DNA of 50,666 bases, taken from Vicinamibacterales bacterium (lineage in GTDB: Bacteria; Acidobacteriota; Vicinamibacteria; Vicinamibacterales; SCN-69-37). Below, one piece after another: positions 1 through 50,666 of this stretch; position 1 is the stretch's first letter; each line of letters begins with the position of its first letter. The notes beneath the pieces were generated by a model that did not search any database, was not told the DNA's origin, and was given only the letters and a program-made list of their open reading frames with translations. Both the position numbers and the translations under genes were made by a program. The stretch is from positions 1 through 50,666 of the forward strand of contig JAURFE010000008.1 of assembly GCA_030827135.1 (NCBI GenBank). The letters are read 5' to 3'.

Positions 1-674
1 CGCGTTGTTCATGGTGCCGACCACGACCGTTTCTCCCTCCTCGATGTCCGGCGGGTCACGATGCCGTTGATCGGCGAGACGAGGCGCACCTTGCTCAGGT
101 CAAACTGCGCATTTTCGAGCGCCGCTTCGTCCTGCTTCAGGCGGGTCTGCTGCGTCTTGAGCGACTGCAGCTGCCGGGCGAGGTCCGCCTGACGAAGTTT
201 GACGTCGGATTCCGCACGGTCCAGGGTTTCGCGCGGTGTCAGGCCCGACTTGAAGAGCTCACGCTGACGCGCGAGTGTGTCTTCGGCCTGGCGCAGGTTG
301 GTGCGGGCGTTCTCAATGCTGGTTTCCGTCTCGAGCAGCTGCGACCGCGCAGCCGCCAGGCTGGCTTCGCGGCTGTTGACCTGCGTCTGCAGGTTGCGGG
401 GATCAATCTGCAGCAGGAACTGTCCCTGTTTCACGACGTCGCCCTCGTTGACCGCCAGGCCCACCACCTTGCCCATGGTCTCGGCGCTGACGTTGACCGA
501 GCGCTGAGGCCGGATCTTGCCGCTTGCCGACACAATCGCCTCGAGATCGTGCCGCGCGATCTTCTCCGTCTCCACTTCGACCCCGGCGGACCGGTTGGAG
601 TTCAGATTGGCGTAGATGGCGACCGCAAGTCCGACGACGATGACGAGGCCGATGATGAGCTTTTTCCGGTTCAT
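1..674 (-). CDS. HlyD/MacA-family periplasmic adaptor, partial and frameshifted
   Basis: This is a periplasmic adaptor (membrane fusion protein) that would link an inner-membrane ABC or RND exporter to an outer-membrane channel. An N-terminal membrane anchor (about residues 5-23) is followed by a first half-lipoyl segment, a long alpha-helical hairpin (about 95-195) and the return lipoyl strand ending in SPINGIVTRR. After that motif the frame reads a short basic tail and stops at 9-11. The +1-shifted frame instead reads DIEEGETVVVGTMNNA, which is the expected family continuation, and runs off the left edge. A single base is therefore missing near 46-50. The start ATG lies 6 bases after the YIP1 gene, so the two are probably co-transcribed. 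An ABC (MacB-like) partner probably lies beyond the edge. Real mutation and sequencing error cannot be told apart here. Confidence 0.85.
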
Positions 675-680
675 TCGAAA

Positions 681-1430
681 CTATCCTGCAAGAAAGTAAG
701 CGGCGACGAGAGCGATGACGGCATACGTGGCCAGCAGGCCCGTGGCGACGCCGGTGGTGGTGCGTTTGTAGAGGGTGGCCAGACCGATGGCGAGCACGAC
801 CAGCCACCAGATCACGAACAGGTCAATCATGCCGAAAAACTTGGCGAGAAACGACGTCTCGTCGAGGGGAACCAGGGCGCCGAGGTTGGCGATTCCCGAG
901 GCGCTGACCTGGCCACGGGCGTACATGATCGGCGCCGCCACCACGGCACTCAAGGTGGAGATCACCTGCGAGTGCACGAGGACGGCCATGACATGTTTGA
1001 AGGAGGCGGTGCCGCCCAGGATGGTGTTGAAGACCGCCCAGAAAACCGCCGTCATGATGACCGACACAAACGGCACGAAGATGAAGGCGCCCACCAGCGC
1101 CAGGTAGGCGCCAAACCGCGACTGCTTCTCCATTGCAGCGTAGGCCTCGTCAGTGACCGGCTGCCCGGTCCACCGTTCCGCCTGCTGCACCTGCATTTCG
1201 AGCGCGGCGGCCCGGCCGCTCTCCGTGAACTGGGGCAACCCCTGCGACAACGCGGTCGCCAGGCAAATCACAAACAACATGCCCGCCACTTTGGGCGTCC
1301 GGACGACGTGCACGAACGTCTCACCCGGGGAGGTGATCACCCCCATGACGCGGGCCAGCAGTCCGGGAAGCAGAGGACCGTCGGGCGTGGTCGGTGCAGT
1401 ATGCGGATCGGTCATGGTGGATTCGGTCAT
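681..1430 (-). CDS. YIP1-family integral membrane protein
   Basis: This 249-residue protein resembles bacterial YIP1-domain membrane proteins. It has a short proline/threonine-rich cytoplasmic N-terminus, a conserved-looking GVITSPGETF segment before the first helix, and about five hydrophobic segments (near residues 40-60, 105-130, 135-160, 190-215 and 225-247). The start at 1430 is chosen because GAGGGAG lies about 6 bases upstream; an in-frame extension to 1733 would run through the divergent gene. It sits directly upstream of the adaptor gene. Proteins of this family often flank exporter genes in acidobacteria-like genomes, but their function is not established. Confidence 0.75.
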   Translation of the reverse strand: MTESTMTDPHTAPTTPDGPLLPGLLARVMGVITSPGETFVHVVRTPKVAGMLFVICLATALSQGLPQFTESGRAAALEMQVQQAERWTGQPVTDEAYAAMEKQSRFGAYLALVGAFIFVPFVSVIMTAVFWAVFNTILGGTASFKHVMAVLVHSQVISTLSAVVAAPIMYARGQVSASGIANLGALVPLDETSFLAKFFGMIDLFVIWWLVVLAIGLATLYKRTTTGVATGLLATYAVIALVAAYFLAG

Positions 1431-1523
1431 CGGGGACTCCCTCGCGTGTGCGGCGCGGTTCCGGCAATCCCGCCATTGTATCGTCGCGAACAGATACGGG
1501 GCGAATCCCCTCAGTGTTCCTGA

Positions 1524-1529
1524 TAGGCT
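1524..1529 (+). promoter_or_regulatory. TANNNT box, candidate leaderless promoter -10
   Basis: TAGGCT ends 7 bases before the ATG at 1537, and no Shine-Dalgarno sequence is visible. With a -10 element here, transcription would begin at or next to the start codon. This box is one of several with the same spacing in the window. Confidence 0.4.
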
Positions 1530-1536
1530 CGAACAA

Positions 1537-2496
1537 ATGCAGACCATGACCCGCCTCGTGCTGTGGAGTGCCCTCCTGTTGGTGGCCACCTCGGCGTCGG
1601 CACAGCCCTTCGAGGTGCTTGGCAGCCGGGCGCTCGGGATGGGCGGGGCCTTCGTGGCGGTCGCCGACGATGCTTCTGGGGCGTTCTGGAACCCGGCCGG
1701 CCTGGCATCCGGCCAGCCGGCGGGGGCCACCATGGAGTGGGTCCGCTTTCAAAGTGGTGATCGGGATGCCGTTCCTGTCGCTGGTCCCTGGGAACGTTCT
1801 ACCCGGTTTACCAGTTTGGGCACATGGCCTCTTGGGCTCAGTTATACCCGGGTGGATGAGGTCAACCTGGTCAATTCCGGCAGGGTCGACCGGTTCACGA
1901 CGCAGTACTACAGCCTCTCCCTGCTTCAAACGGTCATCGAAGGGGTGGTGATCGGCAGCAACCTCAAATATGTGCGCGGCCACGTCGCATCCGCCTCGAC
2001 AGACGCTCCGACGGTCGGGACGGCGCTTGAGGCTGGACGTCGTCTCGATGGTCATGGAAGTGGGGCGTTCGACCTTGATTTATCGGCGATGTACGACGCC
2101 CGGATCTTCCGCCTCGGGGTCACGATGCGGAACCTCCGGTCGCCATCATTTGCCGGGACTGACGGGGCCGTTCGGGAACTGCGGCGGCATTCCCGCGCCG
2201 GACTCGCCATCCTCCCGGCGGCTGGCCTGACCCTTGCTATAGACCTTGATCTGGACACGGCCGATCTGCCGACCGGTCCTCAGCGAGTGCTCGCGGCTGG
2301 TGCGGAACACCAGGTCTCGTCGCGGATCGTCCTTCGGGCCGGTACTCGGCGGAATCTCGAAGGCACGCGCGCCACAGTGGGCGCGGCGGGCGCGAGTGTC
2401 GCGATGCGCCCGGGCACGTGGATCGATGCCCACGTGACCCTGGGACGCTCGTCCGGGGAGCGCGGCTTCGGGATTGGATTGCGCGCCGGCTGGTAA
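1537..2496 (+). CDS. Predicted outer-membrane beta-barrel protein (PorV/FadL-like N-terminus)
   Basis: This 319-residue protein has a signal peptide ending near ASAQP (about residue 22). The following segment is typical of PorV/PorQ and FadL-like barrels: ALGMGGAFVAVADDASGAFW and then NPAGLA. The rest alternates short amphipathic strands and turns and ends in an aromatic C-terminal residue (RAGW), as outer-membrane barrels do. The first ATG at 1537 gives a complete signal peptide; a second ATG at 1546 is equally possible. It precedes pilB by 37 bases and may be co-transcribed with it. The substrate or role is unknown; a porin-like or assembly role is inferred from the motif alone. Confidence 0.7.
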   Translation: MQTMTRLVLWSALLLVATSASAQPFEVLGSRALGMGGAFVAVADDASGAFWNPAGLASGQPAGATMEWVRFQSGDRDAVPVAGPWERSTRFTSLGTWPLGLSYTRVDEVNLVNSGRVDRFTTQYYSLSLLQTVIEGVVIGSNLKYVRGHVASASTDAPTVGTALEAGRRLDGHGSGAFDLDLSAMYDARIFRLGVTMRNLRSPSFAGTDGAVRELRRHSRAGLAILPAAGLTLAIDLDLDTADLPTGPQRVLAAGAEHQVSSRIVLRAGTRRNLEGTRATVGAAGASVAMRPGTWIDAHVTLGRSSGERGFGIGLRAGW

Positions 2497-2533
2497 CCCC
2501 GGCTGTGGTCGTGCCAAGCTTGTGAGGGGGGGC

Positions 2534-4273
2534 ATGGCCGTTCGTCTTGGCGAATTATTGCTGCGCGAGAAGCGCATCTCGCCGGTCCAATTGCAGGAGG
2601 CGCTGGAGCATCAGCGCATGCATGGCGGCCGGCTGGGGTCGAGTCTCGTCAAGTTGGGGTTCGTGCAGGACGAAGACATTGCGTCGCTGCTGAGCCGGCA
2701 GTATGGCGTACCCGCCATCGCGCTGGGACTCTTTGAGCTCGACTCCACGGTGGTGCGCCTCGTCCCGGCCGAAACGGCCGTGAAGTACCAGGTCATCGCG
2801 GTCGGGCGGTCTGCCACGGCGCTGACGCTGGCGATGACCGACCCGACCAATGTGTTCGCCATGGACGACATCAAGTTCATGACGGGCCTGCATGTCGAGC
2901 CGGTCGTGGCCTCGGAGTCGGCGGTCCGTGAGGCCATCTCCCGCTACTACGGCACGGGCGCGGCCGACGCGGACCGCGAGGCGAGTGGCGACCTGGTCAC
3001 GCGGGCGCTCGAAGACATGGGGACGGGGGCCGACGATGGGCTGGAGGTGGTGGCCGAGACCGACGCCATCGACCCCTCGACGCTGGAACGGCAGAGCGGT
3101 GAAGCGCCCGTCATCCGCCTCGTGAATGCGCTGATGTTGTCGGCGATTCAACGCGGCGCCAGCGACATTCATCTTGAGCCGTACGAAAAAGAACTCCGCA
3201 TCCGCTTCCGGATTGACGGCGTGCTGCATCGGGTGATGGCGCCGCCGCTCAAGTACCGCGACCCGATCACCTCACGCATCAAGATCATGGCGCAGATGGA
3301 CATCGCTGAAAAGCGGCTGCCGCAGGATGGCCGCATCAAGGCGCGGTTCAACGATCGCGGGCAGGTGCGGGAGATCGACTTCCGCGTCTCCTGCCTGCCC
3401 ACCTTGTTCGGCGAAAAGATCGTCATGCGGCTGCTGGACCGCGGCCAACTGCGCCTCGACATGACGCGGCTGGGGTTTGAGGCACGCGCCCTGAAGCAGT
3501 TCGAAGCCGCCATTCGGCGCCCCTGGGGCATGGTGCTCGTCACCGGCCCGACGGGCAGCGGCAAGACCAACACGTTGTACTCCGCCATCTCCCAGCTGAA
3601 TCAGCCCGGCGTGAACATCCTCACGGCCGAAGATCCCGTGGAGTTCAATCTCGCCGGCATCAATCAGGTGCAGGTGAAAGACAGCATCGGGCTGTCGTTT
3701 GCCGCCGCGCTGCGCTCCTTTCTGCGGCAGGACCCCAACGTCATCCTCGTCGGTGAAATTCGAGACCAGGAGACGGCGGCGATCGCGGTGAAGGCCGCAC
3801 TCACCGGGCACCTCGTGCTCTCGACGCTGCATACCAACGACGCCCCGAGCACGGTGAGCCGCCTGGTCAACATGGGCATCGAGGCGTTTCTCGTCGCCAG
3901 TTCGGTGAATCTCGTGTGCGCACAGCGGCTTGTGCGGCGCATTTGTGATCATTGCAAGACCGAGGACATCCAGCCACCGGAGGTGCTCATTGAAGCCGGC
4001 ATGGCCCCGGAGGACGTCGCCCACGTGCAGGCGTGGCGCGGACGGGGCTGCGATCGCTGCGGCGGCACGGGCTATCGGGGACGTGTCGGGTTGTTCGAGG
4101 TGATGGCATCGTCGGAAGCGATCCGCGCGCTGATTCTGGAAGGCGCGCCGGTGAGTGAGCTTCGCCGTCAGGCGATGACCGAGGGCATGGTGACGCTGCG
4201 GCAGACGGGCCTGCAGAAGGTGCGCGAGGGGCTGACCTCGCTTGACGACGTCGTGAGAGAGACGGTGATGTGA
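2534..4273 (+). CDS. pilB: Type IV pilus extension ATPase PilB (GspE/PulE family) with MshEN domain
   Basis: This hexameric cytoplasmic ATPase would power pilus polymerisation. The N-terminus carries two 24-residue motifs, each beginning RLG and ending in Q (residues 4-27 and 33-56), separated by exactly five residues. That is the arrangement of the MshEN c-di-GMP-binding domain. The ATPase core has Walker A GPTGSGKT (about 338-345), an Asp box (AEDPVEF), Walker B ILVGEIRD (about 407-414) and a His box (TGHLVLSTLHTND). A zinc knuckle of two CxxC pairs lies near 471-474 and 506-509. The ATG at 2534 follows a GAGGGG ribosome-binding site; upstream in-frame codons lie in the preceding gene. It overlaps pilT by one base. 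At 579 residues the length is normal. Confidence 0.95.
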   Translation: MAVRLGELLLREKRISPVQLQEALEHQRMHGGRLGSSLVKLGFVQDEDIASLLSRQYGVPAIALGLFELDSTVVRLVPAETAVKYQVIAVGRSATALTLAMTDPTNVFAMDDIKFMTGLHVEPVVASESAVREAISRYYGTGAADADREASGDLVTRALEDMGTGADDGLEVVAETDAIDPSTLERQSGEAPVIRLVNALMLSAIQRGASDIHLEPYEKELRIRFRIDGVLHRVMAPPLKYRDPITSRIKIMAQMDIAEKRLPQDGRIKARFNDRGQVREIDFRVSCLPTLFGEKIVMRLLDRGQLRLDMTRLGFEARALKQFEAAIRRPWGMVLVTGPTGSGKTNTLYSAISQLNQPGVNILTAEDPVEFNLAGINQVQVKDSIGLSFAAALRSFLRQDPNVILVGEIRDQETAAIAVKAALTGHLVLSTLHTNDAPSTVSRLVNMGIEAFLVASSVNLVCAQRLVRRICDHCKTEDIQPPEVLIEAGMAPEDVAHVQAWRGRGCDRCGGTGYRGRVGLFEVMASSEAIRALILEGAPVSELRRQAMTEGMVTLRQTGLQKVREGLTSLDDVVRETVM

Positions 4274-5346
4274 TGACGCTGCCCGATTTACTCGCCCAGA
4301 CGGCCGCGCTTGGCGGATCCGACCTGCATCTGTCGGTGGGCAGCCCCCCGCAGGTCCGGGTGGACGGTGATTTGCAGCGTCTCGACGCGCCCACCCTGAC
4401 GGCGGACCTCACGCAGTCGCTGGCCTACAGCGTGCTGACCGACCAGCAGAAGAAGCTGTTTGAAGAGACGTGGGAGGCCGATCTGGCCTTCGGTCTGCAA
4501 GGCGTCGGACGCTTTCGCTGCAACGTGTTCCTGCAGAAGGGCGCGGTCGGCGCGGTCTTCCGCCTTATTCCGGAAACCATCCGGTCGCTCGAGGAACTCA
4601 ACCTCCCGGCGGTGCTCGCGCGGCTGGCCGATCGGCCGCGCGGCCTTGTGCTGGTGACCGGACCGACAGGCAGCGGCAAATCCACGACGCTTGCCGCCAT
4701 GATTGATCGTGTCAACCAGCAACGCCCCGCCCACATTCTGACGATCGAGGATCCGATCGAATACATCCATCCGCACAAGAAGGCGCTGGTCAATCAGCGC
4801 GAACTGCACGCCGACACCCAGACGTTCGGCAAGGCCCTTCGGGCTGCGCTTCGTGAGGATCCGGACGTCGTGCTCGTCGGTGAGTTGCGCGACCTCGAGA
4901 CGATGGAAGCGGCCATGAAGCTGGCCGAGACAGGCCATCTCACACTCGCCACGCTCCACACCAATTCGGCCGCGCAAACGGTCACGCGAATCGTGGACGC
5001 GTTTCCCGCACACCAGCAGGCACAGATCCGCACCCAGCTCTCCCTGGTACTCGAAGGCATCGTCTGTCAGGCGCTGCTGCCCAAGGCCGGCGGCAAGGGG
5101 CGGGCGGCCGCGCTCGAAGTGCTGGTGGCCACGCCCGCCATCCGCAATCTGATTCGCGACGACAAGGTGCACCAGATTTACTCGACGATGCAGTCCGGAC
5201 AGGAGAAGTACGGCATGCAGACGATGAACCAGTCGCTGGCGCGGCTCGTGCAGAATCGACAGATCACCAGAGAGGTCGCGATGGCTGCAACGTCGAACAA
5301 GGAAGAATTGCAGACCATGCTTGAACGCGGCCGGGTGGTGGCATGA
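4273..5346 (+). CDS. pilT: Type IV pilus retraction ATPase PilT
   Basis: PilT is the hexameric ATPase that depolymerises pili for twitching motility. The N-terminus has the family motif SDLHLSVGSPPQVRVDG. It is followed by Walker A GPTGSGKST (about 130-138), an Asp box (EDPIEYIH), Walker B VLVGELRD and a His box (TGHLTLATLHTNS). The C-terminal AIRNLIRD motif (near 289), required for retraction in this family, is present. The length of 357 residues is normal. Start ATG 4273 overlaps the pilB stop as TGATG; a GTG one codon earlier is possible. The adjacent motors PilB and PilT share the platform protein encoded next. Confidence 0.96.
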   Translation: MTLPDLLAQTAALGGSDLHLSVGSPPQVRVDGDLQRLDAPTLTADLTQSLAYSVLTDQQKKLFEETWEADLAFGLQGVGRFRCNVFLQKGAVGAVFRLIPETIRSLEELNLPAVLARLADRPRGLVLVTGPTGSGKSTTLAAMIDRVNQQRPAHILTIEDPIEYIHPHKKALVNQRELHADTQTFGKALRAALREDPDVVLVGELRDLETMEAAMKLAETGHLTLATLHTNSAAQTVTRIVDAFPAHQQAQIRTQLSLVLEGIVCQALLPKAGGKGRAAALEVLVATPAIRNLIRDDKVHQIYSTMQSGQEKYGMQTMNQSLARLVQNRQITREVAMAATSNKEELQTMLERGRVVA

Positions 5347-6461
5347 GGACGGCGGTGCAGACGTCGCGTCCGGGTGTGCGGCCCGCCGGTCGCAGTACGA
5401 CGGTCGCCGCGCCGAAGCGGCAGCGGAAGGTGCCTGCGAAGAACCTGGCTGTCATGACGCGACAGCTGTCGGTCATGATCGACGCGGGGCTGCCGCTGGT
5501 GCAGTGCCTGGAGATGTTGAGCAGGGAGGAACCCGACAAGCGCCTGGCGTCGGCCATCAGGCAGGTGCAGCGTGACGTGGAAGCCGGCGCGGCGCTGGCG
5601 GAAGCGATGGAACGTCAGCCGCACGCCTTCAATCCGTTGTTCACGCACATGATTGCCGCCGGCGAGGCAGGCGGCATTCTCGACATCATCCTGAAGCGCC
5701 TGTCCACGTACATCGAAAAACAGGTGAAGCTCGAGGCGCAGGTCAGATCGGCGATGATCTATCCCTCCGCCGTGTTGAGCATTGCCGGGCTGGTTGTGAC
5801 CGGCCTGCTCTGGAAGGTCATCCCGACATTCGCCACGTTGTTTGATGGCCTCGGCGCCCAGTTGCCGCTCATGACCCGGGCGGTCATCAAGGCCAGCGAT
5901 GTCTTCGTCAGCATTCTGCCGTTGCTGGTGCTCGGCGCCATCGGCGGTCTGTTTCTGTTCCGGCGCTACTATGCGACGCCGGCCGGACGGCTGCGGGTGG
6001 ACTCGGTGCTGTTGCGCATGCCGCTGATGGGGCCCATTCTGCGCAAGGTGGCGGTAGCACGCTTCTGCCGCACGCTCAGCACGCTCATCAGTTCCGGCGT
6101 GCCCATCCTGGCCGGCCTCGATATCACCGCGAAGACGTCCGGGAACGCGGTGGTCGAGACGGCCGTGAAACAGGCGCGTGGGCGCATTGAACGGGGTGAG
6201 ACCATCGCGGCACCGCTCCGGGCCACGGGTGTGTTTCCGCCGATGGTGTCGCAGATGATCGGTGCCGGCGAGACCACCGGATCCCTGGATGTCATGCTCG
6301 GAAAGATTGCCGAGTTTTATGAAGATGAAGTGGACGTCGCGGTGGCCGGTCTGGTGACGGTGCTCGAACCCGTCATGATCGCGGTGCTCGGCGTCATTGT
6401 CGGCATTGTCGTGGTGTCGATGTATCTGCCGTTGTTTGAGTTAATCAACCAGCTGGCATGA
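5343..6461 (+). CDS. pilC: Type IV pilus inner-membrane platform protein PilC
   Basis: PilC is the integral-membrane platform that couples the PilB/PilT motors to pilin movement. It has two tandem T2SSF domains (about residues 35-155 and 235-360) with hydrophobic segments near 137-158, 185-205 and 338-362. Landmarks include the AxGExxG-type motif MIAAGEAGGILD in the first repeat and MIGAGETTGSLD in the second. The basic N-terminal 35 residues are less conserved. ATG 5343 overlaps the pilT stop as ATGA. It is 372 residues long, slightly shorter than the usual 400 because of a short N-terminus. It is the last gene before the pilA promoter region. Confidence 0.95.
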   Translation: MRTAVQTSRPGVRPAGRSTTVAAPKRQRKVPAKNLAVMTRQLSVMIDAGLPLVQCLEMLSREEPDKRLASAIRQVQRDVEAGAALAEAMERQPHAFNPLFTHMIAAGEAGGILDIILKRLSTYIEKQVKLEAQVRSAMIYPSAVLSIAGLVVTGLLWKVIPTFATLFDGLGAQLPLMTRAVIKASDVFVSILPLLVLGAIGGLFLFRRYYATPAGRLRVDSVLLRMPLMGPILRKVAVARFCRTLSTLISSGVPILAGLDITAKTSGNAVVETAVKQARGRIERGETIAAPLRATGVFPPMVSQMIGAGETTGSLDVMLGKIAEFYEDEVDVAVAGLVTVLEPVMIAVLGVIVGIVVVSMYLPLFELINQLA

Positions 6462-6603
6462 CGCGAATCGTGATGTACTGACAATTGTGGTGGTGGGAGT
6501 GGCGCGATTGGTCACACGACGGGCGCCGCCGGGAGTTGGCCTTCCGCCGCAAGTGCTGGTGTAATGGGCAGTTACGAGGCGGGCATGGCGGGGATCGCCG
6601 ATC

Positions 6604-6618
6604 TGGCACACGGGTTGC
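6604..6618 (+). promoter_or_regulatory. Sigma-54 (RpoN) promoter of pilA
   Basis: TGGCAC, five bases, then TTGC. The invariant GG (6605-6606) and GC (6617-6618) are separated by exactly ten bases, as required for a -24/-12 promoter. It lies about 85 bases upstream of the pilin start codon, giving a leader of about 75 bases that contains an AAGGA ribosome-binding site at 6691-6695. Sigma-54/PilR control of pilA is well known in other bacteria. The 140 bases upstream could hold activator sites, but I do not recognise one. Confidence 0.85.
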
Positions 6619-6704
6619 CTTAGGAGTGTGCCGGAGGTTGTCGCGCTGTCTGGAGTTCCAATGTCGGAGCGCCGCGCGCGGCCAGAGGCGAAGGAAAACA
6701 CGAC

Positions 6705-7226
6705 ATGAGAACCACACGAGACGAAGGCTTTACCTTGATCGAACTGCTGATCGTTGTTGCCATCATCAGCATCATCGCGGCGATCGCAGTACCAGGGCTG
6801 TTGCGCGCCCGGATGTCCGGTAACGAGACGTCGGCGCTGGCATCCATGAAGGTCGTCAACTCGTCGCAGGTCGCGTATTCCGCGTCGTGCGGGAACAACG
6901 GCTATGCCACGTCGTTTGTGGTGCTGGGCACGGCGGCACCGGGCACGACGGTCGGGTTCATCTCGCCGGATCTGGGCACCGTGGCGCAGCCGCAGAAGAG
7001 CGGGTACGACTTCGACATGCCCGCCGCGGCTGGTGCCGCTGCCGGACCGAACGACTGCAACGGTAGCGCGACGCAGACAGCGTATTACGCGACGGCCGTG
7101 CCGCAGACGTTTGGCACGACGGGGGGCCGCTCGTTCGCGACCAACGCCGCGAACACGGTGTGGCAGGTCAACGCCGCCGCGGCACCGGCCGAGCCGTTTG
7201 CCGCGCCCGCGACGCCGATCCAGTAG
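6705..7226 (+). CDS. pilA: Type IV major pilin PilA
   Basis: This 173-residue prepilin has a short charged leader (MRTTRDEG) cut before FTLIELLIVVAI, with Glu at position 5 of the mature protein. The hydrophobic N-terminal helix continues into SGNETSALASMKVVNSSQ, a form common in acidobacterial and delta-proteobacterial pilins. The globular part holds exactly two cysteines, C62 and C118, which could form the pilin disulfide, and is rich in Gly, Ala and Thr. The C-terminus is an Ala/Pro tail. PilD (11007) would process it. The start is fixed by AAGGA nine bases upstream, and transcription is probably from the sigma-54 promoter at 6604. Confidence 0.93.
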   Translation: MRTTRDEGFTLIELLIVVAIISIIAAIAVPGLLRARMSGNETSALASMKVVNSSQVAYSASCGNNGYATSFVVLGTAAPGTTVGFISPDLGTVAQPQKSGYDFDMPAAAGAAAGPNDCNGSATQTAYYATAVPQTFGTTGGRSFATNAANTVWQVNAAAAPAEPFAAPATPIQ

Positions 7227-7235
7227 GGGGGCACC

Positions 7236-7334
7236 GGTTCCTGGTGCCTGGTTCATGGTTCATCGGTGCTGGTGCTGGGTTCAGGGGAACCCGGAACCAG
7301 CACCCTGAACCGATGAACCGATGAACCAGGAACC
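7236..7334. repeat. Imperfect inverted repeat built of GGTTCATx units
   Basis: The 3' flank of pilA is an imperfect palindrome of about 99 bases. The left arm is made of GGTTC-type units, the right arm of the complementary GAACC-type units, and the centre is near 7285. A 22-base stretch (7250-7271) is identical to 31055-31076 in another intergenic repeat. The transcript could fold into a long hairpin between pilA and the VKOR gene, possibly separating abundant pilin mRNA from downstream genes. Confidence 0.8.
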
Positions 7335-7364
7335 CGCGCCAGAGATGTGGTACAAAACCGGGGT

Positions 7365-8600
7365 ATGAGCTCACGCACACGCCTTCTGGTCCTGGTTGCT
7401 GCGATTGCCGGTCTCGGGTTTTCGGGCGCGTCCGCGCTGGTGCATCACCGGCTGCTGACGGACCCGTCCTACACCAGTTTCTGTGACGTCAACGCGACGT
7501 TTAATTGCTCGCAGGTCTACTTGAGCGAGTACGGTTCGTTTCGCGGAATCTCCACGGCGCTGTTCGGCATGATCTGGTTCGGCATCGCGGCGTTGCTGGC
7601 CGGGTTTGCGCGCGTGACCGCCCCGGCCACGCCGGGCACCAAGACCCACGCCCCGGTGAGTCCGGCTGGCGCTTACCTGTTTGCCTGGTCCACGATCGGG
7701 CTGGCGTCCATTCTGTATCTCGCCTACGCGTCGTTTTTTGTGCTGGGCACCGCCTGTCTCCTGTGCATGGGCACGTATGCGTCGGTGCTGGCGATCTTCC
7801 TGCTGTCTGGCACGGCGCAGTCCGTGTCGGTCGGCGACCTGCCCGGCCGGATCGGCACTGACTTGCAGACACTCGGCCGCAGCCCGGTGGCGCTGACCGT
7901 GGCCGTGATCTTCCTGGCCGGGGCCGGCACGGCGATCGCCATGTTCCCGAAAGACAACCTGCCGAAGGCCGGCGAGGCTCCGACCAATCAGGCCGCGCAG
8001 GCCGCGCCCGCTGAGGACGCGGTGAAGCAGTGGCTCGCGGAGTATGACGCGAAGGAGAAGGTGGACGTTGGCGTGCCGGCGGACGGGGCCAAGGTCGTCA
8101 TCGTCAAGTGGAATGACTTCCAGTGTCCGTCCTGCCGCGAGGGGTTCACGTGGTACAAGCCCGTACTCGCCAAGTACGCGCAGTCCCACCCCGGCGCGAT
8201 CAAATACGTGATCAAGGATTTTCCGCTGGAAGGCGAATGCAACTTTGCCACGCCGAACATGAATCACTACGCCGCCTGTGAATCGTCAGTCGCGCTCCGC
8301 CTCGCGCGTGAAGCCGGCAAGGCCGACGAGATGGAACAGTGGCTCTTCGACAATCAGGGGACGCTGACGACCGAGAGCGTCCGGGCGGGCTACACCACGG
8401 TGACGGGGCTCTCGAATTTCACGGAGCGCTACGCCTCGATGCTCAACAGCGTTCGCCAGGACGTGTCCGACGGCGTCGCGTTGAACATCGGCCAGACGCC
8501 GACCTACTTCATCAACGGCGTGAAGGTGCTCGGCAACCTTCAGCCCCAGTGGCTCGAAGTGCTGATCCAGCACCTGCTGGCCAAGCCCGACACCCAATAA
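7365..8600 (+). CDS. VKOR-DsbA fusion (disulfide bond formation)
   Basis: The N-terminal half is a vitamin K epoxide reductase domain with four to five membrane helices. It has the family cysteines C40 and C48 in a loop and the quinone-proximal CLLC pair (C131/C134). After a linker (about 200-230) the C-terminal half is a DsbA-like thioredoxin fold with active site CPSC (C254/C257) and a cis-proline loop (TPTYF, P379). Such fusions oxidise periplasmic thiols and pass electrons to quinone, replacing DsbA plus DsbB. The position directly after pilA, whose product has two cysteines, suggests pilin oxidation as one job; that is inference. ATG 7365 lacks a clear ribosome-binding site but has a TACAAA box 8 bases upstream. 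411 residues. Confidence 0.9.
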   Translation: MSSRTRLLVLVAAIAGLGFSGASALVHHRLLTDPSYTSFCDVNATFNCSQVYLSEYGSFRGISTALFGMIWFGIAALLAGFARVTAPATPGTKTHAPVSPAGAYLFAWSTIGLASILYLAYASFFVLGTACLLCMGTYASVLAIFLLSGTAQSVSVGDLPGRIGTDLQTLGRSPVALTVAVIFLAGAGTAIAMFPKDNLPKAGEAPTNQAAQAAPAEDAVKQWLAEYDAKEKVDVGVPADGAKVVIVKWNDFQCPSCREGFTWYKPVLAKYAQSHPGAIKYVIKDFPLEGECNFATPNMNHYAACESSVALRLAREAGKADEMEQWLFDNQGTLTTESVRAGYTTVTGLSNFTERYASMLNSVRQDVSDGVALNIGQTPTYFINGVKVLGNLQPQWLEVLIQHLLAKPDTQ

Positions 8601-8606
8601 CACTGC

Positions 8607-9527
8607 GTGGTCCTGGCACTCGAGGAACTCACCAAGGAATTTTCCACCGGGTTCCTCCGGCGCGGCCGGCATCGCGCGGTTGACGGGCTGTCGCTGGACC
8701 TCTCGCGCGGCGAAGTCTTCGGGTTGCTGGGGCCGAACGGCGCCGGCAAGTCCACGACCCTGAAGTTGATCACCGGCCTGCTCTGGCCGACATCCGGACG
8801 TGTGTCGGTGTTCGGATACGCGCCGCATGACCCGCGCGCGCGGGCGGCGTTGGGATTTCTCCCGGAACATCCGACGTTCTACGATCACCTCACGGGGGAG
8901 GAGTTGCTCGCGTACTTCGCCGGCGTCTGCGGCCTGCGCGGGGCCGACCTGACCACCCGCGTGCGGCAGACCCTCGACCGCGTCGGGCTCGGGGATGCCC
9001 GCACACGGGCCGTCCGGCAGTACTCCAAGGGCATGGTGCAGCGCCTCGGGCTGGCACAGGCCATTGTGAACGACCCGGCGCTTGTCATCCTCGATGAGCC
9101 GATGTCCGGGCTCGATCCCATCGGTCGTCGCGAGGTCCGGGAACTGATTCTCGAATTGCGCGATGCGGGGCGGACCGTGTTGTTCAGCTCCCACATCCTC
9201 TCCGACGCGGAGATGTTGTGCAGTCGCGTCGCCATCCTGAGCCGTGGCCGGATCGTGGCGGCCGGCACCACAAGCGATCTGACAAGCGGGCAGACCCGGG
9301 GATGGGAAATCACGGCGTCTCAGCTGACGCCGGCGGCCGTCGCCGCGCTGCAGCCACAGACGAGGCGTGCCGTGCGGATTACGCACGGCCGCTACACATT
9401 CGAACTGGGCGCCGATCAGCGTCCCGAGCCCGTCGTCGCCGACCTTGCCGCGCGTGGCGCCACGCTGGAGGCAGTCACGCCGCTGCGCGCCACCCTGGAA
9501 GACGTGTTTGTGGAGCGCGTGTCATGA
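8607..9527 (+). CDS. ABC transporter ATP-binding protein (PilH-like position)
   Basis: This 306-residue ABC ATPase has Walker A GPNGAGKST (about 42-50), the signature YSKGMVQRLGLAQ (about 143), Walker B LVILDEP, a D-loop and the switch histidine in SSHIL. A C-terminal extension of about 85 residues follows, as in CcmA/NatA-type exporters. The start is GTG 8607, only 6 bases after the VKOR stop. The next gene encodes the permease and overlaps it by four bases. In Myxococcus an ABC exporter (pilH, pilI) with pilG lies between pilA and pilD and is needed for pilus formation; the same position here suggests the same role. A NosFY-like or unrelated exporter is the alternative. Confidence 0.88.
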   Translation: MVLALEELTKEFSTGFLRRGRHRAVDGLSLDLSRGEVFGLLGPNGAGKSTTLKLITGLLWPTSGRVSVFGYAPHDPRARAALGFLPEHPTFYDHLTGEELLAYFAGVCGLRGADLTTRVRQTLDRVGLGDARTRAVRQYSKGMVQRLGLAQAIVNDPALVILDEPMSGLDPIGRREVRELILELRDAGRTVLFSSHILSDAEMLCSRVAILSRGRIVAAGTTSDLTSGQTRGWEITASQLTPAAVAALQPQTRRAVRITHGRYTFELGADQRPEPVVADLAARGATLEAVTPLRATLEDVFVERVS

Positions 9528-10336
9528 CCCGTGTGCGCCTGGTCGCGTGGCACGTGTTCAAGGAGAGCGTGCGGGATCGCGTGCTGTTTGCGATCGGCGG
9601 GTTCGCCATCGTGCTGGTGGTGGCATCGGTGCTGATCGGGCAGATCACGGCGGGGCAGGACGTCCGGATCATCAAGAACCTGGGGCTGGCGATCGTCGAG
9701 TTGTCGGGTGTGCTGATGGCGGTGTTTATCGGCGTGGGGCTGGTCGCACGCGAGATTGAACGGCGCAGCATCTACAGCCTGCTGGCCAAGCCCCTGCATC
9801 GCTGGGAGTTCATCGTCGGCAAGTACTTCGGGCTGGTCGGCACACTCATGGTCAATGTGACCTTCATGTCGGTGGCGCTGTTTCTCGTGCTGGGATGGTT
9901 CCAGATGACGAGTCCGGAGTCGGTCGTGAAGGGCTGGGGGGTGCCCGCCGTGGACCCCGCGTTGCTCAAAGCACTGGTCCTGATCGCCGCCGAGTTGTGG
10001 TTGATGACGGCCGTTGCCCTGCTGGTGTCGACGTTTTCCTCGAGCGGCGTGATGTCTGCGGTGTTGACGTTGGGCGTGTGGGTGGTGGGGCTGCTGAGTG
10101 ACGACCTGCGCGGATTCACGGCCGTCACGAGTGCTCCCGCGGTCGTCTGGCTGGTGCAGACGATTGGGGCGATCGTGCCGGCGTTTTCGACGTTCGACAT
10201 CAAGGCGGAGATCGTGAACGGCCGTCCTCCGGTCGCCTGGGGGTATGTGGGCCTTACGATCGCGTACGCCGTGACGTATTCCGCCGCGCTCGTCGGCGCG
10301 GCCGTGGGTGTCTTCTCGCGGCGGGAGTTCACGTGA
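9524..10336 (+). CDS. ABC transporter permease (PilI-like position)
   Basis: This 270-residue protein resembles ABC-2/NosY-type permeases. It has about six hydrophobic segments (near residues 18-40, 50-75, 100-125, 148-170, 175-200 and 235-260). The N-terminal motif HVFKESVRDRVLFAI and the later LLAKPLHRWEFIVGKYFG are typical of this permease type. ATG 9524 overlaps the ATPase stop as ATGA, so the two are translationally coupled, and it overlaps the next gene in the same way. The substrate is unknown; the pilus-locus context suggests pilus assembly or export of a pilus-related factor. Confidence 0.85.
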   Translation: MTRVRLVAWHVFKESVRDRVLFAIGGFAIVLVVASVLIGQITAGQDVRIIKNLGLAIVELSGVLMAVFIGVGLVAREIERRSIYSLLAKPLHRWEFIVGKYFGLVGTLMVNVTFMSVALFLVLGWFQMTSPESVVKGWGVPAVDPALLKALVLIAAELWLMTAVALLVSTFSSSGVMSAVLTLGVWVVGLLSDDLRGFTAVTSAPAVVWLVQTIGAIVPAFSTFDIKAEIVNGRPPVAWGYVGLTIAYAVTYSAALVGAAVGVFSRREFT

Positions 10337-11010
10337 GCGCGCTGCGGCGTCTGCTCGTGGTGCTTGTGGTGTCCGCAGTGGTCCTCGTGGCCGGCACCGT
10401 GCTGGACGCCCGCGACCGACGATATCCGCGATCGGATGCGGAGACCCGCGAGTTGTATCTGACGTCGGGTGACACGATTGGCCGGCTCGCCCTGGGATTT
10501 GACGCGGTGCTCGCGGACGTCTACTGGATTCGTGCCGTGCAGCACTACGGCCGCGATCGCAAACTGCTCCGCTATGCGGGGCGCTACGAATTGCTGGCGC
10601 CGCTGGTGGACATCACGACGAGCCTCGATCCGCACTTCACGACGGCGTATGTCTTCGGCGCACTGTTTCTCGCCGAGCCGCTGCCCAACGGTCCCGGGCA
10701 GTTTGAGGAGGCAGTGGCGCTGCTTGAGAAGGGGCTGCGCGCCGAGCCGGACGCGTGGCGGTACGCGCAATACCTGGGCTTTCTCCACTACTGGCATCGC
10801 GACGATCGTCAGGCCGCCGCGCGGGAGTTCGAACGTGCCGCCGCCATTCCGGGCGCGCCCCTCTGGTTGACGCCACTTGCCGCGCAGATGTTCGTTGAGG
10901 GCGGCGACAGGCAGGCGGCGCGCACACTGCTGGAGTCGCTGGCGCAGTCCGAGGAACCGTGGATTCGCGACCTTGCGCAGCGGCGCCTGCGGGAACTGGG
11001 GCCGTCGTGA
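10333..11010 (+). CDS. Membrane-anchored TPR-like protein of the pilus locus
   Basis: This 225-residue protein starts with one hydrophobic helix (about residues 5-25), a signal anchor or uncleaved signal. A helical region follows with TPR-like helix pairs (about 60-215), for example EEAVALLEKGLRAEPDAWRY and AAREFERAAAIPGAPLWL. It overlaps both the permease and pilD as GTGA junctions, so it belongs to the same translation unit. Its place beside the ABC genes matches that of Myxococcus pilG, but I cannot show homology by eye. It would face the periplasm and could be a scaffold for the exporter or for pilus assembly. Confidence 0.75.
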   Translation: MSALRRLLVVLVVSAVVLVAGTVLDARDRRYPRSDAETRELYLTSGDTIGRLALGFDAVLADVYWIRAVQHYGRDRKLLRYAGRYELLAPLVDITTSLDPHFTTAYVFGALFLAEPLPNGPGQFEEAVALLEKGLRAEPDAWRYAQYLGFLHYWHRDDRQAAAREFERAAAIPGAPLWLTPLAAQMFVEGGDRQAARTLLESLAQSEEPWIRDLAQRRLRELGPS

Positions 11011-11780
11011 CGCCACCCGAGATCGTGATCGCCGGCGTGTTCGGCCTGATGATCGGCAGCTTCCTGAATGTCTGCATTGCCCGGCTGCCCAGGGGCGGGT
11101 CCCTCATGACTCCGGCGTCCACGTGCCCCTCGTGTGGACGGCTCATCCAGTGGCGCGACAACATTCCCGTACTGAGCTACCTGCTGCTGCGAGGGAAGTG
11201 TCGACAGTGCGCAGCCCCCATCAGCATGCGGTATCCATTGGTGGAAGCGGTGACCGCGCTGCTGTTCGTGGTGCAGGCGCTGATGGAGCCGGTGCCTGGA
11301 ATCGCCCTGGCATCACGCCTCGTCTTCACCGCCCTGCTGGTCGCGCTGGCGGTGACGGATCTTGAGACGTTCCGGCTCCCGAATGCGTTGACGTTCGGGG
11401 GCCTGGGCATCGGTCTGGCGCTGTCGTTGTTCACGCCCCCGGGCGTTGTGGAGGCCGCGCTCGGCGCGGCGCTTGGCGCCGGTCTGCTGCTCGCGATTCG
11501 ATGGGGGTGGCATCGCGCGACCGGCACTGATGCGATGGGCCTGGGTGACGTGAAGATGCTCGCGATGATTGGCGCGTTCCTCGGCTGGGCGCAGATCTTC
11601 CTCGTCCTCCTGCTCTCCACGTTCGCCGGTGCCGTGATCGGGATCCTTGTCACCGCCAGCGGTCGAGGCTCGATGCAGACCAAACTGCCGTTCGGCGTAT
11701 TTCTCGCCATCGCCGCCTTCGTCGCGTCCCTCTTCGGCCGGGCCATCCTCGACTGGTATCTGGGACTCTTGATCATCTGA
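11007..11780 (+). CDS. pilD: Prepilin peptidase / N-methyltransferase PilD
   Basis: PilD is the polytopic inner-membrane aspartyl protease that cleaves prepilin leaders and methylates the new N-terminus. The N-terminal methylase domain holds the four zinc cysteines C40/C43 and C65/C68. The peptidase has the two catalytic aspartates, D118 in VTDLETFRLPN and D181 in the GxGD-type motif GLGDVKM. About seven to eight membrane helices follow the domain layout. The GTG start at 11007 overlaps the previous stop (GTGA). At 257 residues the length is normal. Its substrates here are PilA and the minor pilins at 11936 and 12292. Confidence 0.95.
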   Translation: MTPPEIVIAGVFGLMIGSFLNVCIARLPRGGSLMTPASTCPSCGRLIQWRDNIPVLSYLLLRGKCRQCAAPISMRYPLVEAVTALLFVVQALMEPVPGIALASRLVFTALLVALAVTDLETFRLPNALTFGGLGIGLALSLFTPPGVVEAALGAALGAGLLLAIRWGWHRATGTDAMGLGDVKMLAMIGAFLGWAQIFLVLLLSTFAGAVIGILVTASGRGSMQTKLPFGVFLAIAAFVASLFGRAILDWYLGLLII

Positions 11781-11787
11781 AAGCTGC

Positions 11788-11829
11788 CATCGGGTAATCG
11801 GTCATCGGCATCGGGAAATTGGTAATCGC
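11788..11829. repeat. Tandem heptamer repeat (six units)
   Basis: Six consecutive degenerate 7-base units of the form xATCGGx (CATCGGG, TAATCGG, TCATCGG, CATCGGG, AAATTGG, TAATCGC) follow the pilD stop. The rest of the 155-base gap to the next gene holds a small CCAGG/CCTGG hairpin (11832-11851) and nothing else that I recognise. Confidence 0.75.
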
Positions 11830-11935
11830 TGCCAGGTTTGTATGAGCCTGGTTGGCGGAATCTGCCGGGTGCCGCGCGGGGAAGGGCCGGAATACCGGGC
11901 TCCTGGTTGGCCCCGGTGTTGCAGCACCGTTCGCC

Positions 11936-12295
11936 GTGGGCAGACACGCGGACAACGGATACGCGCTGGTCGAGGTGTTGATTGCGACAGCGGTGGCGTC
12001 GCTTGCGCTGGCTGCCGCTGCGGGCCTCCTGGTGGCCAGCGCGCGTGCCGTCAGCGAGAGCGATGCGGAGACGACGGCGACGTGGCTGGCGATGACCCAT
12101 CTGGAGTCCTGGCGATCCTCGTCGACGCCTGTGCCCGACATGCATCAACGCGTCGACGGACGATTCGACGTTCACCTGCGTGCCGACCGGGACACCGCAG
12201 AGCCCCTGCTCTGGCACGTCCGCGTGTCCATCACCGGCGCGCGGCTGCGCGTTCCGATCCTCCTGCAGAGCGTGACGACACGGGAGGCGCCGTGA
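11936..12295 (+). CDS. Minor pilin-like prepilin (PilV-like)
   Basis: This 119-residue protein has a type III signal: a short leader ending in G before YALVEVLIATAVASLALAAA, with Glu at +5 of the mature form. A helical stalk and a small beta-rich domain follow. The GTG at 11936 gives a 7-8-residue leader, which fits PilD substrates; longer in-frame starts would place about 35 residues before the cleavage site. No good ribosome-binding site is visible. It overlaps the next minor pilin by four bases. Such minor pilins prime assembly at the pilus tip. The PilV assignment rests on size and gene order (V, W, X) only. Confidence 0.75.
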   Translation: MGRHADNGYALVEVLIATAVASLALAAAAGLLVASARAVSESDAETTATWLAMTHLESWRSSSTPVPDMHQRVDGRFDVHLRADRDTAEPLLWHVRVSITGARLRVPILLQSVTTREAP

Positions 12296-13182
12296 CGCAT
12301 CGCACAAGCGGCCACTCGATGGTCGAGGTGCTCATGTCCATGACCCTCGGCCTGCTGATCATCGCCGCGCTGGTGACACTGGTGGTGCAGACGACCGGGC
12401 TGGCGCAGCGGCAGACGGACCGCTTCGACCTGCAGCAGCGCGCCCGTGTCGCGCTGGACCTGATGACGCGCGACCTCCGCATCGCCGGCGCCGGCGTGGA
12501 CCGCGGTCCTGTCACCGGCGCGCTGTCGCAGCGTTTCCCGGCGGTGTGGGCGAGACGCCTCGGTCGCAGCGGGGACGCGCCGACCGTCGCCCGCACCAAC
12601 GCGTTTACGGTGGTCGCCGTGCCGGACACGCTCGCGCAGACGACGACCAGTGGTCCGATCCACGCGTCATCGTCCTCGCTCGCCGTGCACGCGGCGGTGC
12701 ACTGTGCCGCGGCGATGCCCGCGTGCGGATTCTCTGCGGGCACGACACTCGGCGTGTTTGACGCGGCTGGTGGGTTGTCCCTGTGGTCGGCCGAGCGGGT
12801 GAGTGGACCGCTGCTGACCGTGCGGCCGCTGGCGACGGCGGGTGCTCCCATCGACGCCGGCGCGGTGGTTGCCGAACTGTTGGTGCGAGGCTACGTCCAC
12901 GACTCCGCGTCACGGCAGCTGCGGTATTTTGATGGCGATGCGCCACATCAGCCGCTGATCGACGGCGTCGACGCGCTGATCGTGCGTTACTTCGATGCCG
13001 ACGGTGAACTGCCGGTGGCCGTTTTCGGCGACGGTCCGTGGCTGGGAAGCGGCGAGACGCTCTTCGACGCAGATCTGCTGCGAGTGCGCCGCGTGCGCGT
13101 GGAACTGAGGCTGACGGTGGGACGGGACACGTTTCGCGCAGCCGCCGATGTCTCTCCGCGCAACATCGGGAGCCAGTCATGA
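12292..13182 (+). CDS. Minor pilin-like protein (PilW-like)
   Basis: This 296-residue prepilin-like protein begins MTHRTSG before HSMVEVLMSMTLGLLIIAAL, a type III cleavage site with Glu at mature position 5. The motif DLQQRARVALDLMTRDLRIAGAG after the hydrophobic helix is typical of PilW proteins. The large C-terminal domain includes a Cys pair (HCAAAMPACGF) that could be oxidised by the VKOR-DsbA protein of this locus. The start is GTG 12292, overlapping the preceding stop as GTGA. It lies between PilV-like and PilX-like genes, the usual order of minor pilin operons. Confidence 0.82.
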   Translation: MTHRTSGHSMVEVLMSMTLGLLIIAALVTLVVQTTGLAQRQTDRFDLQQRARVALDLMTRDLRIAGAGVDRGPVTGALSQRFPAVWARRLGRSGDAPTVARTNAFTVVAVPDTLAQTTTSGPIHASSSSLAVHAAVHCAAAMPACGFSAGTTLGVFDAAGGLSLWSAERVSGPLLTVRPLATAGAPIDAGAVVAELLVRGYVHDSASRQLRYFDGDAPHQPLIDGVDALIVRYFDADGELPVAVFGDGPWLGSGETLFDADLLRVRRVRVELRLTVGRDTFRAAADVSPRNIGSQS

Positions 13183-13703
13183 TGGTGCTGGTGATGGCGC
13201 TCGGGATGCTGGCGACGTCGGTGGCCGGGGGGCTGGCGTTGGCGAGTCAGACGGAGCGGCACATCGCCGGCACCTATCGCCGGACCGTGCAACTCGGCTA
13301 TCTGGCTGACGGCACTGCGGAGCGCGTGGTGGCCGTGCTGGAGGCCCGCCAGCTGTGGGACGATGTGCCGGGAAGCCTCACCGTCGGGGTCGTGACGACG
13401 GATGACCGTCGCCAGGCGCGCACGGCGGAGCTCAACCGGAGCCTGGCCACCCGATTCCCCATGGGAGCCGATACGCCCAGATGGCGGTTGGTCGCGACCG
13501 TGGAGCAGGAGGATGCCGCCGTGTCGGCGTGGGTGGCTGATGACCCCGCCGATCGGGATGGCGACCCTGGTGTGGACGGCAACGGTGTGGTGGTTGTGCG
13601 CGTCGAGGCGCGCACCGGTCGTGGAGCGCTGCGTGTAGTCGAGGTGCACGTCGCCCTGGAGGCATCCGGGATGCGGCGGTTGTCGTGGCGGGAGGTGTGG
13701 TGA
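13179..13703 (+). CDS. PilX-like pilus assembly protein
   Basis: This 174-residue protein has an N-terminal hydrophobic helix (about residues 2-24) followed by SQTERHIAGTYRRTVQLGYLADGTAERVVAVL. The pattern of a helix followed by a position where pilus-associated PilX proteins carry conserved charged and Ala-rich residues fits PilX. No leader with a Gly cleavage site is visible with this start, so it may be a signal-anchored form or the leader may have been lost. It overlaps the PilW-like gene as ATGA and the next gene by one base. The assignment rests mostly on position. Confidence 0.65.
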   Translation: MMVLVMALGMLATSVAGGLALASQTERHIAGTYRRTVQLGYLADGTAERVVAVLEARQLWDDVPGSLTVGVVTTDDRRQARTAELNRSLATRFPMGADTPRWRLVATVEQEDAAVSAWVADDPADRDGDPGVDGNGVVVVRVEARTGRGALRVVEVHVALEASGMRRLSWREVW

Positions 13704-14275
13704 TGGTGGCCGCGTTGTTGCTGATGGTGGTGGCGATCTGGAATGCGCCGCCGGCCACGCTTGGGGAAGCCGCGATCCGGGAGGCGGTGCGCCGGCAGAC
13801 GATGGCGCCGTCCACGGTGACCATGACCAATGACTCGCTGGGCCCCATGCCCCCGACGACCGCGATTCCTCTGCCTGACCCGCCGGTCGCCGGCGCCCCC
13901 CCGGCGGGGCCTCCGGTGCCGGCGCCTCCGAAGACTGACGTGAAGGCGGAGGTCGTCAAGGACGCCGCCTGGTGGCGCGCCCGCATCACGGCCGCACGCG
14001 AGGCCCTTGCGCGTGATCGCCTTCTGCTCGACGCGTTGCAGAGTCGCGTATCCGCCCTGGCCAGCGACATCGCCGGGCGCGATGACCCGGCGCAGCGCGC
14101 GCAACTGATGACCGCGCGCCAGCAGGCGCTCGATGAACTCGAGCGCCTCCGGAAGCAGATCGACACGGACGTCCTGGCGATCGCCGCGATCGAGGACGAG
14201 GCGCGCAAGGCAGGCGTACCGGCCGGCTGGATCAGAGATGAGGAGATGGGGAGATGGGGAGATTGGGAGTCGTAG
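13703..14275 (+). CDS. Single-pass membrane protein with proline-rich linker and coiled coil
   Basis: This is a 190-residue protein of unrecognised family. A short N-terminal hydrophobic helix (about residues 2-14) is followed by a Pro/Ala-rich linker (about 48-78). A long charged alpha-helix (about 85-170) has heptad-like leucines and may form a coiled coil. ATG 13703 follows GGGAGG by 7 bases and overlaps the PilX-like stop as TGATG. The last 14 codons and the stop are not ordinary coding sequence: they are made of an 8-base tandem repeat (14235-14266) and the first bases of an intergenic palindrome that contributes the TAG. The last gene of the pilus operon; a role in minor-pilin function is inferred from position. 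Confidence 0.7.
   Translation: MVAALLLMVVAIWNAPPATLGEAAIREAVRRQTMAPSTVTMTNDSLGPMPPTTAIPLPDPPVAGAPPAGPPVPAPPKTDVKAEVVKDAAWWRARITAAREALARDRLLLDALQSRVSALASDIAGRDDPAQRAQLMTARQQALDELERLRKQIDTDVLAIAAIEDEARKAGVPAGWIRDEEMGRWGDWES
14235..14266. repeat. Tandem octamer repeat inside a gene end
   Basis: Four consecutive 8-base units (GAGATGAG, GAGATGGG, GAGATGGG, GAGATTGG) run through the last codons of the preceding gene and join the palindrome at 14272. They encode the Glu/Trp/Gly-rich C-terminal residues of that protein. Confidence 0.8.
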
Positions 14276-14326
14276 GGCGCGCTGGGTTTGAGCGCGCCAA
14301 CACGGCGCACTCCAACCCAGTGCGCC
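14272..14326. repeat. Pair of GTAGGGC-type palindromes
   Basis: The first hairpin (14272-14298) has stem GGCGCGCT/AGCGCGCC, and its leading TAG is the stop codon of the upstream gene. The second (14304-14326) has stem GGCGCACT/AGTGCGCC. They separate the convergent pilus operon and aroB and could terminate or stabilise both transcripts. There is no T-run. Confidence 0.75.
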
Positions 14327-14350
14327 TTGCTGCGGACGGCGGACCGCGGA

Positions 14351-15427
14351 CTAGCGGAGTCCGATCGACGTGAGCGCTGCGGTCAGTTCCTTGCGGGTGA
14401 CGTCGGTGGCGATGCGGGTGCCGCCGATGTGGGTGGGCAGCACGAAGTGCAACGTGCCGGCCGCGACTTTCTTGTCGAGGAGGATGGCGTCGAGGGCTTC
14501 AGATACCTTCAGGTCGTTGGTGGCCGGCAGGGGGCCCATATTCGCGATGACGGTGCGGAGGGCCTCGAGATCGTCCTGAGGGAACTCGCCTCTGGCCTGT
14601 GACAGCGTCGCCGCCGCGAGCATGCCAAGCCCCACGGCCTCGCCGTGACGGAAGCGGCGGTATTTGCTGATGGCCTCGAGGGCGTGTCCCACCGTGTGTC
14701 CAAAGTTCAGGATGCGCCGCCGGCCCTGTTCGTGTTCGTCCGCCATGACGACGTCGGCCTTGATGCGGCAACAGTCCCCGATGAGCGGCGTCAGCACGGA
14801 CACGTCGCGCGCAAAGATCGCGGTCAGGGAACCCGCCAGCTGATCAAAGAGCGGGCGGGACGCGATGACGCCGTATTTGATGGCTTCATACAGTCCGGCG
14901 CGGAATTCCCGACGGGGCAGCGTGGCGAGGACTGCCGGTTCGCAGACCACCAGGGACGGCGCGTGAAACGCGCCGACCAGGTTTTTGCCGGCCGCCAGAT
15001 TGACGCCGGTTTTGCCGCCGATGGCACTGTCCACCTGCGCCAGCAGTGTCGTGGGGACCTGCACGACGCGCAGGCCGCGCAGGTAGGTGGCCGCGGCAAA
15101 TCCCGCCACGTCGCCGACCACGCCGCCTCCGATCGCCACGACCACCGTGGATCGCTCGGCCTTGCGGCTTACGAAGCCCTCGTAGAGTTTCGCCACCGTG
15201 GGAAGGGCTTTGGCGCGCTCCCCATCGGGAATCAGCAGCGGCGGGTATCCGCCCAGCACCGGCCCGAGCGCCGGCCCGTGGGCTCGCCAGACTGGTGGGC
15301 AGGAAATGACGATCGTGTCGGACACGAGGCGGTGTTCCGCCAGCAGCGCGTCGAGCCGGGCCAGGAGGCCCGACCCCACCAGCACCGGGTAGCGGCCGGT
15401 CGCGTGTGTCACATCGATGTGGGTCAT
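14351..15427 (-). CDS. aroB: 3-dehydroquinate synthase AroB
   Basis: AroB is a cytoplasmic NAD- and zinc-dependent enzyme that converts DAHP to 3-dehydroquinate, the second step of the shikimate pathway. Family motifs are visible: the NAD-binding GGGVVGDVAGFAAATYLRG, the PTTLLAQVDSAIGGKTGVN segment, and the zinc/substrate region KADVVMADEHEQGRR followed by LNFGHTVGHALE. At 358 residues the length is normal. The start at 15427 begins MTHIDVTHATGRYPV; the in-frame extension to 15529 would translate the octamer repeat into low-complexity residues and is rejected. The start codon is only three bases from a 57-bp-arm inverted repeat, so no ordinary ribosome-binding site is present. Confidence 0.93.
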   Translation of the reverse strand: MTHIDVTHATGRYPVLVGSGLLARLDALLAEHRLVSDTIVISCPPVWRAHGPALGPVLGGYPPLLIPDGERAKALPTVAKLYEGFVSRKAERSTVVVAIGGGVVGDVAGFAAATYLRGLRVVQVPTTLLAQVDSAIGGKTGVNLAAGKNLVGAFHAPSLVVCEPAVLATLPRREFRAGLYEAIKYGVIASRPLFDQLAGSLTAIFARDVSVLTPLIGDCCRIKADVVMADEHEQGRRRILNFGHTVGHALEAISKYRRFRHGEAVGLGMLAAATLSQARGEFPQDDLEALRTVIANMGPLPATNDLKVSEALDAILLDKKVAAGTLHFVLPTHIGGTRIATDVTRKELTAALTSIGLR

Positions 15428-15430
15428 TTG

Positions 15431-15563
15431 CAATGAGGCAATGGGGCAATGAGGCAATGGGGCAATGGAATGAGGCAATGGGGCAATTCCACAATGGGAT
15501 TGGAGCATTGCCCCATTGCCCCATTCCATTGCCCCATTGCCTCATTGCCCCATTGCCTCATTG
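15431..15563. repeat. 57-bp-arm inverted repeat made of 8-base units
   Basis: The arms 15431-15487 and 15507-15563 are reverse complements with one visible mismatch and are separated by 19 bases. Each arm is a run of CAATGAGG and CAATGGGG units, with one irregular CAATGGAATG step at the same place in both arms. The element fills almost all of the divergent aroB/proS promoter region. Confidence 0.92.
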
Positions 15564-15608
15564 TGTGTCTCTCCCCCGGGTTAGGATAACAGGCTGGAGA
15601 GTATCGCT

Positions 15609-17060
15609 TTGTCCGACAAGAAAGACGCCTTCGTTACTGAAATCACGCCGCGCTCGGAAGACTTCTCGCGCTGGTACCTGGATGTGGTGCGCCGCGCAGA
15701 ACTGGCCGACTACTCGCCGGTCAAGGGCTGCATGGTGATCCGTCCGTACGGCTACGCCATCTGGGAGCACATTCAGCGCATGCTCGACGCGCGCTTCAAG
15801 GCCACCGGCCACGTCAACGCGTACTTCCCGCTCTTCATTCCCGAAGGGCTGCTCATGAAGGAGAAGGACCACGTGGATGGCTTTGCCCCCCAGGTGGCCT
15901 GGGTGACGCGTGGCGGCGACGAGGAACTGGAAGAGCGCCTGATTGTGCGTCCGACTTCCGAGGTCATCATCGGGACGATGTACGCCAAGTGGGTCAAGTC
16001 GTGGCGCGACCTGCCGATCCTGATCAACCAGTGGGCGAATGTCGTGCGGTGGGAGAAGGTCACGCGGCCGTTCCTGCGCACGACCGAATTCCTCTGGCAG
16101 GAAGGGCACACGGCCCACGAAACCGCCGAGGAAGCCGAAATCGAGACCCTGAAGATTCTGGCGCTCTACAAGGAGTTCGCCGAGAACGAACTCGCGATGC
16201 CGGTCGTGGACGGGGTCAAGAGCGAAAGCGAGAAGTTCGCCGGCGCGTCGCGCACGTATTCGATCGAGGCGTTGATGGGCGATGGCCGGGCGCTGCAGGC
16301 GGGCACGTCACACAACCTCGGACAGAACTTCGCGAAGGCGTTTGAGATTCAGTTCCAGGGGCGCGACAAGACGATGCAGCACGCGTGGACGACCTCCTGG
16401 GGCGTGTCCACCCGGCTCATCGGCGGCGTGATCATGACGCACGGTGACGACAGCGGCTTGGTGCTGCCGCCGGCGGTCGCGCCGCATCAGGTCGTGATTA
16501 TTCCGATTCCCCGCGGCAACTGGAAAGAGACGGTGTTGCCGACCTGTCAGGCGATTCGCGACGAGCTGACGGCCGCCGGCGTACGCGTGAAGCTCGACGA
16601 CTCCGAGGAAAACTCGCCCGGCTGGAAATACGCCGAGTGGGAGTTGCGCGGTGTGCCGCTCCGTCTTGAAATTGGTCCCAAAGACATCGAGAAGGGCACC
16701 GTGTTCTCGGCGCGTCGCGACACGCGCGAAAAGGCGGCGCTCCCGATGGCCGACCTGACCACGACGGTCAAGACGCTGCTGCAGGCCATTCAGGACAACC
16801 TGCTGGCGCGCGCGCGTGCGTATCGCGAGGAACACACGACCGAGGTGTCGACCTGGGCCGAGTTCACCGCGGCGATGGAAGGCCGGCCCGGGTTCCTGAT
16901 TGCGAGCTGGTGCGGCAGCGCGGCCTGTGAGGCCACCATCAAGGCCGAGACGCAGGCGACGCTCCGGAACATTCCGATGAATTCGCCACGCGTGGACGGC
17001 ACGTGCATCAAGTGCCATGGTGCATCGACTGTGAAGGCGTGGTTCGCGAAGGCGTATTGA
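15609..17060 (+). CDS. proS: Prolyl-tRNA synthetase, short archaeal/eukaryotic type
   Basis: This class II aminoacyl-tRNA synthetase charges tRNA-Pro in the cytoplasm. At 483 residues it lacks the editing domain of the long bacterial form. Visible landmarks are KGCMVIRPYGYAIWE near the N-terminus, motif 2 with FLRTTEFLWQEGHTAHET, and motif 3 with GVSTRLIGGVIMTHGDDSG. A C-terminal zinc-type domain carries Cys residues (WCGSAACEA and TCIKCHG). The start is TTG 15609, placed by TGGAGAG at 15595-15601 and a TAGGATAAC box just upstream. No in-frame ATG precedes the conserved N-terminus. It overlaps the next gene by four bases. Confidence 0.95.
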   Translation: MSDKKDAFVTEITPRSEDFSRWYLDVVRRAELADYSPVKGCMVIRPYGYAIWEHIQRMLDARFKATGHVNAYFPLFIPEGLLMKEKDHVDGFAPQVAWVTRGGDEELEERLIVRPTSEVIIGTMYAKWVKSWRDLPILINQWANVVRWEKVTRPFLRTTEFLWQEGHTAHETAEEAEIETLKILALYKEFAENELAMPVVDGVKSESEKFAGASRTYSIEALMGDGRALQAGTSHNLGQNFAKAFEIQFQGRDKTMQHAWTTSWGVSTRLIGGVIMTHGDDSGLVLPPAVAPHQVVIIPIPRGNWKETVLPTCQAIRDELTAAGVRVKLDDSEENSPGWKYAEWELRGVPLRLEIGPKDIEKGTVFSARRDTREKAALPMADLTTTVKTLLQAIQDNLLARARAYREEHTTEVSTWAEFTAAMEGRPGFLIASWCGSAACEATIKAETQATLRNIPMNSPRVDGTCIKCHGASTVKAWFAKAY

Positions 17061-18682
17061 GCACGGAGGCCCGCACCTGGCGTGTGCTCAACATCGAGAT
17101 GCGTCTCGATGAACCGGAGAGTCAGCTGCGGGATCGGGCGGCGCGCGCGGCGGGGGTCGATCCAGGGCGAGTGCGGGGCTGCCGGATCGCGCGACGATCC
17201 GTCGATGCCCGGCGGCACGGCCAAGAGCGCCGTCTCCGGTTCATCGTCCACGCGGATCTGGTGATTGATGACGGGTATCGGGGTGAACGCTTTGAGGCGG
17301 CCCTGCGCGCGGGCAAGGTTGTGGAGGCACCGCGTGCGGAACGTTTCGAGGTGGCCGGTGCGCGCGCGGCGGGGAAGCGGGCGGTGGTGGTGGGATCCGG
17401 ACCTGCCGGGCTGTATGCGGCGCTGGTGTTGGGCCTCAACGGCGTGGCCGTGGATCTGATTGACCGCGGCGCCGAGCTGAAGACACGGGGGAAGGACGTG
17501 GTGCGGTTTCACCGCACGCGCGTGCCGAACCCCGAGTCCAACCTGCTGTTCGGCGAAGGTGGCGCCGGCACGTACTCCGACGGCAAACTGTATACACGCG
17601 TGGACGATCCGCTGGAGGTGCCGTGCCTCGAGATGCTCGTGGCGTGCGGCGCGCCGCCGGACATCCTCTACGATTCGCGCGCGCACATCGGCACCGACAA
17701 GCTGCACAAGATCCTGCCGGTGCTGCGCGCCCGCATGGAGGCGCTGGGCGTCCGGTTCCACTGGCACACGCGGCTGGATGGACTCGTATGTGATGACGGC
17801 CCCCCCCGCCGTGTGCGCGCGGTGCACACATCGGCCGGCGAGATCTCCTGTGACGCGGTGTTCCTCGCGGTCGGACACAGCGCGAGGGACAGCATCAAGC
17901 TGCTCCATGCCCAGGGCGTGCGGGTCGAGGCGAAGCCGTTTCAGCTGGGTGTGCGTATCGAGCATCCGCAGGAGTTGATCACCCGTGGTCGCTACGGCAC
18001 GGGGCCGGAGGCCGCGCGCCTGGGGCCGGCATCCTACAACCTCATCTGCAAGGCCGAGGGAGGGGTGCCCGCGAGCTTTTCGTTCTGCATGTGTCCCGGC
18101 GGCACCATCGTTTCGAGCACCAACATCGCCGGGTTGCTGTGTACGAACGGCATGAGCAACTCGACGCACTCATCGCGGTGGGCGAACGCCGCACTGGTCA
18201 CCACGTTCGGTCCCGCGGAGTATGGCCCGGGGCCCTTCGCCGGCGTCGAGTTCCAGGAAACACTGGAGTGGAGGTTCTTCGAGGCGGGTGGCGGCGACTA
18301 TACCGCGCCTGCGCAGACGGCCGATGACTTTGTCGCCGGCCGCATGTCTGCAGCCACGCGCCACTCGAGTTATACATTCGGCACGACGCCGGGGCGCATC
18401 GATCAGCTCCTGCCGCCACTCGCGCGCAAGGCGATCGCGCGCGCGCTGCTGAAGTACGACCAGCAGATTCCGGGCTTCAAATCCGCCGAAGGGCTTCTGG
18501 TGGGGTTGGAGTCGCGCAGTTCAGGGCCGATCCGGCTGCCTCGCGATCGCGAAACCGCACTGGCCGACGGATTCGCGAACCTCTTCCCGATGGGGGAAGG
18601 CGCGGGCAGCGCCGGCGGCATCATGAGCGCCGCCATCGACGGCGCCCGCTGCGCCCTGCACTACGTGCGGGACCTCGCGTAG
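17057..18682 (+). CDS. FAD-dependent dehydrogenase (COG2509-like)
   Basis: This 541-residue flavoprotein has an N-terminal domain of about 100 residues, then a dinucleotide-binding motif VVVGSGPAGLYAALVLG (about 112). The segment FGEGGAGTYSDGKLYTR is characteristic of the COG2509 group, and a C-terminal FAD contact region reads FPMGEGAGSAGGI. It probably reduces an unidentified substrate in the cytoplasm; no signal peptide is seen. TTG 17057 overlaps the proS stop as TTGA, so the two are co-translated. A GTG a few codons later would shorten the N-terminal domain. HI0933/geranylgeranyl-reductase-like enzymes are alternative relatives, but the GGAGTYSDGKL segment favours COG2509. Confidence 0.88.
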   Translation: MSTEARTWRVLNIEMRLDEPESQLRDRAARAAGVDPGRVRGCRIARRSVDARRHGQERRLRFIVHADLVIDDGYRGERFEAALRAGKVVEAPRAERFEVAGARAAGKRAVVVGSGPAGLYAALVLGLNGVAVDLIDRGAELKTRGKDVVRFHRTRVPNPESNLLFGEGGAGTYSDGKLYTRVDDPLEVPCLEMLVACGAPPDILYDSRAHIGTDKLHKILPVLRARMEALGVRFHWHTRLDGLVCDDGPPRRVRAVHTSAGEISCDAVFLAVGHSARDSIKLLHAQGVRVEAKPFQLGVRIEHPQELITRGRYGTGPEAARLGPASYNLICKAEGGVPASFSFCMCPGGTIVSSTNIAGLLCTNGMSNSTHSSRWANAALVTTFGPAEYGPGPFAGVEFQETLEWRFFEAGGGDYTAPAQTADDFVAGRMSAATRHSSYTFGTTPGRIDQLLPPLARKAIARALLKYDQQIPGFKSAEGLLVGLESRSSGPIRLPRDRETALADGFANLFPMGEGAGSAGGIMSAAIDGARCALHYVRDLA

Positions 18683-18707
18683 GCAACCTCGCGCAGAGCC
18701 CGCTGGT

Positions 18708-18842
18708 TACGTAGGGCCCGCTGAACTGTAGCGGGCCATGCACGGCTGGGTACGTAGGGCCCGCTGAACTGTAGCGGGCCATGCGCGGCGCGCTCAAATT
18801 CAGCGCGCCCTACGAAGCCGCGCCCTGCGAAGCCGCGCCCTG
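18708..18842. repeat. Cluster of GTAGGGC palindromes, one as a 34-bp direct repeat
   Basis: Two identical 34-base copies (18708-18741 and 18751-18784) each form a hairpin with stem GGCCCGCT/AGCGGGCC. A third, inverted copy (18787-18814) has the alternative stem GGCGCGCT-type. A 15-base unit is then repeated twice (18813-18827, 18828-18842). Together they fill the gap between the convergent FAD-dehydrogenase and HEAT-protein genes. Confidence 0.85.
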
Positions 18843-18846
18843 CACA

Positions 18847-19866
18847 CTACCGTTTCGCGGTCGCGACCAGCAGGCCGGCCGACGGCCACTTTTCCAGAAT
18901 CTTTTTGAGCGTGGGGTGCCGGCGTGTGATCCCCTCGCGCGTGACGATCGACTTGAACGCGTCGGCCAGATGGTCGCGCCACCAACGGTCGTCGGTTGGT
19001 GTGTCCACCCAGGCCTTTGCGAGCGGCATAAGGCAGCCAAGGTCACCGATGACCGCCGCGGCGGACAAAAATCCCACGGGCAGGGGACCGGTTGCCTGTT
19101 CCAGTGTCTCGCGCAGGTCGTAGAGCGCCAGACGGCTGTTGCGCGCCGCGAGTTGCTGGTGCACTGCACCACGGACGCCGGTCCAACGGGCGCGTTCGTC
19201 GGGCGAGGACGCCGCCTGTTCCCGCCCCCGGATCGCTTCGACGGCCTTCTTCAACGTGATCAGCGTCGCGCGCTCCCCGTCGTCGCGCACCACCGCGCCG
19301 GCGATGTCGGGGTCGCCGGGCAGCCCCTGCGCGACCAAGGCGTCCAGAGACTCCACGGCTCCGGCCTGACGACGGGTGACGCGGGCCACGACTCTGGAGG
19401 CCGGGTCCTTCGCCAGTGCCTCGTAGAGCGGCTTCAGCAGACGTTCCGGCTGGCCTTCGAGCGCGGTCAGGGCGGCGAGACGCCGGGTGGTGGGGGTGTC
19501 GGCGTCCACGACGAGTGCGGCGAGGCGTTCAAATGCCCGCGTGGCGCGCGTGTCCTTGCCGGCCGCGACCCGTCCCAGCAGGTCGATCGCGGCGACCGCC
19601 AGCGCGTCCGGCCCGGTCTCGTCAGACAGCGTATGGGCCAGGGTCGTCGCCCGTGGGTCGCCGATCGAATCCAGTGCTTCGAGGGCCACGACCCTGACGG
19701 TGGTCTCACGGGTGTGGTCAGCGGCAACGGCGAGCAGGGCCGTCGTCGCTCTGGACCCGATGACGGCGAGTCGCGCTCCGGCCAGATCGCGTCGGAGGGC
19801 ATCGCCGGAGAGCAGTTCCTCGATCAGGCGCGCGATATCGGCGGCGGCAGACTTCGTGATGGCCAT
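18847..19866 (-). CDS. HEAT-repeat-like protein
   Basis: This 339-residue, Ala/Leu-rich protein lacks a signal peptide and reads as a chain of helical pairs. Segments such as RVVALEALDSIGDPRATTLAH and AVAAIDLLGRVAAGKDTRAT look like HEAT or PBS-lyase-type repeats in the first 180 residues. The second half is also helical but less regular. It is probably a cytoplasmic scaffold; no catalytic motif is seen. The ATG at 19866 is preceded by a terminator-like hairpin rather than an obvious promoter, so it may depend on read-through from the OmpA gene 60 bases upstream. Confidence 0.75.
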   Translation of the reverse strand: MAITKSAAADIARLIEELLSGDALRRDLAGARLAVIGSRATTALLAVAADHTRETTVRVVALEALDSIGDPRATTLAHTLSDETGPDALAVAAIDLLGRVAAGKDTRATRAFERLAALVVDADTPTTRRLAALTALEGQPERLLKPLYEALAKDPASRVVARVTRRQAGAVESLDALVAQGLPGDPDIAGAVVRDDGERATLITLKKAVEAIRGREQAASSPDERARWTGVRGAVHQQLAARNSRLALYDLRETLEQATGPLPVGFLSAAAVIGDLGCLMPLAKAWVDTPTDDRWWRDHLADAFKSIVTREGITRRHPTLKKILEKWPSAGLLVATAKR

Positions 19867-19868
19867 AA

Positions 19869-19903
19869 GAAAAGGGCCGGGACGCGTGTGCGCCCCGGCC
19901 CTC
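19869..19903 (-). terminator. Rho-independent terminator after the OmpA gene
   Basis: On the minus strand a GGGCCGGG-rich stem pairs with CCCGGCCC across a short loop and is followed by TTTTCTT. It lies just after the OmpA stop codon and just before the HEAT-protein ATG, so it may attenuate transcription between them. Confidence 0.8.
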
Positions 19904-19926
19904 AGAGTGTCGGCTCGGCCGCGAAC

Positions 19927-21639
19927 TTACTGCAGACGCACCGTGAGCGCGGCGCGGCGGTTCATGCGGCGCGTCTCTTCACGGGAGTTGTCGAACTTCG
20001 GGCGCTCTTCGCCGTAGCTGACCACCGTCAGCCGGTCCGGATTGATGCCGCGTGAGTTCAGGTATTCGCGGACGGCCGTTGCGCGACGTTCGCCCAGCGC
20101 CAGGTTGTATTCCGCCGTGCCGATGTTGCACGTGTGGCCTTCAATCTGGAGGCGCAGGGTCGAGTTGGCCTGCATCGCCGTCACGGCTTCGTCGAGCACG
20201 CGCAGCGCGTCGGCGCGCAGCGTGTAGCGGTCGAAGTCGAAGTGCACGTCTTCGAACACGAACTCCTTGACCGTCGGCTGCACCACCTGGATGTTCACCG
20301 AGGCCGTCGCGCTGGCGCCGCGGCTGTCGGTGACTGTCACGGTGACGGGCACGGTGCCCGGCGTGTTCGGCGCCGTCCAGGGCGTCTGGCGGTTGGCCGC
20401 GCTCGTGAAGGAGCCGGTGTTGGCCGACCAGCGGTAGGTGAGCGGGTCGCCATCCGGGTCCTGCGCGTCGGCGGTCACGGTTGAGACGCGGCCGATTTCC
20501 ACCGTGCACGGGTCACACGCCGCACGTACGGTGGGCGGACGGTTCGCCGGCGCGGGTGGCGGTGGGGGCGGGGGAGGCGGTGGGGGCGGTGGGGGCGGCG
20601 GCGCAACGAACTTGCGCGCGCCCGGGTGATAGCCGATCCGCACCTGGAGGCCGGCGCGGTCACCAAAGCCGCTTCCAAAGACCGGGCAGGTGCCCGTGCT
20701 GCAGAAGAATGCGTCCGCGCGTTTATCGAGGGTGCCGGACCAGTTCAGGCCGCCGCCGAGGAAAAATCCGTTCTCGGCCTGGAAGGTCAGGCCCAGTGCC
20801 GCGTAAATCGGGCTGCCGATCTTCGTTGTTCTCGGCGCAACGGACCCGTCGATGCCGCGGAAGGCGGCCGGACCGGTGATTTCGCTTTCAAGATATTTCT
20901 CGCCGTGCAGTTCCGCCGTGAGGCGAAGCGGCGACCCGGTCGGGAAGGCCATGCCGGCGCCCCACCGAATTCCATTCGACAGCGTGAAGCCGGCGGGATT
21001 GCCGCGGACGATCATGCCGCCGAAGCCCGACAGTTCCACCACGCGGAGGTTCTTGGAGACAATCGCGTCTGCCCAGAAGTCGGTCTTGCCGGTCGACGCG
21101 CCGAGAGCGTCGTCACCGGTCGCGATCTTCACGCCGCCGCGGAGCGCAAACGCTGCGGATTTCTGGTCCGCCTCGGAGAGCAGGTTGATCTTCGCGCCAA
21201 CGCGAAGGTCGCCGGGGCGGTTGCCGATCCAGCCCTGTGTCACCAGTGGATATTCGTTGACGATGCCGCCGCTGGCCCCCGCGGTGGCGGTGGAGGACGT
21301 GAAGAAGATCGGCCGCGTGTCACGGTCAATGCGGGTGATGATTTCGAAGCTGCCGAACAGTTCCACCCGGTTGCCCAGTCCCACGGCGAACGTCGCCGGG
21401 AAGTTGGTGACGTCGGTGAAGCCCTGTCCGAAGTCTGCGTTCTTCCGGAAGAGGCTCACGGACCACTTTCGATTGCCGAGAATTTCGGCGGTCGGCACAA
21501 ACCAGAAGCCTGTATCGCCGTTGACGGTTGTGGTGGCCGGCCGGGTTTCGGTCTGCGGCGGTTCCGCCGTCTGTCCGAAGGCCGGCATTGCGCTGACCAG
21601 CAGCGCGCACAGGACACTCGCCCCAAAGAGTCGTTTCAT
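19927..21639 (-). CDS. OmpA-family outer-membrane protein with PKD-like domain
   Basis: The 570-residue precursor has a signal peptide (cut after about AFGQ, residue 23). A long beta-rich barrel-like region (about 40-342) contains repeated strand pairs. A run of 16 prolines (about 347-362) leads to a PKD/Ig-like domain (about 366-460) with the DAQDPDGDPLTYRWSA signature. The C-terminal OmpA peptidoglycan-binding domain (about 465-570) has HFDFDRYTL, IEGHTCNIGTAEYNLALGE and the NRRAALTV end. It would tether the outer membrane to the wall and perhaps act as a porin. ATG 21639 is preceded by GAAGGGG; the extension to 21732 would enter the promoter. Four cysteines outside the signal may form CSTGTC and CDPC disulfides. 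Confidence 0.9.
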   Translation of the reverse strand: MKRLFGASVLCALLVSAMPAFGQTAEPPQTETRPATTTVNGDTGFWFVPTAEILGNRKWSVSLFRKNADFGQGFTDVTNFPATFAVGLGNRVELFGSFEIITRIDRDTRPIFFTSSTATAGASGGIVNEYPLVTQGWIGNRPGDLRVGAKINLLSEADQKSAAFALRGGVKIATGDDALGASTGKTDFWADAIVSKNLRVVELSGFGGMIVRGNPAGFTLSNGIRWGAGMAFPTGSPLRLTAELHGEKYLESEITGPAAFRGIDGSVAPRTTKIGSPIYAALGLTFQAENGFFLGGGLNWSGTLDKRADAFFCSTGTCPVFGSGFGDRAGLQVRIGYHPGARKFVAPPPPPPPPPPPPPPPPAPANRPPTVRAACDPCTVEIGRVSTVTADAQDPDGDPLTYRWSANTGSFTSAANRQTPWTAPNTPGTVPVTVTVTDSRGASATASVNIQVVQPTVKEFVFEDVHFDFDRYTLRADALRVLDEAVTAMQANSTLRLQIEGHTCNIGTAEYNLALGERRATAVREYLNSRGINPDRLTVVSYGEERPKFDNSREETRRMNRRAALTVRLQ

Positions 21640-21668
21640 GCGTTCCCCTTCCGTAACACTGCGGGTGG

Positions 21669-21686
21669 CCAGGGGCGATCCCCTGG
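21669..21686 (-). other. Perfect hairpin in the OmpA leader
   Basis: CCAGGGG and CCCCTGG flank a four-base loop between the predicted promoter and the OmpA ribosome-binding site. In the mRNA it would be a stable 5' hairpin, which could protect the transcript or be a binding site for a regulator. Confidence 0.6.
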
Positions 21687-21704
21687 CGCGACAACCCAAC
21701 GGCA

Positions 21705-21732
21705 ATGGTACAACGGAAACCGTCCAAGTCAA
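21705..21732 (-). promoter_or_regulatory. Sigma-70-type promoter of the OmpA gene
   Basis: On the minus strand TTGACT (21732-21727) and TACCAT (21710-21705) are separated by 16 bases, matching five and four of six consensus bases. The leader to the ATG at 21639 would be about 60 bases long and contains a perfect hairpin. Confidence 0.5.
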
Positions 21733-21803
21733 TGATTTCAGGCCGGTTCCGGTTCCCTGCGGTATACTGGCCTCGTCGGATTTTCCTCTGGAGAAGGTGC
21801 CTT

Positions 21804-22118
21804 ATGTTTCCCTCGCTCGGCATGGGCGAACTGTTGATCATCGGCGTGGTGGCCCTCATCGTGTTTGGGCCGCGCAAGTTGCCGGAGCTTGGCCGTTCGC
21901 TGGGCAAGACGCTGCAGGAGTTTCGACGCGCGTCGAACGAACTGAAGCACACGCTCGACGAAGAGATTTCAACGGAAGAGCGCAACGCGGAGCGCGCCAG
22001 GGTCGCCGCGAGTGCGCCGGCCGCCGTCGAACCGGCACCGGCCGAGCCGGCCCCCACCGAACCCGCCGCGATTGACTCGCCGGCGGCGCCCGAGACGATT
22101 GCCCGCGGGCAGCAGTAA
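21804..22118 (+). CDS. tatA: Twin-arginine translocase TatA/TatB subunit
   Basis: This 104-residue protein has the Tat subunit fold: MFPSLGMGELLIIGVVALIVFG is a short membrane helix, then the hinge GPRKLPELGRSLGKTLQEFR and an amphipathic helix. A low-complexity Ala/Pro/Glu tail makes up the last 40 residues. Together with TatC it forms the pore that exports folded proteins, such as the twin-arginine M20 hydrolase at 31768. The ATG at 21804 follows GGAGAAGG by 7 bases. The gene lies 3 bases before tatC. TatA versus TatB cannot be settled by eye, because the GPRKLPELGR motif is shared; a lone subunit with tatC suggests a TatAC system. Confidence 0.92.
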   Translation: MFPSLGMGELLIIGVVALIVFGPRKLPELGRSLGKTLQEFRRASNELKHTLDEEISTEERNAERARVAASAPAAVEPAPAEPAPTEPAAIDSPAAPETIARGQQ

Positions 22119-22121
22119 TCC

Positions 22122-22886
22122 GTGTTGGAGCAGGACGACGACCTCGCGCCGGACACCCCCGGCCGCATGAGTTTTCTTGATCACCTCGACGAGTTGCGTC
22201 GGCGGATCGTCTATGCCGTGTACTCGGTGCTCGGCGCGCTGGTGATTGCGTTCATCTTCATCCAGGACATTCTGGCGTTTGTCACGGCCGCGATGATCGC
22301 CGCCACGCCCTCCGGCAGACTGCTGGGCACCGGGTCGCTCGACCCGATCATGGTGATCTTCAAGCCGGGCCTGCTGGTCGCCATCATCATCGCGTCCCCG
22401 CTCATCCTGCTGCAGGTCTGGTATTTCATCGCGCCAGGGCTGTACGCGAAGGAAAAGAAGCTCGCGATTCCGTTTGTGTTGAGTGCGACACTCCTGTTTC
22501 TGATCGGCGCGTGGTTCGGCCACGCGCTGGCGTTTCCGGTGACCTGGGGCATGATGGCCGCCATCGTGCCGGGATTCATGGACTGGATGCCGACCTGGAA
22601 TGACGCATTCGGTCTCTATCTGCGCATCGTGCTGGGGCTCGGCGTTGTCTTCCAGATGCCCGTCGTGGTGTTTGTTCTCGCACGATTTGGCCTGGTCACC
22701 CCGAAGTTCCTGATCACGAACATCAAATACGCCGTGTTGATCATCTTCATCGTCGCGGCCGTGGCCAGTCCTGGGCAGGATCCCGCCAGTCAGCTGCTGT
22801 TTGCCGCCCCCATGATGGTGCTCTACATCATCAGCATCGCCGTGGCCTGGATGTTCCAGAAGAAAAAGCCGGTCGACACTGACTAG
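22122..22886 (+). CDS. tatC: Twin-arginine translocase TatC subunit
   Basis: TatC is the polytopic receptor for twin-arginine signal peptides. The N-terminal MSFLDHLDELRRRIVYAVYS motif and six hydrophobic segments are present, with the family sequences FKPGLLVAIIIASPLILLQ and APGLYAKEKKLAIPFV. The C-terminus contains ASPGQDPASQLLFAAPM, matching the common ASPxxDxxSQ form. The start is GTG 22122, three bases after tatA; the internal Met at residue 16 would remove part of the acidic N-terminus. At 254 residues the length is normal. Probably one transcript with tatA. Confidence 0.95.
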   Translation: MLEQDDDLAPDTPGRMSFLDHLDELRRRIVYAVYSVLGALVIAFIFIQDILAFVTAAMIAATPSGRLLGTGSLDPIMVIFKPGLLVAIIIASPLILLQVWYFIAPGLYAKEKKLAIPFVLSATLLFLIGAWFGHALAFPVTWGMMAAIVPGFMDWMPTWNDAFGLYLRIVLGLGVVFQMPVVVFVLARFGLVTPKFLITNIKYAVLIIFIVAAVASPGQDPASQLLFAAPMMVLYIISIAVAWMFQKKKPVDTD

Positions 22887-22920
22887 AGTCCTCCATCCTC
22901 CATCCTCAATTCGTGAGTGC

Positions 22921-22926
22921 TAACAT
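22921..22926 (+). promoter_or_regulatory. TANNNT box, candidate leaderless promoter -10
   Basis: TAACAT ends 7 bases before the ATG at 22934 of the S41 protease gene. No Shine-Dalgarno sequence is visible. Three heptamer units of CTCCATC type (22891-22911) lie immediately upstream. Confidence 0.35.
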
Positions 22927-22933
22927 CTCATCT

Positions 22934-24535
22934 ATGCGCAATTCAAGCGTACCTGTGGCGGCTGTTGTGGTCGTCGTCGCCGCCCTGGCGGGCGGGATGC
23001 TTGGTCATCGTGTCGGCGCGTCGACCAGTCAGAGCACCGACTGGAGCCGCCTGTTTGCCGTTGCCCTGGCCACGGTGGAGAAGGAGTACGTCGAGGAACT
23101 CGACCCCGAGGATCTGGTCTACGGCGCGGTCGACGGCATGCTGCGCACGCTGGATCCACACTCGAGTTTTTTTGACCCGCGCCAGTACGCCCAGCTGCGC
23201 GAACGCCAGGAAGGGACCTACTACGGGCTCGGCCTGACCATCGTCGTCGTCAACGGCGACATCACGGTCACGAACCTCTTTGAAGGATCGCCGGCGTACC
23301 GGTCGGGGATCCGGCGCGGTGACGTGATCGCGGTGATTAAGGGCGAGTCTGCGAAGGGCTGGACGTCGGATCAGGCCGTCCGCGAATTGCGCGGGCCAAA
23401 GGGCACGTCGGTGAGCATCTCGATTCGGCGCGCGGGTGTTGAAGCCCTGATCCCGCTTGAAGTCGACCGCGATGAGATCAACATCACGACGGTGCGCACG
23501 GCGTTCATGATTGCGCCGGGCACCGGCTATATCCGCCTGCAGGACTTTTCTGAAACCACCGATCGCGAAGTGGGTGAGGCGCTGAAGAAGCTGCGCGCGG
23601 AGGGGCTGGAGCGGCTGGTGCTCGACTTGCGCGACAACCCCGGTGGCCCCCTCGATCAGGCGATCGCGGTGTCCAACCGGTTTCTCAAGCGCGGCCAGAT
23701 GATCGTCTACACGCGCGGGCGTGTGCCGAACGCGGACGAAGACTACCCGGCCCTTGAGGACGGCGACACGAAGACGCCCCTGATTGTTCTGGTGAATCGG
23801 GCCTCGGCCAGCGCGTCCGAGATTGTGGCCGGCGCGGTCCAGGATCATGACCGCGGGCTGGTTGTCGGGGAAGCGACGTTCGGCAAGGCGCTGGTGCAGT
23901 CGGTGTTTCGGATCAACAACGGGGCGGGCCTCGCCCTCACGACCGGGCGGTACTACACGCCGAGCGGCCGCATGATCCAGCGGCCGTGGGACGGCACGTT
24001 CGACGAATATCTGACATACGCGCAGCGCGACCAGCAGGCCACGCGTGAACATTCCGCCGATCAGCTGAAGTACACCGACAGCGGCCGGAAGGTGTACGGC
24101 GGCGGCGGCATTGAGCCCGATCACTTTCTCGCGGGTCCGGTCGAAGGGTTCAACCCGACGCGGTTCTCGCGCACGCTGCTGACGCGCGGATATTTTGTCG
24201 GGTTTGCCGAACGGTTCACCGCGGAGGGGGACAAGCGGCCCGCGTCGGCGTCAGCGGCCAGCCACCGGGTGGCGCGCGGCTGGATGGTGACCGACACCAT
24301 GCTCCAGGAATTCGCGACCTATCTGGCGGAGCAGCGCGTGACGGTGGACGAGGCGGCGCTGGCGGCCGACGCCACATTCCTGCGCGCCATGATCAAGTAC
24401 GAGGTCGATCTGGACCTCTTCGGCGTGGACGAAGCCCGCCGCCATCTCACGCGGGTCGATCCGCAGGCGCAGTTCGCCCTGCAGTTCTTCCAGCAGGCAC
24501 AGCAACTGCTCACGCCGGCCCGCAAGCCTGACTGA
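22934..24535 (+). CDS. C-terminal processing peptidase (S41 family)
   Basis: This 533-residue protease begins with a signal anchor (about residues 6-25). It has a PDZ domain (about 95-175) with YYGLGLTIVVVNGDITV and SGIRRGDVIAVIKG. The S41 catalytic domain (about 185-370) carries the nucleophile in NRASASASEIVAGA and the general-base lysine in GEATFGKALVQSVF. It would cut C-terminal tails of periplasmic proteins. About 150 C-terminal residues form a helical extension. ATG 22934 is chosen for the clean signal anchor; a GTG at 22913 in frame would add seven residues with no better ribosome-binding site. It probably heads a unit with smc and the M48 protease. Confidence 0.93.
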   Translation: MRNSSVPVAAVVVVVAALAGGMLGHRVGASTSQSTDWSRLFAVALATVEKEYVEELDPEDLVYGAVDGMLRTLDPHSSFFDPRQYAQLRERQEGTYYGLGLTIVVVNGDITVTNLFEGSPAYRSGIRRGDVIAVIKGESAKGWTSDQAVRELRGPKGTSVSISIRRAGVEALIPLEVDRDEINITTVRTAFMIAPGTGYIRLQDFSETTDREVGEALKKLRAEGLERLVLDLRDNPGGPLDQAIAVSNRFLKRGQMIVYTRGRVPNADEDYPALEDGDTKTPLIVLVNRASASASEIVAGAVQDHDRGLVVGEATFGKALVQSVFRINNGAGLALTTGRYYTPSGRMIQRPWDGTFDEYLTYAQRDQQATREHSADQLKYTDSGRKVYGGGGIEPDHFLAGPVEGFNPTRFSRTLLTRGYFVGFAERFTAEGDKRPASASAASHRVARGWMVTDTMLQEFATYLAEQRVTVDEAALAADATFLRAMIKYEVDLDLFGVDEARRHLTRVDPQAQFALQFFQQAQQLLTPARKPD

Positions 24536-24540
24536 ACTCC

Positions 24541-27500
24541 ATGCGACTTTCGAGACTGCACATCAACGGATTCAAGAGTTTTCCCGATCGCGCGGAGTTG
24601 TCGTTTGACGACGGCGTGACGGCCATTGTCGGACCGAACGGCTGCGGCAAGAGCAACGTCGTGGATGCCATCACCTGGGTGCTGGGTGAGCAGAGCGCGA
24701 AGAGCCTGCGCGGCGAGCGGATGGAAGACATCATCTTCAACGGCAGCGATGCGCGGAAGCCGACGCAGTCGGCGGAAGTGCGTCTGCGGCTGGCCAACGT
24801 GGCGCAGGTCGGCATGACGGTGCCGGTCGAGCCGGGGCTGGAGATCGTCGATCTCGATCCGGCCGCCCCTCCGGCGCACGGCGAGAACGGGCAGTTGCCG
24901 CTGGTGACGCGCGACGTGGAGATCGGCCGGCGGCTGTATCGATCGGGTGAGAGTGAATACCTGATTGACGGCGAAGTGTGCCGGTTGCGGGATGTGCATG
25001 ACCTGCTGATGGACTCCGGTCTCGGCGTGAAGGCGTACGCCGTGATCGAACAGGGCAAGATCGGCCAGATTCTGTCGTCGCGCCCTGCGGAGCGCCGGTC
25101 GCTCATCGAGGAGGCCGCGGGCGTCACGAAGTACAAGGCGCGCCGCCGGTCGGCCGAACTGAAGCTCGAAGCCGCGCAGCAGAACCTGACGCGCGTGGAC
25201 GACATCATTTTCGAAGTGGAGAAGCAGCGTGGCGCATTAAAGCGTCAGGCGGCGAAGGCGCGTCGCTACAAGCGGCTGCGCGAGGAACTGCGGCGCTGGG
25301 AGCAGGTGCAGTTTGCGAAGCGGCAGGCGGCGCTGGCCCGGGACATCGCGTCGGCCGATGCGCGGCTGGAGGAAGCGCGGGTGCGTGAGGCCGCCGCGGC
25401 GGCGCATGTGGCCGAACTCGAAACGGCGCTTGAGACGCTGCGGATTCAGCTGACGGAAGCGGAGCGCTCGGCGACCGAGACCCGCGAGCAGGCGCATCAG
25501 CGCGAACTCGGCATCGGCCGGTATCAGCAGCAGATCGCCTTCGACCGCCAGCAGATTCAGGACCTCGGGCAGCGCCTTGAGCAGTTGACGGCCGAAGCCA
25601 CCGACCTCGAGGGCCGCCTGGCGCCCGCCCGCGAGGCGATTGCCGAGCAGCGCGAGGCCATCGCAAAAGCGACCGCCACGCTCACGGAGGCGCAAGGCCG
25701 CGTGGCCGCGTGTGAAGAGGATTACCAGCGGGCGCAGACCGCCGTCCAGGGCGTGGAGCAGGACGCCGACCAGACGCGCGCGGCAGTCATGGCGTCGGCG
25801 ACGACGCTGTCGGCGCTGCGGCAGGCGCGCGACAACGCCGCTGCGGCCCGCGACCGCGTGGCGCAGGAACGCAGCCGCTTTGACGTGGAACTGCGCGACC
25901 TGCAGCAGGAGTCCGAGCGCGCCACGCGTGATCGTGACGAGGCCACGGTGGCGTTGGCGCAGGCGCGGGAGGCCGTGACCGGCGCGATCGCCGAGCGCGC
26001 GGCCGCCGAGGCGGCCCTGGTCGCGGCACGATCCGAGCGCGAGCGGCTGTCGCGCGAGCTGAGTCAGACCCACCGGGATTTGGCGGGTCTCGAGGCGCGG
26101 CTGCGATCCCTCGAGGATATCGAACGCAAGCGCGCGACGTTTGGTGATGCCGCACGCTTCCTGCTGGCGGAAGCGCCCGAGACCGTGGGGCAACACGGCG
26201 CCTTCGCGGACTACGTGCAGGTGGAGCCCTCGTTCGAGCGCGCGGTGGACGCCCTGCTCGGCGATTTGCTGCAGCACGTCGTGGTCGATCGCCCCGAACA
26301 GGTGCATCAGGCGCTCGCCAAACTCAACGAGCGCCAGGCCGGCCGGTGCGGGTTCCTCGTGCTGGATGACACCCGTGCCACGGCTCCCCGCGCGGGTATC
26401 CCCACTCCCGCGGGCGTCCGGGCACTCAGGGATGTCGCCCGGCCGACCGGGCCATACGCCGACCTGATCGCGCGTGTGTTGCCCGATGCGTGGATTGCTG
26501 ATTCCTTCGACGCCGCTCGCGCACTGTCCGCGCAGTCCGCCGTTCCGGTCGCGACCCGTGACGGCGAGGTCTTCCACGGCGCAGGTCTTGTTGAAGGCGG
26601 CGTCAGCGGCGGGGCCCACGGCATTCTTGAGACCCGTGCGGAGGCGCAGACGCTGCGCGCGCAGGTCACCGACGCCGAACAGCGGGCGCACCGGTTCGCC
26701 AACGACGTGACGTCGGTGGACTACACCATCCTGAACGGCGAATCGGACGTGACGGTCAAACGGGCCGCGCAGCACGATCAGGAAAAGGCCATTGTCGGTT
26801 TCGAAGCCCGCGTCAACCGCGCAGCGGACGAAGTGACGCGCGTGGCTCGCCGCATCGAACTCGTGTCGACGGAGCGGCGGCGCAGCGAGGAAGAAGAACT
26901 CACGGCGGAACGACGCCGTGACGAGGCGCTGCTGGCCATCGTGGCGCATGAAAGCGGACAACAGGAGGCCGAGCAGTCGCTCGGTGCCGTGTTGTCGCGC
27001 CTGCAAGGCGCACGCGGCGACGCCGAAGCGCAGATGCGTCGCGTCAGCGATGCCCGCGCCGAGCAGATGGCCGTCAGTGAACGGGTGTCGTCGCTGCAGG
27101 CCGAAGGCCGCCGCCTCGAAGAATCACTGGCCGACGTCGAGACGCGCCTGACCGCCCGGCGGTCGGAGATGACCCGCGCTGACGCCCGTCGCGAGGAACT
27201 CGGCCAGTCCATCGTGGAGACCGAGCGCAAACTCGACGACGACGTGCGCGCCTTGAACGAGTTGCGCGAAAGCCTCCGTGGCCTCGACGAGACTGTCAAC
27301 GCAGTCCGGGCCCAGTTCGGCGCGCGCGAGACCGAGATTCGCAGCGCCCGCCACGCGCTCGAAGCCGTGCGGTCGGCTGTCATGCAGTCGGAGGTCGCTC
27401 GTGCCACCGCGCAGGCCGACCTGACGCACCTGGCCGCCGCCTGTCTGGAGGCGGTCAACGCCACGATCGACGACGTGGTCGCGGAAGTCGCGCGCATGGA

Positions 27501-28293
27501 AGCCGCCGGCGAACTCGCGGCCCCCGGGCGTCGTCTCGCGGCCGCCAGCGCGGCGGAACCCGATGATGATGACGAGACGACGGCGGACACGCCGCTCGAC
27601 GCGCAGCCCGAAGGCGCGGGCGACGCCCCGGCAGACGAGACCGACGCGGAGTTGTCACCCGAAGCCGTGATCGCGAGTCTTCGCCAGAAGATTGAACGCC
27701 TCGGCCCGGTGAACATGATGGCCATTGACCAGTTCGACGAACTGGAGACGCGCCACACGTTCCTGACGACCCAGCGGAAGGACCTCCTCGATTCGATTTC
27801 GCAGACGGCCGAAGCCATCAAGCGGATCGACGTCATCACCCGCGAACGGTTTGCGGAGGCGTTTGCGCAGATCAACGCCAACTTCGAGGTGACCTTCACC
27901 ACGTTGTTCGGCGGCGGCAAAGCGGGGCTTGTCCTTATCGACCAGGAGAATCAGGTCGAAAGCGGCATCGACATCATCGCGCAGCCCCCGGGCAAACGCC
28001 TCCAGAACGTGCAGTTGCTCTCGGGTGGTGAAAAGGCCATGACGGCGATGGCGCTGATGTTCGCGATCTTCAAGTTCCGCCCCAGCCCGTTCTGTCTGCT
28101 CGACGAAATTGATGCGCCGCTTGACGACGCGAACATCGGGCGCTTCGTCGAGATGTTGCAGGGGATGCAGTCGCACACCCAGTTCATCCTCATCACCCAC
28201 AACCGCAAGACGATGGAGATCGCCGACCGTCTCTATGGCGTGACGATGGAAGAGCCGGGCGTGTCGAAGCTGATCTCCGTGCAGATGAATTGA
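24541..28293 (+). CDS. smc: Chromosome segregation ATPase SMC
   Basis: SMC is the condensin-like ATPase that organises the chromosome. The 1250-residue protein has an N-terminal head with Walker A GPNGCGKSN (about 32-40) and the Q-loop in VLGEQSAKSLRGERMEDIIFNG. Long coiled coils run to about 510 and from 660 to 1000, around a hinge near 520-650 (FADYVQVEPSFERAVDALLGD). The C-terminal head has the signature LLSGGEKAMTAMALMFAIF and Walker B FCLLDEIDAPLDD. An acidic, Asp/Glu/Thr/Ala-rich insert (about residues 1001-1040) interrupts the coil near the head. It starts six bases after the S41 stop and overlaps the next gene by four bases. Confidence 0.96.
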   Translation: MRLSRLHINGFKSFPDRAELSFDDGVTAIVGPNGCGKSNVVDAITWVLGEQSAKSLRGERMEDIIFNGSDARKPTQSAEVRLRLANVAQVGMTVPVEPGLEIVDLDPAAPPAHGENGQLPLVTRDVEIGRRLYRSGESEYLIDGEVCRLRDVHDLLMDSGLGVKAYAVIEQGKIGQILSSRPAERRSLIEEAAGVTKYKARRRSAELKLEAAQQNLTRVDDIIFEVEKQRGALKRQAAKARRYKRLREELRRWEQVQFAKRQAALARDIASADARLEEARVREAAAAAHVAELETALETLRIQLTEAERSATETREQAHQRELGIGRYQQQIAFDRQQIQDLGQRLEQLTAEATDLEGRLAPAREAIAEQREAIAKATATLTEAQGRVAACEEDYQRAQTAVQGVEQDADQTRAAVMASATTLSALRQARDNAAAARDRVAQERSRFDVELRDLQQESERATRDRDEATVALAQAREAVTGAIAERAAAEAALVAARSERERLSRELSQTHRDLAGLEARLRSLEDIERKRATFGDAARFLLAEAPETVGQHGAFADYVQVEPSFERAVDALLGDLLQHVVVDRPEQVHQALAKLNERQAGRCGFLVLDDTRATAPRAGIPTPAGVRALRDVARPTGPYADLIARVLPDAWIADSFDAARALSAQSAVPVATRDGEVFHGAGLVEGGVSGGAHGILETRAEAQTLRAQVTDAEQRAHRFANDVTSVDYTILNGESDVTVKRAAQHDQEKAIVGFEARVNRAADEVTRVARRIELVSTERRRSEEEELTAERRRDEALLAIVAHESGQQEAEQSLGAVLSRLQGARGDAEAQMRRVSDARAEQMAVSERVSSLQAEGRRLEESLADVETRLTARRSEMTRADARREELGQSIVETERKLDDDVRALNELRESLRGLDETVNAVRAQFGARETEIRSARHALEAVRSAVMQSEVARATAQADLTHLAAACLEAVNATIDDVVAEVARMEAAGELAAPGRRLAAASAAEPDDDDETTADTPLDAQPEGAGDAPADETDAELSPEAVIASLRQKIERLGPVNMMAIDQFDELETRHTFLTTQRKDLLDSISQTAEAIKRIDVITRERFAEAFAQINANFEVTFTTLFGGGKAGLVLIDQENQVESGIDIIAQPPGKRLQNVQLLSGGEKAMTAMALMFAIFKFRPSPFCLLDEIDAPLDDANIGRFVEMLQGMQSHTQFILITHNRKTMEIADRLYGVTMEEPGVSKLISVQMN

Positions 28294-29372
28294 ACGAGTC
28301 CACCGCGACCCGCTATCAACGGCTGCGCCGCACGGCGCAGATGGTCGGGCTCGCGGTCGGCGCCGCCTGGCTGGCCATCGTCGTCTTTTCGCCTGCGGGG
28401 CGGTGGGTGGCGGACTGGGCCTGGTCGGCGTCACCCGGGTGGGCGGTCCTGCTCTTTGTCACCGCCCTGGTGGTCGTCTGGGAGGCGGTCGCATTGCCGG
28501 CGAGTGTCTTCGCCGCGGTGCGTGGCGAACGCCGCTTCCGCAAAGGTGACGTGGCGGTGTCATCGCTTCTGATCGCACAATTCCGCGACACCTGCACGGG
28601 GATCGTCATCGCCATTGCCGGAGGGCTTGTGGTGTACGGAGCGATCGCGCTCGCGGGCGGGTGGTGGTGGCTGGTTGTCGGGGGGCTTGGCGCTCCGATG
28701 GTGGTCGTGGCCACTGCGGTGGCCGGCGTCACGGTGCGCGCCGCTGCCGACGGATTGCCGGTGCCGCGCGAGGCGCTCACGGACCGGTTGTCGGCACTGG
28801 TCGAGCGCGCGTCGGGCCGGCGTGTGCCCGTGCGCGAGTGGACGGATCCGGCGTCAGCCGCCCCGACGGCGCTTGTCACCGGTGTGGGCCCTTCCGGGGC
28901 GATCCTGCTCAGTCGGTCGATGGTGGCCGACTGGAGTGATGACGAGATCGCCGTGGTGGTGGCGCACGAACTGTCGCATCACGTGCATCACGATTTGTGG
29001 CGGAAAGCCGCGCTGGATGCGCTGGTGCTGGTCGCGGCGCTGGGCGCGGCGCACGTCGTGACGGTGACGGCGGGACCGGGGCTCGATGTTCAGGCTCTGG
29101 CCGATCTCACGGCGCTTCCCTTGATTGGACTCACGGCCTGGTTGGCGTGGTGGGGGCTTCGGCCGATTCGGCTGGCGCAGTCGCGAGCCCACGAACGCGC
29201 CGCGGATCGGTATGCGTTGTCAGTGACGGGGAATCCAGAGGCGTTTCGTACCGCGATCCGCCGGCTGGCCGCGCAACACCTGGCGGAAGAACGTCCGTCC
29301 ACCGTGACGCGCCTCTTCTTCCATCGTCATCCGACGGTCGAGGAGCGCCTCACTGCTTCGCTGAAACGATAA
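28290..29372 (+). CDS. M48-family membrane zinc metalloprotease (HtpX/Ste24-like)
   Basis: This 360-residue membrane protease has about four hydrophobic segments (near residues 18-40, 48-70, 105-150 and 245-290). The zinc site is HELSHH (about 231-236, in VVVAHELSHHVHHD). The third ligand is Glu in SRAHERAADRYALS (about 293-306). It would degrade or process membrane proteins. The TTG start at 28290 overlaps the SMC stop as TTGA, and no better start is seen before the first helix. Its 3' end overlaps the convergent cupredoxin gene by 23 bases. Its coupling to smc is unusual and probably only positional. Confidence 0.88.
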   Translation: MNESTATRYQRLRRTAQMVGLAVGAAWLAIVVFSPAGRWVADWAWSASPGWAVLLFVTALVVVWEAVALPASVFAAVRGERRFRKGDVAVSSLLIAQFRDTCTGIVIAIAGGLVVYGAIALAGGWWWLVVGGLGAPMVVVATAVAGVTVRAAADGLPVPREALTDRLSALVERASGRRVPVREWTDPASAAPTALVTGVGPSGAILLSRSMVADWSDDEIAVVVAHELSHHVHHDLWRKAALDALVLVAALGAAHVVTVTAGPGLDVQALADLTALPLIGLTAWLAWWGLRPIRLAQSRAHERAADRYALSVTGNPEAFRTAIRRLAAQHLAEERPSTVTRLFFHRHPTVEERLTASLKR

Positions 29373-29751
29373 GCACCCCGGTCATGCCGCGTTCACGGCA
29401 GTTGTCGCTGGTCAGGGAGCAGTGGAATTCGAACCGTCCCGGCTTTTCGGCGCGGAAATCAAAGGTCACGTCGCGACCCGGTTCCACCCGCTTCTGAATC
29501 CGGTAGTCGGGCAGCGTGAAGCTGTGCGGAATGTCCTCAGAGGTCAGCGTGATGCGGACAAGGTCGCCCTGCGCCACCTGGATTTCCGCGCGGTCGCTGC
29601 CGGAGATTCTGAACTGATACCTGACCGCCGTCACCCCCACATCGCGCTTGGACTGCGCGACCAGGCCGACGGTCGCTATGACGCACACCAGCAGCAGGCT
29701 CCCGGCAATCAGGCAGGATCCGGGCGTAGCATGGCGACGGGTGATAGTCAC
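29350..29751 (-). CDS. Exported cupredoxin-like protein
   Basis: The 133-residue protein has an N-terminal membrane helix or signal (about residues 13-32), then a cupredoxin fold. A likely copper-ligand histidine is in SEDIPHSFTLPDY. The loop FHCSLTSDNCRERGMTG corresponds to the CuA/cupredoxin Cys-Met loop. Unlike cytochrome oxidase subunit II, the spacing between the two cysteines is seven, and the usual His between Cys and Met is absent, so copper binding is uncertain. The GTG at 29751 follows AGGAGG with a five-base spacer. The gene converges on the M48 gene with a 23-base overlap. Confidence 0.82.
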   Translation of the reverse strand: MTITRRHATPGSCLIAGSLLLVCVIATVGLVAQSKRDVGVTAVRYQFRISGSDRAEIQVAQGDLVRITLTSEDIPHSFTLPDYRIQKRVEPGRDVTFDFRAEKPGRFEFHCSLTSDNCRERGMTGVLIVSAKQ

Positions 29752-29811
29752 GGGGGCCTCCTGTCGGTTGAGACGGCTCCCCGGTATTATCGGCCTGTTC
29801 CAGACCTGCCG

Positions 29812-30177
29812 TCAGTCCCTGACCGAGTGTTTTTGTTCGACCAGCACAATACCGGACGCGACCCCGGCCGGCAGGCGTGCGGCAAGGGTGCCGGCGTTGA
29901 AGCCCTCCCGAACAGTGCCGGTGACTGTCGCACGTGCCCCGAGGCGCGGGACGCCTCTGTCCGACACGACCCACAAGGAGCCGGTCCGGTCTTCGATGCG
30001 ATACACGCCCCGGTTCATGACCGAGAAGCTGTCGACTACGGTGCCCGTGACGGTCACCTCGCGGTTGCGATATCTGGAGGGGTCGTTCAGCACCCGACTG
30101 ACGCGGGTGGCGCAGGCGGTTGCCGCGACCAGGACCAGGACCACGACGACGGTGCGAAGCACGCGGGAGGATGTCAT
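29812..30177 (-). CDS. Lipoprotein with OB-fold-like domain
   Basis: This 121-residue protein has a lipoprotein signal ending VAATAC, so it would be anchored through Cys22. The mature part is a small all-beta domain: VSRVLNDPSRYRNREVTVTGTVVDSF, then repeated short strands with IEDRTGSLWVVSD and GARATVTGTVREGF. This layout resembles tRNA_anti-like/CcmE-like OB folds found in small periplasmic lipoproteins. The function is unknown. It shares orientation with the cupredoxin gene, 60 bases downstream, and is divergent from the methyltransferase-like gene. Confidence 0.75.
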   Translation of the reverse strand: MTSSRVLRTVVVVLVLVAATACATRVSRVLNDPSRYRNREVTVTGTVVDSFSVMNRGVYRIEDRTGSLWVVSDRGVPRLGARATVTGTVREGFNAGTLAARLPAGVASGIVLVEQKHSVRD

Positions 30178-30252
30178 GGCAGCAGAATCCTGCGTTTGTG
30201 GTGTGCGCGCTGTTCAATGGTGCACAGGGCGTGGAGTACGCTGAAGACCGCG

Positions 30253-30924
30253 ATGAAACCCTGGATTTTGCTGGGCGAGAGCCGGACGCCGGACGGCACA
30301 CGGCTGACATTGATGACCCGCGACCGTGAACATGTCATCTTTGCCGACGGCAAGATCCTCATGTCGAGCCGGATGCATGGATCCGAAGAAGCGCTTGCGA
30401 CCCTCGCGTGTGCGCACATCACCACCGCCTCGTCGCCGCAGGTGCTCGTCGGTGGGCTGGGCCTCGGGTACACGCTGCGCGCGACGCTGGACGTTCTGCC
30501 GGCGGGGGCCACGGTGGTGGTCGCGGAACTCGTGCCGGGTGTCGTGGAATGGAATCGCGGGCCGCTCGGGCCGTTGGCCAACCATCCGCTCGAGGATCGC
30601 CGCGTCGAAGTGGCGGTGGGGGATGTCGGGGTGACGATGCGCAGGGAGAAGGCGGGGTTTGATGCCATCCTGCTGGATGTGGACAACGGTCCGGATGCGT
30701 TTACGTCGGCGCAGAACGCCGGGCTCTACGCCAACCAGGGGGTGACGCAGGCGCACGCGGCTCTCAAGCCCGGCGGCGTATTGGCGGTCTGGTCCGCGTG
30801 GGAAGACCGCAAGTTCGAGCAGCGCCTGCGCTGGGCCGGCTTTACGGTGACGATGCATCGCGTGCGGGCGCGGCTGAAGCAGGGTGGGCCGCGCCACACG
30901 ATCTTCGTCGGGCAGCGTACGTAG
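30253..30924 (+). CDS. Spermidine-synthase-like SAM-dependent methyltransferase-fold protein
   Basis: This 223-residue protein has the Rossmann fold of spermidine synthases and related enzymes. It shows the glycine loop VLVGGLGLGYTLRATLD (about 76-92), an acidic ribose-binding strand end (VVVAELVPGVVEWNR) and the motif DAILLDVDNGPD (about 138-150). The substrate residues of true polyamine synthases are not all recognisable, so transfer chemistry is uncertain. ATG 30253 begins a compact domain; longer in-frame reading would cross two genes on the other strand. The stop TAG is the first part of an intergenic palindrome. Confidence 0.8.
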   Translation: MKPWILLGESRTPDGTRLTLMTRDREHVIFADGKILMSSRMHGSEEALATLACAHITTASSPQVLVGGLGLGYTLRATLDVLPAGATVVVAELVPGVVEWNRGPLGPLANHPLEDRRVEVAVGDVGVTMRREKAGFDAILLDVDNGPDAFTSAQNAGLYANQGVTQAHAALKPGGVLAVWSAWEDRKFEQRLRWAGFTVTMHRVRARLKQGGPRHTIFVGQRT

Positions 30925-31019
30925 GGCGCGCTGAACTTGAGCGCGCCGAGTCTGGCCCGCTCCAAACCAGCGGGCCCTACGTACCCCCGCAAGTAGGGCC
31001 CGCTGAAGTTGAGCGGGCC
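30918..31019. repeat. Three GTAGGGC-type palindromes
   Basis: Copies at 30918-30947 (plus, GCGC stem), 30954-30983 (minus, GGGC stem) and 30993-31019 (plus, GGGC stem) lie back to back. The first supplies the stop codon of the methyltransferase-like gene. They begin the 322-base stretch without a gene (30925-31246). Confidence 0.88.
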
Positions 31020-31039
31020 ACGCGGAACCTTGAACCCGC

Positions 31040-31197
31040 GGTTCATGGTTCATCGGTTCATGGTTCATCGGTGCTGTTCTTGGTTCTGGCTGCCGGGTTC
31101 CGGGTGGAGGGTTCTGGGTTCGACGCTCGGAACCTGGAACGTGGAACCCCGAACCCCGAACAGCACCGCTGAACCCTGAACCGTGAACCGATGAACC
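31040..31197. repeat. Inverted repeat of GGTTCATx units
   Basis: The left part has GGTTCATG/GGTTCATC units and the right part the complementary GAACC units, around an irregular centre of related GGTTC/GAACC words. A 22-base stretch (31055-31076) is identical to 7250-7271. Nothing else is recognised between this element and yhbY except a TACAAT box. Confidence 0.82.
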
Positions 31198-31234
31198 ATA
31201 CGGGGTAGGGCGGTGGTTTGTAGCGCGCCGAACA

Positions 31235-31240
31235 TACAAT
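31235..31240 (+). promoter_or_regulatory. TANNNT box, candidate leaderless promoter -10
   Basis: TACAAT (five of six consensus bases) ends 6 bases before the yhbY ATG at 31247, and there is no Shine-Dalgarno sequence. A clear -35 element at the usual distance is not seen. Confidence 0.45.
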
Positions 31241-31246
31241 CGACTC

Positions 31247-31534
31247 ATGCCCGTGTCCCTGACGTCCCGCGAACGCGCCCAATTAAAAGCCCGCGCCCAT
31301 GCGCTTGAGCCCGTCGTGCAGATGGGGCAGGCCGGCGTGTCGGACGCGCTGGTCGCTGAGGTCAATCGCGCGCTGACGGCGCACGGGCTGATCAAGGTGA
31401 AACTGGCCGGCGCCGATCGCGAGGCGCGTGCATCCATGGCTGACGCCCTGTGCCGTGCGACCGACGCCGCTGAGGTGCAGCAGGTCGGCAAGGTGCTGGT
31501 GATGTGGCGGCCGAAGCCCGAAGACGCTACGTAG
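31247..31534 (+). CDS. yhbY: YhbY/CRM-domain RNA-binding protein
   Basis: This 95-residue protein is a stand-alone CRS1/YhbY (CRM) domain that binds ribosomal RNA during 50S assembly in other bacteria. The N-terminal helix (LTSRERAQLKARAHALEPVV) is followed by the family segment QMGQAGVSDALVAEVNRAL, and then GLIKVKLAG, which occupies the RNA-binding loop position. The ATG at 31247 gives the full domain. The last codon and TAG stop are formed by a palindromic repeat (31528-31554), so the native C-terminus may have been different. The length is typical. Confidence 0.9.
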   Translation: MPVSLTSRERAQLKARAHALEPVVQMGQAGVSDALVAEVNRALTAHGLIKVKLAGADREARASMADALCRATDAAEVQQVGKVLVMWRPKPEDAT

Positions 31535-31554
31535 GGCCGGCCTTCAGGCCGGCC
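31528..31554. repeat. GTAGGGCC palindrome at the yhbY stop
   Basis: A hairpin with stem GGCCGGCC/GGCCGGCC and loop TTCA directly follows TACG, and its TAG is the yhbY stop codon. It belongs to the GTAGGGC family but has a third stem sequence. Confidence 0.85.
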
Positions 31555-31588
31555 AGTCGGCCGGGATGAAGCCCCGCCCTGCATCCCC

Positions 31589-31648
31589 GGGATGATGCGC
31601 AAGACACGTGCTCGGTCCGGACCGAGCACGATTCTTGCGCCGCATCCC
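31589..31648. repeat. Sixty-base near-perfect inverted repeat
   Basis: Two 30-base arms (31589-31618 and 31619-31648) meet without a loop at GGTCCGGACC and differ at about four positions. It lies between yhbY and the M20 hydrolase gene. A 31-codon frame follows (31651-31746), for which I see no evidence of function. Confidence 0.85.
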
Positions 31649-31753
31649 TTATGCGCGAGGCTGAATCCGACGTGGTCACCACGATGCTGGCGCTGGCATC
31701 CGGAGCGTTTATCGAAGTCCAGTTGGCTGATTGGATTCCGCGCTAATCCGGGC

Positions 31754-31759
31754 CACAAT
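31754..31759 (+). promoter_or_regulatory. Candidate leaderless promoter -10 (CACAAT)
   Basis: CACAAT ends 8 bases before the ATG at 31768, with no Shine-Dalgarno sequence between. It resembles the CATAAT box before the M28 peptidase gene, including the following GGCGC. Confidence 0.3.
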
Positions 31760-31767
31760 GGCGCCGC

Positions 31768-33102
31768 ATGAGTATCAGCCGACGCGCCTTCCTTGGCGGC
31801 CTCGCGGTCCTGCCGTTCGCCGGTGCCACGGCGCTGCCCGGGCAGGCGCGCAGCGGCGCTCCCCGGGTCGACGGTGCCGCGCTGCGGCAACGCATTGAAA
31901 CCCTCAGCACGTTCGGGCGGCCCGAAGGCGGCACGTTTGCCGATGGCGTCAGTCGCGTCGCGTATTCGGAGGCCGACGTCGCCGGGCGCGCCTACGTGAT
32001 GCGGCTCATGCGCGCGGCCGGGCTCGAACCGGTGATTGACCCGGCGGGGAACATCTTCGGTCGACGCGCCGGCCGCGACAACACGTTGGCGCCGATTCTG
32101 TTCGGATCCCATATCGACTCGGTGCCCAACGGCGGCAATTTTGACGGCGACCTTGGATCGTTGGCGGCCATCGGAGCGCTCGAAACGCTGGCCGCGTCCG
32201 GCGTTCGCACCCGGCATCCACTGGAGATGGTGATCTGGGCCGCGGAAGAGGGCGTGGCCTTTGGGCGCGGCCTGAGTTCCAGCCGCATTGTCGCCGGCGA
32301 CATCCAGCGGTCGGACATGGATCAGGTCTGGAACGGCATGACCCGGGCGGAGGCCATTCGCAGGATTGGTGGCGCCCCTGATCGCATCATGGAGGCGGTG
32401 CGGCCCAAGGGCGCGCACCACGCCTATCTGGAGCTTCATATCGAGCAGGGTGGTTCGCTCGATCGCAGCCGCACCCCCATCGGTGTTGTTGAGGGCATTG
32501 TCGCGATCGCGCGATACACGGCGACCATCACCGGTGTCGCGAATCACGCGGGGACGACGCCGATGGCGGAACGTCAGGATGCGCTCATCGCGGCATCACA
32601 CTTGACGCTCGCTGTGCGCGAGGTGGTGACAGGACAGGTGGGCCGGCAGGTTGGCACGGTGGGCCGGTTCGAGATTGAACCGAATGCTCCGAACGTGATT
32701 CCCGGGGTGGCGCGGTTCACCATTGAGCTGCGCGATCTCTCGAACGAGAAGCTGATTGACCTCGCCGAGGCGATTCGCGCCCGAGCCGCAGAGATTGCGC
32801 GGACCACGCGCACGACCATCGCGATCGAGCCCCTCAGCCACAACCCGCCGGCGCTGGCGTCGTCCGACGTGCAGCGCGCCATTGAACGAGCCGCCGACGG
32901 GCTTGGCCTCGGGCATGTCCGGATGCCGAGCGGGGCCGGGCACGACGCGCAGATGATGGCGCAGCTCGGCCCGATGGGGATGATTTTTGTGCCCAGTGTG
33001 GAGGGGGTCAGTCACTCGCCACGCGAGTGGACGTCGTGGGTGGATTGTGCGAACGGTGCGAATGCGCTGACTGCGTCCATCCTGGAGATGGACGCGGTCT
33101 GA
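31768..33102 (+). CDS. Tat-exported M20-family amidohydrolase (N-carbamoyl-amino-acid hydrolase-like)
   Basis: This 444-residue zinc hydrolase has a twin-arginine signal (SRRAFLGGLAVLPFAGA), so it is exported folded through the Tat system encoded at 21804-22886. The catalytic domain has zinc ligands in GSHIDSVPNGGNFDGDLG (about 115-132) and AAEEGVAFG, followed by LELHIEQGGSLD and the C-terminal HSPREWT. These motifs are those of hydantoinase/carbamoylase-type enzymes (N-carbamoyl-L-amino acid hydrolase, allantoate amidohydrolase, beta-ureidopropionase). The exact substrate is not determinable. The start ATG 31768 follows a CACAAT box without a ribosome-binding site. Confidence 0.92.
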   Translation: MSISRRAFLGGLAVLPFAGATALPGQARSGAPRVDGAALRQRIETLSTFGRPEGGTFADGVSRVAYSEADVAGRAYVMRLMRAAGLEPVIDPAGNIFGRRAGRDNTLAPILFGSHIDSVPNGGNFDGDLGSLAAIGALETLAASGVRTRHPLEMVIWAAEEGVAFGRGLSSSRIVAGDIQRSDMDQVWNGMTRAEAIRRIGGAPDRIMEAVRPKGAHHAYLELHIEQGGSLDRSRTPIGVVEGIVAIARYTATITGVANHAGTTPMAERQDALIAASHLTLAVREVVTGQVGRQVGTVGRFEIEPNAPNVIPGVARFTIELRDLSNEKLIDLAEAIRARAAEIARTTRTTIAIEPLSHNPPALASSDVQRAIERAADGLGLGHVRMPSGAGHDAQMMAQLGPMGMIFVPSVEGVSHSPREWTSWVDCANGANALTASILEMDAV

Positions 33103-33147
33103 ACATCGCGCGCATGCCCCAGCCGTGCTGCGGTTCGTGATCGAGTG

Positions 33148-33321
33148 ACCCGCCACGAGTTCGGCGCCCAGCAACTGCCCCTCGCGTTCCCAGCGCTCTT
33201 TCACCGAGAACCCGAGCACATCCGTTTACCACGCGATGCTGGCGGCCGCCTTCTTCGCGACCTTCTTCACCGGCATTCTTGCGACCGGCTTTTTCGTGGT
33301 CGTCGTTTTCTTCTTTGCCAT
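33148..33321 (-). pseudogene. Decayed VOC/glyoxalase-family gene
   Basis: On the minus strand the ATG at 33321 begins MAKKKTTTTKKPVARMPVKK, a basic tail, and reaches ASIAW, then TAA (33226-33228). The same frame continues TDVLGFSVKERWEREGQLLG and AELVAG. ASIAWYTDVLGF is the classic start of a VOC-fold (glyoxalase/bleomycin resistance) domain, so the stop replaces a tyrosine codon. Residues normally found between the basic tail and ASIAW are missing, and the similarity ends after AELVAG (33148). What remains is an internally deleted, stop-interrupted and 3'-truncated gene. The expressed part, if any, would be a 31-residue basic peptide. Confidence 0.75.
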
Positions 33322-33351
33322 GCGGACAACTGTAGCGGGGAACAGCACTGA

Positions 33352-33948
33352 TCAGTTACCAAGTGTCACGGCTGCCTCGGCGCCGGCCGGTTCACGGTAC
33401 GGGTCCATGGGAATGGCCACGTACTCGACGTCCAGAATCTCGAGCGTCTCGGTCTTGTTCGGTGCGCGCAGCACCACGCGGTCACCGACGTTGGCCTTCA
33501 GCAGCGCGCGTGCAAGGGGTGATCGCCAACTGATGTAATGGCGATTCAGGTCCACTTCGTCGAGGCCGACGATGTGGATGGTGTGCTCGGCACTGGCGGG
33601 GTCCCGGTAGGTGACCGTCGCACCGAAGAAAACGCGCGAGGCTGCCGATGCCGGCCGCGGGGAGGTGGGGTCCACGACCTCCGCTGAATCGATTCGTTTG
33701 CCGAGAAAGCGGATCCTCGAGTCGATCTGGCGCAGTCGCCGTTTGGCGTACAGGTAGTCGGCGTTTTCGCTGCGGTCTCCGTTGGACGCAGCCCACGTCA
33801 CCACCTTGGTCACGGCCGGTCGCTCCCGGTTCAGCAGGAATCGATGTTCGTCCTTCAGGCGTTGCAGGCCCGCGGGCGTGATGTAGTTTTTCACCGCCGG
33901 CCCCGGCGCATCGCGCTTCGGCTCCCGCAGCGGCCGTTTGGTTCGCAT
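33352..33948 (-). CDS. greB: GreB-like transcription elongation factor
   Basis: GreB rescues backtracked RNA polymerase by stimulating transcript cleavage. The 198-residue protein has the N-terminal coiled-coil domain with YITPAGLQRLKDEHRFLL, then GDRSENADYLYAKRRLRQID, which carries the tip acidic residues and fits GreB better than GreA. The C-terminal FKBP-like domain reads VFFGATVTYRD to SPLARALLKANVGDRVVL. A basic, unstructured N-terminal extension of about 20 residues precedes it. The ATG at 33948 is used; a GTG at 33957 would add three residues. The divergent S9 peptidase starts at 34006, so both share a 57-base promoter region. Confidence 0.9.
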   Translation of the reverse strand: MRTKRPLREPKRDAPGPAVKNYITPAGLQRLKDEHRFLLNRERPAVTKVVTWAASNGDRSENADYLYAKRRLRQIDSRIRFLGKRIDSAEVVDPTSPRPASAASRVFFGATVTYRDPASAEHTIHIVGLDEVDLNRHYISWRSPLARALLKANVGDRVVLRAPNKTETLEILDVEYVAIPMDPYREPAGAEAAVTLGN

Positions 33949-33991
33949 GATGGTCACGACATGCTCATGGTAGCCGGATCAGCGGCTGGCG

Positions 33992-33997
33992 TAGACT
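33992..33997 (+). promoter_or_regulatory. TANNNT box, candidate leaderless promoter -10
   Basis: TAGACT ends 8 bases before the ATG at 34006. The identical hexamer lies 7 bases before the amidohydrolase start on the other strand (39646). Confidence 0.4.
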
Positions 33998-34005
33998 GTG
34001 CGCCT

Positions 34006-36231
34006 ATGTCCCATACGCGCCTTCTCGTCCTTCTGGCACTGGTCGTCACCTCGGCCGCCCCGGCGGCGCAAACGACTGCGCCTCGGCCCATGACGTTTCT
34101 CGACATGCAGCTGATGAACCAGCCCGGGTCTCCCACGCCAAGTCCCGACGGCCGGTGGATGCTCTACACGATGTCGTTTCCCGACTGGCGGCAGGCGCGT
34201 CGCCAGAGCGATCTGTTCCTGGTATCGATCCCTGAGGGGGTGCCCTCGACAAAACGGATGACGTTCACGTCCGAGAAGAACGAGACGGCCCCCGCGTGGG
34301 CCCGGGACGGGCAGTCGTTCTTTTTTCTGTCCAACCGGGAGGCGCCGGCCAGTGCGTCGACACAGTCACAGCTGTACCGGATGCGGCCGGATGGCGGCGA
34401 GGCGCAGCGGATGACGGACGCGAAGGACGGTGTCTCCGACTTCGTCGTGAGTGCCGATGGGCGGTGGATCTACTATCGCGCGGGGCGGGCAGAGGGCCGG
34501 CAACTGTTCCGGATCGCCGCCGCGCCTCCTGCGGCGGGGCTCCCTTCGGCCGAAACCCTCACCGCGCAGCCGGCCGGCATCGAGACGTGGTCCCTGACGT
34601 CTGCGGGCGATCGCGTCTTCTTCACTGCGGCCGACCGGGTGGACGCGGAGGAGAAGGCCCGGCGGGACGCACGATTCACCGTGGACATCCGGAATGCCGA
34701 CACTCCGCTGCACGGGCTGTGGGTGCTTGACCTGGCCCCGACGGCCGTCCGACGCCTGTCGCCGGAAGGGCCGTACTCCGTCTCGGGCGTCACCATCAGC
34801 CAGGACGGCCGCTGGGTCGCGTTTCGGGGCGGTTCGCCGAAGCGGTATGAACGCAACATCACGCAGGAGAATCTGTACAGCGACCTGTACCTCCTGGACG
34901 TGGCCAGCGGCCACATCGAGCGTCTGACCGACAACGTGGAGGTGGGGGAGTCGGAGCCCAGCTTCTCGCCCGACAGCCGGTGGATCGCCTACGGCGCGCC
35001 TGACGACACCTCGCGGTACACGATGACCAACGGTCGCGTGTATCTGCGGGCCGTGGCCGGCCGCGGCACGCCGTTCCGGAAACTCGACGGCGGATTTGAT
35101 GGCGATCTGAACGTCGGTTTCTGGTCGCCCGACAGCAAAACCATTTACTTCAATACCGGGATCAAGGCGACGACGCAGCTGTTTGCGCTGGACGTGTCGC
35201 AGAACGAAATCCGGCAGGTGACGCGCGAATCCGCCGCCGTGTCCGTGAGTCGTGACGACGACAGTGGCGTCGTGCTGGTGTCGTATTCGGATGCCACTAC
35301 ACCCCAGACGTTTTTTGCGGCGCCGTCGCTTGATCGCGTCGGGACCCGGGCGGCCTGGACAGCGTTGACCGATGCCAATCCGCAGGTCCGCGGGTTTGCG
35401 CTCGGAACGCAGGAGGAGATCACGTGGACGTCGAAGGACGGCACGCGTGTGGGTGGCGTGCTTCACAAGCCGGTGGGATATCAGGCGGGCCAGCGATACC
35501 CGCTGATCGTGGCCATCCACGGCGGCCCCGCGTCGGCCGACATCCTGAACTTCAACGGCGGCTATGGTGCGCAGGTGTACGCGGGTGCCGGGTACGTGGT
35601 GCTGCGTCCGAACTACCGGGGATCGACCAACTACGGATTCAAGCACAAGACCGACATCGTGGGGGACTACTTCCGCACCGGGTATGAGGACATCATGACC
35701 GGCGTGGACCACCTCATCGCGCAGGGGCTTGTGGATGGCGCGCGCATGGGCGTGCTGGGCTGGAGCGCCGGGGGCCACTGGTCCAACTGGATTCTCACGC
35801 AGACCGACCGGTTCAAGGCCATCAGTTCCGGCGCGGGCACGTCCAACTGGATTTCGATGTATGCGCAGAGCGACGTGCAGCGCAACCGGCAGTTCTATCT
35901 GGGTGACAAACTTCCGTACGAGGACTATGACGCGTACTGGAATCAGTCGCCGCTGAAGTACATCCGCAACGCGAAGACACCGACCATGATTCATGTCGTG
36001 GAGGGAGACCCGCGCGTGCCGAGTCCCCAGTCGGTGGAGCTGCACATGGCGTTGAAGCAACTGGGCATCCCCACGGAGCTCTTCATGTATCCCGGGGCGA
36101 CCCACGGCATTCCCGACCCGCGCAACCAACTGGTCAAATCCATGAGTGAGATGGCCTGGATGGACTACTACGTCCGGGGCAAAGGCGCAAAATTCAGCTG
36201 GCGGGACGTCCTGGCGACGGTGGAGAAATAG
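34006..36231 (+). CDS. Secreted S9-family prolyl oligopeptidase-like peptidase
   Basis: This 741-residue protein has a signal peptide (cut near PAAQ, about residue 20). A WD/PD40-type beta-propeller (about 35-480) carries repeated segments such as SPDGRWMLYTM, SADGRWIYYRA and SPDSRWIAYGA. The C-terminal alpha/beta hydrolase has the nucleophile in GWSAGG, an Asp in VEGDPRVP and His in GATHGIPDP. It would cut small peptides in the periplasm or outside. ATG 34006 gives the clean signal peptide; the frame extends upstream into greB and is rejected. The gene heads a plus-strand run with the M28 peptidase. Confidence 0.93.
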   Translation: MSHTRLLVLLALVVTSAAPAAQTTAPRPMTFLDMQLMNQPGSPTPSPDGRWMLYTMSFPDWRQARRQSDLFLVSIPEGVPSTKRMTFTSEKNETAPAWARDGQSFFFLSNREAPASASTQSQLYRMRPDGGEAQRMTDAKDGVSDFVVSADGRWIYYRAGRAEGRQLFRIAAAPPAAGLPSAETLTAQPAGIETWSLTSAGDRVFFTAADRVDAEEKARRDARFTVDIRNADTPLHGLWVLDLAPTAVRRLSPEGPYSVSGVTISQDGRWVAFRGGSPKRYERNITQENLYSDLYLLDVASGHIERLTDNVEVGESEPSFSPDSRWIAYGAPDDTSRYTMTNGRVYLRAVAGRGTPFRKLDGGFDGDLNVGFWSPDSKTIYFNTGIKATTQLFALDVSQNEIRQVTRESAAVSVSRDDDSGVVLVSYSDATTPQTFFAAPSLDRVGTRAAWTALTDANPQVRGFALGTQEEITWTSKDGTRVGGVLHKPVGYQAGQRYPLIVAIHGGPASADILNFNGGYGAQVYAGAGYVVLRPNYRGSTNYGFKHKTDIVGDYFRTGYEDIMTGVDHLIAQGLVDGARMGVLGWSAGGHWSNWILTQTDRFKAISSGAGTSNWISMYAQSDVQRNRQFYLGDKLPYEDYDAYWNQSPLKYIRNAKTPTMIHVVEGDPRVPSPQSVELHMALKQLGIPTELFMYPGATHGIPDPRNQLVKSMSEMAWMDYYVRGKGAKFSWRDVLATVEK

Positions 36232-36329
36232 GCGGGGTGACGGTGATGGGCGAGCTGCAGTCTGTCTCGGCCGCACGACTCGGCAACCACTGATCAAAGG
36301 CCACCACCTCTCTTGATGTTCGCCCGGTG

Positions 36330-36335
36330 CATAAT
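36330..36335 (+). promoter_or_regulatory. Candidate leaderless promoter -10 (CATAAT)
   Basis: CATAAT, preceded by TG two bases before it, ends 7 bases before the ATG at 36343. It overlaps an alternative ATG at 36334, so if it works as a -10 element, the start is 36343. Confidence 0.35.
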
Positions 36336-36342
36336 GGCGCGC

Positions 36343-37947
36343 ATGATTACCGGTCCTGCGCCTGCTCGCCTCGGAGTGTTGTGCTTCGCCCTGTTTGCCG
36401 TGCTGGTGGTGGCGCAGCCACACGCTGGTGCCTCGTCACAGCGACCGCTGGTCGACGAGGGGATGGTGCAGAAGTTGCGGACGGAAGGCCTGGAGCACTC
36501 GCGCGTGATGGAGACCCTGTCGTACATCACCGACGTGCTTGGGGCGCGGCTGACGCTGAGCAACGACATGGCCCGGGCGCAGGACTGGGCCCTCGACCAC
36601 ATGCGCTCGCTTGACCTCGGCAATGTTGTGGCGCAGCCGTTCATGGACTACGGCATTCGCTGGGACAACGAGTACACGTCGCTGCACCTGATGACGCCGG
36701 ATTATCAACCGATGGTGGGGTATCCCATCTCGCACACGCCCGGCACGAACGGCAAACACACGGCGCCGGTGGTGATTGGCGAGATTCGGTCGCGTGCGGA
36801 TCTCGGTCGCCTGCGTGGGACGCTGCGCGGCGCACTCGTGCTGGCCACCGCACCTGCGGTGGTGGATCAAGAGGTGTATCGCCGTGGTGTGCCGCGCTAC
36901 ACGTCCGCCGACCTGGCGCTGCTCGCGCAGCCGGCGCCGCCCCCGGCCGCCCCTCCGGCGGCTCCGGCCGCCGCAGCCGCGCCGCCCGCCAGTGCAGCGG
37001 CCGCAGCACCCAACGCGGCCGTGGTGCGACCCGAAGAGAAGATGGCGTTCTACAAGGCCGAGGGCGTGATCGCCGTCTTCCAGTCGGAGAGTGGCTGGCC
37101 CGGCGCGGTGCGCGGCTTTGCGCGACCGGGTACCCGGGCCGACAACTGGGGACGGGACGAGTCGCTGGCCGCGCCGCCGATCGTCGCCATCACCCCCGAG
37201 CACTACAACCGGATGTATCGCCTCCGCCAGCGCGATATTCCGGTGACGGTGGAGATCGAAATCCGGAACCGCATCGGCGAGTCGAGGGAACAGGCGCGAA
37301 ACGTCTTCGGCGAAATCCCGGGCACCGACCTCAGGGACGAAGTGGTGATGATCGGCGCCCACTTCGACACGTGGCACGCGAGTCCGAACGCCAGCGACAA
37401 CACGTCCGGTGTGGCAGTGGTGCTCGAGGCCATGCGCCTGCTGCGTGTGGCGGGGGCCACGCCTCGCCGGACGATTCGCGCGGCGCTTTGGGCGGGGGAG
37501 GAGCAGGGCCTGCACGGATCCCGGGAGTATGTGCTGAAGACCTTCGGGGATCCGGCCGCTCCCGCCGGCGTGACACCGGCCTACGAGCACTTCTCGGCGT
37601 ATTTCAATCAGGACTACGGTCCCGGACAGTACCGGGGGATCTACCTTCAGGAGAACGAGGCCGCGCGCGAGATGCTCACGGCGTGGACGCGGCCGTTTCA
37701 CGACCTTGGCATGACCACCGTCTCCCCGCGCGGCGTCGGCAGCACCGATCACATCTCGTTTGATCGCGTCGGTCTGCCGGGATTCCAGTTTCTGCAGGAC
37801 CGCACAGGAGGCACAGGCGGCCACACCAATCTCGACTTCATCGAGACGATCCCTGTCGAGGACATGAAGCGGAATGCGGTGATCATGGCGGCGTTTGCGT
37901 ACCATGCCGCGATGGCCGACGCGCGCGTGCCCCGCAAACCGCGCTGA
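36343..37947 (+). CDS. Secreted M28-family aminopeptidase/carboxypeptidase Q-like
   Basis: This 534-residue peptidase has a signal peptide (cut near PHAGA, about residue 30). A PA-type insert domain (about 110-290) is interrupted by a 30-residue Ala/Pro-only linker (about 197-227). The M28 zinc domain has GAHFDTWHASPNASDNTSG, the general base in AGEEQGLHG, a third-ligand region in GSTDHISFD and GHTNLDFIE. It would release single amino acids from peptides outside the inner membrane. Alternative in-frame starts at 36313 and 36334 add up to ten residues. It lies downstream of the S9 gene and convergent with the amidohydrolase gene, whose stop is 10 bases away. Confidence 0.92.
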   Translation: MITGPAPARLGVLCFALFAVLVVAQPHAGASSQRPLVDEGMVQKLRTEGLEHSRVMETLSYITDVLGARLTLSNDMARAQDWALDHMRSLDLGNVVAQPFMDYGIRWDNEYTSLHLMTPDYQPMVGYPISHTPGTNGKHTAPVVIGEIRSRADLGRLRGTLRGALVLATAPAVVDQEVYRRGVPRYTSADLALLAQPAPPPAAPPAAPAAAAAPPASAAAAAPNAAVVRPEEKMAFYKAEGVIAVFQSESGWPGAVRGFARPGTRADNWGRDESLAAPPIVAITPEHYNRMYRLRQRDIPVTVEIEIRNRIGESREQARNVFGEIPGTDLRDEVVMIGAHFDTWHASPNASDNTSGVAVVLEAMRLLRVAGATPRRTIRAALWAGEEQGLHGSREYVLKTFGDPAAPAGVTPAYEHFSAYFNQDYGPGQYRGIYLQENEAAREMLTAWTRPFHDLGMTTVSPRGVGSTDHISFDRVGLPGFQFLQDRTGGTGGHTNLDFIETIPVEDMKRNAVIMAAFAYHAAMADARVPRKPR

Positions 37948-37957
37948 GCGCCGACGG

Positions 37958-39646
37958 TTATTGCCGGCGCCAGGTGATGGCGCCGCCCATGACCGTCAAC
38001 ATGGCGTCCACCTCAGCGAGCCGGCCAGGCGGGATGTCGAAGATGTCCTCCGACAGCGCGACGAAGTCGGCGAGTGCGCCCACCGCGAGCGTGCCTTTGT
38101 GTTCGTCGGCAAACTCCGCGTACGCCGAACCGGCGGTGAAGTGCCGGACCGCCTCGGCCACAGAGAGCCGGTGTTCCGCATAGAACCCCTCTGCGGGTGT
38201 GCCGTCGGGGAGCTGGCGGGTGACGGCGGCGTGGATGCCGCGCATCACCTCCATCGTGAAGACGGGATAGTCGCTGCCAAACGCCTGTGCGGCGCCTGCG
38301 GTGTCAAACAGCCTGAACGCGTTCGATCGCGATGCGCGCTCGGGTCCGAGCGCCGGCGCGTAGTTGGAGAGCGTGATCGTGTCGGGACTGGCAAACATCG
38401 CCTGTGTGGAGGCAATCACGCCGAGCGCGCGGAACCGTGGCAGGTCCGACAGTGCCGGCACCTCGACGTGTTCAATGCGATGACGCCGGTCGGACGAGGC
38501 GTTGGTGGCGCCTGCGAACTCGAAGGCATCCAACGCCATGCGAATCGCGCGGTCCCCGATCGCATGCAACTGGACCTGCCAGCCGACCCGATCGTAGGCC
38601 GCGACGGCCGCGTTGAGTGACGGCTGGTCCCACATCGGCAGACCTGTGCCCGGCTGATCGGCGTAGGGGTCGACCATCGCCGCCGTGTGCGCGTCCACGG
38701 TGCCGTCGAGCATGCCCTTGGCGATACCGAAGGTGAGGAGGGACCCCGCGTGTGTCTGCTTCAGCGCCTGGAATTCCGCCAGGCGCGCGTCCGTCACGTC
38801 GCGTACGAACGGCACGGCGACGCGCAGACGCAGCTTCAGTACGCCCTCCCGGGCGGCGCGCGCGTACGCTTCGTACTCGACGCCTGAGGCGCCGGACCCG
38901 CTCGCCACCTGAAGCGAGGTCAGGCCAAACGAGGCCGCCTTGTCGAGCTCCGCCATCAGCGATCGATACACCTGGTCGGCCGTGACCGGCGGTATCAACC
39001 GCCGCACGAGGCCGGACGCCGCTTCCTTGAGCACGCCGGTCGGTTCCCCTGCGGCATCACGATCGATCCGGCCGTTCTGAGGATCCGGGGTCGCACGGGT
39101 CACGGACGCCAACTGCAGCGCGCGGGAATTGGCCAGCGTCTGGTGCCCATCACGATCGGTCAGCAGCACGGGCCGGTCGGGGAACACGGCATCGAGGTAC
39201 CGCCGGTGGGGCCGCCGGTCCGGAAAGTCGGTGGCACCCCAGCCGCGACCGGTAATCCACTCCTCGGGACCAAGCGTGGCCGCAAACTCCCTGAGCCTGC
39301 GCTGGAGCACCTCGACCGAGCCTGAGTCACCGAGGTCCGCCGTGGGCCGCGTCGGCAGGTGCCAATGCGCGTCGTTGAACCCCGGCACGACCCGGCGGCC
39401 TGCCAGGTCGATTCGGCGTGTGTCCGTTCCTGCAAGCGGATCGATCTCGGCCGTGGTGCCAATCGCCACGATGCGGCCGCCGGTCACGGCCAGCGCTTCG
39501 GCCTCCGGCCTGGCGGCATCACCGGTCCAGATGCGGCCATTGGTGAAGACGGCGTCCGGCGGTGGTCCTGCCGGGGTTCGCCGGCAGGCGCCGGCGACGG
39601 CGAGCGACAGCAGCAGCACACACAGAACGCGTCGACGTGGAGTCAT
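37958..39646 (-). CDS. Amidohydrolase family lipoprotein (YtcJ-like)
   Basis: This 562-residue metal-dependent hydrolase begins with a lipoprotein signal ending LAVAGAC, so it is probably membrane-anchored and periplasmic. The amidohydrolase_3 layout is clear: DAVFTNGRIWTGD at the N-terminus, the metal-binding GFNDAHWHLP (about 94-103), a long TIM-barrel section with VQLHAIGDRAIRMALD and HRIEHVEV, FGSDYPVF with the conserved Asp, and a C-terminal beta segment. The substrates of YtcJ-like enzymes vary (amides, N-acyl compounds) and cannot be named. The start follows a TAGACT box by 7 bases. Confidence 0.9.
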   Translation of the reverse strand: MTPRRRVLCVLLLSLAVAGACRRTPAGPPPDAVFTNGRIWTGDAARPEAEALAVTGGRIVAIGTTAEIDPLAGTDTRRIDLAGRRVVPGFNDAHWHLPTRPTADLGDSGSVEVLQRRLREFAATLGPEEWITGRGWGATDFPDRRPHRRYLDAVFPDRPVLLTDRDGHQTLANSRALQLASVTRATPDPQNGRIDRDAAGEPTGVLKEAASGLVRRLIPPVTADQVYRSLMAELDKAASFGLTSLQVASGSGASGVEYEAYARAAREGVLKLRLRVAVPFVRDVTDARLAEFQALKQTHAGSLLTFGIAKGMLDGTVDAHTAAMVDPYADQPGTGLPMWDQPSLNAAVAAYDRVGWQVQLHAIGDRAIRMALDAFEFAGATNASSDRRHRIEHVEVPALSDLPRFRALGVIASTQAMFASPDTITLSNYAPALGPERASRSNAFRLFDTAGAAQAFGSDYPVFTMEVMRGIHAAVTRQLPDGTPAEGFYAEHRLSVAEAVRHFTAGSAYAEFADEHKGTLAVGALADFVALSEDIFDIPPGRLAEVDAMLTVMGGAITWRRQ

Positions 39647-39653
39647 GGCGGTG

Positions 39654-39659
39654 AGTCTA
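39654..39659 (-). promoter_or_regulatory. TANNNT box, candidate leaderless promoter -10
   Basis: On the minus strand TAGACT ends 7 bases before the ATG at 39646. No Shine-Dalgarno sequence is present. Confidence 0.4.
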
Positions 39660-39705
39660 CACTCGCGCCGGCCGGAGCCGGCGGTAGGATGGAACGGTAG
39701 GCGTT

Positions 39706-39990
39706 ATGGCATCCCTCCGAGCAGACTCCCGCGGCGTCATCGTCGTCTGCGCCTCGTGCGCGCAGGCGAATCGTCTGGCCTTTGGTCGGCTTGGATTGGC
39801 GACGAGGTGCGGCCAGTGGCTGGTGGTCAAGGTCGACACCGAGGGGGTGCCGGACCTGGCGGCGCGACTCCGGATTCAGTCCATCCCCACCATGGCGGTC
39901 TTTCGCGATGGGGCGTTGGCGGCCAGAACATCCGGCGCCATGCCTGCGGACCAGATCGAGGCATTTGTGCAGCAGTCCCTCTCCGCGTAG
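39706..39990 (+). CDS. Internally deleted thioredoxin TrxC-like protein
   Basis: This 94-residue protein joins two ends of a TrxC-type thioredoxin. Residues 1-37 are the zinc-ribbon start (VIVVCASCAQANRLAFGRLG, then RCGQ). From residue 38 it reads WLVVKVDTEGVPDLAARLRI, then QSIPTMAVFRDG and a final helix, the C-terminal half of a thioredoxin domain with the cis-Pro intact. The second zinc CxxC and the whole active-site region with WCGPC are absent. The likely junction is RCGQ/W, where both parental segments plausibly ended in GQ. It cannot act as an ordinary thioredoxin. It may be a pseudogene kept in frame, or a deletion created in assembly. Confidence 0.8.
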   Translation: MASLRADSRGVIVVCASCAQANRLAFGRLGLATRCGQWLVVKVDTEGVPDLAARLRIQSIPTMAVFRDGALAARTSGAMPADQIEAFVQQSLSA

Positions 39991-39993
39991 GCT
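39988..39993 (+). promoter_or_regulatory. TANNNT box, candidate leaderless promoter -10
   Basis: TAGGCT ends 6 bases before the ATG at 40000 of the M1 peptidase gene. Its first three bases are the stop codon of the preceding thioredoxin-like gene. Confidence 0.35.
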
Positions 39994-39999
39994 TCCGGC

Positions 40000-41679
40000 A
40001 TGCGTCGTGTTTCAGTGTGTCGCGCCCTTGCCGTTCTGGTCTTCAGCGTCGGGATCGCTCTTTCAACGTCCGCGCACGCCGGTGCGCGCCCACAGCAGAC
40101 GCCCGCCGCCCAGGCGCCGGGGCGCGGCGACATCCTGCGCGGTGAGTACGGCCGCTACCGGGCCAACAACGATCTGCTGACGTATGACCTCCGGCTGCGT
40201 GTGGACCCGGAACGCACGCACCTGCAGGGGCGCAATATTGTGACGTTCCGGATGCTCGCCGACGACCGGCGCATTCAACTCGATCTGTATGCGAACCTGA
40301 CGGTGGACGGCATCCTGTTCAGGAATGCGCCACTGAAATACGAGCGTGAGCTGAACGCGGTATTCATCGATTTCCCGGAGACATTGCGTAAAGGGCGCAC
40401 CTACAGCATCGAGTTCCGCTATTCCGGTGTGCCGCTGACCACCGGCCGGTTCGGCGGCATCGCGTTCCGGAAGGACCCGCAGGAACGGCATTGGATCAAC
40501 ACGGCGAACGAAGGCGAAGGGTCGAGCATCTGGTGGCCGAGCAAGGACCAGTGGCGCGACGAGCCGGAGTCGATGACACTCGGCGTGGAAGTCCCGAACG
40601 GACTGACCGACGTCTCAAATGGCCGATTCGTGTCGAAGACGGATCTGGGCGATGGGTACTCGCGCTGGGACTGGCAGGTCCATTACCCGATCAATTCCTA
40701 CAACGTCTCGCTCAACATCGGCACCTACGAACACTTCTCCGAGATGCACGGCTCGCTGACGCTCGACTACTGGGTGCTCCCGGAGAACATCGGGAAGGCG
40801 CGGACGCAGTTCGCGCAGGTCAAGCCGATGCTCGAGGCGTTCGAGCATTATTTCGGACCGTATCCGTTTCCGAAGGACGGCTTCAAGTTGATTGAAGTGC
40901 CCTACACGGGCATGGAGCACCAGAGCGCCGTGACCTACGGCAACGGCTACCGCAACGGCTACGGCGGCCGCGACTGGACGGGCGTCGGCGTCAGCCCGAA
41001 GTTCGACTTCATCATCATCCACGAGAGCGCGCACGAGTGGTTCGGTAATGCCGTCTCTGCGGCCGACGTCTCCGACATGTGGATCCAGGAAGGGTGGACG
41101 ACCTATCTCGAGTGCCTCTACGTCGAATATGTCTTCGGGTATGACGATGCGCTGAAGTACACAAATGGGTACAAGTCCAAGGTCCGCAATCAGCAGCCGG
41201 TGATTACCCAGCGCGGCGTGCACGCGACCCCGTCGCAGGACATGTATTTCAAGGGCGCACTCTTTCTTCATACCCTCCGGAGCGTGGTGAACGACGATGC
41301 GAAGTGGCGCGCGATCATCCGCGGCTACTACGACACGGCCAAGTACCGCAACGTCATGACCGAGGAGATGGAGGAATACTTCTCCAGGGCCGCGGGTGTG
41401 AATCTGATCCCGGTGTTTAATCAGTACCTGCGGCGATCCGCCCTGCCGGTGTTTGAATATCGCGCCGGAGCGACGCCCGGCACGGTGGACTACCGCTGGG
41501 TGGCCGAGGAGCCTGGATTCGCGATGCCGATCAAGGCCGGTCTGCCTGAGGCCTGGCTGGTGCTGACCCCCACGACGAGCTGGCAGACGATCCGCTGGGC
41601 CGGCCCGATCGACACGTTCAAGGTCGCGACGGATTTGTTCTACGTCACCGTGAAGCAGGGCTCTGCGTCAGCGCCTTGA
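40000..41679 (+). CDS. Secreted M1-family metallopeptidase
   Basis: This 559-residue zinc aminopeptidase-like protein has a signal peptide (cut near AHAGA, about residue 28). An N-terminal beta domain binds the substrate amino end. The exopeptidase motif is PYTGMEHQSAVTYGN rather than the usual GAMEN form. The zinc site is HESAHEWFGNA with the third ligand in IQEGWTTYLE. The protein ends shortly after the catalytic domain, without the long helical C-terminal domain of large M1 enzymes. It would act in the periplasm or outside. Its 3' end overlaps the convergent alpha-oxoamine synthase gene by 35 bases. Confidence 0.92.
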   Translation: MRRVSVCRALAVLVFSVGIALSTSAHAGARPQQTPAAQAPGRGDILRGEYGRYRANNDLLTYDLRLRVDPERTHLQGRNIVTFRMLADDRRIQLDLYANLTVDGILFRNAPLKYERELNAVFIDFPETLRKGRTYSIEFRYSGVPLTTGRFGGIAFRKDPQERHWINTANEGEGSSIWWPSKDQWRDEPESMTLGVEVPNGLTDVSNGRFVSKTDLGDGYSRWDWQVHYPINSYNVSLNIGTYEHFSEMHGSLTLDYWVLPENIGKARTQFAQVKPMLEAFEHYFGPYPFPKDGFKLIEVPYTGMEHQSAVTYGNGYRNGYGGRDWTGVGVSPKFDFIIIHESAHEWFGNAVSAADVSDMWIQEGWTTYLECLYVEYVFGYDDALKYTNGYKSKVRNQQPVITQRGVHATPSQDMYFKGALFLHTLRSVVNDDAKWRAIIRGYYDTAKYRNVMTEEMEEYFSRAAGVNLIPVFNQYLRRSALPVFEYRAGATPGTVDYRWVAEEPGFAMPIKAGLPEAWLVLTPTTSWQTIRWAGPIDTFKVATDLFYVTVKQGSASAP

Positions 41680-42886
41680 GTGCGTCGAGCGCGTCGGCGA
41701 TGTCGGCCTCGGTGTGCGCGGCGTTGATCTGAAACCGGATCGTCTCATCCCCCTTGGGTACCACGGGAAACGTGAGTCCGACTGCGAGGATGCCGCGTTC
41801 GAAGAGGCCCTGCACCATCGCCCGCACTGTGTCGGTGCTGCGTACGAGGAGTGGGACGACCGGATGGGGCCCCGGAATCGACTCGAGACCAAGCGCGGCC
41901 AGTCCCGCGCGGAACTGCAGCGTCCGTGCCGCGAGGTGCGCCAGGCGCGCGCGGCCCTCGTCGCTGTCCGCGATGTTGATGGCCGCCACGGCTGCCGCGG
42001 CATCGGCGGCACCGAGCGGGTTGGTGTAGATGTACGTGTCGGCCTTCTGGCGGACCGCCTCGATCAGCGTGGGACTGCCTGCGACAAAGCCCCCGTTGAC
42101 GCCGAACGCCTTGCCGAACGTGCCGATGAAAATGTCGACGCGTGCGCCTGCGTGTTCTTCGGTGCCGCGCCCGGTCGCGCCGTAGGCGCCGATGCCATGC
42201 GAGTCATCCATCATGGTGATGACGCCGTCGCGGAAGCGGTGGTCATGCGCCGCCGTGACGCGCAGCAGATCCTGCAGCGGCGCGGCGTCGCCGCGCATGC
42301 TGAAGATCCCGTCGAAGATCACGATCACGCGTCCCACACCCTCAGGCACAGCCTCGAGGCAACGCGCCAGATCGGCCGGGTCGTTGTGCGCGAACACCGC
42401 GCGCCGGTCGGACGGGATGTTGGCGATGCGCATCGCGCGGATGATGCAGTTGTGGTTGAGTGCGTCGCCGATCCAGTAGGTGTCCGGACCAGACAGCGTG
42501 ATCGCGGTGCCCAGTACCGTCGTGTAGGCCGAGTTGAAGGCCTTGGCGGCGGGCCGCCCCGTGAACGCCGCAATCCGCGCTTCCAGCGCCGTATGGGGAC
42601 TGGCGGTGCCGTCGATGAACCGGACGGCGCCGGGCCCCGCGCCAAAGATGCGCGCGGCGTCATCCGCAGCATGGAGCAGCGCCGGATGATGCGAGAGCGA
42701 CAGATAACTGTTGGAGTTCATCCGGAGGAACGCCCCGGGGTGCCCCTCAAGCGTGTACCGCGGCCCGTGCTTGCCGCTCGCCGGGCTATAGCCATTGATG
42801 ACGCGTTCAGGGGCTTTGACGCGCCCCTGCTGCGCAAGGTCGGCGATGTCGGCGGCGAGGGACGTGTCGAGTCGGTCAAGAGCCAT
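41645..42886 (-). CDS. PLP-dependent alpha-oxoamine synthase (KBL/AONS-like)
   Basis: This 413-residue enzyme is a fold-type I PLP protein of the group that condenses an amino acid with an acyl-CoA. Members include 2-amino-3-ketobutyrate CoA ligase, 8-amino-7-oxononanoate synthase, ALA synthase and serine palmitoyltransferase. Motifs are NSNSYLSLSHHP, VRFIDGTASPHTALE, MMDDSHGIGAYG with the PLP Asp and His, and the Schiff-base lysine in IGTFGKAFG. Which of these reactions it performs cannot be told without alignment, and no bio or thr neighbours are present. The start at 42886 follows TAATCT at a ten-base distance. It converges with the M1 gene. Confidence 0.88.
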   Translation of the reverse strand: MALDRLDTSLAADIADLAQQGRVKAPERVINGYSPASGKHGPRYTLEGHPGAFLRMNSNSYLSLSHHPALLHAADDAARIFGAGPGAVRFIDGTASPHTALEARIAAFTGRPAAKAFNSAYTTVLGTAITLSGPDTYWIGDALNHNCIIRAMRIANIPSDRRAVFAHNDPADLARCLEAVPEGVGRVIVIFDGIFSMRGDAAPLQDLLRVTAAHDHRFRDGVITMMDDSHGIGAYGATGRGTEEHAGARVDIFIGTFGKAFGVNGGFVAGSPTLIEAVRQKADTYIYTNPLGAADAAAAVAAINIADSDEGRARLAHLAARTLQFRAGLAALGLESIPGPHPVVPLLVRSTDTVRAMVQGLFERGILAVGLTFPVVPKGDETIRFQINAAHTEADIADALDALKALTQSPASR

Positions 42887-43041
42887 GGCGCTTCTTAGAT
42901 TACCTGAGTCGTGGGCAGGCGGTGCCGAGGCCGGACACGTCGTGAAGCGCAGCTTGGGAAAGGGTGAGAAGATCGTGAAGTCAGGCCACCCTCACGACTC
43001 TGGTGCCACACGAGCCGCAGAATGGCTGTCAGGAGGTTGAG

Positions 43042-43905
43042 ATGCGAAACACTCTGGCGGGCGTAGGGTTCCTGTTCGTGATGGCGGCCACAGGACCGGC
43101 GGCGATGGCCTCGACCCAGGACGTGCAGGCCCAGGTGGCTCAAGTCCGGAAGCTCTACGAAGTGAGGACGACCGACGGCAGCCGGTACTATGGATACCTG
43201 GAGTCCGAGACTCCGGAGCGCGTGGTCATCCGTACGCCTGGCGGGGCCACGATCGATCTGGCGCGGTCCGACATCCTCTCCATGGCCGAAACCGAGGGCA
43301 CCGTGGTCGGGCAGGAGTTCCGCCCGGCCGACTCAAACCCCACGCGATTGTTCTTCGGTCCCACGGCGAGAAACCTCAAGAAGGGCGAGGGCTACGTGGG
43401 GACCTTCTTCTACTTCATGCCGACGGTGCAGGTCGGCATCACCGATCGGCTGTCGATTGGCGGGGGCACGCCGCTTGTCTTCGGCGGGGGGGATCTTCCG
43501 ATCTGGGTCACACCCAAGTGGCAGGTCTACGACAGCCCCAGGGCGGCTGTGGCCGTCGGCGCCCTGCACTTCCTGAACATCGACGACCTTAGCATGGGCA
43601 TCGCCTACGCGGCGGGCACGTTGGGCAGTCGCGACGACGCGGTGACCGTCGGCGTGGGCTGGGCATACGCGAGCAATGACGACAACGACGAGGGCGCGGC
43701 CGTCGCCATGATCGGCGGCGAGCGCCGGGCGAGCCGGCGCCTCAAGTGGATCACGGAAAACTATCTCTGGAAGGGCGGCGGATTCGTGTCCGGCGGTGTG
43801 CGGTTCCTGGGGGAATCCCTGACAGCGGACCTGGGACTGGTCGCGCCGCTCAGCAGCGATGGGTTCTTCGCGTTTCCGGTCATGAACTTCGTCTGGAGGT
43901 TCTGA
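43042..43905 (+). CDS. Predicted outer-membrane barrel-like protein
   Basis: This 287-residue protein has a signal peptide (cut near AMAS, about residue 24). An N-terminal segment (about 38-85) is like a small beta sandwich (YEVRTTDGSRYYGYLESETP, RVVIRTPGGATIDL). The remainder alternates short strands with Gly and aromatics and ends NFVWRF, a C-terminal Phe as in outer-membrane barrels. The family is unknown to me. A perfect AGGAGG lies five bases before ATG 43042, in contrast to most neighbours. The gene stands alone between convergent or divergent minus-strand genes. Confidence 0.75.
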   Translation: MRNTLAGVGFLFVMAATGPAAMASTQDVQAQVAQVRKLYEVRTTDGSRYYGYLESETPERVVIRTPGGATIDLARSDILSMAETEGTVVGQEFRPADSNPTRLFFGPTARNLKKGEGYVGTFFYFMPTVQVGITDRLSIGGGTPLVFGGGDLPIWVTPKWQVYDSPRAAVAVGALHFLNIDDLSMGIAYAAGTLGSRDDAVTVGVGWAYASNDDNDEGAAVAMIGGERRASRRLKWITENYLWKGGGFVSGGVRFLGESLTADLGLVAPLSSDGFFAFPVMNFVWRF

Positions 43906-43993
43906 TGGGGTCCTGAGGTCCTCGCATCGTCGCCGGGCGACGCGCCGAAACCCGGTGCCTGCCGGATAAGACGAGACGGGGAAGCCGGCCGCC

Positions 43994-44995
43994 CTAGACG
44001 GTGAACCCCTTCACCGGGTGCGGTTGGTAGGGCGCCTCAAGGGCGGCGCATTCCTCCGCGGTGAGAGTGACCGACAACGCGGCGATGGCGCTGTCGAGAT
44101 GCGAGAGCGTCGTCGCGCCCACGATCGGGGCGACCACGCCCGGACGCGACAGCAGCCACGCCAGCGCGATCTGGGCCATCGGCCGGCCGCGGCCGGCCGC
44201 GACCCGTTCGACGGCGGCAACCACGTCCCAGTCCGACGGTTGGTCGTAGAGACGCGGAGAGTAGTCGTCGCTGGCGGCGCGCGCCGTGCCGCCGCTGCGC
44301 ACGTCGGCATCGGATGGCCTGGGCCTTGTGAGCACTCCACGCGCGAGCGGACTCCAGGGAATCAGGCCGACGCCCTGATCGAGACACAGCGGAATCATCT
44401 CGCGCTCTTCCTCGCGGTAGAGCAGGTTGTAGTGGTTCTGCATCGAGATGAACCGCGCCCAGCCCCGGCGTTCGGAGATCGACAGCGCCCGCGCCATCCG
44501 CCAGGCCGACCCTGAACTGGCGCCGATGTACCGGACCTTGCCGGCGCGCACGAGATCGTGCAGCGCCTCCAGCGTCTCGTCCACCGGGACGTCCCGGTCG
44601 AAACGGTGAATCTGGTAGAGGTCGATCGCCTCAACGCCGAGCCGTCTCAGACTGGCATCACAGCCCTGGAGGATGTGTTTGCGGGACAGCCCCCCCATGT
44701 TCGGCGTGTCCGGCCCGGCACCCATCGGGAAGTTGACCTTCGTCGCGATCACCAATTCGTCGCGCCGGCCGAGTTCCCGCAACAGACGTCCGGTGACTTC
44801 TTCGCTCACCCCCAGCGAGTACATGTCGGCGGTGTCGAAGAAGTTGATGCCGGCGTCCAGCGCCCGCACAAAAAACGGCCGCGCGGCGGTTTCGTCGAGC
44901 ACCCAGGGCCGCCACGCAGGCGACCCGTAACTCATGCACCCGATGCCCAGCCGCGATACCCGCAGCCCACTCTGGCCCAGTTGACGGTAGTCCAT
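43994..44995 (-). CDS. Aldo/keto reductase
   Basis: This 333-residue cytoplasmic NADPH-dependent oxidoreductase has the TIM-barrel AKR fold. The catalytic tetrad is visible as Asp and Tyr in FDTADMYSLG, Lys in ATKVNFP and His in YQIHRFD. The NADPH-binding region includes LIPWSPLARGVL and the C-terminal PIVGATTLSHLDSAIAAL. It resembles the YajO/AKR11-13 type. The start at 44995 begins MDYRQLGQSGLRVSRLGIG, the usual N-terminus. It lies 44 bases downstream of the FAD oxidoreductase gene and probably belongs to the same unit. Confidence 0.93.
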   Translation of the reverse strand: MDYRQLGQSGLRVSRLGIGCMSYGSPAWRPWVLDETAARPFFVRALDAGINFFDTADMYSLGVSEEVTGRLLRELGRRDELVIATKVNFPMGAGPDTPNMGGLSRKHILQGCDASLRRLGVEAIDLYQIHRFDRDVPVDETLEALHDLVRAGKVRYIGASSGSAWRMARALSISERRGWARFISMQNHYNLLYREEEREMIPLCLDQGVGLIPWSPLARGVLTRPRPSDADVRSGGTARAASDDYSPRLYDQPSDWDVVAAVERVAAGRGRPMAQIALAWLLSRPGVVAPIVGATTLSHLDSAIAALSVTLTAEECAALEAPYQPHPVKGFTV

Positions 44996-45039
44996 GCGTC
45001 ACAGGATCGCACGGTTCCTGGGCATGTTCCCGAGGAACG

Positions 45040-46203
45040 TCAGACGACGTAGCGTTCGCCGCCGGGCCGGCGATCGGCGAAGCGCTCGAGTGCGAATGGG
45101 GCGAGGTCCATCCCCGGATCACGACCGGTGATGACATCCGCGAGAATCCGGCCCGCGGCCGGCGAATGCTGGAAGCCGTGACCGCTGAACCCGGTGATCA
45201 GGTGGAATCCCGGCAGGTCGCGCGCCGCGCCGATGATGGGATTGGCATCCGGTGTCACTTCGTACAGTCCGGCCCACGCGCGCGCAATCGGCGCATCGGT
45301 CAGTGCCGGCAGCCGCCGGGCTGCCACCGGCGTGATCTGCTCCAGGAACTCCCACTGCACCGAGAGATCGAAGGTCGGGGCCTCCTGCGGGTCGCCCATT
45401 CCGAAGAGCAGTCCCGCGCCTTCACGGTGAAAGTAGAAGGTCGATTCGAAGTCGATCACCATGATGCGTGACGCCGGGACGTCCCAGCGGCGGGCCGGCG
45501 ACGGAGGCTGCGCGATGAAGATGTGGCGGCGGTACGGATCCACCGGGACCTCGAGGCCCGCCATGCGTCCAATCGCCCGCGCATGCGGACCCGCGGCATT
45601 CACGACGACCGGGGCCGCGATGGTTCCGGCACTGGTCTCGACACCGGTAATCCGGCCGCTCTCAACCAGCACACCGGTCACTTCGGTGTCGCGCACGATC
45701 GTCACGCCGGCGGCCTGCGCGCTTCTGGCGAACCCCATCGTCACGCCGTTGGGATCGGCGATGCCATCCCGCTGGCAGAACGTGGCGCCGATGACGGTGT
45801 CGGTGACCAGGCCGGGCGCGAGCGCCGCCGCGCCGGCCGCGTCGAGCCAGTCCACCGCGACGCCGAGGCGCCGCTGCAACGCGACATTCGCGGTGAACAT
45901 CTCGACGCTGGCGGGAGTTGAGAGCAGAAAGAGATAGCCGTCCTGATGGAAGTCGATGTCCGCGCCGACCTCCTCCTTGAAACGTTCGAACAGTCCGATC
46001 GACTCGATGGACAGCCGGATGTTGGCGTCGTTCGAAAACTGGTGTCTCACGCCGCCGGCGTTGCGGCCGGTCGATCCGGCGCCAAGCATCTGCTCACGCT
46101 CGACCAGCACGACGTCGGTGAGGCCACGCCGGGCGAGGTGATAGGCCACGCTGGCGCCCATGCACCCCCCGCCGACGATCACCACCTCAGCCGTGCGCTT
46201 CAT
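45040..46203 (-). CDS. FAD-dependent amine/amino-acid oxidoreductase (DAO family)
   Basis: This 387-residue flavoenzyme has the GxGxxG motif VIVGGGCMGASVAYHLARRG at the N-terminus and GAGSTGRNAGGVRHQFSND, typical of sarcosine oxidase beta and glycine oxidase relatives. The C-terminal FAD contact LITGFSGHGFQHSPAAGRI is also present. It would oxidise a secondary amine or amino acid; substrate and partner subunits are unknown. The start is three bases after the stop of the aspartoacylase-like gene, so the two are coupled. No signal peptide is seen. Confidence 0.9.
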   Translation of the reverse strand: MKRTAEVVIVGGGCMGASVAYHLARRGLTDVVLVEREQMLGAGSTGRNAGGVRHQFSNDANIRLSIESIGLFERFKEEVGADIDFHQDGYLFLLSTPASVEMFTANVALQRRLGVAVDWLDAAGAAALAPGLVTDTVIGATFCQRDGIADPNGVTMGFARSAQAAGVTIVRDTEVTGVLVESGRITGVETSAGTIAAPVVVNAAGPHARAIGRMAGLEVPVDPYRRHIFIAQPPSPARRWDVPASRIMVIDFESTFYFHREGAGLLFGMGDPQEAPTFDLSVQWEFLEQITPVAARRLPALTDAPIARAWAGLYEVTPDANPIIGAARDLPGFHLITGFSGHGFQHSPAAGRILADVITGRDPGMDLAPFALERFADRRPGGERYVV

Positions 46204-46206
46204 GCG

Positions 46207-47250
46207 CTACCGCGAAGTCCGGCCGATGAATCCGACTGGCTCCCCCTTGTTCATGGCCGGTGTGCCGACCACATACAAAATCTCGCCGGCGAACGGGGCC
46301 GTGATCTCTTCTAGCAGGGTGCCGTGGAAATCGGTGACGCGGCCGATCACCGCCCCTTCCGCCACTGTGTGTCCCTTTTCCACCGCCGCCTGAAAGATGC
46401 CGGTGAAGTTGCTGCGCAGCACTTCGCTCCGCTCCAGCATCACGGGGGCGACAACCGGATCGGGCCCGTCTGACGACATGCTGAGGTGTTTCATCACGCC
46501 CTGCACGCCGCGCTCAATGCGAAGAATGTCATCAGTGTCGGTCCGTCCCATGCCGCCGGATTCAATCGTCAGCGCGGGCTTGCCGCGCGTGATGGCGGTG
46601 TTTGAGAGATACAGCGACGCCTTCGGATCCACCGGCCGGTTGGGGTCGACGACGATGTGGTCCATGCCGAAGGCGAGGGCCATCCGGCGCCCGGCTTCCG
46701 CGACCTGCGCGCTGCCGCTGGTGATCCAGTACAGGTATGGCCGCAGCGACTCGTTGCCGTCGCCGCAGTGGATGTCGATGACGTGCGTTGCGCGATCGAT
46801 GATCTGCCGGGTGATGACGTCCGCGATGCGCTCGGAGATCGTGCCTTCCGCGTTGCCGGGAAAGACACGGTTCAGGTTCTTGTGGTCGACAGGGGAATAG
46901 TAGATGGTGCGCGCGAGGTAGGACGGCATGTTCGCGACGTGTACCAGGATCACGGTGCCCGCAAGGGGCTTCGGGTCGATGCCCGTGCGCAGTCGCTGCA
47001 GCGCGAGAATCGGCGAATATTCCACGCCATGCACGCCGGCGATCAGCGCGAGTACCGGGCCAGGCTTTGTGCCGTGCACGATCGAGATCGGCAGCGAGGT
47101 GCCCTCGTCACCGGGGCGCGCCGGAATATCAATGGTGCCGGACGCCACCGTGCCGGGCGCGGCTGAAATGCCGGCGATCGTGAAGGGTTGCTGAGCTGTG
47201 GCCGCAGCCGGAAACAGCATCAGCGCAAGGGCGAGACAGGTAGCACGCAC
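46207..47250 (-). CDS. Secreted succinylglutamate desuccinylase/aspartoacylase-family protein
   Basis: This 347-residue zinc carboxypeptidase-like hydrolase has a signal peptide (cut after about ATAQQ). Zinc ligands are in IAGVHGVEYSP (His and Glu) and VIDIHCGDGNE (His). The segment DHKNLNRVFPGN is the usual substrate-binding loop, and a C-terminal biotinyl-like beta domain follows (about 255-345). It would remove acyl groups from N-acyl amino acids in the periplasm. The GTG at 47250 follows GGAGG by about 8 bases, and a TACAAT box (47274-47269) lies just upstream. It probably heads an operon with the FAD oxidoreductase and aldo/keto reductase. Confidence 0.9.
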   Translation of the reverse strand: MRATCLALALMLFPAAATAQQPFTIAGISAAPGTVASGTIDIPARPGDEGTSLPISIVHGTKPGPVLALIAGVHGVEYSPILALQRLRTGIDPKPLAGTVILVHVANMPSYLARTIYYSPVDHKNLNRVFPGNAEGTISERIADVITRQIIDRATHVIDIHCGDGNESLRPYLYWITSGSAQVAEAGRRMALAFGMDHIVVDPNRPVDPKASLYLSNTAITRGKPALTIESGGMGRTDTDDILRIERGVQGVMKHLSMSSDGPDPVVAPVMLERSEVLRSNFTGIFQAAVEKGHTVAEGAVIGRVTDFHGTLLEEITAPFAGEILYVVGTPAMNKGEPVGFIGRTSR

Positions 47251-47387
47251 GGGGATACCTCCGCGCGCATTGTACGCCGACGAGTCTGCCCTATGGCGTG
47301 CCCGCCACCACTCAGTGATCGTCCGAGAGCGGTGTTGTCGCCGCGCGCTCGCGGGCAGGGGATCGACAGGAGCCGCGATGGGCTGGC

Positions 47388-47414
47388 GGCCGGCTCCCTC
47401 GGCGGGAGCCGGCC
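47388..47414 (-). terminator. GC-rich hairpin after the receptor gene
   Basis: An 11-base perfect stem (GGCCGGCTCCC/GGGAGCCGGCC) with a five-base loop lies seven bases after the receptor stop codon. There is no T-run, so it may protect the mRNA end or act with Rho. The rest of the 170-base gap holds only the TACAAT box noted for the next gene. Confidence 0.6.
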
Positions 47415-47420
47415 CCCGTC

Positions 47421-50400
47421 TCAGCGGTTGGCTGCCGCCGCCGGACTCGCCCCGAACCAGTAGGTCACGTTGAACCGGATGATGCGCGGTCCAAGCGCAC
47501 CCGTCGGCGAGTTAAACGTTGGAATCGTCGTGACGGGACGACTCGGGTCGTTCGCGTATCGCACGTTGGTGAGGCCCGTGCCGGTGCGGACCGAGAACAC
47601 CGTGTTGATGTTCGACAGGTTGTAGACATCAAGCCCGAGCTCGAACTTCTGCCCGCTCACGTTGAAGATCCGTCCGGCGCGCAGGTCGACCTGCGCACGT
47701 TTCGGCAACTCCACCGTGCCCCGGGGTTCCGCATTCACGGTGGTGGCGCCCTGGCGCAGACATCCCGTGGTCACGGTCGTGGTGCATCCGGGGATCTGCA
47801 CGGACCTGGTAATCGGCAGCCCCGAACTGAGCACGAAGTTGGCACCGAACGTGATGCGGTAGGGCAGCATCGCCGAGCCGCTCAGCTTGAAATTGTGCCG
47901 CCGGCCGCCGCTGAGCCCGTCGGCGTTGACCCGCGCCGTGTTCGGATTGGCGAGACTCACAAATTCCTGCTCTTCGCGGGAATACGTGTAGCCCCCCAGG
48001 ATGGTGGTGCCGCGCCCGTAGCGTTTGGTGGCGACGACCTCGAGTCCGTTATAGGTCACACCCAGACGGTCGTCATTGATGGGGTTATCGGGCACCAGTG
48101 TGAACCCGGTGTTGAGGTTGTACACCGTCAGCGTCTTGTCGTCTGCATTGCCGAACACCCCATCGCGGCCGGCTTCCGTCACGGTGATCGGCGAGAACAT
48201 CGTGTCCCACTGGCTGATGTCCCCGTCAACCGTGCCGTACGTGTCGTACTCCTTGCGGTGTATGAATGTCACACCCAGCCGGAAGGACGGAAGCAGTTCG
48301 TGGTCGACACCAGTCGTGATTTCTTTGCGGTAGGTGCGCCTGCGGGCCGAGTCAAACCTGTTGGGATTCGGGATGACCGTCGTCGGCGCGGCCGTGCCGA
48401 ACTCCCCCCCGACGTACCGCGCGCCGTTCCAGACCGCACCGGCGTCCTGGAAGATCAGGTCGCGGTTGATGTCGTTCCAGGTATAGGTCTGACTCACAGT
48501 GCCGTTCGGATTGGGCCCGGGCGTCCCCGTGCCGATCTGATCGAAGTATTTGCCTGTGGAGAACTTCAGCGCGGTCTTGCCATTCCCAAAGAGGTCATAG
48601 GTCACACTGACACGAGGGGCCCAGTTCTTCCACAAGGGCGCATTCCGCACCTCGGCAAAAGACGAGGGCACGGTGTAGGTCGTCAGAACGCCACCGGTGT
48701 TGAGCGTGACGTTGAGACCGCTGATGCTGCTGCCGGCCGGGAAGTACTTGCTCGGCAGCTTCTCCTGCGGCGGCAGGTAGCCTTCGACCCGTTCCCAGCG
48801 GATGCCGGCGATCACGGCGAGACGTCCGCGCTGAAACGAGTCCTGCGCGTAGATGGCGGTGTTCATCACGGCGCGTTTGAGCGACAGCGGTGAATTGAAG
48901 ATCGTGACATTGCCGGCGCCGGCCGGTTGCGTCGGACTGCCCGCCACGCTGCGGAAGGTGAGATTCACGTCGCCGACACGCATGATGTCCTGGGTCTCAG
49001 GTGTGTAGCCGTTGTCGAATCCGAACTTGAACTCGTGGCGCCCGCCGAGGGCATCCGGCAGGTAGTAGTTCCAATTCGACGTAATCTGCAGGCGTCGCCG
49101 GAACATGATCTGGGTCTGTGCGGCGTTCCTGAGGCGCACGCTGGCGGCATTGTCAAACAACGACTGGAGGTCCGTCTTCTGCAGCAACGGAAAGTGCGTG
49201 TTGCTGTAGGCAATCTTGGTATCCCCGACCAGGGCATTGCTGACCACCGAGGTCCACGACAGCTGCGAAATCAGGAAGGTGTCGTCTTCCTTCGTGTTCG
49301 AGTCGAGCGTCACAGCGGCCCCGGCGCCGCGGTTGGGCTTGTCGTACCACTGGTAGTTGCCGTACGCCTCAAACCGGTTGGACGACCCGAGCGAATAATT
49401 CAACTTGCCGGTGACGCTCTGGATCGCCGTGGAGTCGCGGATGTTGCCATCCAGCGTCTGCGGCACCTGCGCCGGCGACACGGCCGGGAACCCGGGCACA
49501 TTCACGTGGGTCTGCTGGTTGTTGGTCGACGCGAAGTAGAACAACTTGTTCCGCAGCAACGGACCCCCCGCCTGCAGGTTGGCGTTGGTGATGTAATCGA
49601 CCGCGTTGGCCTTCGGCCGGAACCCCGCCAGCTTGAGGGTTTCATCCACGTTGTCCCACTGCGTCGCCTTGCCCTGATACGTAAAGAGGGCCTGCCCGCC
49701 AAACCGGTTCGTGCCCGATCGCGTGACCATGTTGATCAAGGTGCCGGACGTGCCCATCGAGATGTCCTGCGCCCCGGTCGTGACCTGGACGTTCTCGAAC
49801 GTGCTCGGCTCGTAGTAGTTCATCGAGTACCCGATGGCGGCCGGGTCTCCGACGTTCACGCCGTTCACCAACTGGACGTTCTGGGCGTTGGGGGTACCGC
49901 GCGAGGTGAACGCACGCTGGAGGCCGGCCTGGTTGCCGCCGACATCGGGGGTGTCAAACACGAGTCCGGGAATCTTGTATTCGAGAATGCTCCAGATGTC
50001 CTTGCCGCCTGGCGTCGTATCGAGCAGCATCGAATCGAGGTTGGTCGCCACCGTCGCACTCTTGGTATCGACGACCGGTGCCTCACCCCGCACGGTGATT
50101 TCTTCCGTCATGGACCCGACCTTGAGGGCCACCTCAATCGTGGCGGTCTGGTTCTGCACGACGACGACGCCTTCACGCCGTTGCGCGCTGAATCCTGACA
50201 ACGCCGCACGAACGACGTACGTGCCGAGCGGCAGCGAGGTGAATCGCTGCACCCCTGACGCATCCGTCACGCCTTCAATCACTCGAGGGAGCACGGGACT
50301 ACTCAGCGTCACTGTCACGCCGGGCAACACCGCCCCTTGTTCATCGACGATTTTCACAAAGATACTGCCGGTCTGTACCTGCGCCCACGCCGGCATCGCC

Positions 50401-50453
50401 GCCGCCAGCATCACGACAAGCCAGACGCCTAGTCGAACACTCAGTCGCCCCAT
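47421..50453 (-). CDS. Oar-like TonB-dependent receptor with carboxypeptidase-regulatory domain
   Basis: This 1010-residue outer-membrane protein has a signal peptide (cut after AWAQ, about residue 24). A carboxypeptidase-regulatory beta-sandwich (about 27-110) reads VDEQGAVLPGVTVTLSSP and GTYVVRAALSGF. A plug domain (about 125-260) includes RGEAPVVDTKSATVATNLDS and TRSGTNRFGG, and a large beta-barrel runs to the C-terminus. The first TonB-box-like stretch is not obvious. It resembles Oar/SusC-type receptors abundant in acidobacteria and may bring in oligopeptides or glycans. The start at 50453 follows GAGGAGG; a longer reading to 50528 has no signal peptide. No substrate-binding lipoprotein gene lies beside it. 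Confidence 0.92.
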   Translation of the reverse strand: MGRLSVRLGVWLVVMLAAAMPAWAQVQTGSIFVKIVDEQGAVLPGVTVTLSSPVLPRVIEGVTDASGVQRFTSLPLGTYVVRAALSGFSAQRREGVVVVQNQTATIEVALKVGSMTEEITVRGEAPVVDTKSATVATNLDSMLLDTTPGGKDIWSILEYKIPGLVFDTPDVGGNQAGLQRAFTSRGTPNAQNVQLVNGVNVGDPAAIGYSMNYYEPSTFENVQVTTGAQDISMGTSGTLINMVTRSGTNRFGGQALFTYQGKATQWDNVDETLKLAGFRPKANAVDYITNANLQAGGPLLRNKLFYFASTNNQQTHVNVPGFPAVSPAQVPQTLDGNIRDSTAIQSVTGKLNYSLGSSNRFEAYGNYQWYDKPNRGAGAAVTLDSNTKEDDTFLISQLSWTSVVSNALVGDTKIAYSNTHFPLLQKTDLQSLFDNAASVRLRNAAQTQIMFRRRLQITSNWNYYLPDALGGRHEFKFGFDNGYTPETQDIMRVGDVNLTFRSVAGSPTQPAGAGNVTIFNSPLSLKRAVMNTAIYAQDSFQRGRLAVIAGIRWERVEGYLPPQEKLPSKYFPAGSSISGLNVTLNTGGVLTTYTVPSSFAEVRNAPLWKNWAPRVSVTYDLFGNGKTALKFSTGKYFDQIGTGTPGPNPNGTVSQTYTWNDINRDLIFQDAGAVWNGARYVGGEFGTAAPTTVIPNPNRFDSARRRTYRKEITTGVDHELLPSFRLGVTFIHRKEYDTYGTVDGDISQWDTMFSPITVTEAGRDGVFGNADDKTLTVYNLNTGFTLVPDNPINDDRLGVTYNGLEVVATKRYGRGTTILGGYTYSREEQEFVSLANPNTARVNADGLSGGRRHNFKLSGSAMLPYRITFGANFVLSSGLPITRSVQIPGCTTTVTTGCLRQGATTVNAEPRGTVELPKRAQVDLRAGRIFNVSGQKFELGLDVYNLSNINTVFSVRTGTGLTNVRYANDPSRPVTTIPTFNSPTGALGPRIIRFNVTYWFGASPAAAANR

Positions 50454-50666
50454 TGGTTTCTGCTCCTCCTCGACGGCCTCGCGGCTGCCGCACGGGAGCA
50501 TACGACGAGTCTGCCTCGGGAGCAACACGAGACCCAGACGGTGACGACCGAGCCGCAGACCGTCACGCCTGCGATGACCGGCGCGAGCAGGATGACGGCC
50601 ATCACCGAGCCGGCTGAGTTGTCAGCGGCGGACCAATCCGTGGTCGATGGCAAACAGCGCGAGTTC

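Follow-up and report, generated by a model that had tools for sequence, protein, structure and literature searches.

The GTAGGGC palindromes described here are GTAG-tagged REP (repetitive extragenic palindrome) elements, and where they overlap the end of a reading frame, their own TAG is nearly always its in-frame stop codon. The best explanation, which we consider fairly probable, is that such copies inserted in frame while copies in other phases were lost, with slippage as a minor additional route. The window, i.e. the whole stretch of DNA analysed, comprises 50,666 nt from a Vicinamibacterales bacterium (GCA_030827135.1, contig JAURFE010000008.1, positions 1 to 50,666, + strand). A sequence-only reading of it had claimed that the palindrome TAG is the exact stop of three genes, and this is indeed so, the TAGs at 14273-14275, 30922-30924 and 31532-31534 all being in frame. 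Of the element starts it gave, 14272 was correct, whereas 30918 and 31528 included a preceding TAC (GTAG starts at 30921 and 31531). The GTAG-REP identity had gone unrecognised there. The relevant features are:

13685-14275, + strand: coiled-coil gene (ORF call; name taken from the sequence-only reading), its stop being a REP TAG
14272-14298, + strand: GTAG-REP with 8-bp stem and 7-nt loop, fold -15.9 kcal/mol, its TAG (14273-14275) being the stop of ORF 13685-14275
18680-18682, + strand: TAG stop of gene 17039-18682
18711-18737 and 18754-18780, + strand: two GTAG-REPs 3' of gene 17039-18682, whose stop does not come from them
18787-18813, - strand: inverted GTAG-REP
29422-30924, + strand: ORF ending on a REP TAG, a spermidine-synthase/methyltransferase-like gene from about residue 275 (about 30244)
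30921-30947, + strand: GTAG-REP with 8-bp stem and 7-nt loop, fold -15.9 kcal/mol, its TAG (30922-30924) being the stop of the methyltransferase-like ORF
30954-30980, - strand: inverted GTAG-REP, paired with the 30921 copy
30993-31019, + strand: further GTAG-REP in the same intergenic region as the 30921/30980 pair
31247-31534, + strand: YhbY (TIGR00253, PF01985)
31531-31554, + strand: GTAG-REP with 8-bp stem and 4-nt loop, fold -17.8 kcal/mol, its TAG (31532-31534) being the stop of YhbY

REPs are non-autonomous, IS200/IS605-like elements whose mobility is presumed to depend on a RAYT transposase. In the window, GTAGGGC is found 12 times where 2.4 would be expected, and none of 100 shuffles reached 12. 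Besides the three stop-supplying elements, the window holds five full copies with no stop role (18711, 18754 and 30993 on the + strand, 18813 and 30980 on the - strand), and the stem test adds a weak two-mismatch match at 44027, antisense within a gene. We assessed the family further in a sample covering about 37% of the bacterium's own genome (61 sources, of which L078 and L117 are all N); many of its first 20 stretches were picked with match positions known, so that copy density is biased, while frame counts should be unaffected. A hairpin follows GTAG in 149/3931 cases (3.8%), compared with 0.75-1.6% for 19 of 20 other tetramers; the twentieth, TAGG (8%), overlaps the GTAG motif. The stem test of the family gave 121 matches in this sample versus 1-35 for seven scrambled tags. 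The octamer CGTAGGGC alone shows little excess (282 against 255 for its backward control), enrichment appearing only when a hairpin is required. Units are mostly 24-27 nt long, with arms that vary in sequence but stay paired, and they are mainly intergenic, as only 20 of the 121 matches lie within called genes (18 of them antisense, 9 weak two-mismatch matches).

These properties agree with the GTAG-tagged REP superfamily as outlined in PMC3733652, namely an unpaired GTAG on one end of a 20-40 bp palindrome, present in high copy, mostly intergenic, and found as singles and inverted pairs (in the window, 30921/30980 and 18754/18813, with clusters around the RAYT gene in the wider sample). Unlike the known members, the elements form a stem/loop family of their own, with for example GGCGCGCT or GGCCCGCT arms and GAACTTG or GGGTTTG loops. 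Di Nocera, De Gregorio and Rocco (2013) state that GTAG-REP termini “often provide” TAG stops (PMC3733652). The family found here is new, while the supply of stops by such elements is already in print for other bacteria; the section of that paper which concerns it gives no count, and here the frame bias is counted and set against orthologues.

The genome also holds a REPtron, i.e. a RAYT gene with flanking REPs. The RAYT at L100:15136-15600 matches NF047646 at 105.4 bits (cut-off 80) and has three direct REPs upstream and one inverted REP downstream, with its own TGA inside the latter, at the stem-loop edge. A 77% identical RAYT in L298, probably from G004, is REP-flanked too. This arrangement, with a match above the NF047646 cut-off, resembles the RAYT/TnpAREP REPtrons described in PMC2817692 and PMC8266576, and we infer that the GTAG-REPs are mobilised by the L100 RAYT. 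A second Y1_Tnp gene (C11:1080581-1080919) was also considered, but the inverted repeat around it is of another kind, and it does not stand out as a source of the GTAG-REPs. A known RNA family was rejected as well, Rfam giving 0 matches in the window at gathering score.

We counted reading frames using copies with at most one stem mismatch (107 in the own-genome sample, 89 in stretches of a close relative, G004) and gene ends from a simple codon-score caller rather than annotation. In the own genome, 30 first copies lie no more than 20 nt from a gene end, and in 15 of them the TAG is the stop; in G004 this holds for 17/34 of the gene-abutting first copies. The sequence-only reading had named one third of gene-abutting copies as the in-frame share at or below which its idea would fail, and the share found is one half in both species. 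Of the first copies with an ORF-end overlap within 20 nt, 15/17 (own) and 17/18 (G004) have their TAG in frame, or 28/30 when both are pooled and shared loci removed (p ~9e-12 against 1/3; 3e-7 against 0.49, which allows for flank preference and in-element stops). Same-strand copies deep in called genes (665 nt before the gene end in the own genome, 214 and 299 nt in G004) do not enter these totals; adding the three gives 15/18 and 17/20. Also dropped were two-mismatch TAG-stop copies (L080, L094 at 707, L100 minus strand at 2822, L122), with which the own TAG-stop copies at distance zero would number 19 instead of 15.

This bias must reflect more than tolerance of altered protein length, or else an insertion preference beyond the flank model, because 46/333 REP-less orthologue pairs differ in C-terminal length, yet phases other than TAG-in-frame make up only 2/30 of the pooled copies. 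We infer that its cause is purifying selection on phase, and the pooled bias is so marked that selection acting on translation into the hairpin is open to a direct test. Stop drift, in which the native stop is lost and the next one lies in a REP, predicts about equal phases and cannot alone explain the bias.

The reading that we prefer runs as follows. REPs sit by a short junction, mostly AC, TC or AT, and the sites that they occupy include the 3' ends of genes and the stretch just past them. The unpaired tag on their 5' side offers TAG one base in, with the hairpin next. A copy landing in, or read into, the last codons in the phase xxG-TAG would have its TAG become the stop, and the protein would usually change by no more than a few residues. 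In either of the remaining phases translation would enter or cross the hairpin, and such copies would mostly be lost; the survivors would appear as stop-codon suppliers. A minor second route, suggested by a few loci, may be slippage in which a native TAG stop acquires a copied half-REP.

The junction sequence is informative in this respect. A C precedes GTAG in 13/15 own TAG-stop copies and 70/92 free copies, but in only 31/141 other GTAG stops, a set that still includes some half-REP stops. Since TAG-stop copies share the C-before-GTAG junction of intergenic copies, their pattern resembles that of normal insertions on which the reading frame acted as a filter. The 5' junction is AC, TC or AT in 77/92 free copies, as opposed to the CT/CA cleavage sites given for studied RAYTs (PMC8266576, PMC2817692). 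That the transposase recognises some feature of stop codons is very improbable, even though copies are far denser at the stop (15 at distance zero versus 13 over the 20 nt downstream, own genome) and the REP TAG of IspA falls exactly on a conserved stop position. The element aimed at stops that the sequence-only reading had proposed finds no echo in the junction, which is the same as in intergenic copies, or in the shift relative to orthologue ends, which ranges from -4 to about +10 and is not fixed; half of the abutting first copies lie away from stops, and in the guide model that PMC8266576 presents for studied RAYTs, the sequences involved are GTAG and CT/CA sites rather than stops.

Another possibility is that the native stop is kept and merely seems element-derived: a REP lies a few bases past a native TAG, and slippage at TAG-TAG microhomology removes the spacer or copies a 5' half-REP. 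Several loci do have a half-REP (GTAG plus 5' arm) in the space that separates a TAG stop from a full REP. At L115|8054 the TAG is present in both species and the half-REP in the own genome only, while at L104|16060 and L120|6919 the TAG is again in both, and G004 alone carries a REP or half-REP on it; the gene upstream of the RAYT ends on a plain TAG in the own genome and on an AAG-TAG-GGCCCGC half-REP in L298 (probably G004). Moreover, TAG is used by 16/29 genes ending 1-20 nt before a first full REP, some of these being half-REP stops, compared with 583/2010 overall (p 0.003), and AA precedes GTAG in 6/32 TAG-stop copies and 27/141 other GTAG stops (where it is the commonest context), but in 3/92 free copies. 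Nevertheless, we regard this account as unlikely, as most of the own full TAG-stop copies carry the C of free copies, and IspA, QueG and the L101 gene have G004 partners that stop at TGA or TAA. A target-derived GTAG, with GTAG as the insertion site itself, was rejected as the main route because of these TGA and TAA stops and because an apparent empty site next to L102|17705 is without GTAG. It is likewise doubtful that REP hairpins capture gene ends in two ways, by in-frame insertion and by replication slippage in which the TAG of the hairpin pairs with a native TAG stop and a half-REP is copied there. If true, slippage would steadily turn plain TAG stops into stop-plus-hairpin modules with the protein unchanged, and would contribute to the high share of TAG among called stops (29%).

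The sequence-only reading had also raised a selected combination of stop and mRNA-end hairpin, in which in-frame REPs would be kept because a stop with an adjacent stable hairpin is useful for mRNA 3' protection or termination tuning. Hairpins starting directly after the stop are enriched at TAG (21/295, own), but not at TGA and TAA (6/706 own, 8/721 G004); this suggests that the enrichment stems from the TAG of the element itself rather than from selection for hairpins beside stops of any kind. A G004 partner is available for 10 own full TAG-stop REPs: 4 of the partners are likewise full TAG-stop REPs and, judged by eye, another 3 have stops resembling REPs, and this sharing persists although aligned own and G004 stretches are only about 80-93% identical; however, REPs that lie close to a stop but not on it are shared at a similar rate (5/8). 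No T run was found in the 8 positions after the hairpin, and a role as intrinsic terminator was thus rejected. On balance we find a useful stop-hairpin pair quite unlikely. PMC12306157 cites lowered translation where E. coli REPs are closer than 16 nt to a stop codon; here too the hairpin lies directly behind the stop, with the difference that the element itself provides that stop.

Returning to in-frame insertion, orthologues bear out the suggestion that gene ends were replaced or extended: compared with them, the own ends are somewhat shorter (-1 to -4), the same, or longer (+1, +2 or about +10). We searched 40 genomes including the own one, taking stop positions from among the matches listed; the insertion history rests on 5 own REP-TAG loci with a REP-less G004 partner, plus HIT. 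For IspA the shift is 0 in 28/29 relatives listed, nearly all of which share one exact stop position, mostly TGA, matched exactly by the REP TAG; such exactness seems greater than a chance insertion would give, and a clean empty site was not found in the IspA alignment. The shift is 0 for YhbY against G003 and, against G004 (own minus relative), -1 for QueG and the L101 gene, +2 for PurA and +1 for HIT. In HIT the native tail and its TAG are still present behind the element, an atypical copy with one mismatch whose 3' hairpin arm aligns with native sequence.

The coiled-coil gene is conserved to about residue 185 of 196 and then runs through about 11 low-complexity residues to the REP TAG, reaching about 11 residues beyond the end of most relatives' matches (in 21/31 listed rows from other genomes the match stops at residue 184-187). 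In the synteny comparison with G004 its C-terminal part could not be aligned, and NCBIfam and Pfam gave no match for ORF 13685-14275. Stop drift fits this gene, and perhaps PurA. The methyltransferase-like ORF is open over 500 codons, with strong matches in relatives that start only from residue 254-278, or from 308 for one match at a contig edge, and a Pfam Spermine_synth score of 20.9 bits, under the cut-off of 22.9.

GTAG-REP stops are thus a measurable case of mobile DNA rewriting gene ends: the counts and orthologues indicate that a tiny mobile repeat reshapes protein C-termini, and its GTAG tag can make it nearly harmless there. As a warning for annotation, C-terminal residues beside GTAG hairpins may be recent. 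Such stops may also decay. The TAG stop of gene 17039-18682 lies 32 nt upstream of the REP TAG at 18711, and as its counterpart in G004 is part of an intact REP, the stop at 18680-18682 is probably a decayed REP stop.

In the window, the repeats consist of an unpaired GTAG tag and a hairpin, and the sequence-only reading had claimed that their TAG is the in-frame stop codon of the preceding gene. This was borne out at all three positions concerned:

14272, GTAG + hairpin repeat, stop-supplying; TAG in frame with the upstream coiled-coil gene
30921, GTAG + hairpin repeat, stop-supplying; TAG in frame with the upstream methyltransferase-like gene
31531, GTAG + hairpin repeat, stop-supplying; TAG in frame with upstream yhbY

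Another five full copies within the window supply no stop, and GTAGGGC occurs in it 12 times against 2.4 expected, a number reached by none of 100 shuffles.

We searched for the family in an own-genome sample of 61 sources (the window and 60 stretches; 1,229,666 letters including 40,084 N). A hairpin followed GTAG at 149 of 3931 sites, as compared to 0.75-1.6% for 19 of 20 other tetramers; the one tetramer above this range, TAGG, overlaps the same motif. A family-specific scan gave 121 matches, 107 of them with at most one stem mismatch, versus 1-35 for seven scrambled tags. The octamer CGTAGGGC by itself was uninformative (282 in the whole genome versus 255 for the backward control). Hairpin arms differ between copies yet stay paired. 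One of the two Y1_Tnp genes of this genome, L100:15136-15600, lies above the NCBIfam cut-off for the REP-associated tyrosine transposase (RAYT); three REPs precede it and several follow, and its TGA stop falls within an inverted REP, where stem and loop meet. The window repeats and this gene show features described for GTAG-REPs and REPtrons in PMC3733652 and PMC2817692. A RAYT in L298 (VFZF01000019.1) is 77% identical to the one in L100.

How often the repeat supplies the stop was expressed as d, the gene end minus the end of the REP TAG, restricted to stems with no more than one mismatch and to whichever full REP comes first behind a gene. In the own sample d was 0 in 15 cases, +10 and +17 in one each, and -20 to -1 in 13; in the sample of the close relative G004 it was 0 in 17, +10 in one and -20 to -1 in 16. 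The TAG was therefore the stop in 15/30 and 17/34 gene-abutting copies, respectively, and in 15/17 and 17/18 of those overlapping the ORF end. The latter counts leave out three same-strand copies deep within called genes (own, 665 nt upstream of the gene end; G004, 214 and 299 nt), with which they become 15/18 and 17/20. Combining both genomes gave 28/30 after removal of four shared loci and a d=+10 locus called apparently shared on synteny and gene length.

Judging by the flanks that free copies prefer, 28% would be expected in the TAG phase, and 27% and 45% in the others. Stops within the element occur in 23/107 copies in phase 0, 73/107 in phase 1 and 107/107 in the TAG phase; flank shares combined with stop counts, over phases with an in-element stop only, give an estimated TAG-phase share of 49%. 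The observed share is far above both predictions. Same-orientation copies stand out because the reversed element seldom contains a stop (stop-free in every phase in 95/107); three reversed copies nevertheless contain the stop of their gene.

We compared gene ends with those of relatives, shifts being own minus relative; as a baseline, own/G004 pairs lacking a REP ended identically in 287 of 333 cases. IspA ends at the same position as in all but one of the 29 relatives listed (28 with shift 0, one with -1); the stop is TGA in 21 of those listed, and in all five of the same genus. For YhbY the shift was 0 against the relatives G003 and G027 and -3 to +2 against the other six, and the methyltransferase was at -2 to -4 against the four relatives of the own genus whose tail is complete. 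PurA gave +2 against G004, +1 against three and 0 against two other genus members, and -19 to +3 further out. NuoE, whose REP is common to own and G004, gave 0 or -1 against other genus members. QueG and the L101 gene each showed -1, with TAA as the G004 stop. The HIT gene (+1 against G004, -1 to +2 against other genus members) has its native tail, native TAG included, behind the element; this copy is atypical, as the 3' arm of its hairpin aligns with native sequence. For the coiled-coil gene, whose C-terminal part has no alignable counterpart in G004, matches mostly break off at residue 184-187 of 196 (21 of the 31 rows that lie outside the own genome). Judged from these match ends, translation of the own gene probably continues into the REP for about 11 more residues, which are of low complexity.

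Six own REP-TAG loci were scored 'none' in G004; L120|14877 was set aside, half-REPs being visible by eye in G004, and the remaining five gave -1, -1, 0, +2 and 0. Conversely, three G004 REP-TAG loci were scored 'none' in own. At two of these the own genome has a same-codon TAG without a full REP on it (at one, an inverted REP lies 7 nt further on), and the third end lies within other REP sequence.

As to how copies came to carry stops, C precedes GTAG in 70/92 free copies, 13/15 stop copies and 31/141 other GTAG stops of the own sample (p 1e-6), and from this shared junction most TAG-stop copies look like ordinary insertions. An AAG-TAG context was found in 6/32 stop copies, and half-REPs were found sitting on TAG stops whose counterpart in the other of the two species is a bare TAG; this minority and these half-REPs look like slippage onto native stops. 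Genes ending 1-20 nt ahead of the first REP use TAG in 16/29 cases versus 583/2010 overall. Tandem half-REPs (GTAG, 5' arm and flank, repeated at least once and ending at the loop) lie upstream of several REPs, e.g. in L066 (minus strand), L072, L084, L085 and L100, as if replication had slipped at the hairpin.

Perfect hairpins starting directly after a stop followed 14 TAG, 2 TAA and 1 TGA in own and 15 stops, all TAG, in G004. Being nearly TAG-specific, the coupling of stop and hairpin originates from the element and not from a general use for such hairpins. A T run behind the hairpin was looked for in REP copies and an Rfam match was sought in the window; neither was found. The hairpin may influence translation or the stability of the mRNA.

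REP-supplied stops are real, and the phenomenon in kind was published before: Di Nocera et al. (2013, PMC3733652) noted that the ends of GTAG-REPs often serve as TAG stops. No published count of the frame bias was found among open-licence PMC papers. New here are a new REP family, the frame bias put in numbers and the orthologue evidence.

The second Y1_Tnp gene, in the region L086:10320-11050 (G000 C11 ~1,080,320-1,081,050), scored 70.7 bits with NF047646, under the cut-off of 80, and has near-identical long hairpins (AAAAAGACGTCGGGTGTCTTTTT and its complement) on both sides. The arrangement resembles a TIRYT-type element; PMC3733652 describes such elements in Acidobacteria among others.

Low-complexity intergenic runs of ggttcatggttcatcggttc, elsewhere tccaggggtccagg, adjoin REPs and form a separate repeat type:

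window 31040-31200, low-complexity run
window, just after 7226, low-complexity run
L094, low-complexity run
L102, low-complexity run

Among called stops, TAG accounts for 29% (own sample 295/1001, G004 sample 288/1009), a seemingly large share given the GC-richness of the genome. The 500-codon open frame at window 29422-30924 seems to be two genes joined, as relatives match residues 2-128 and ~275-500 at separate places.
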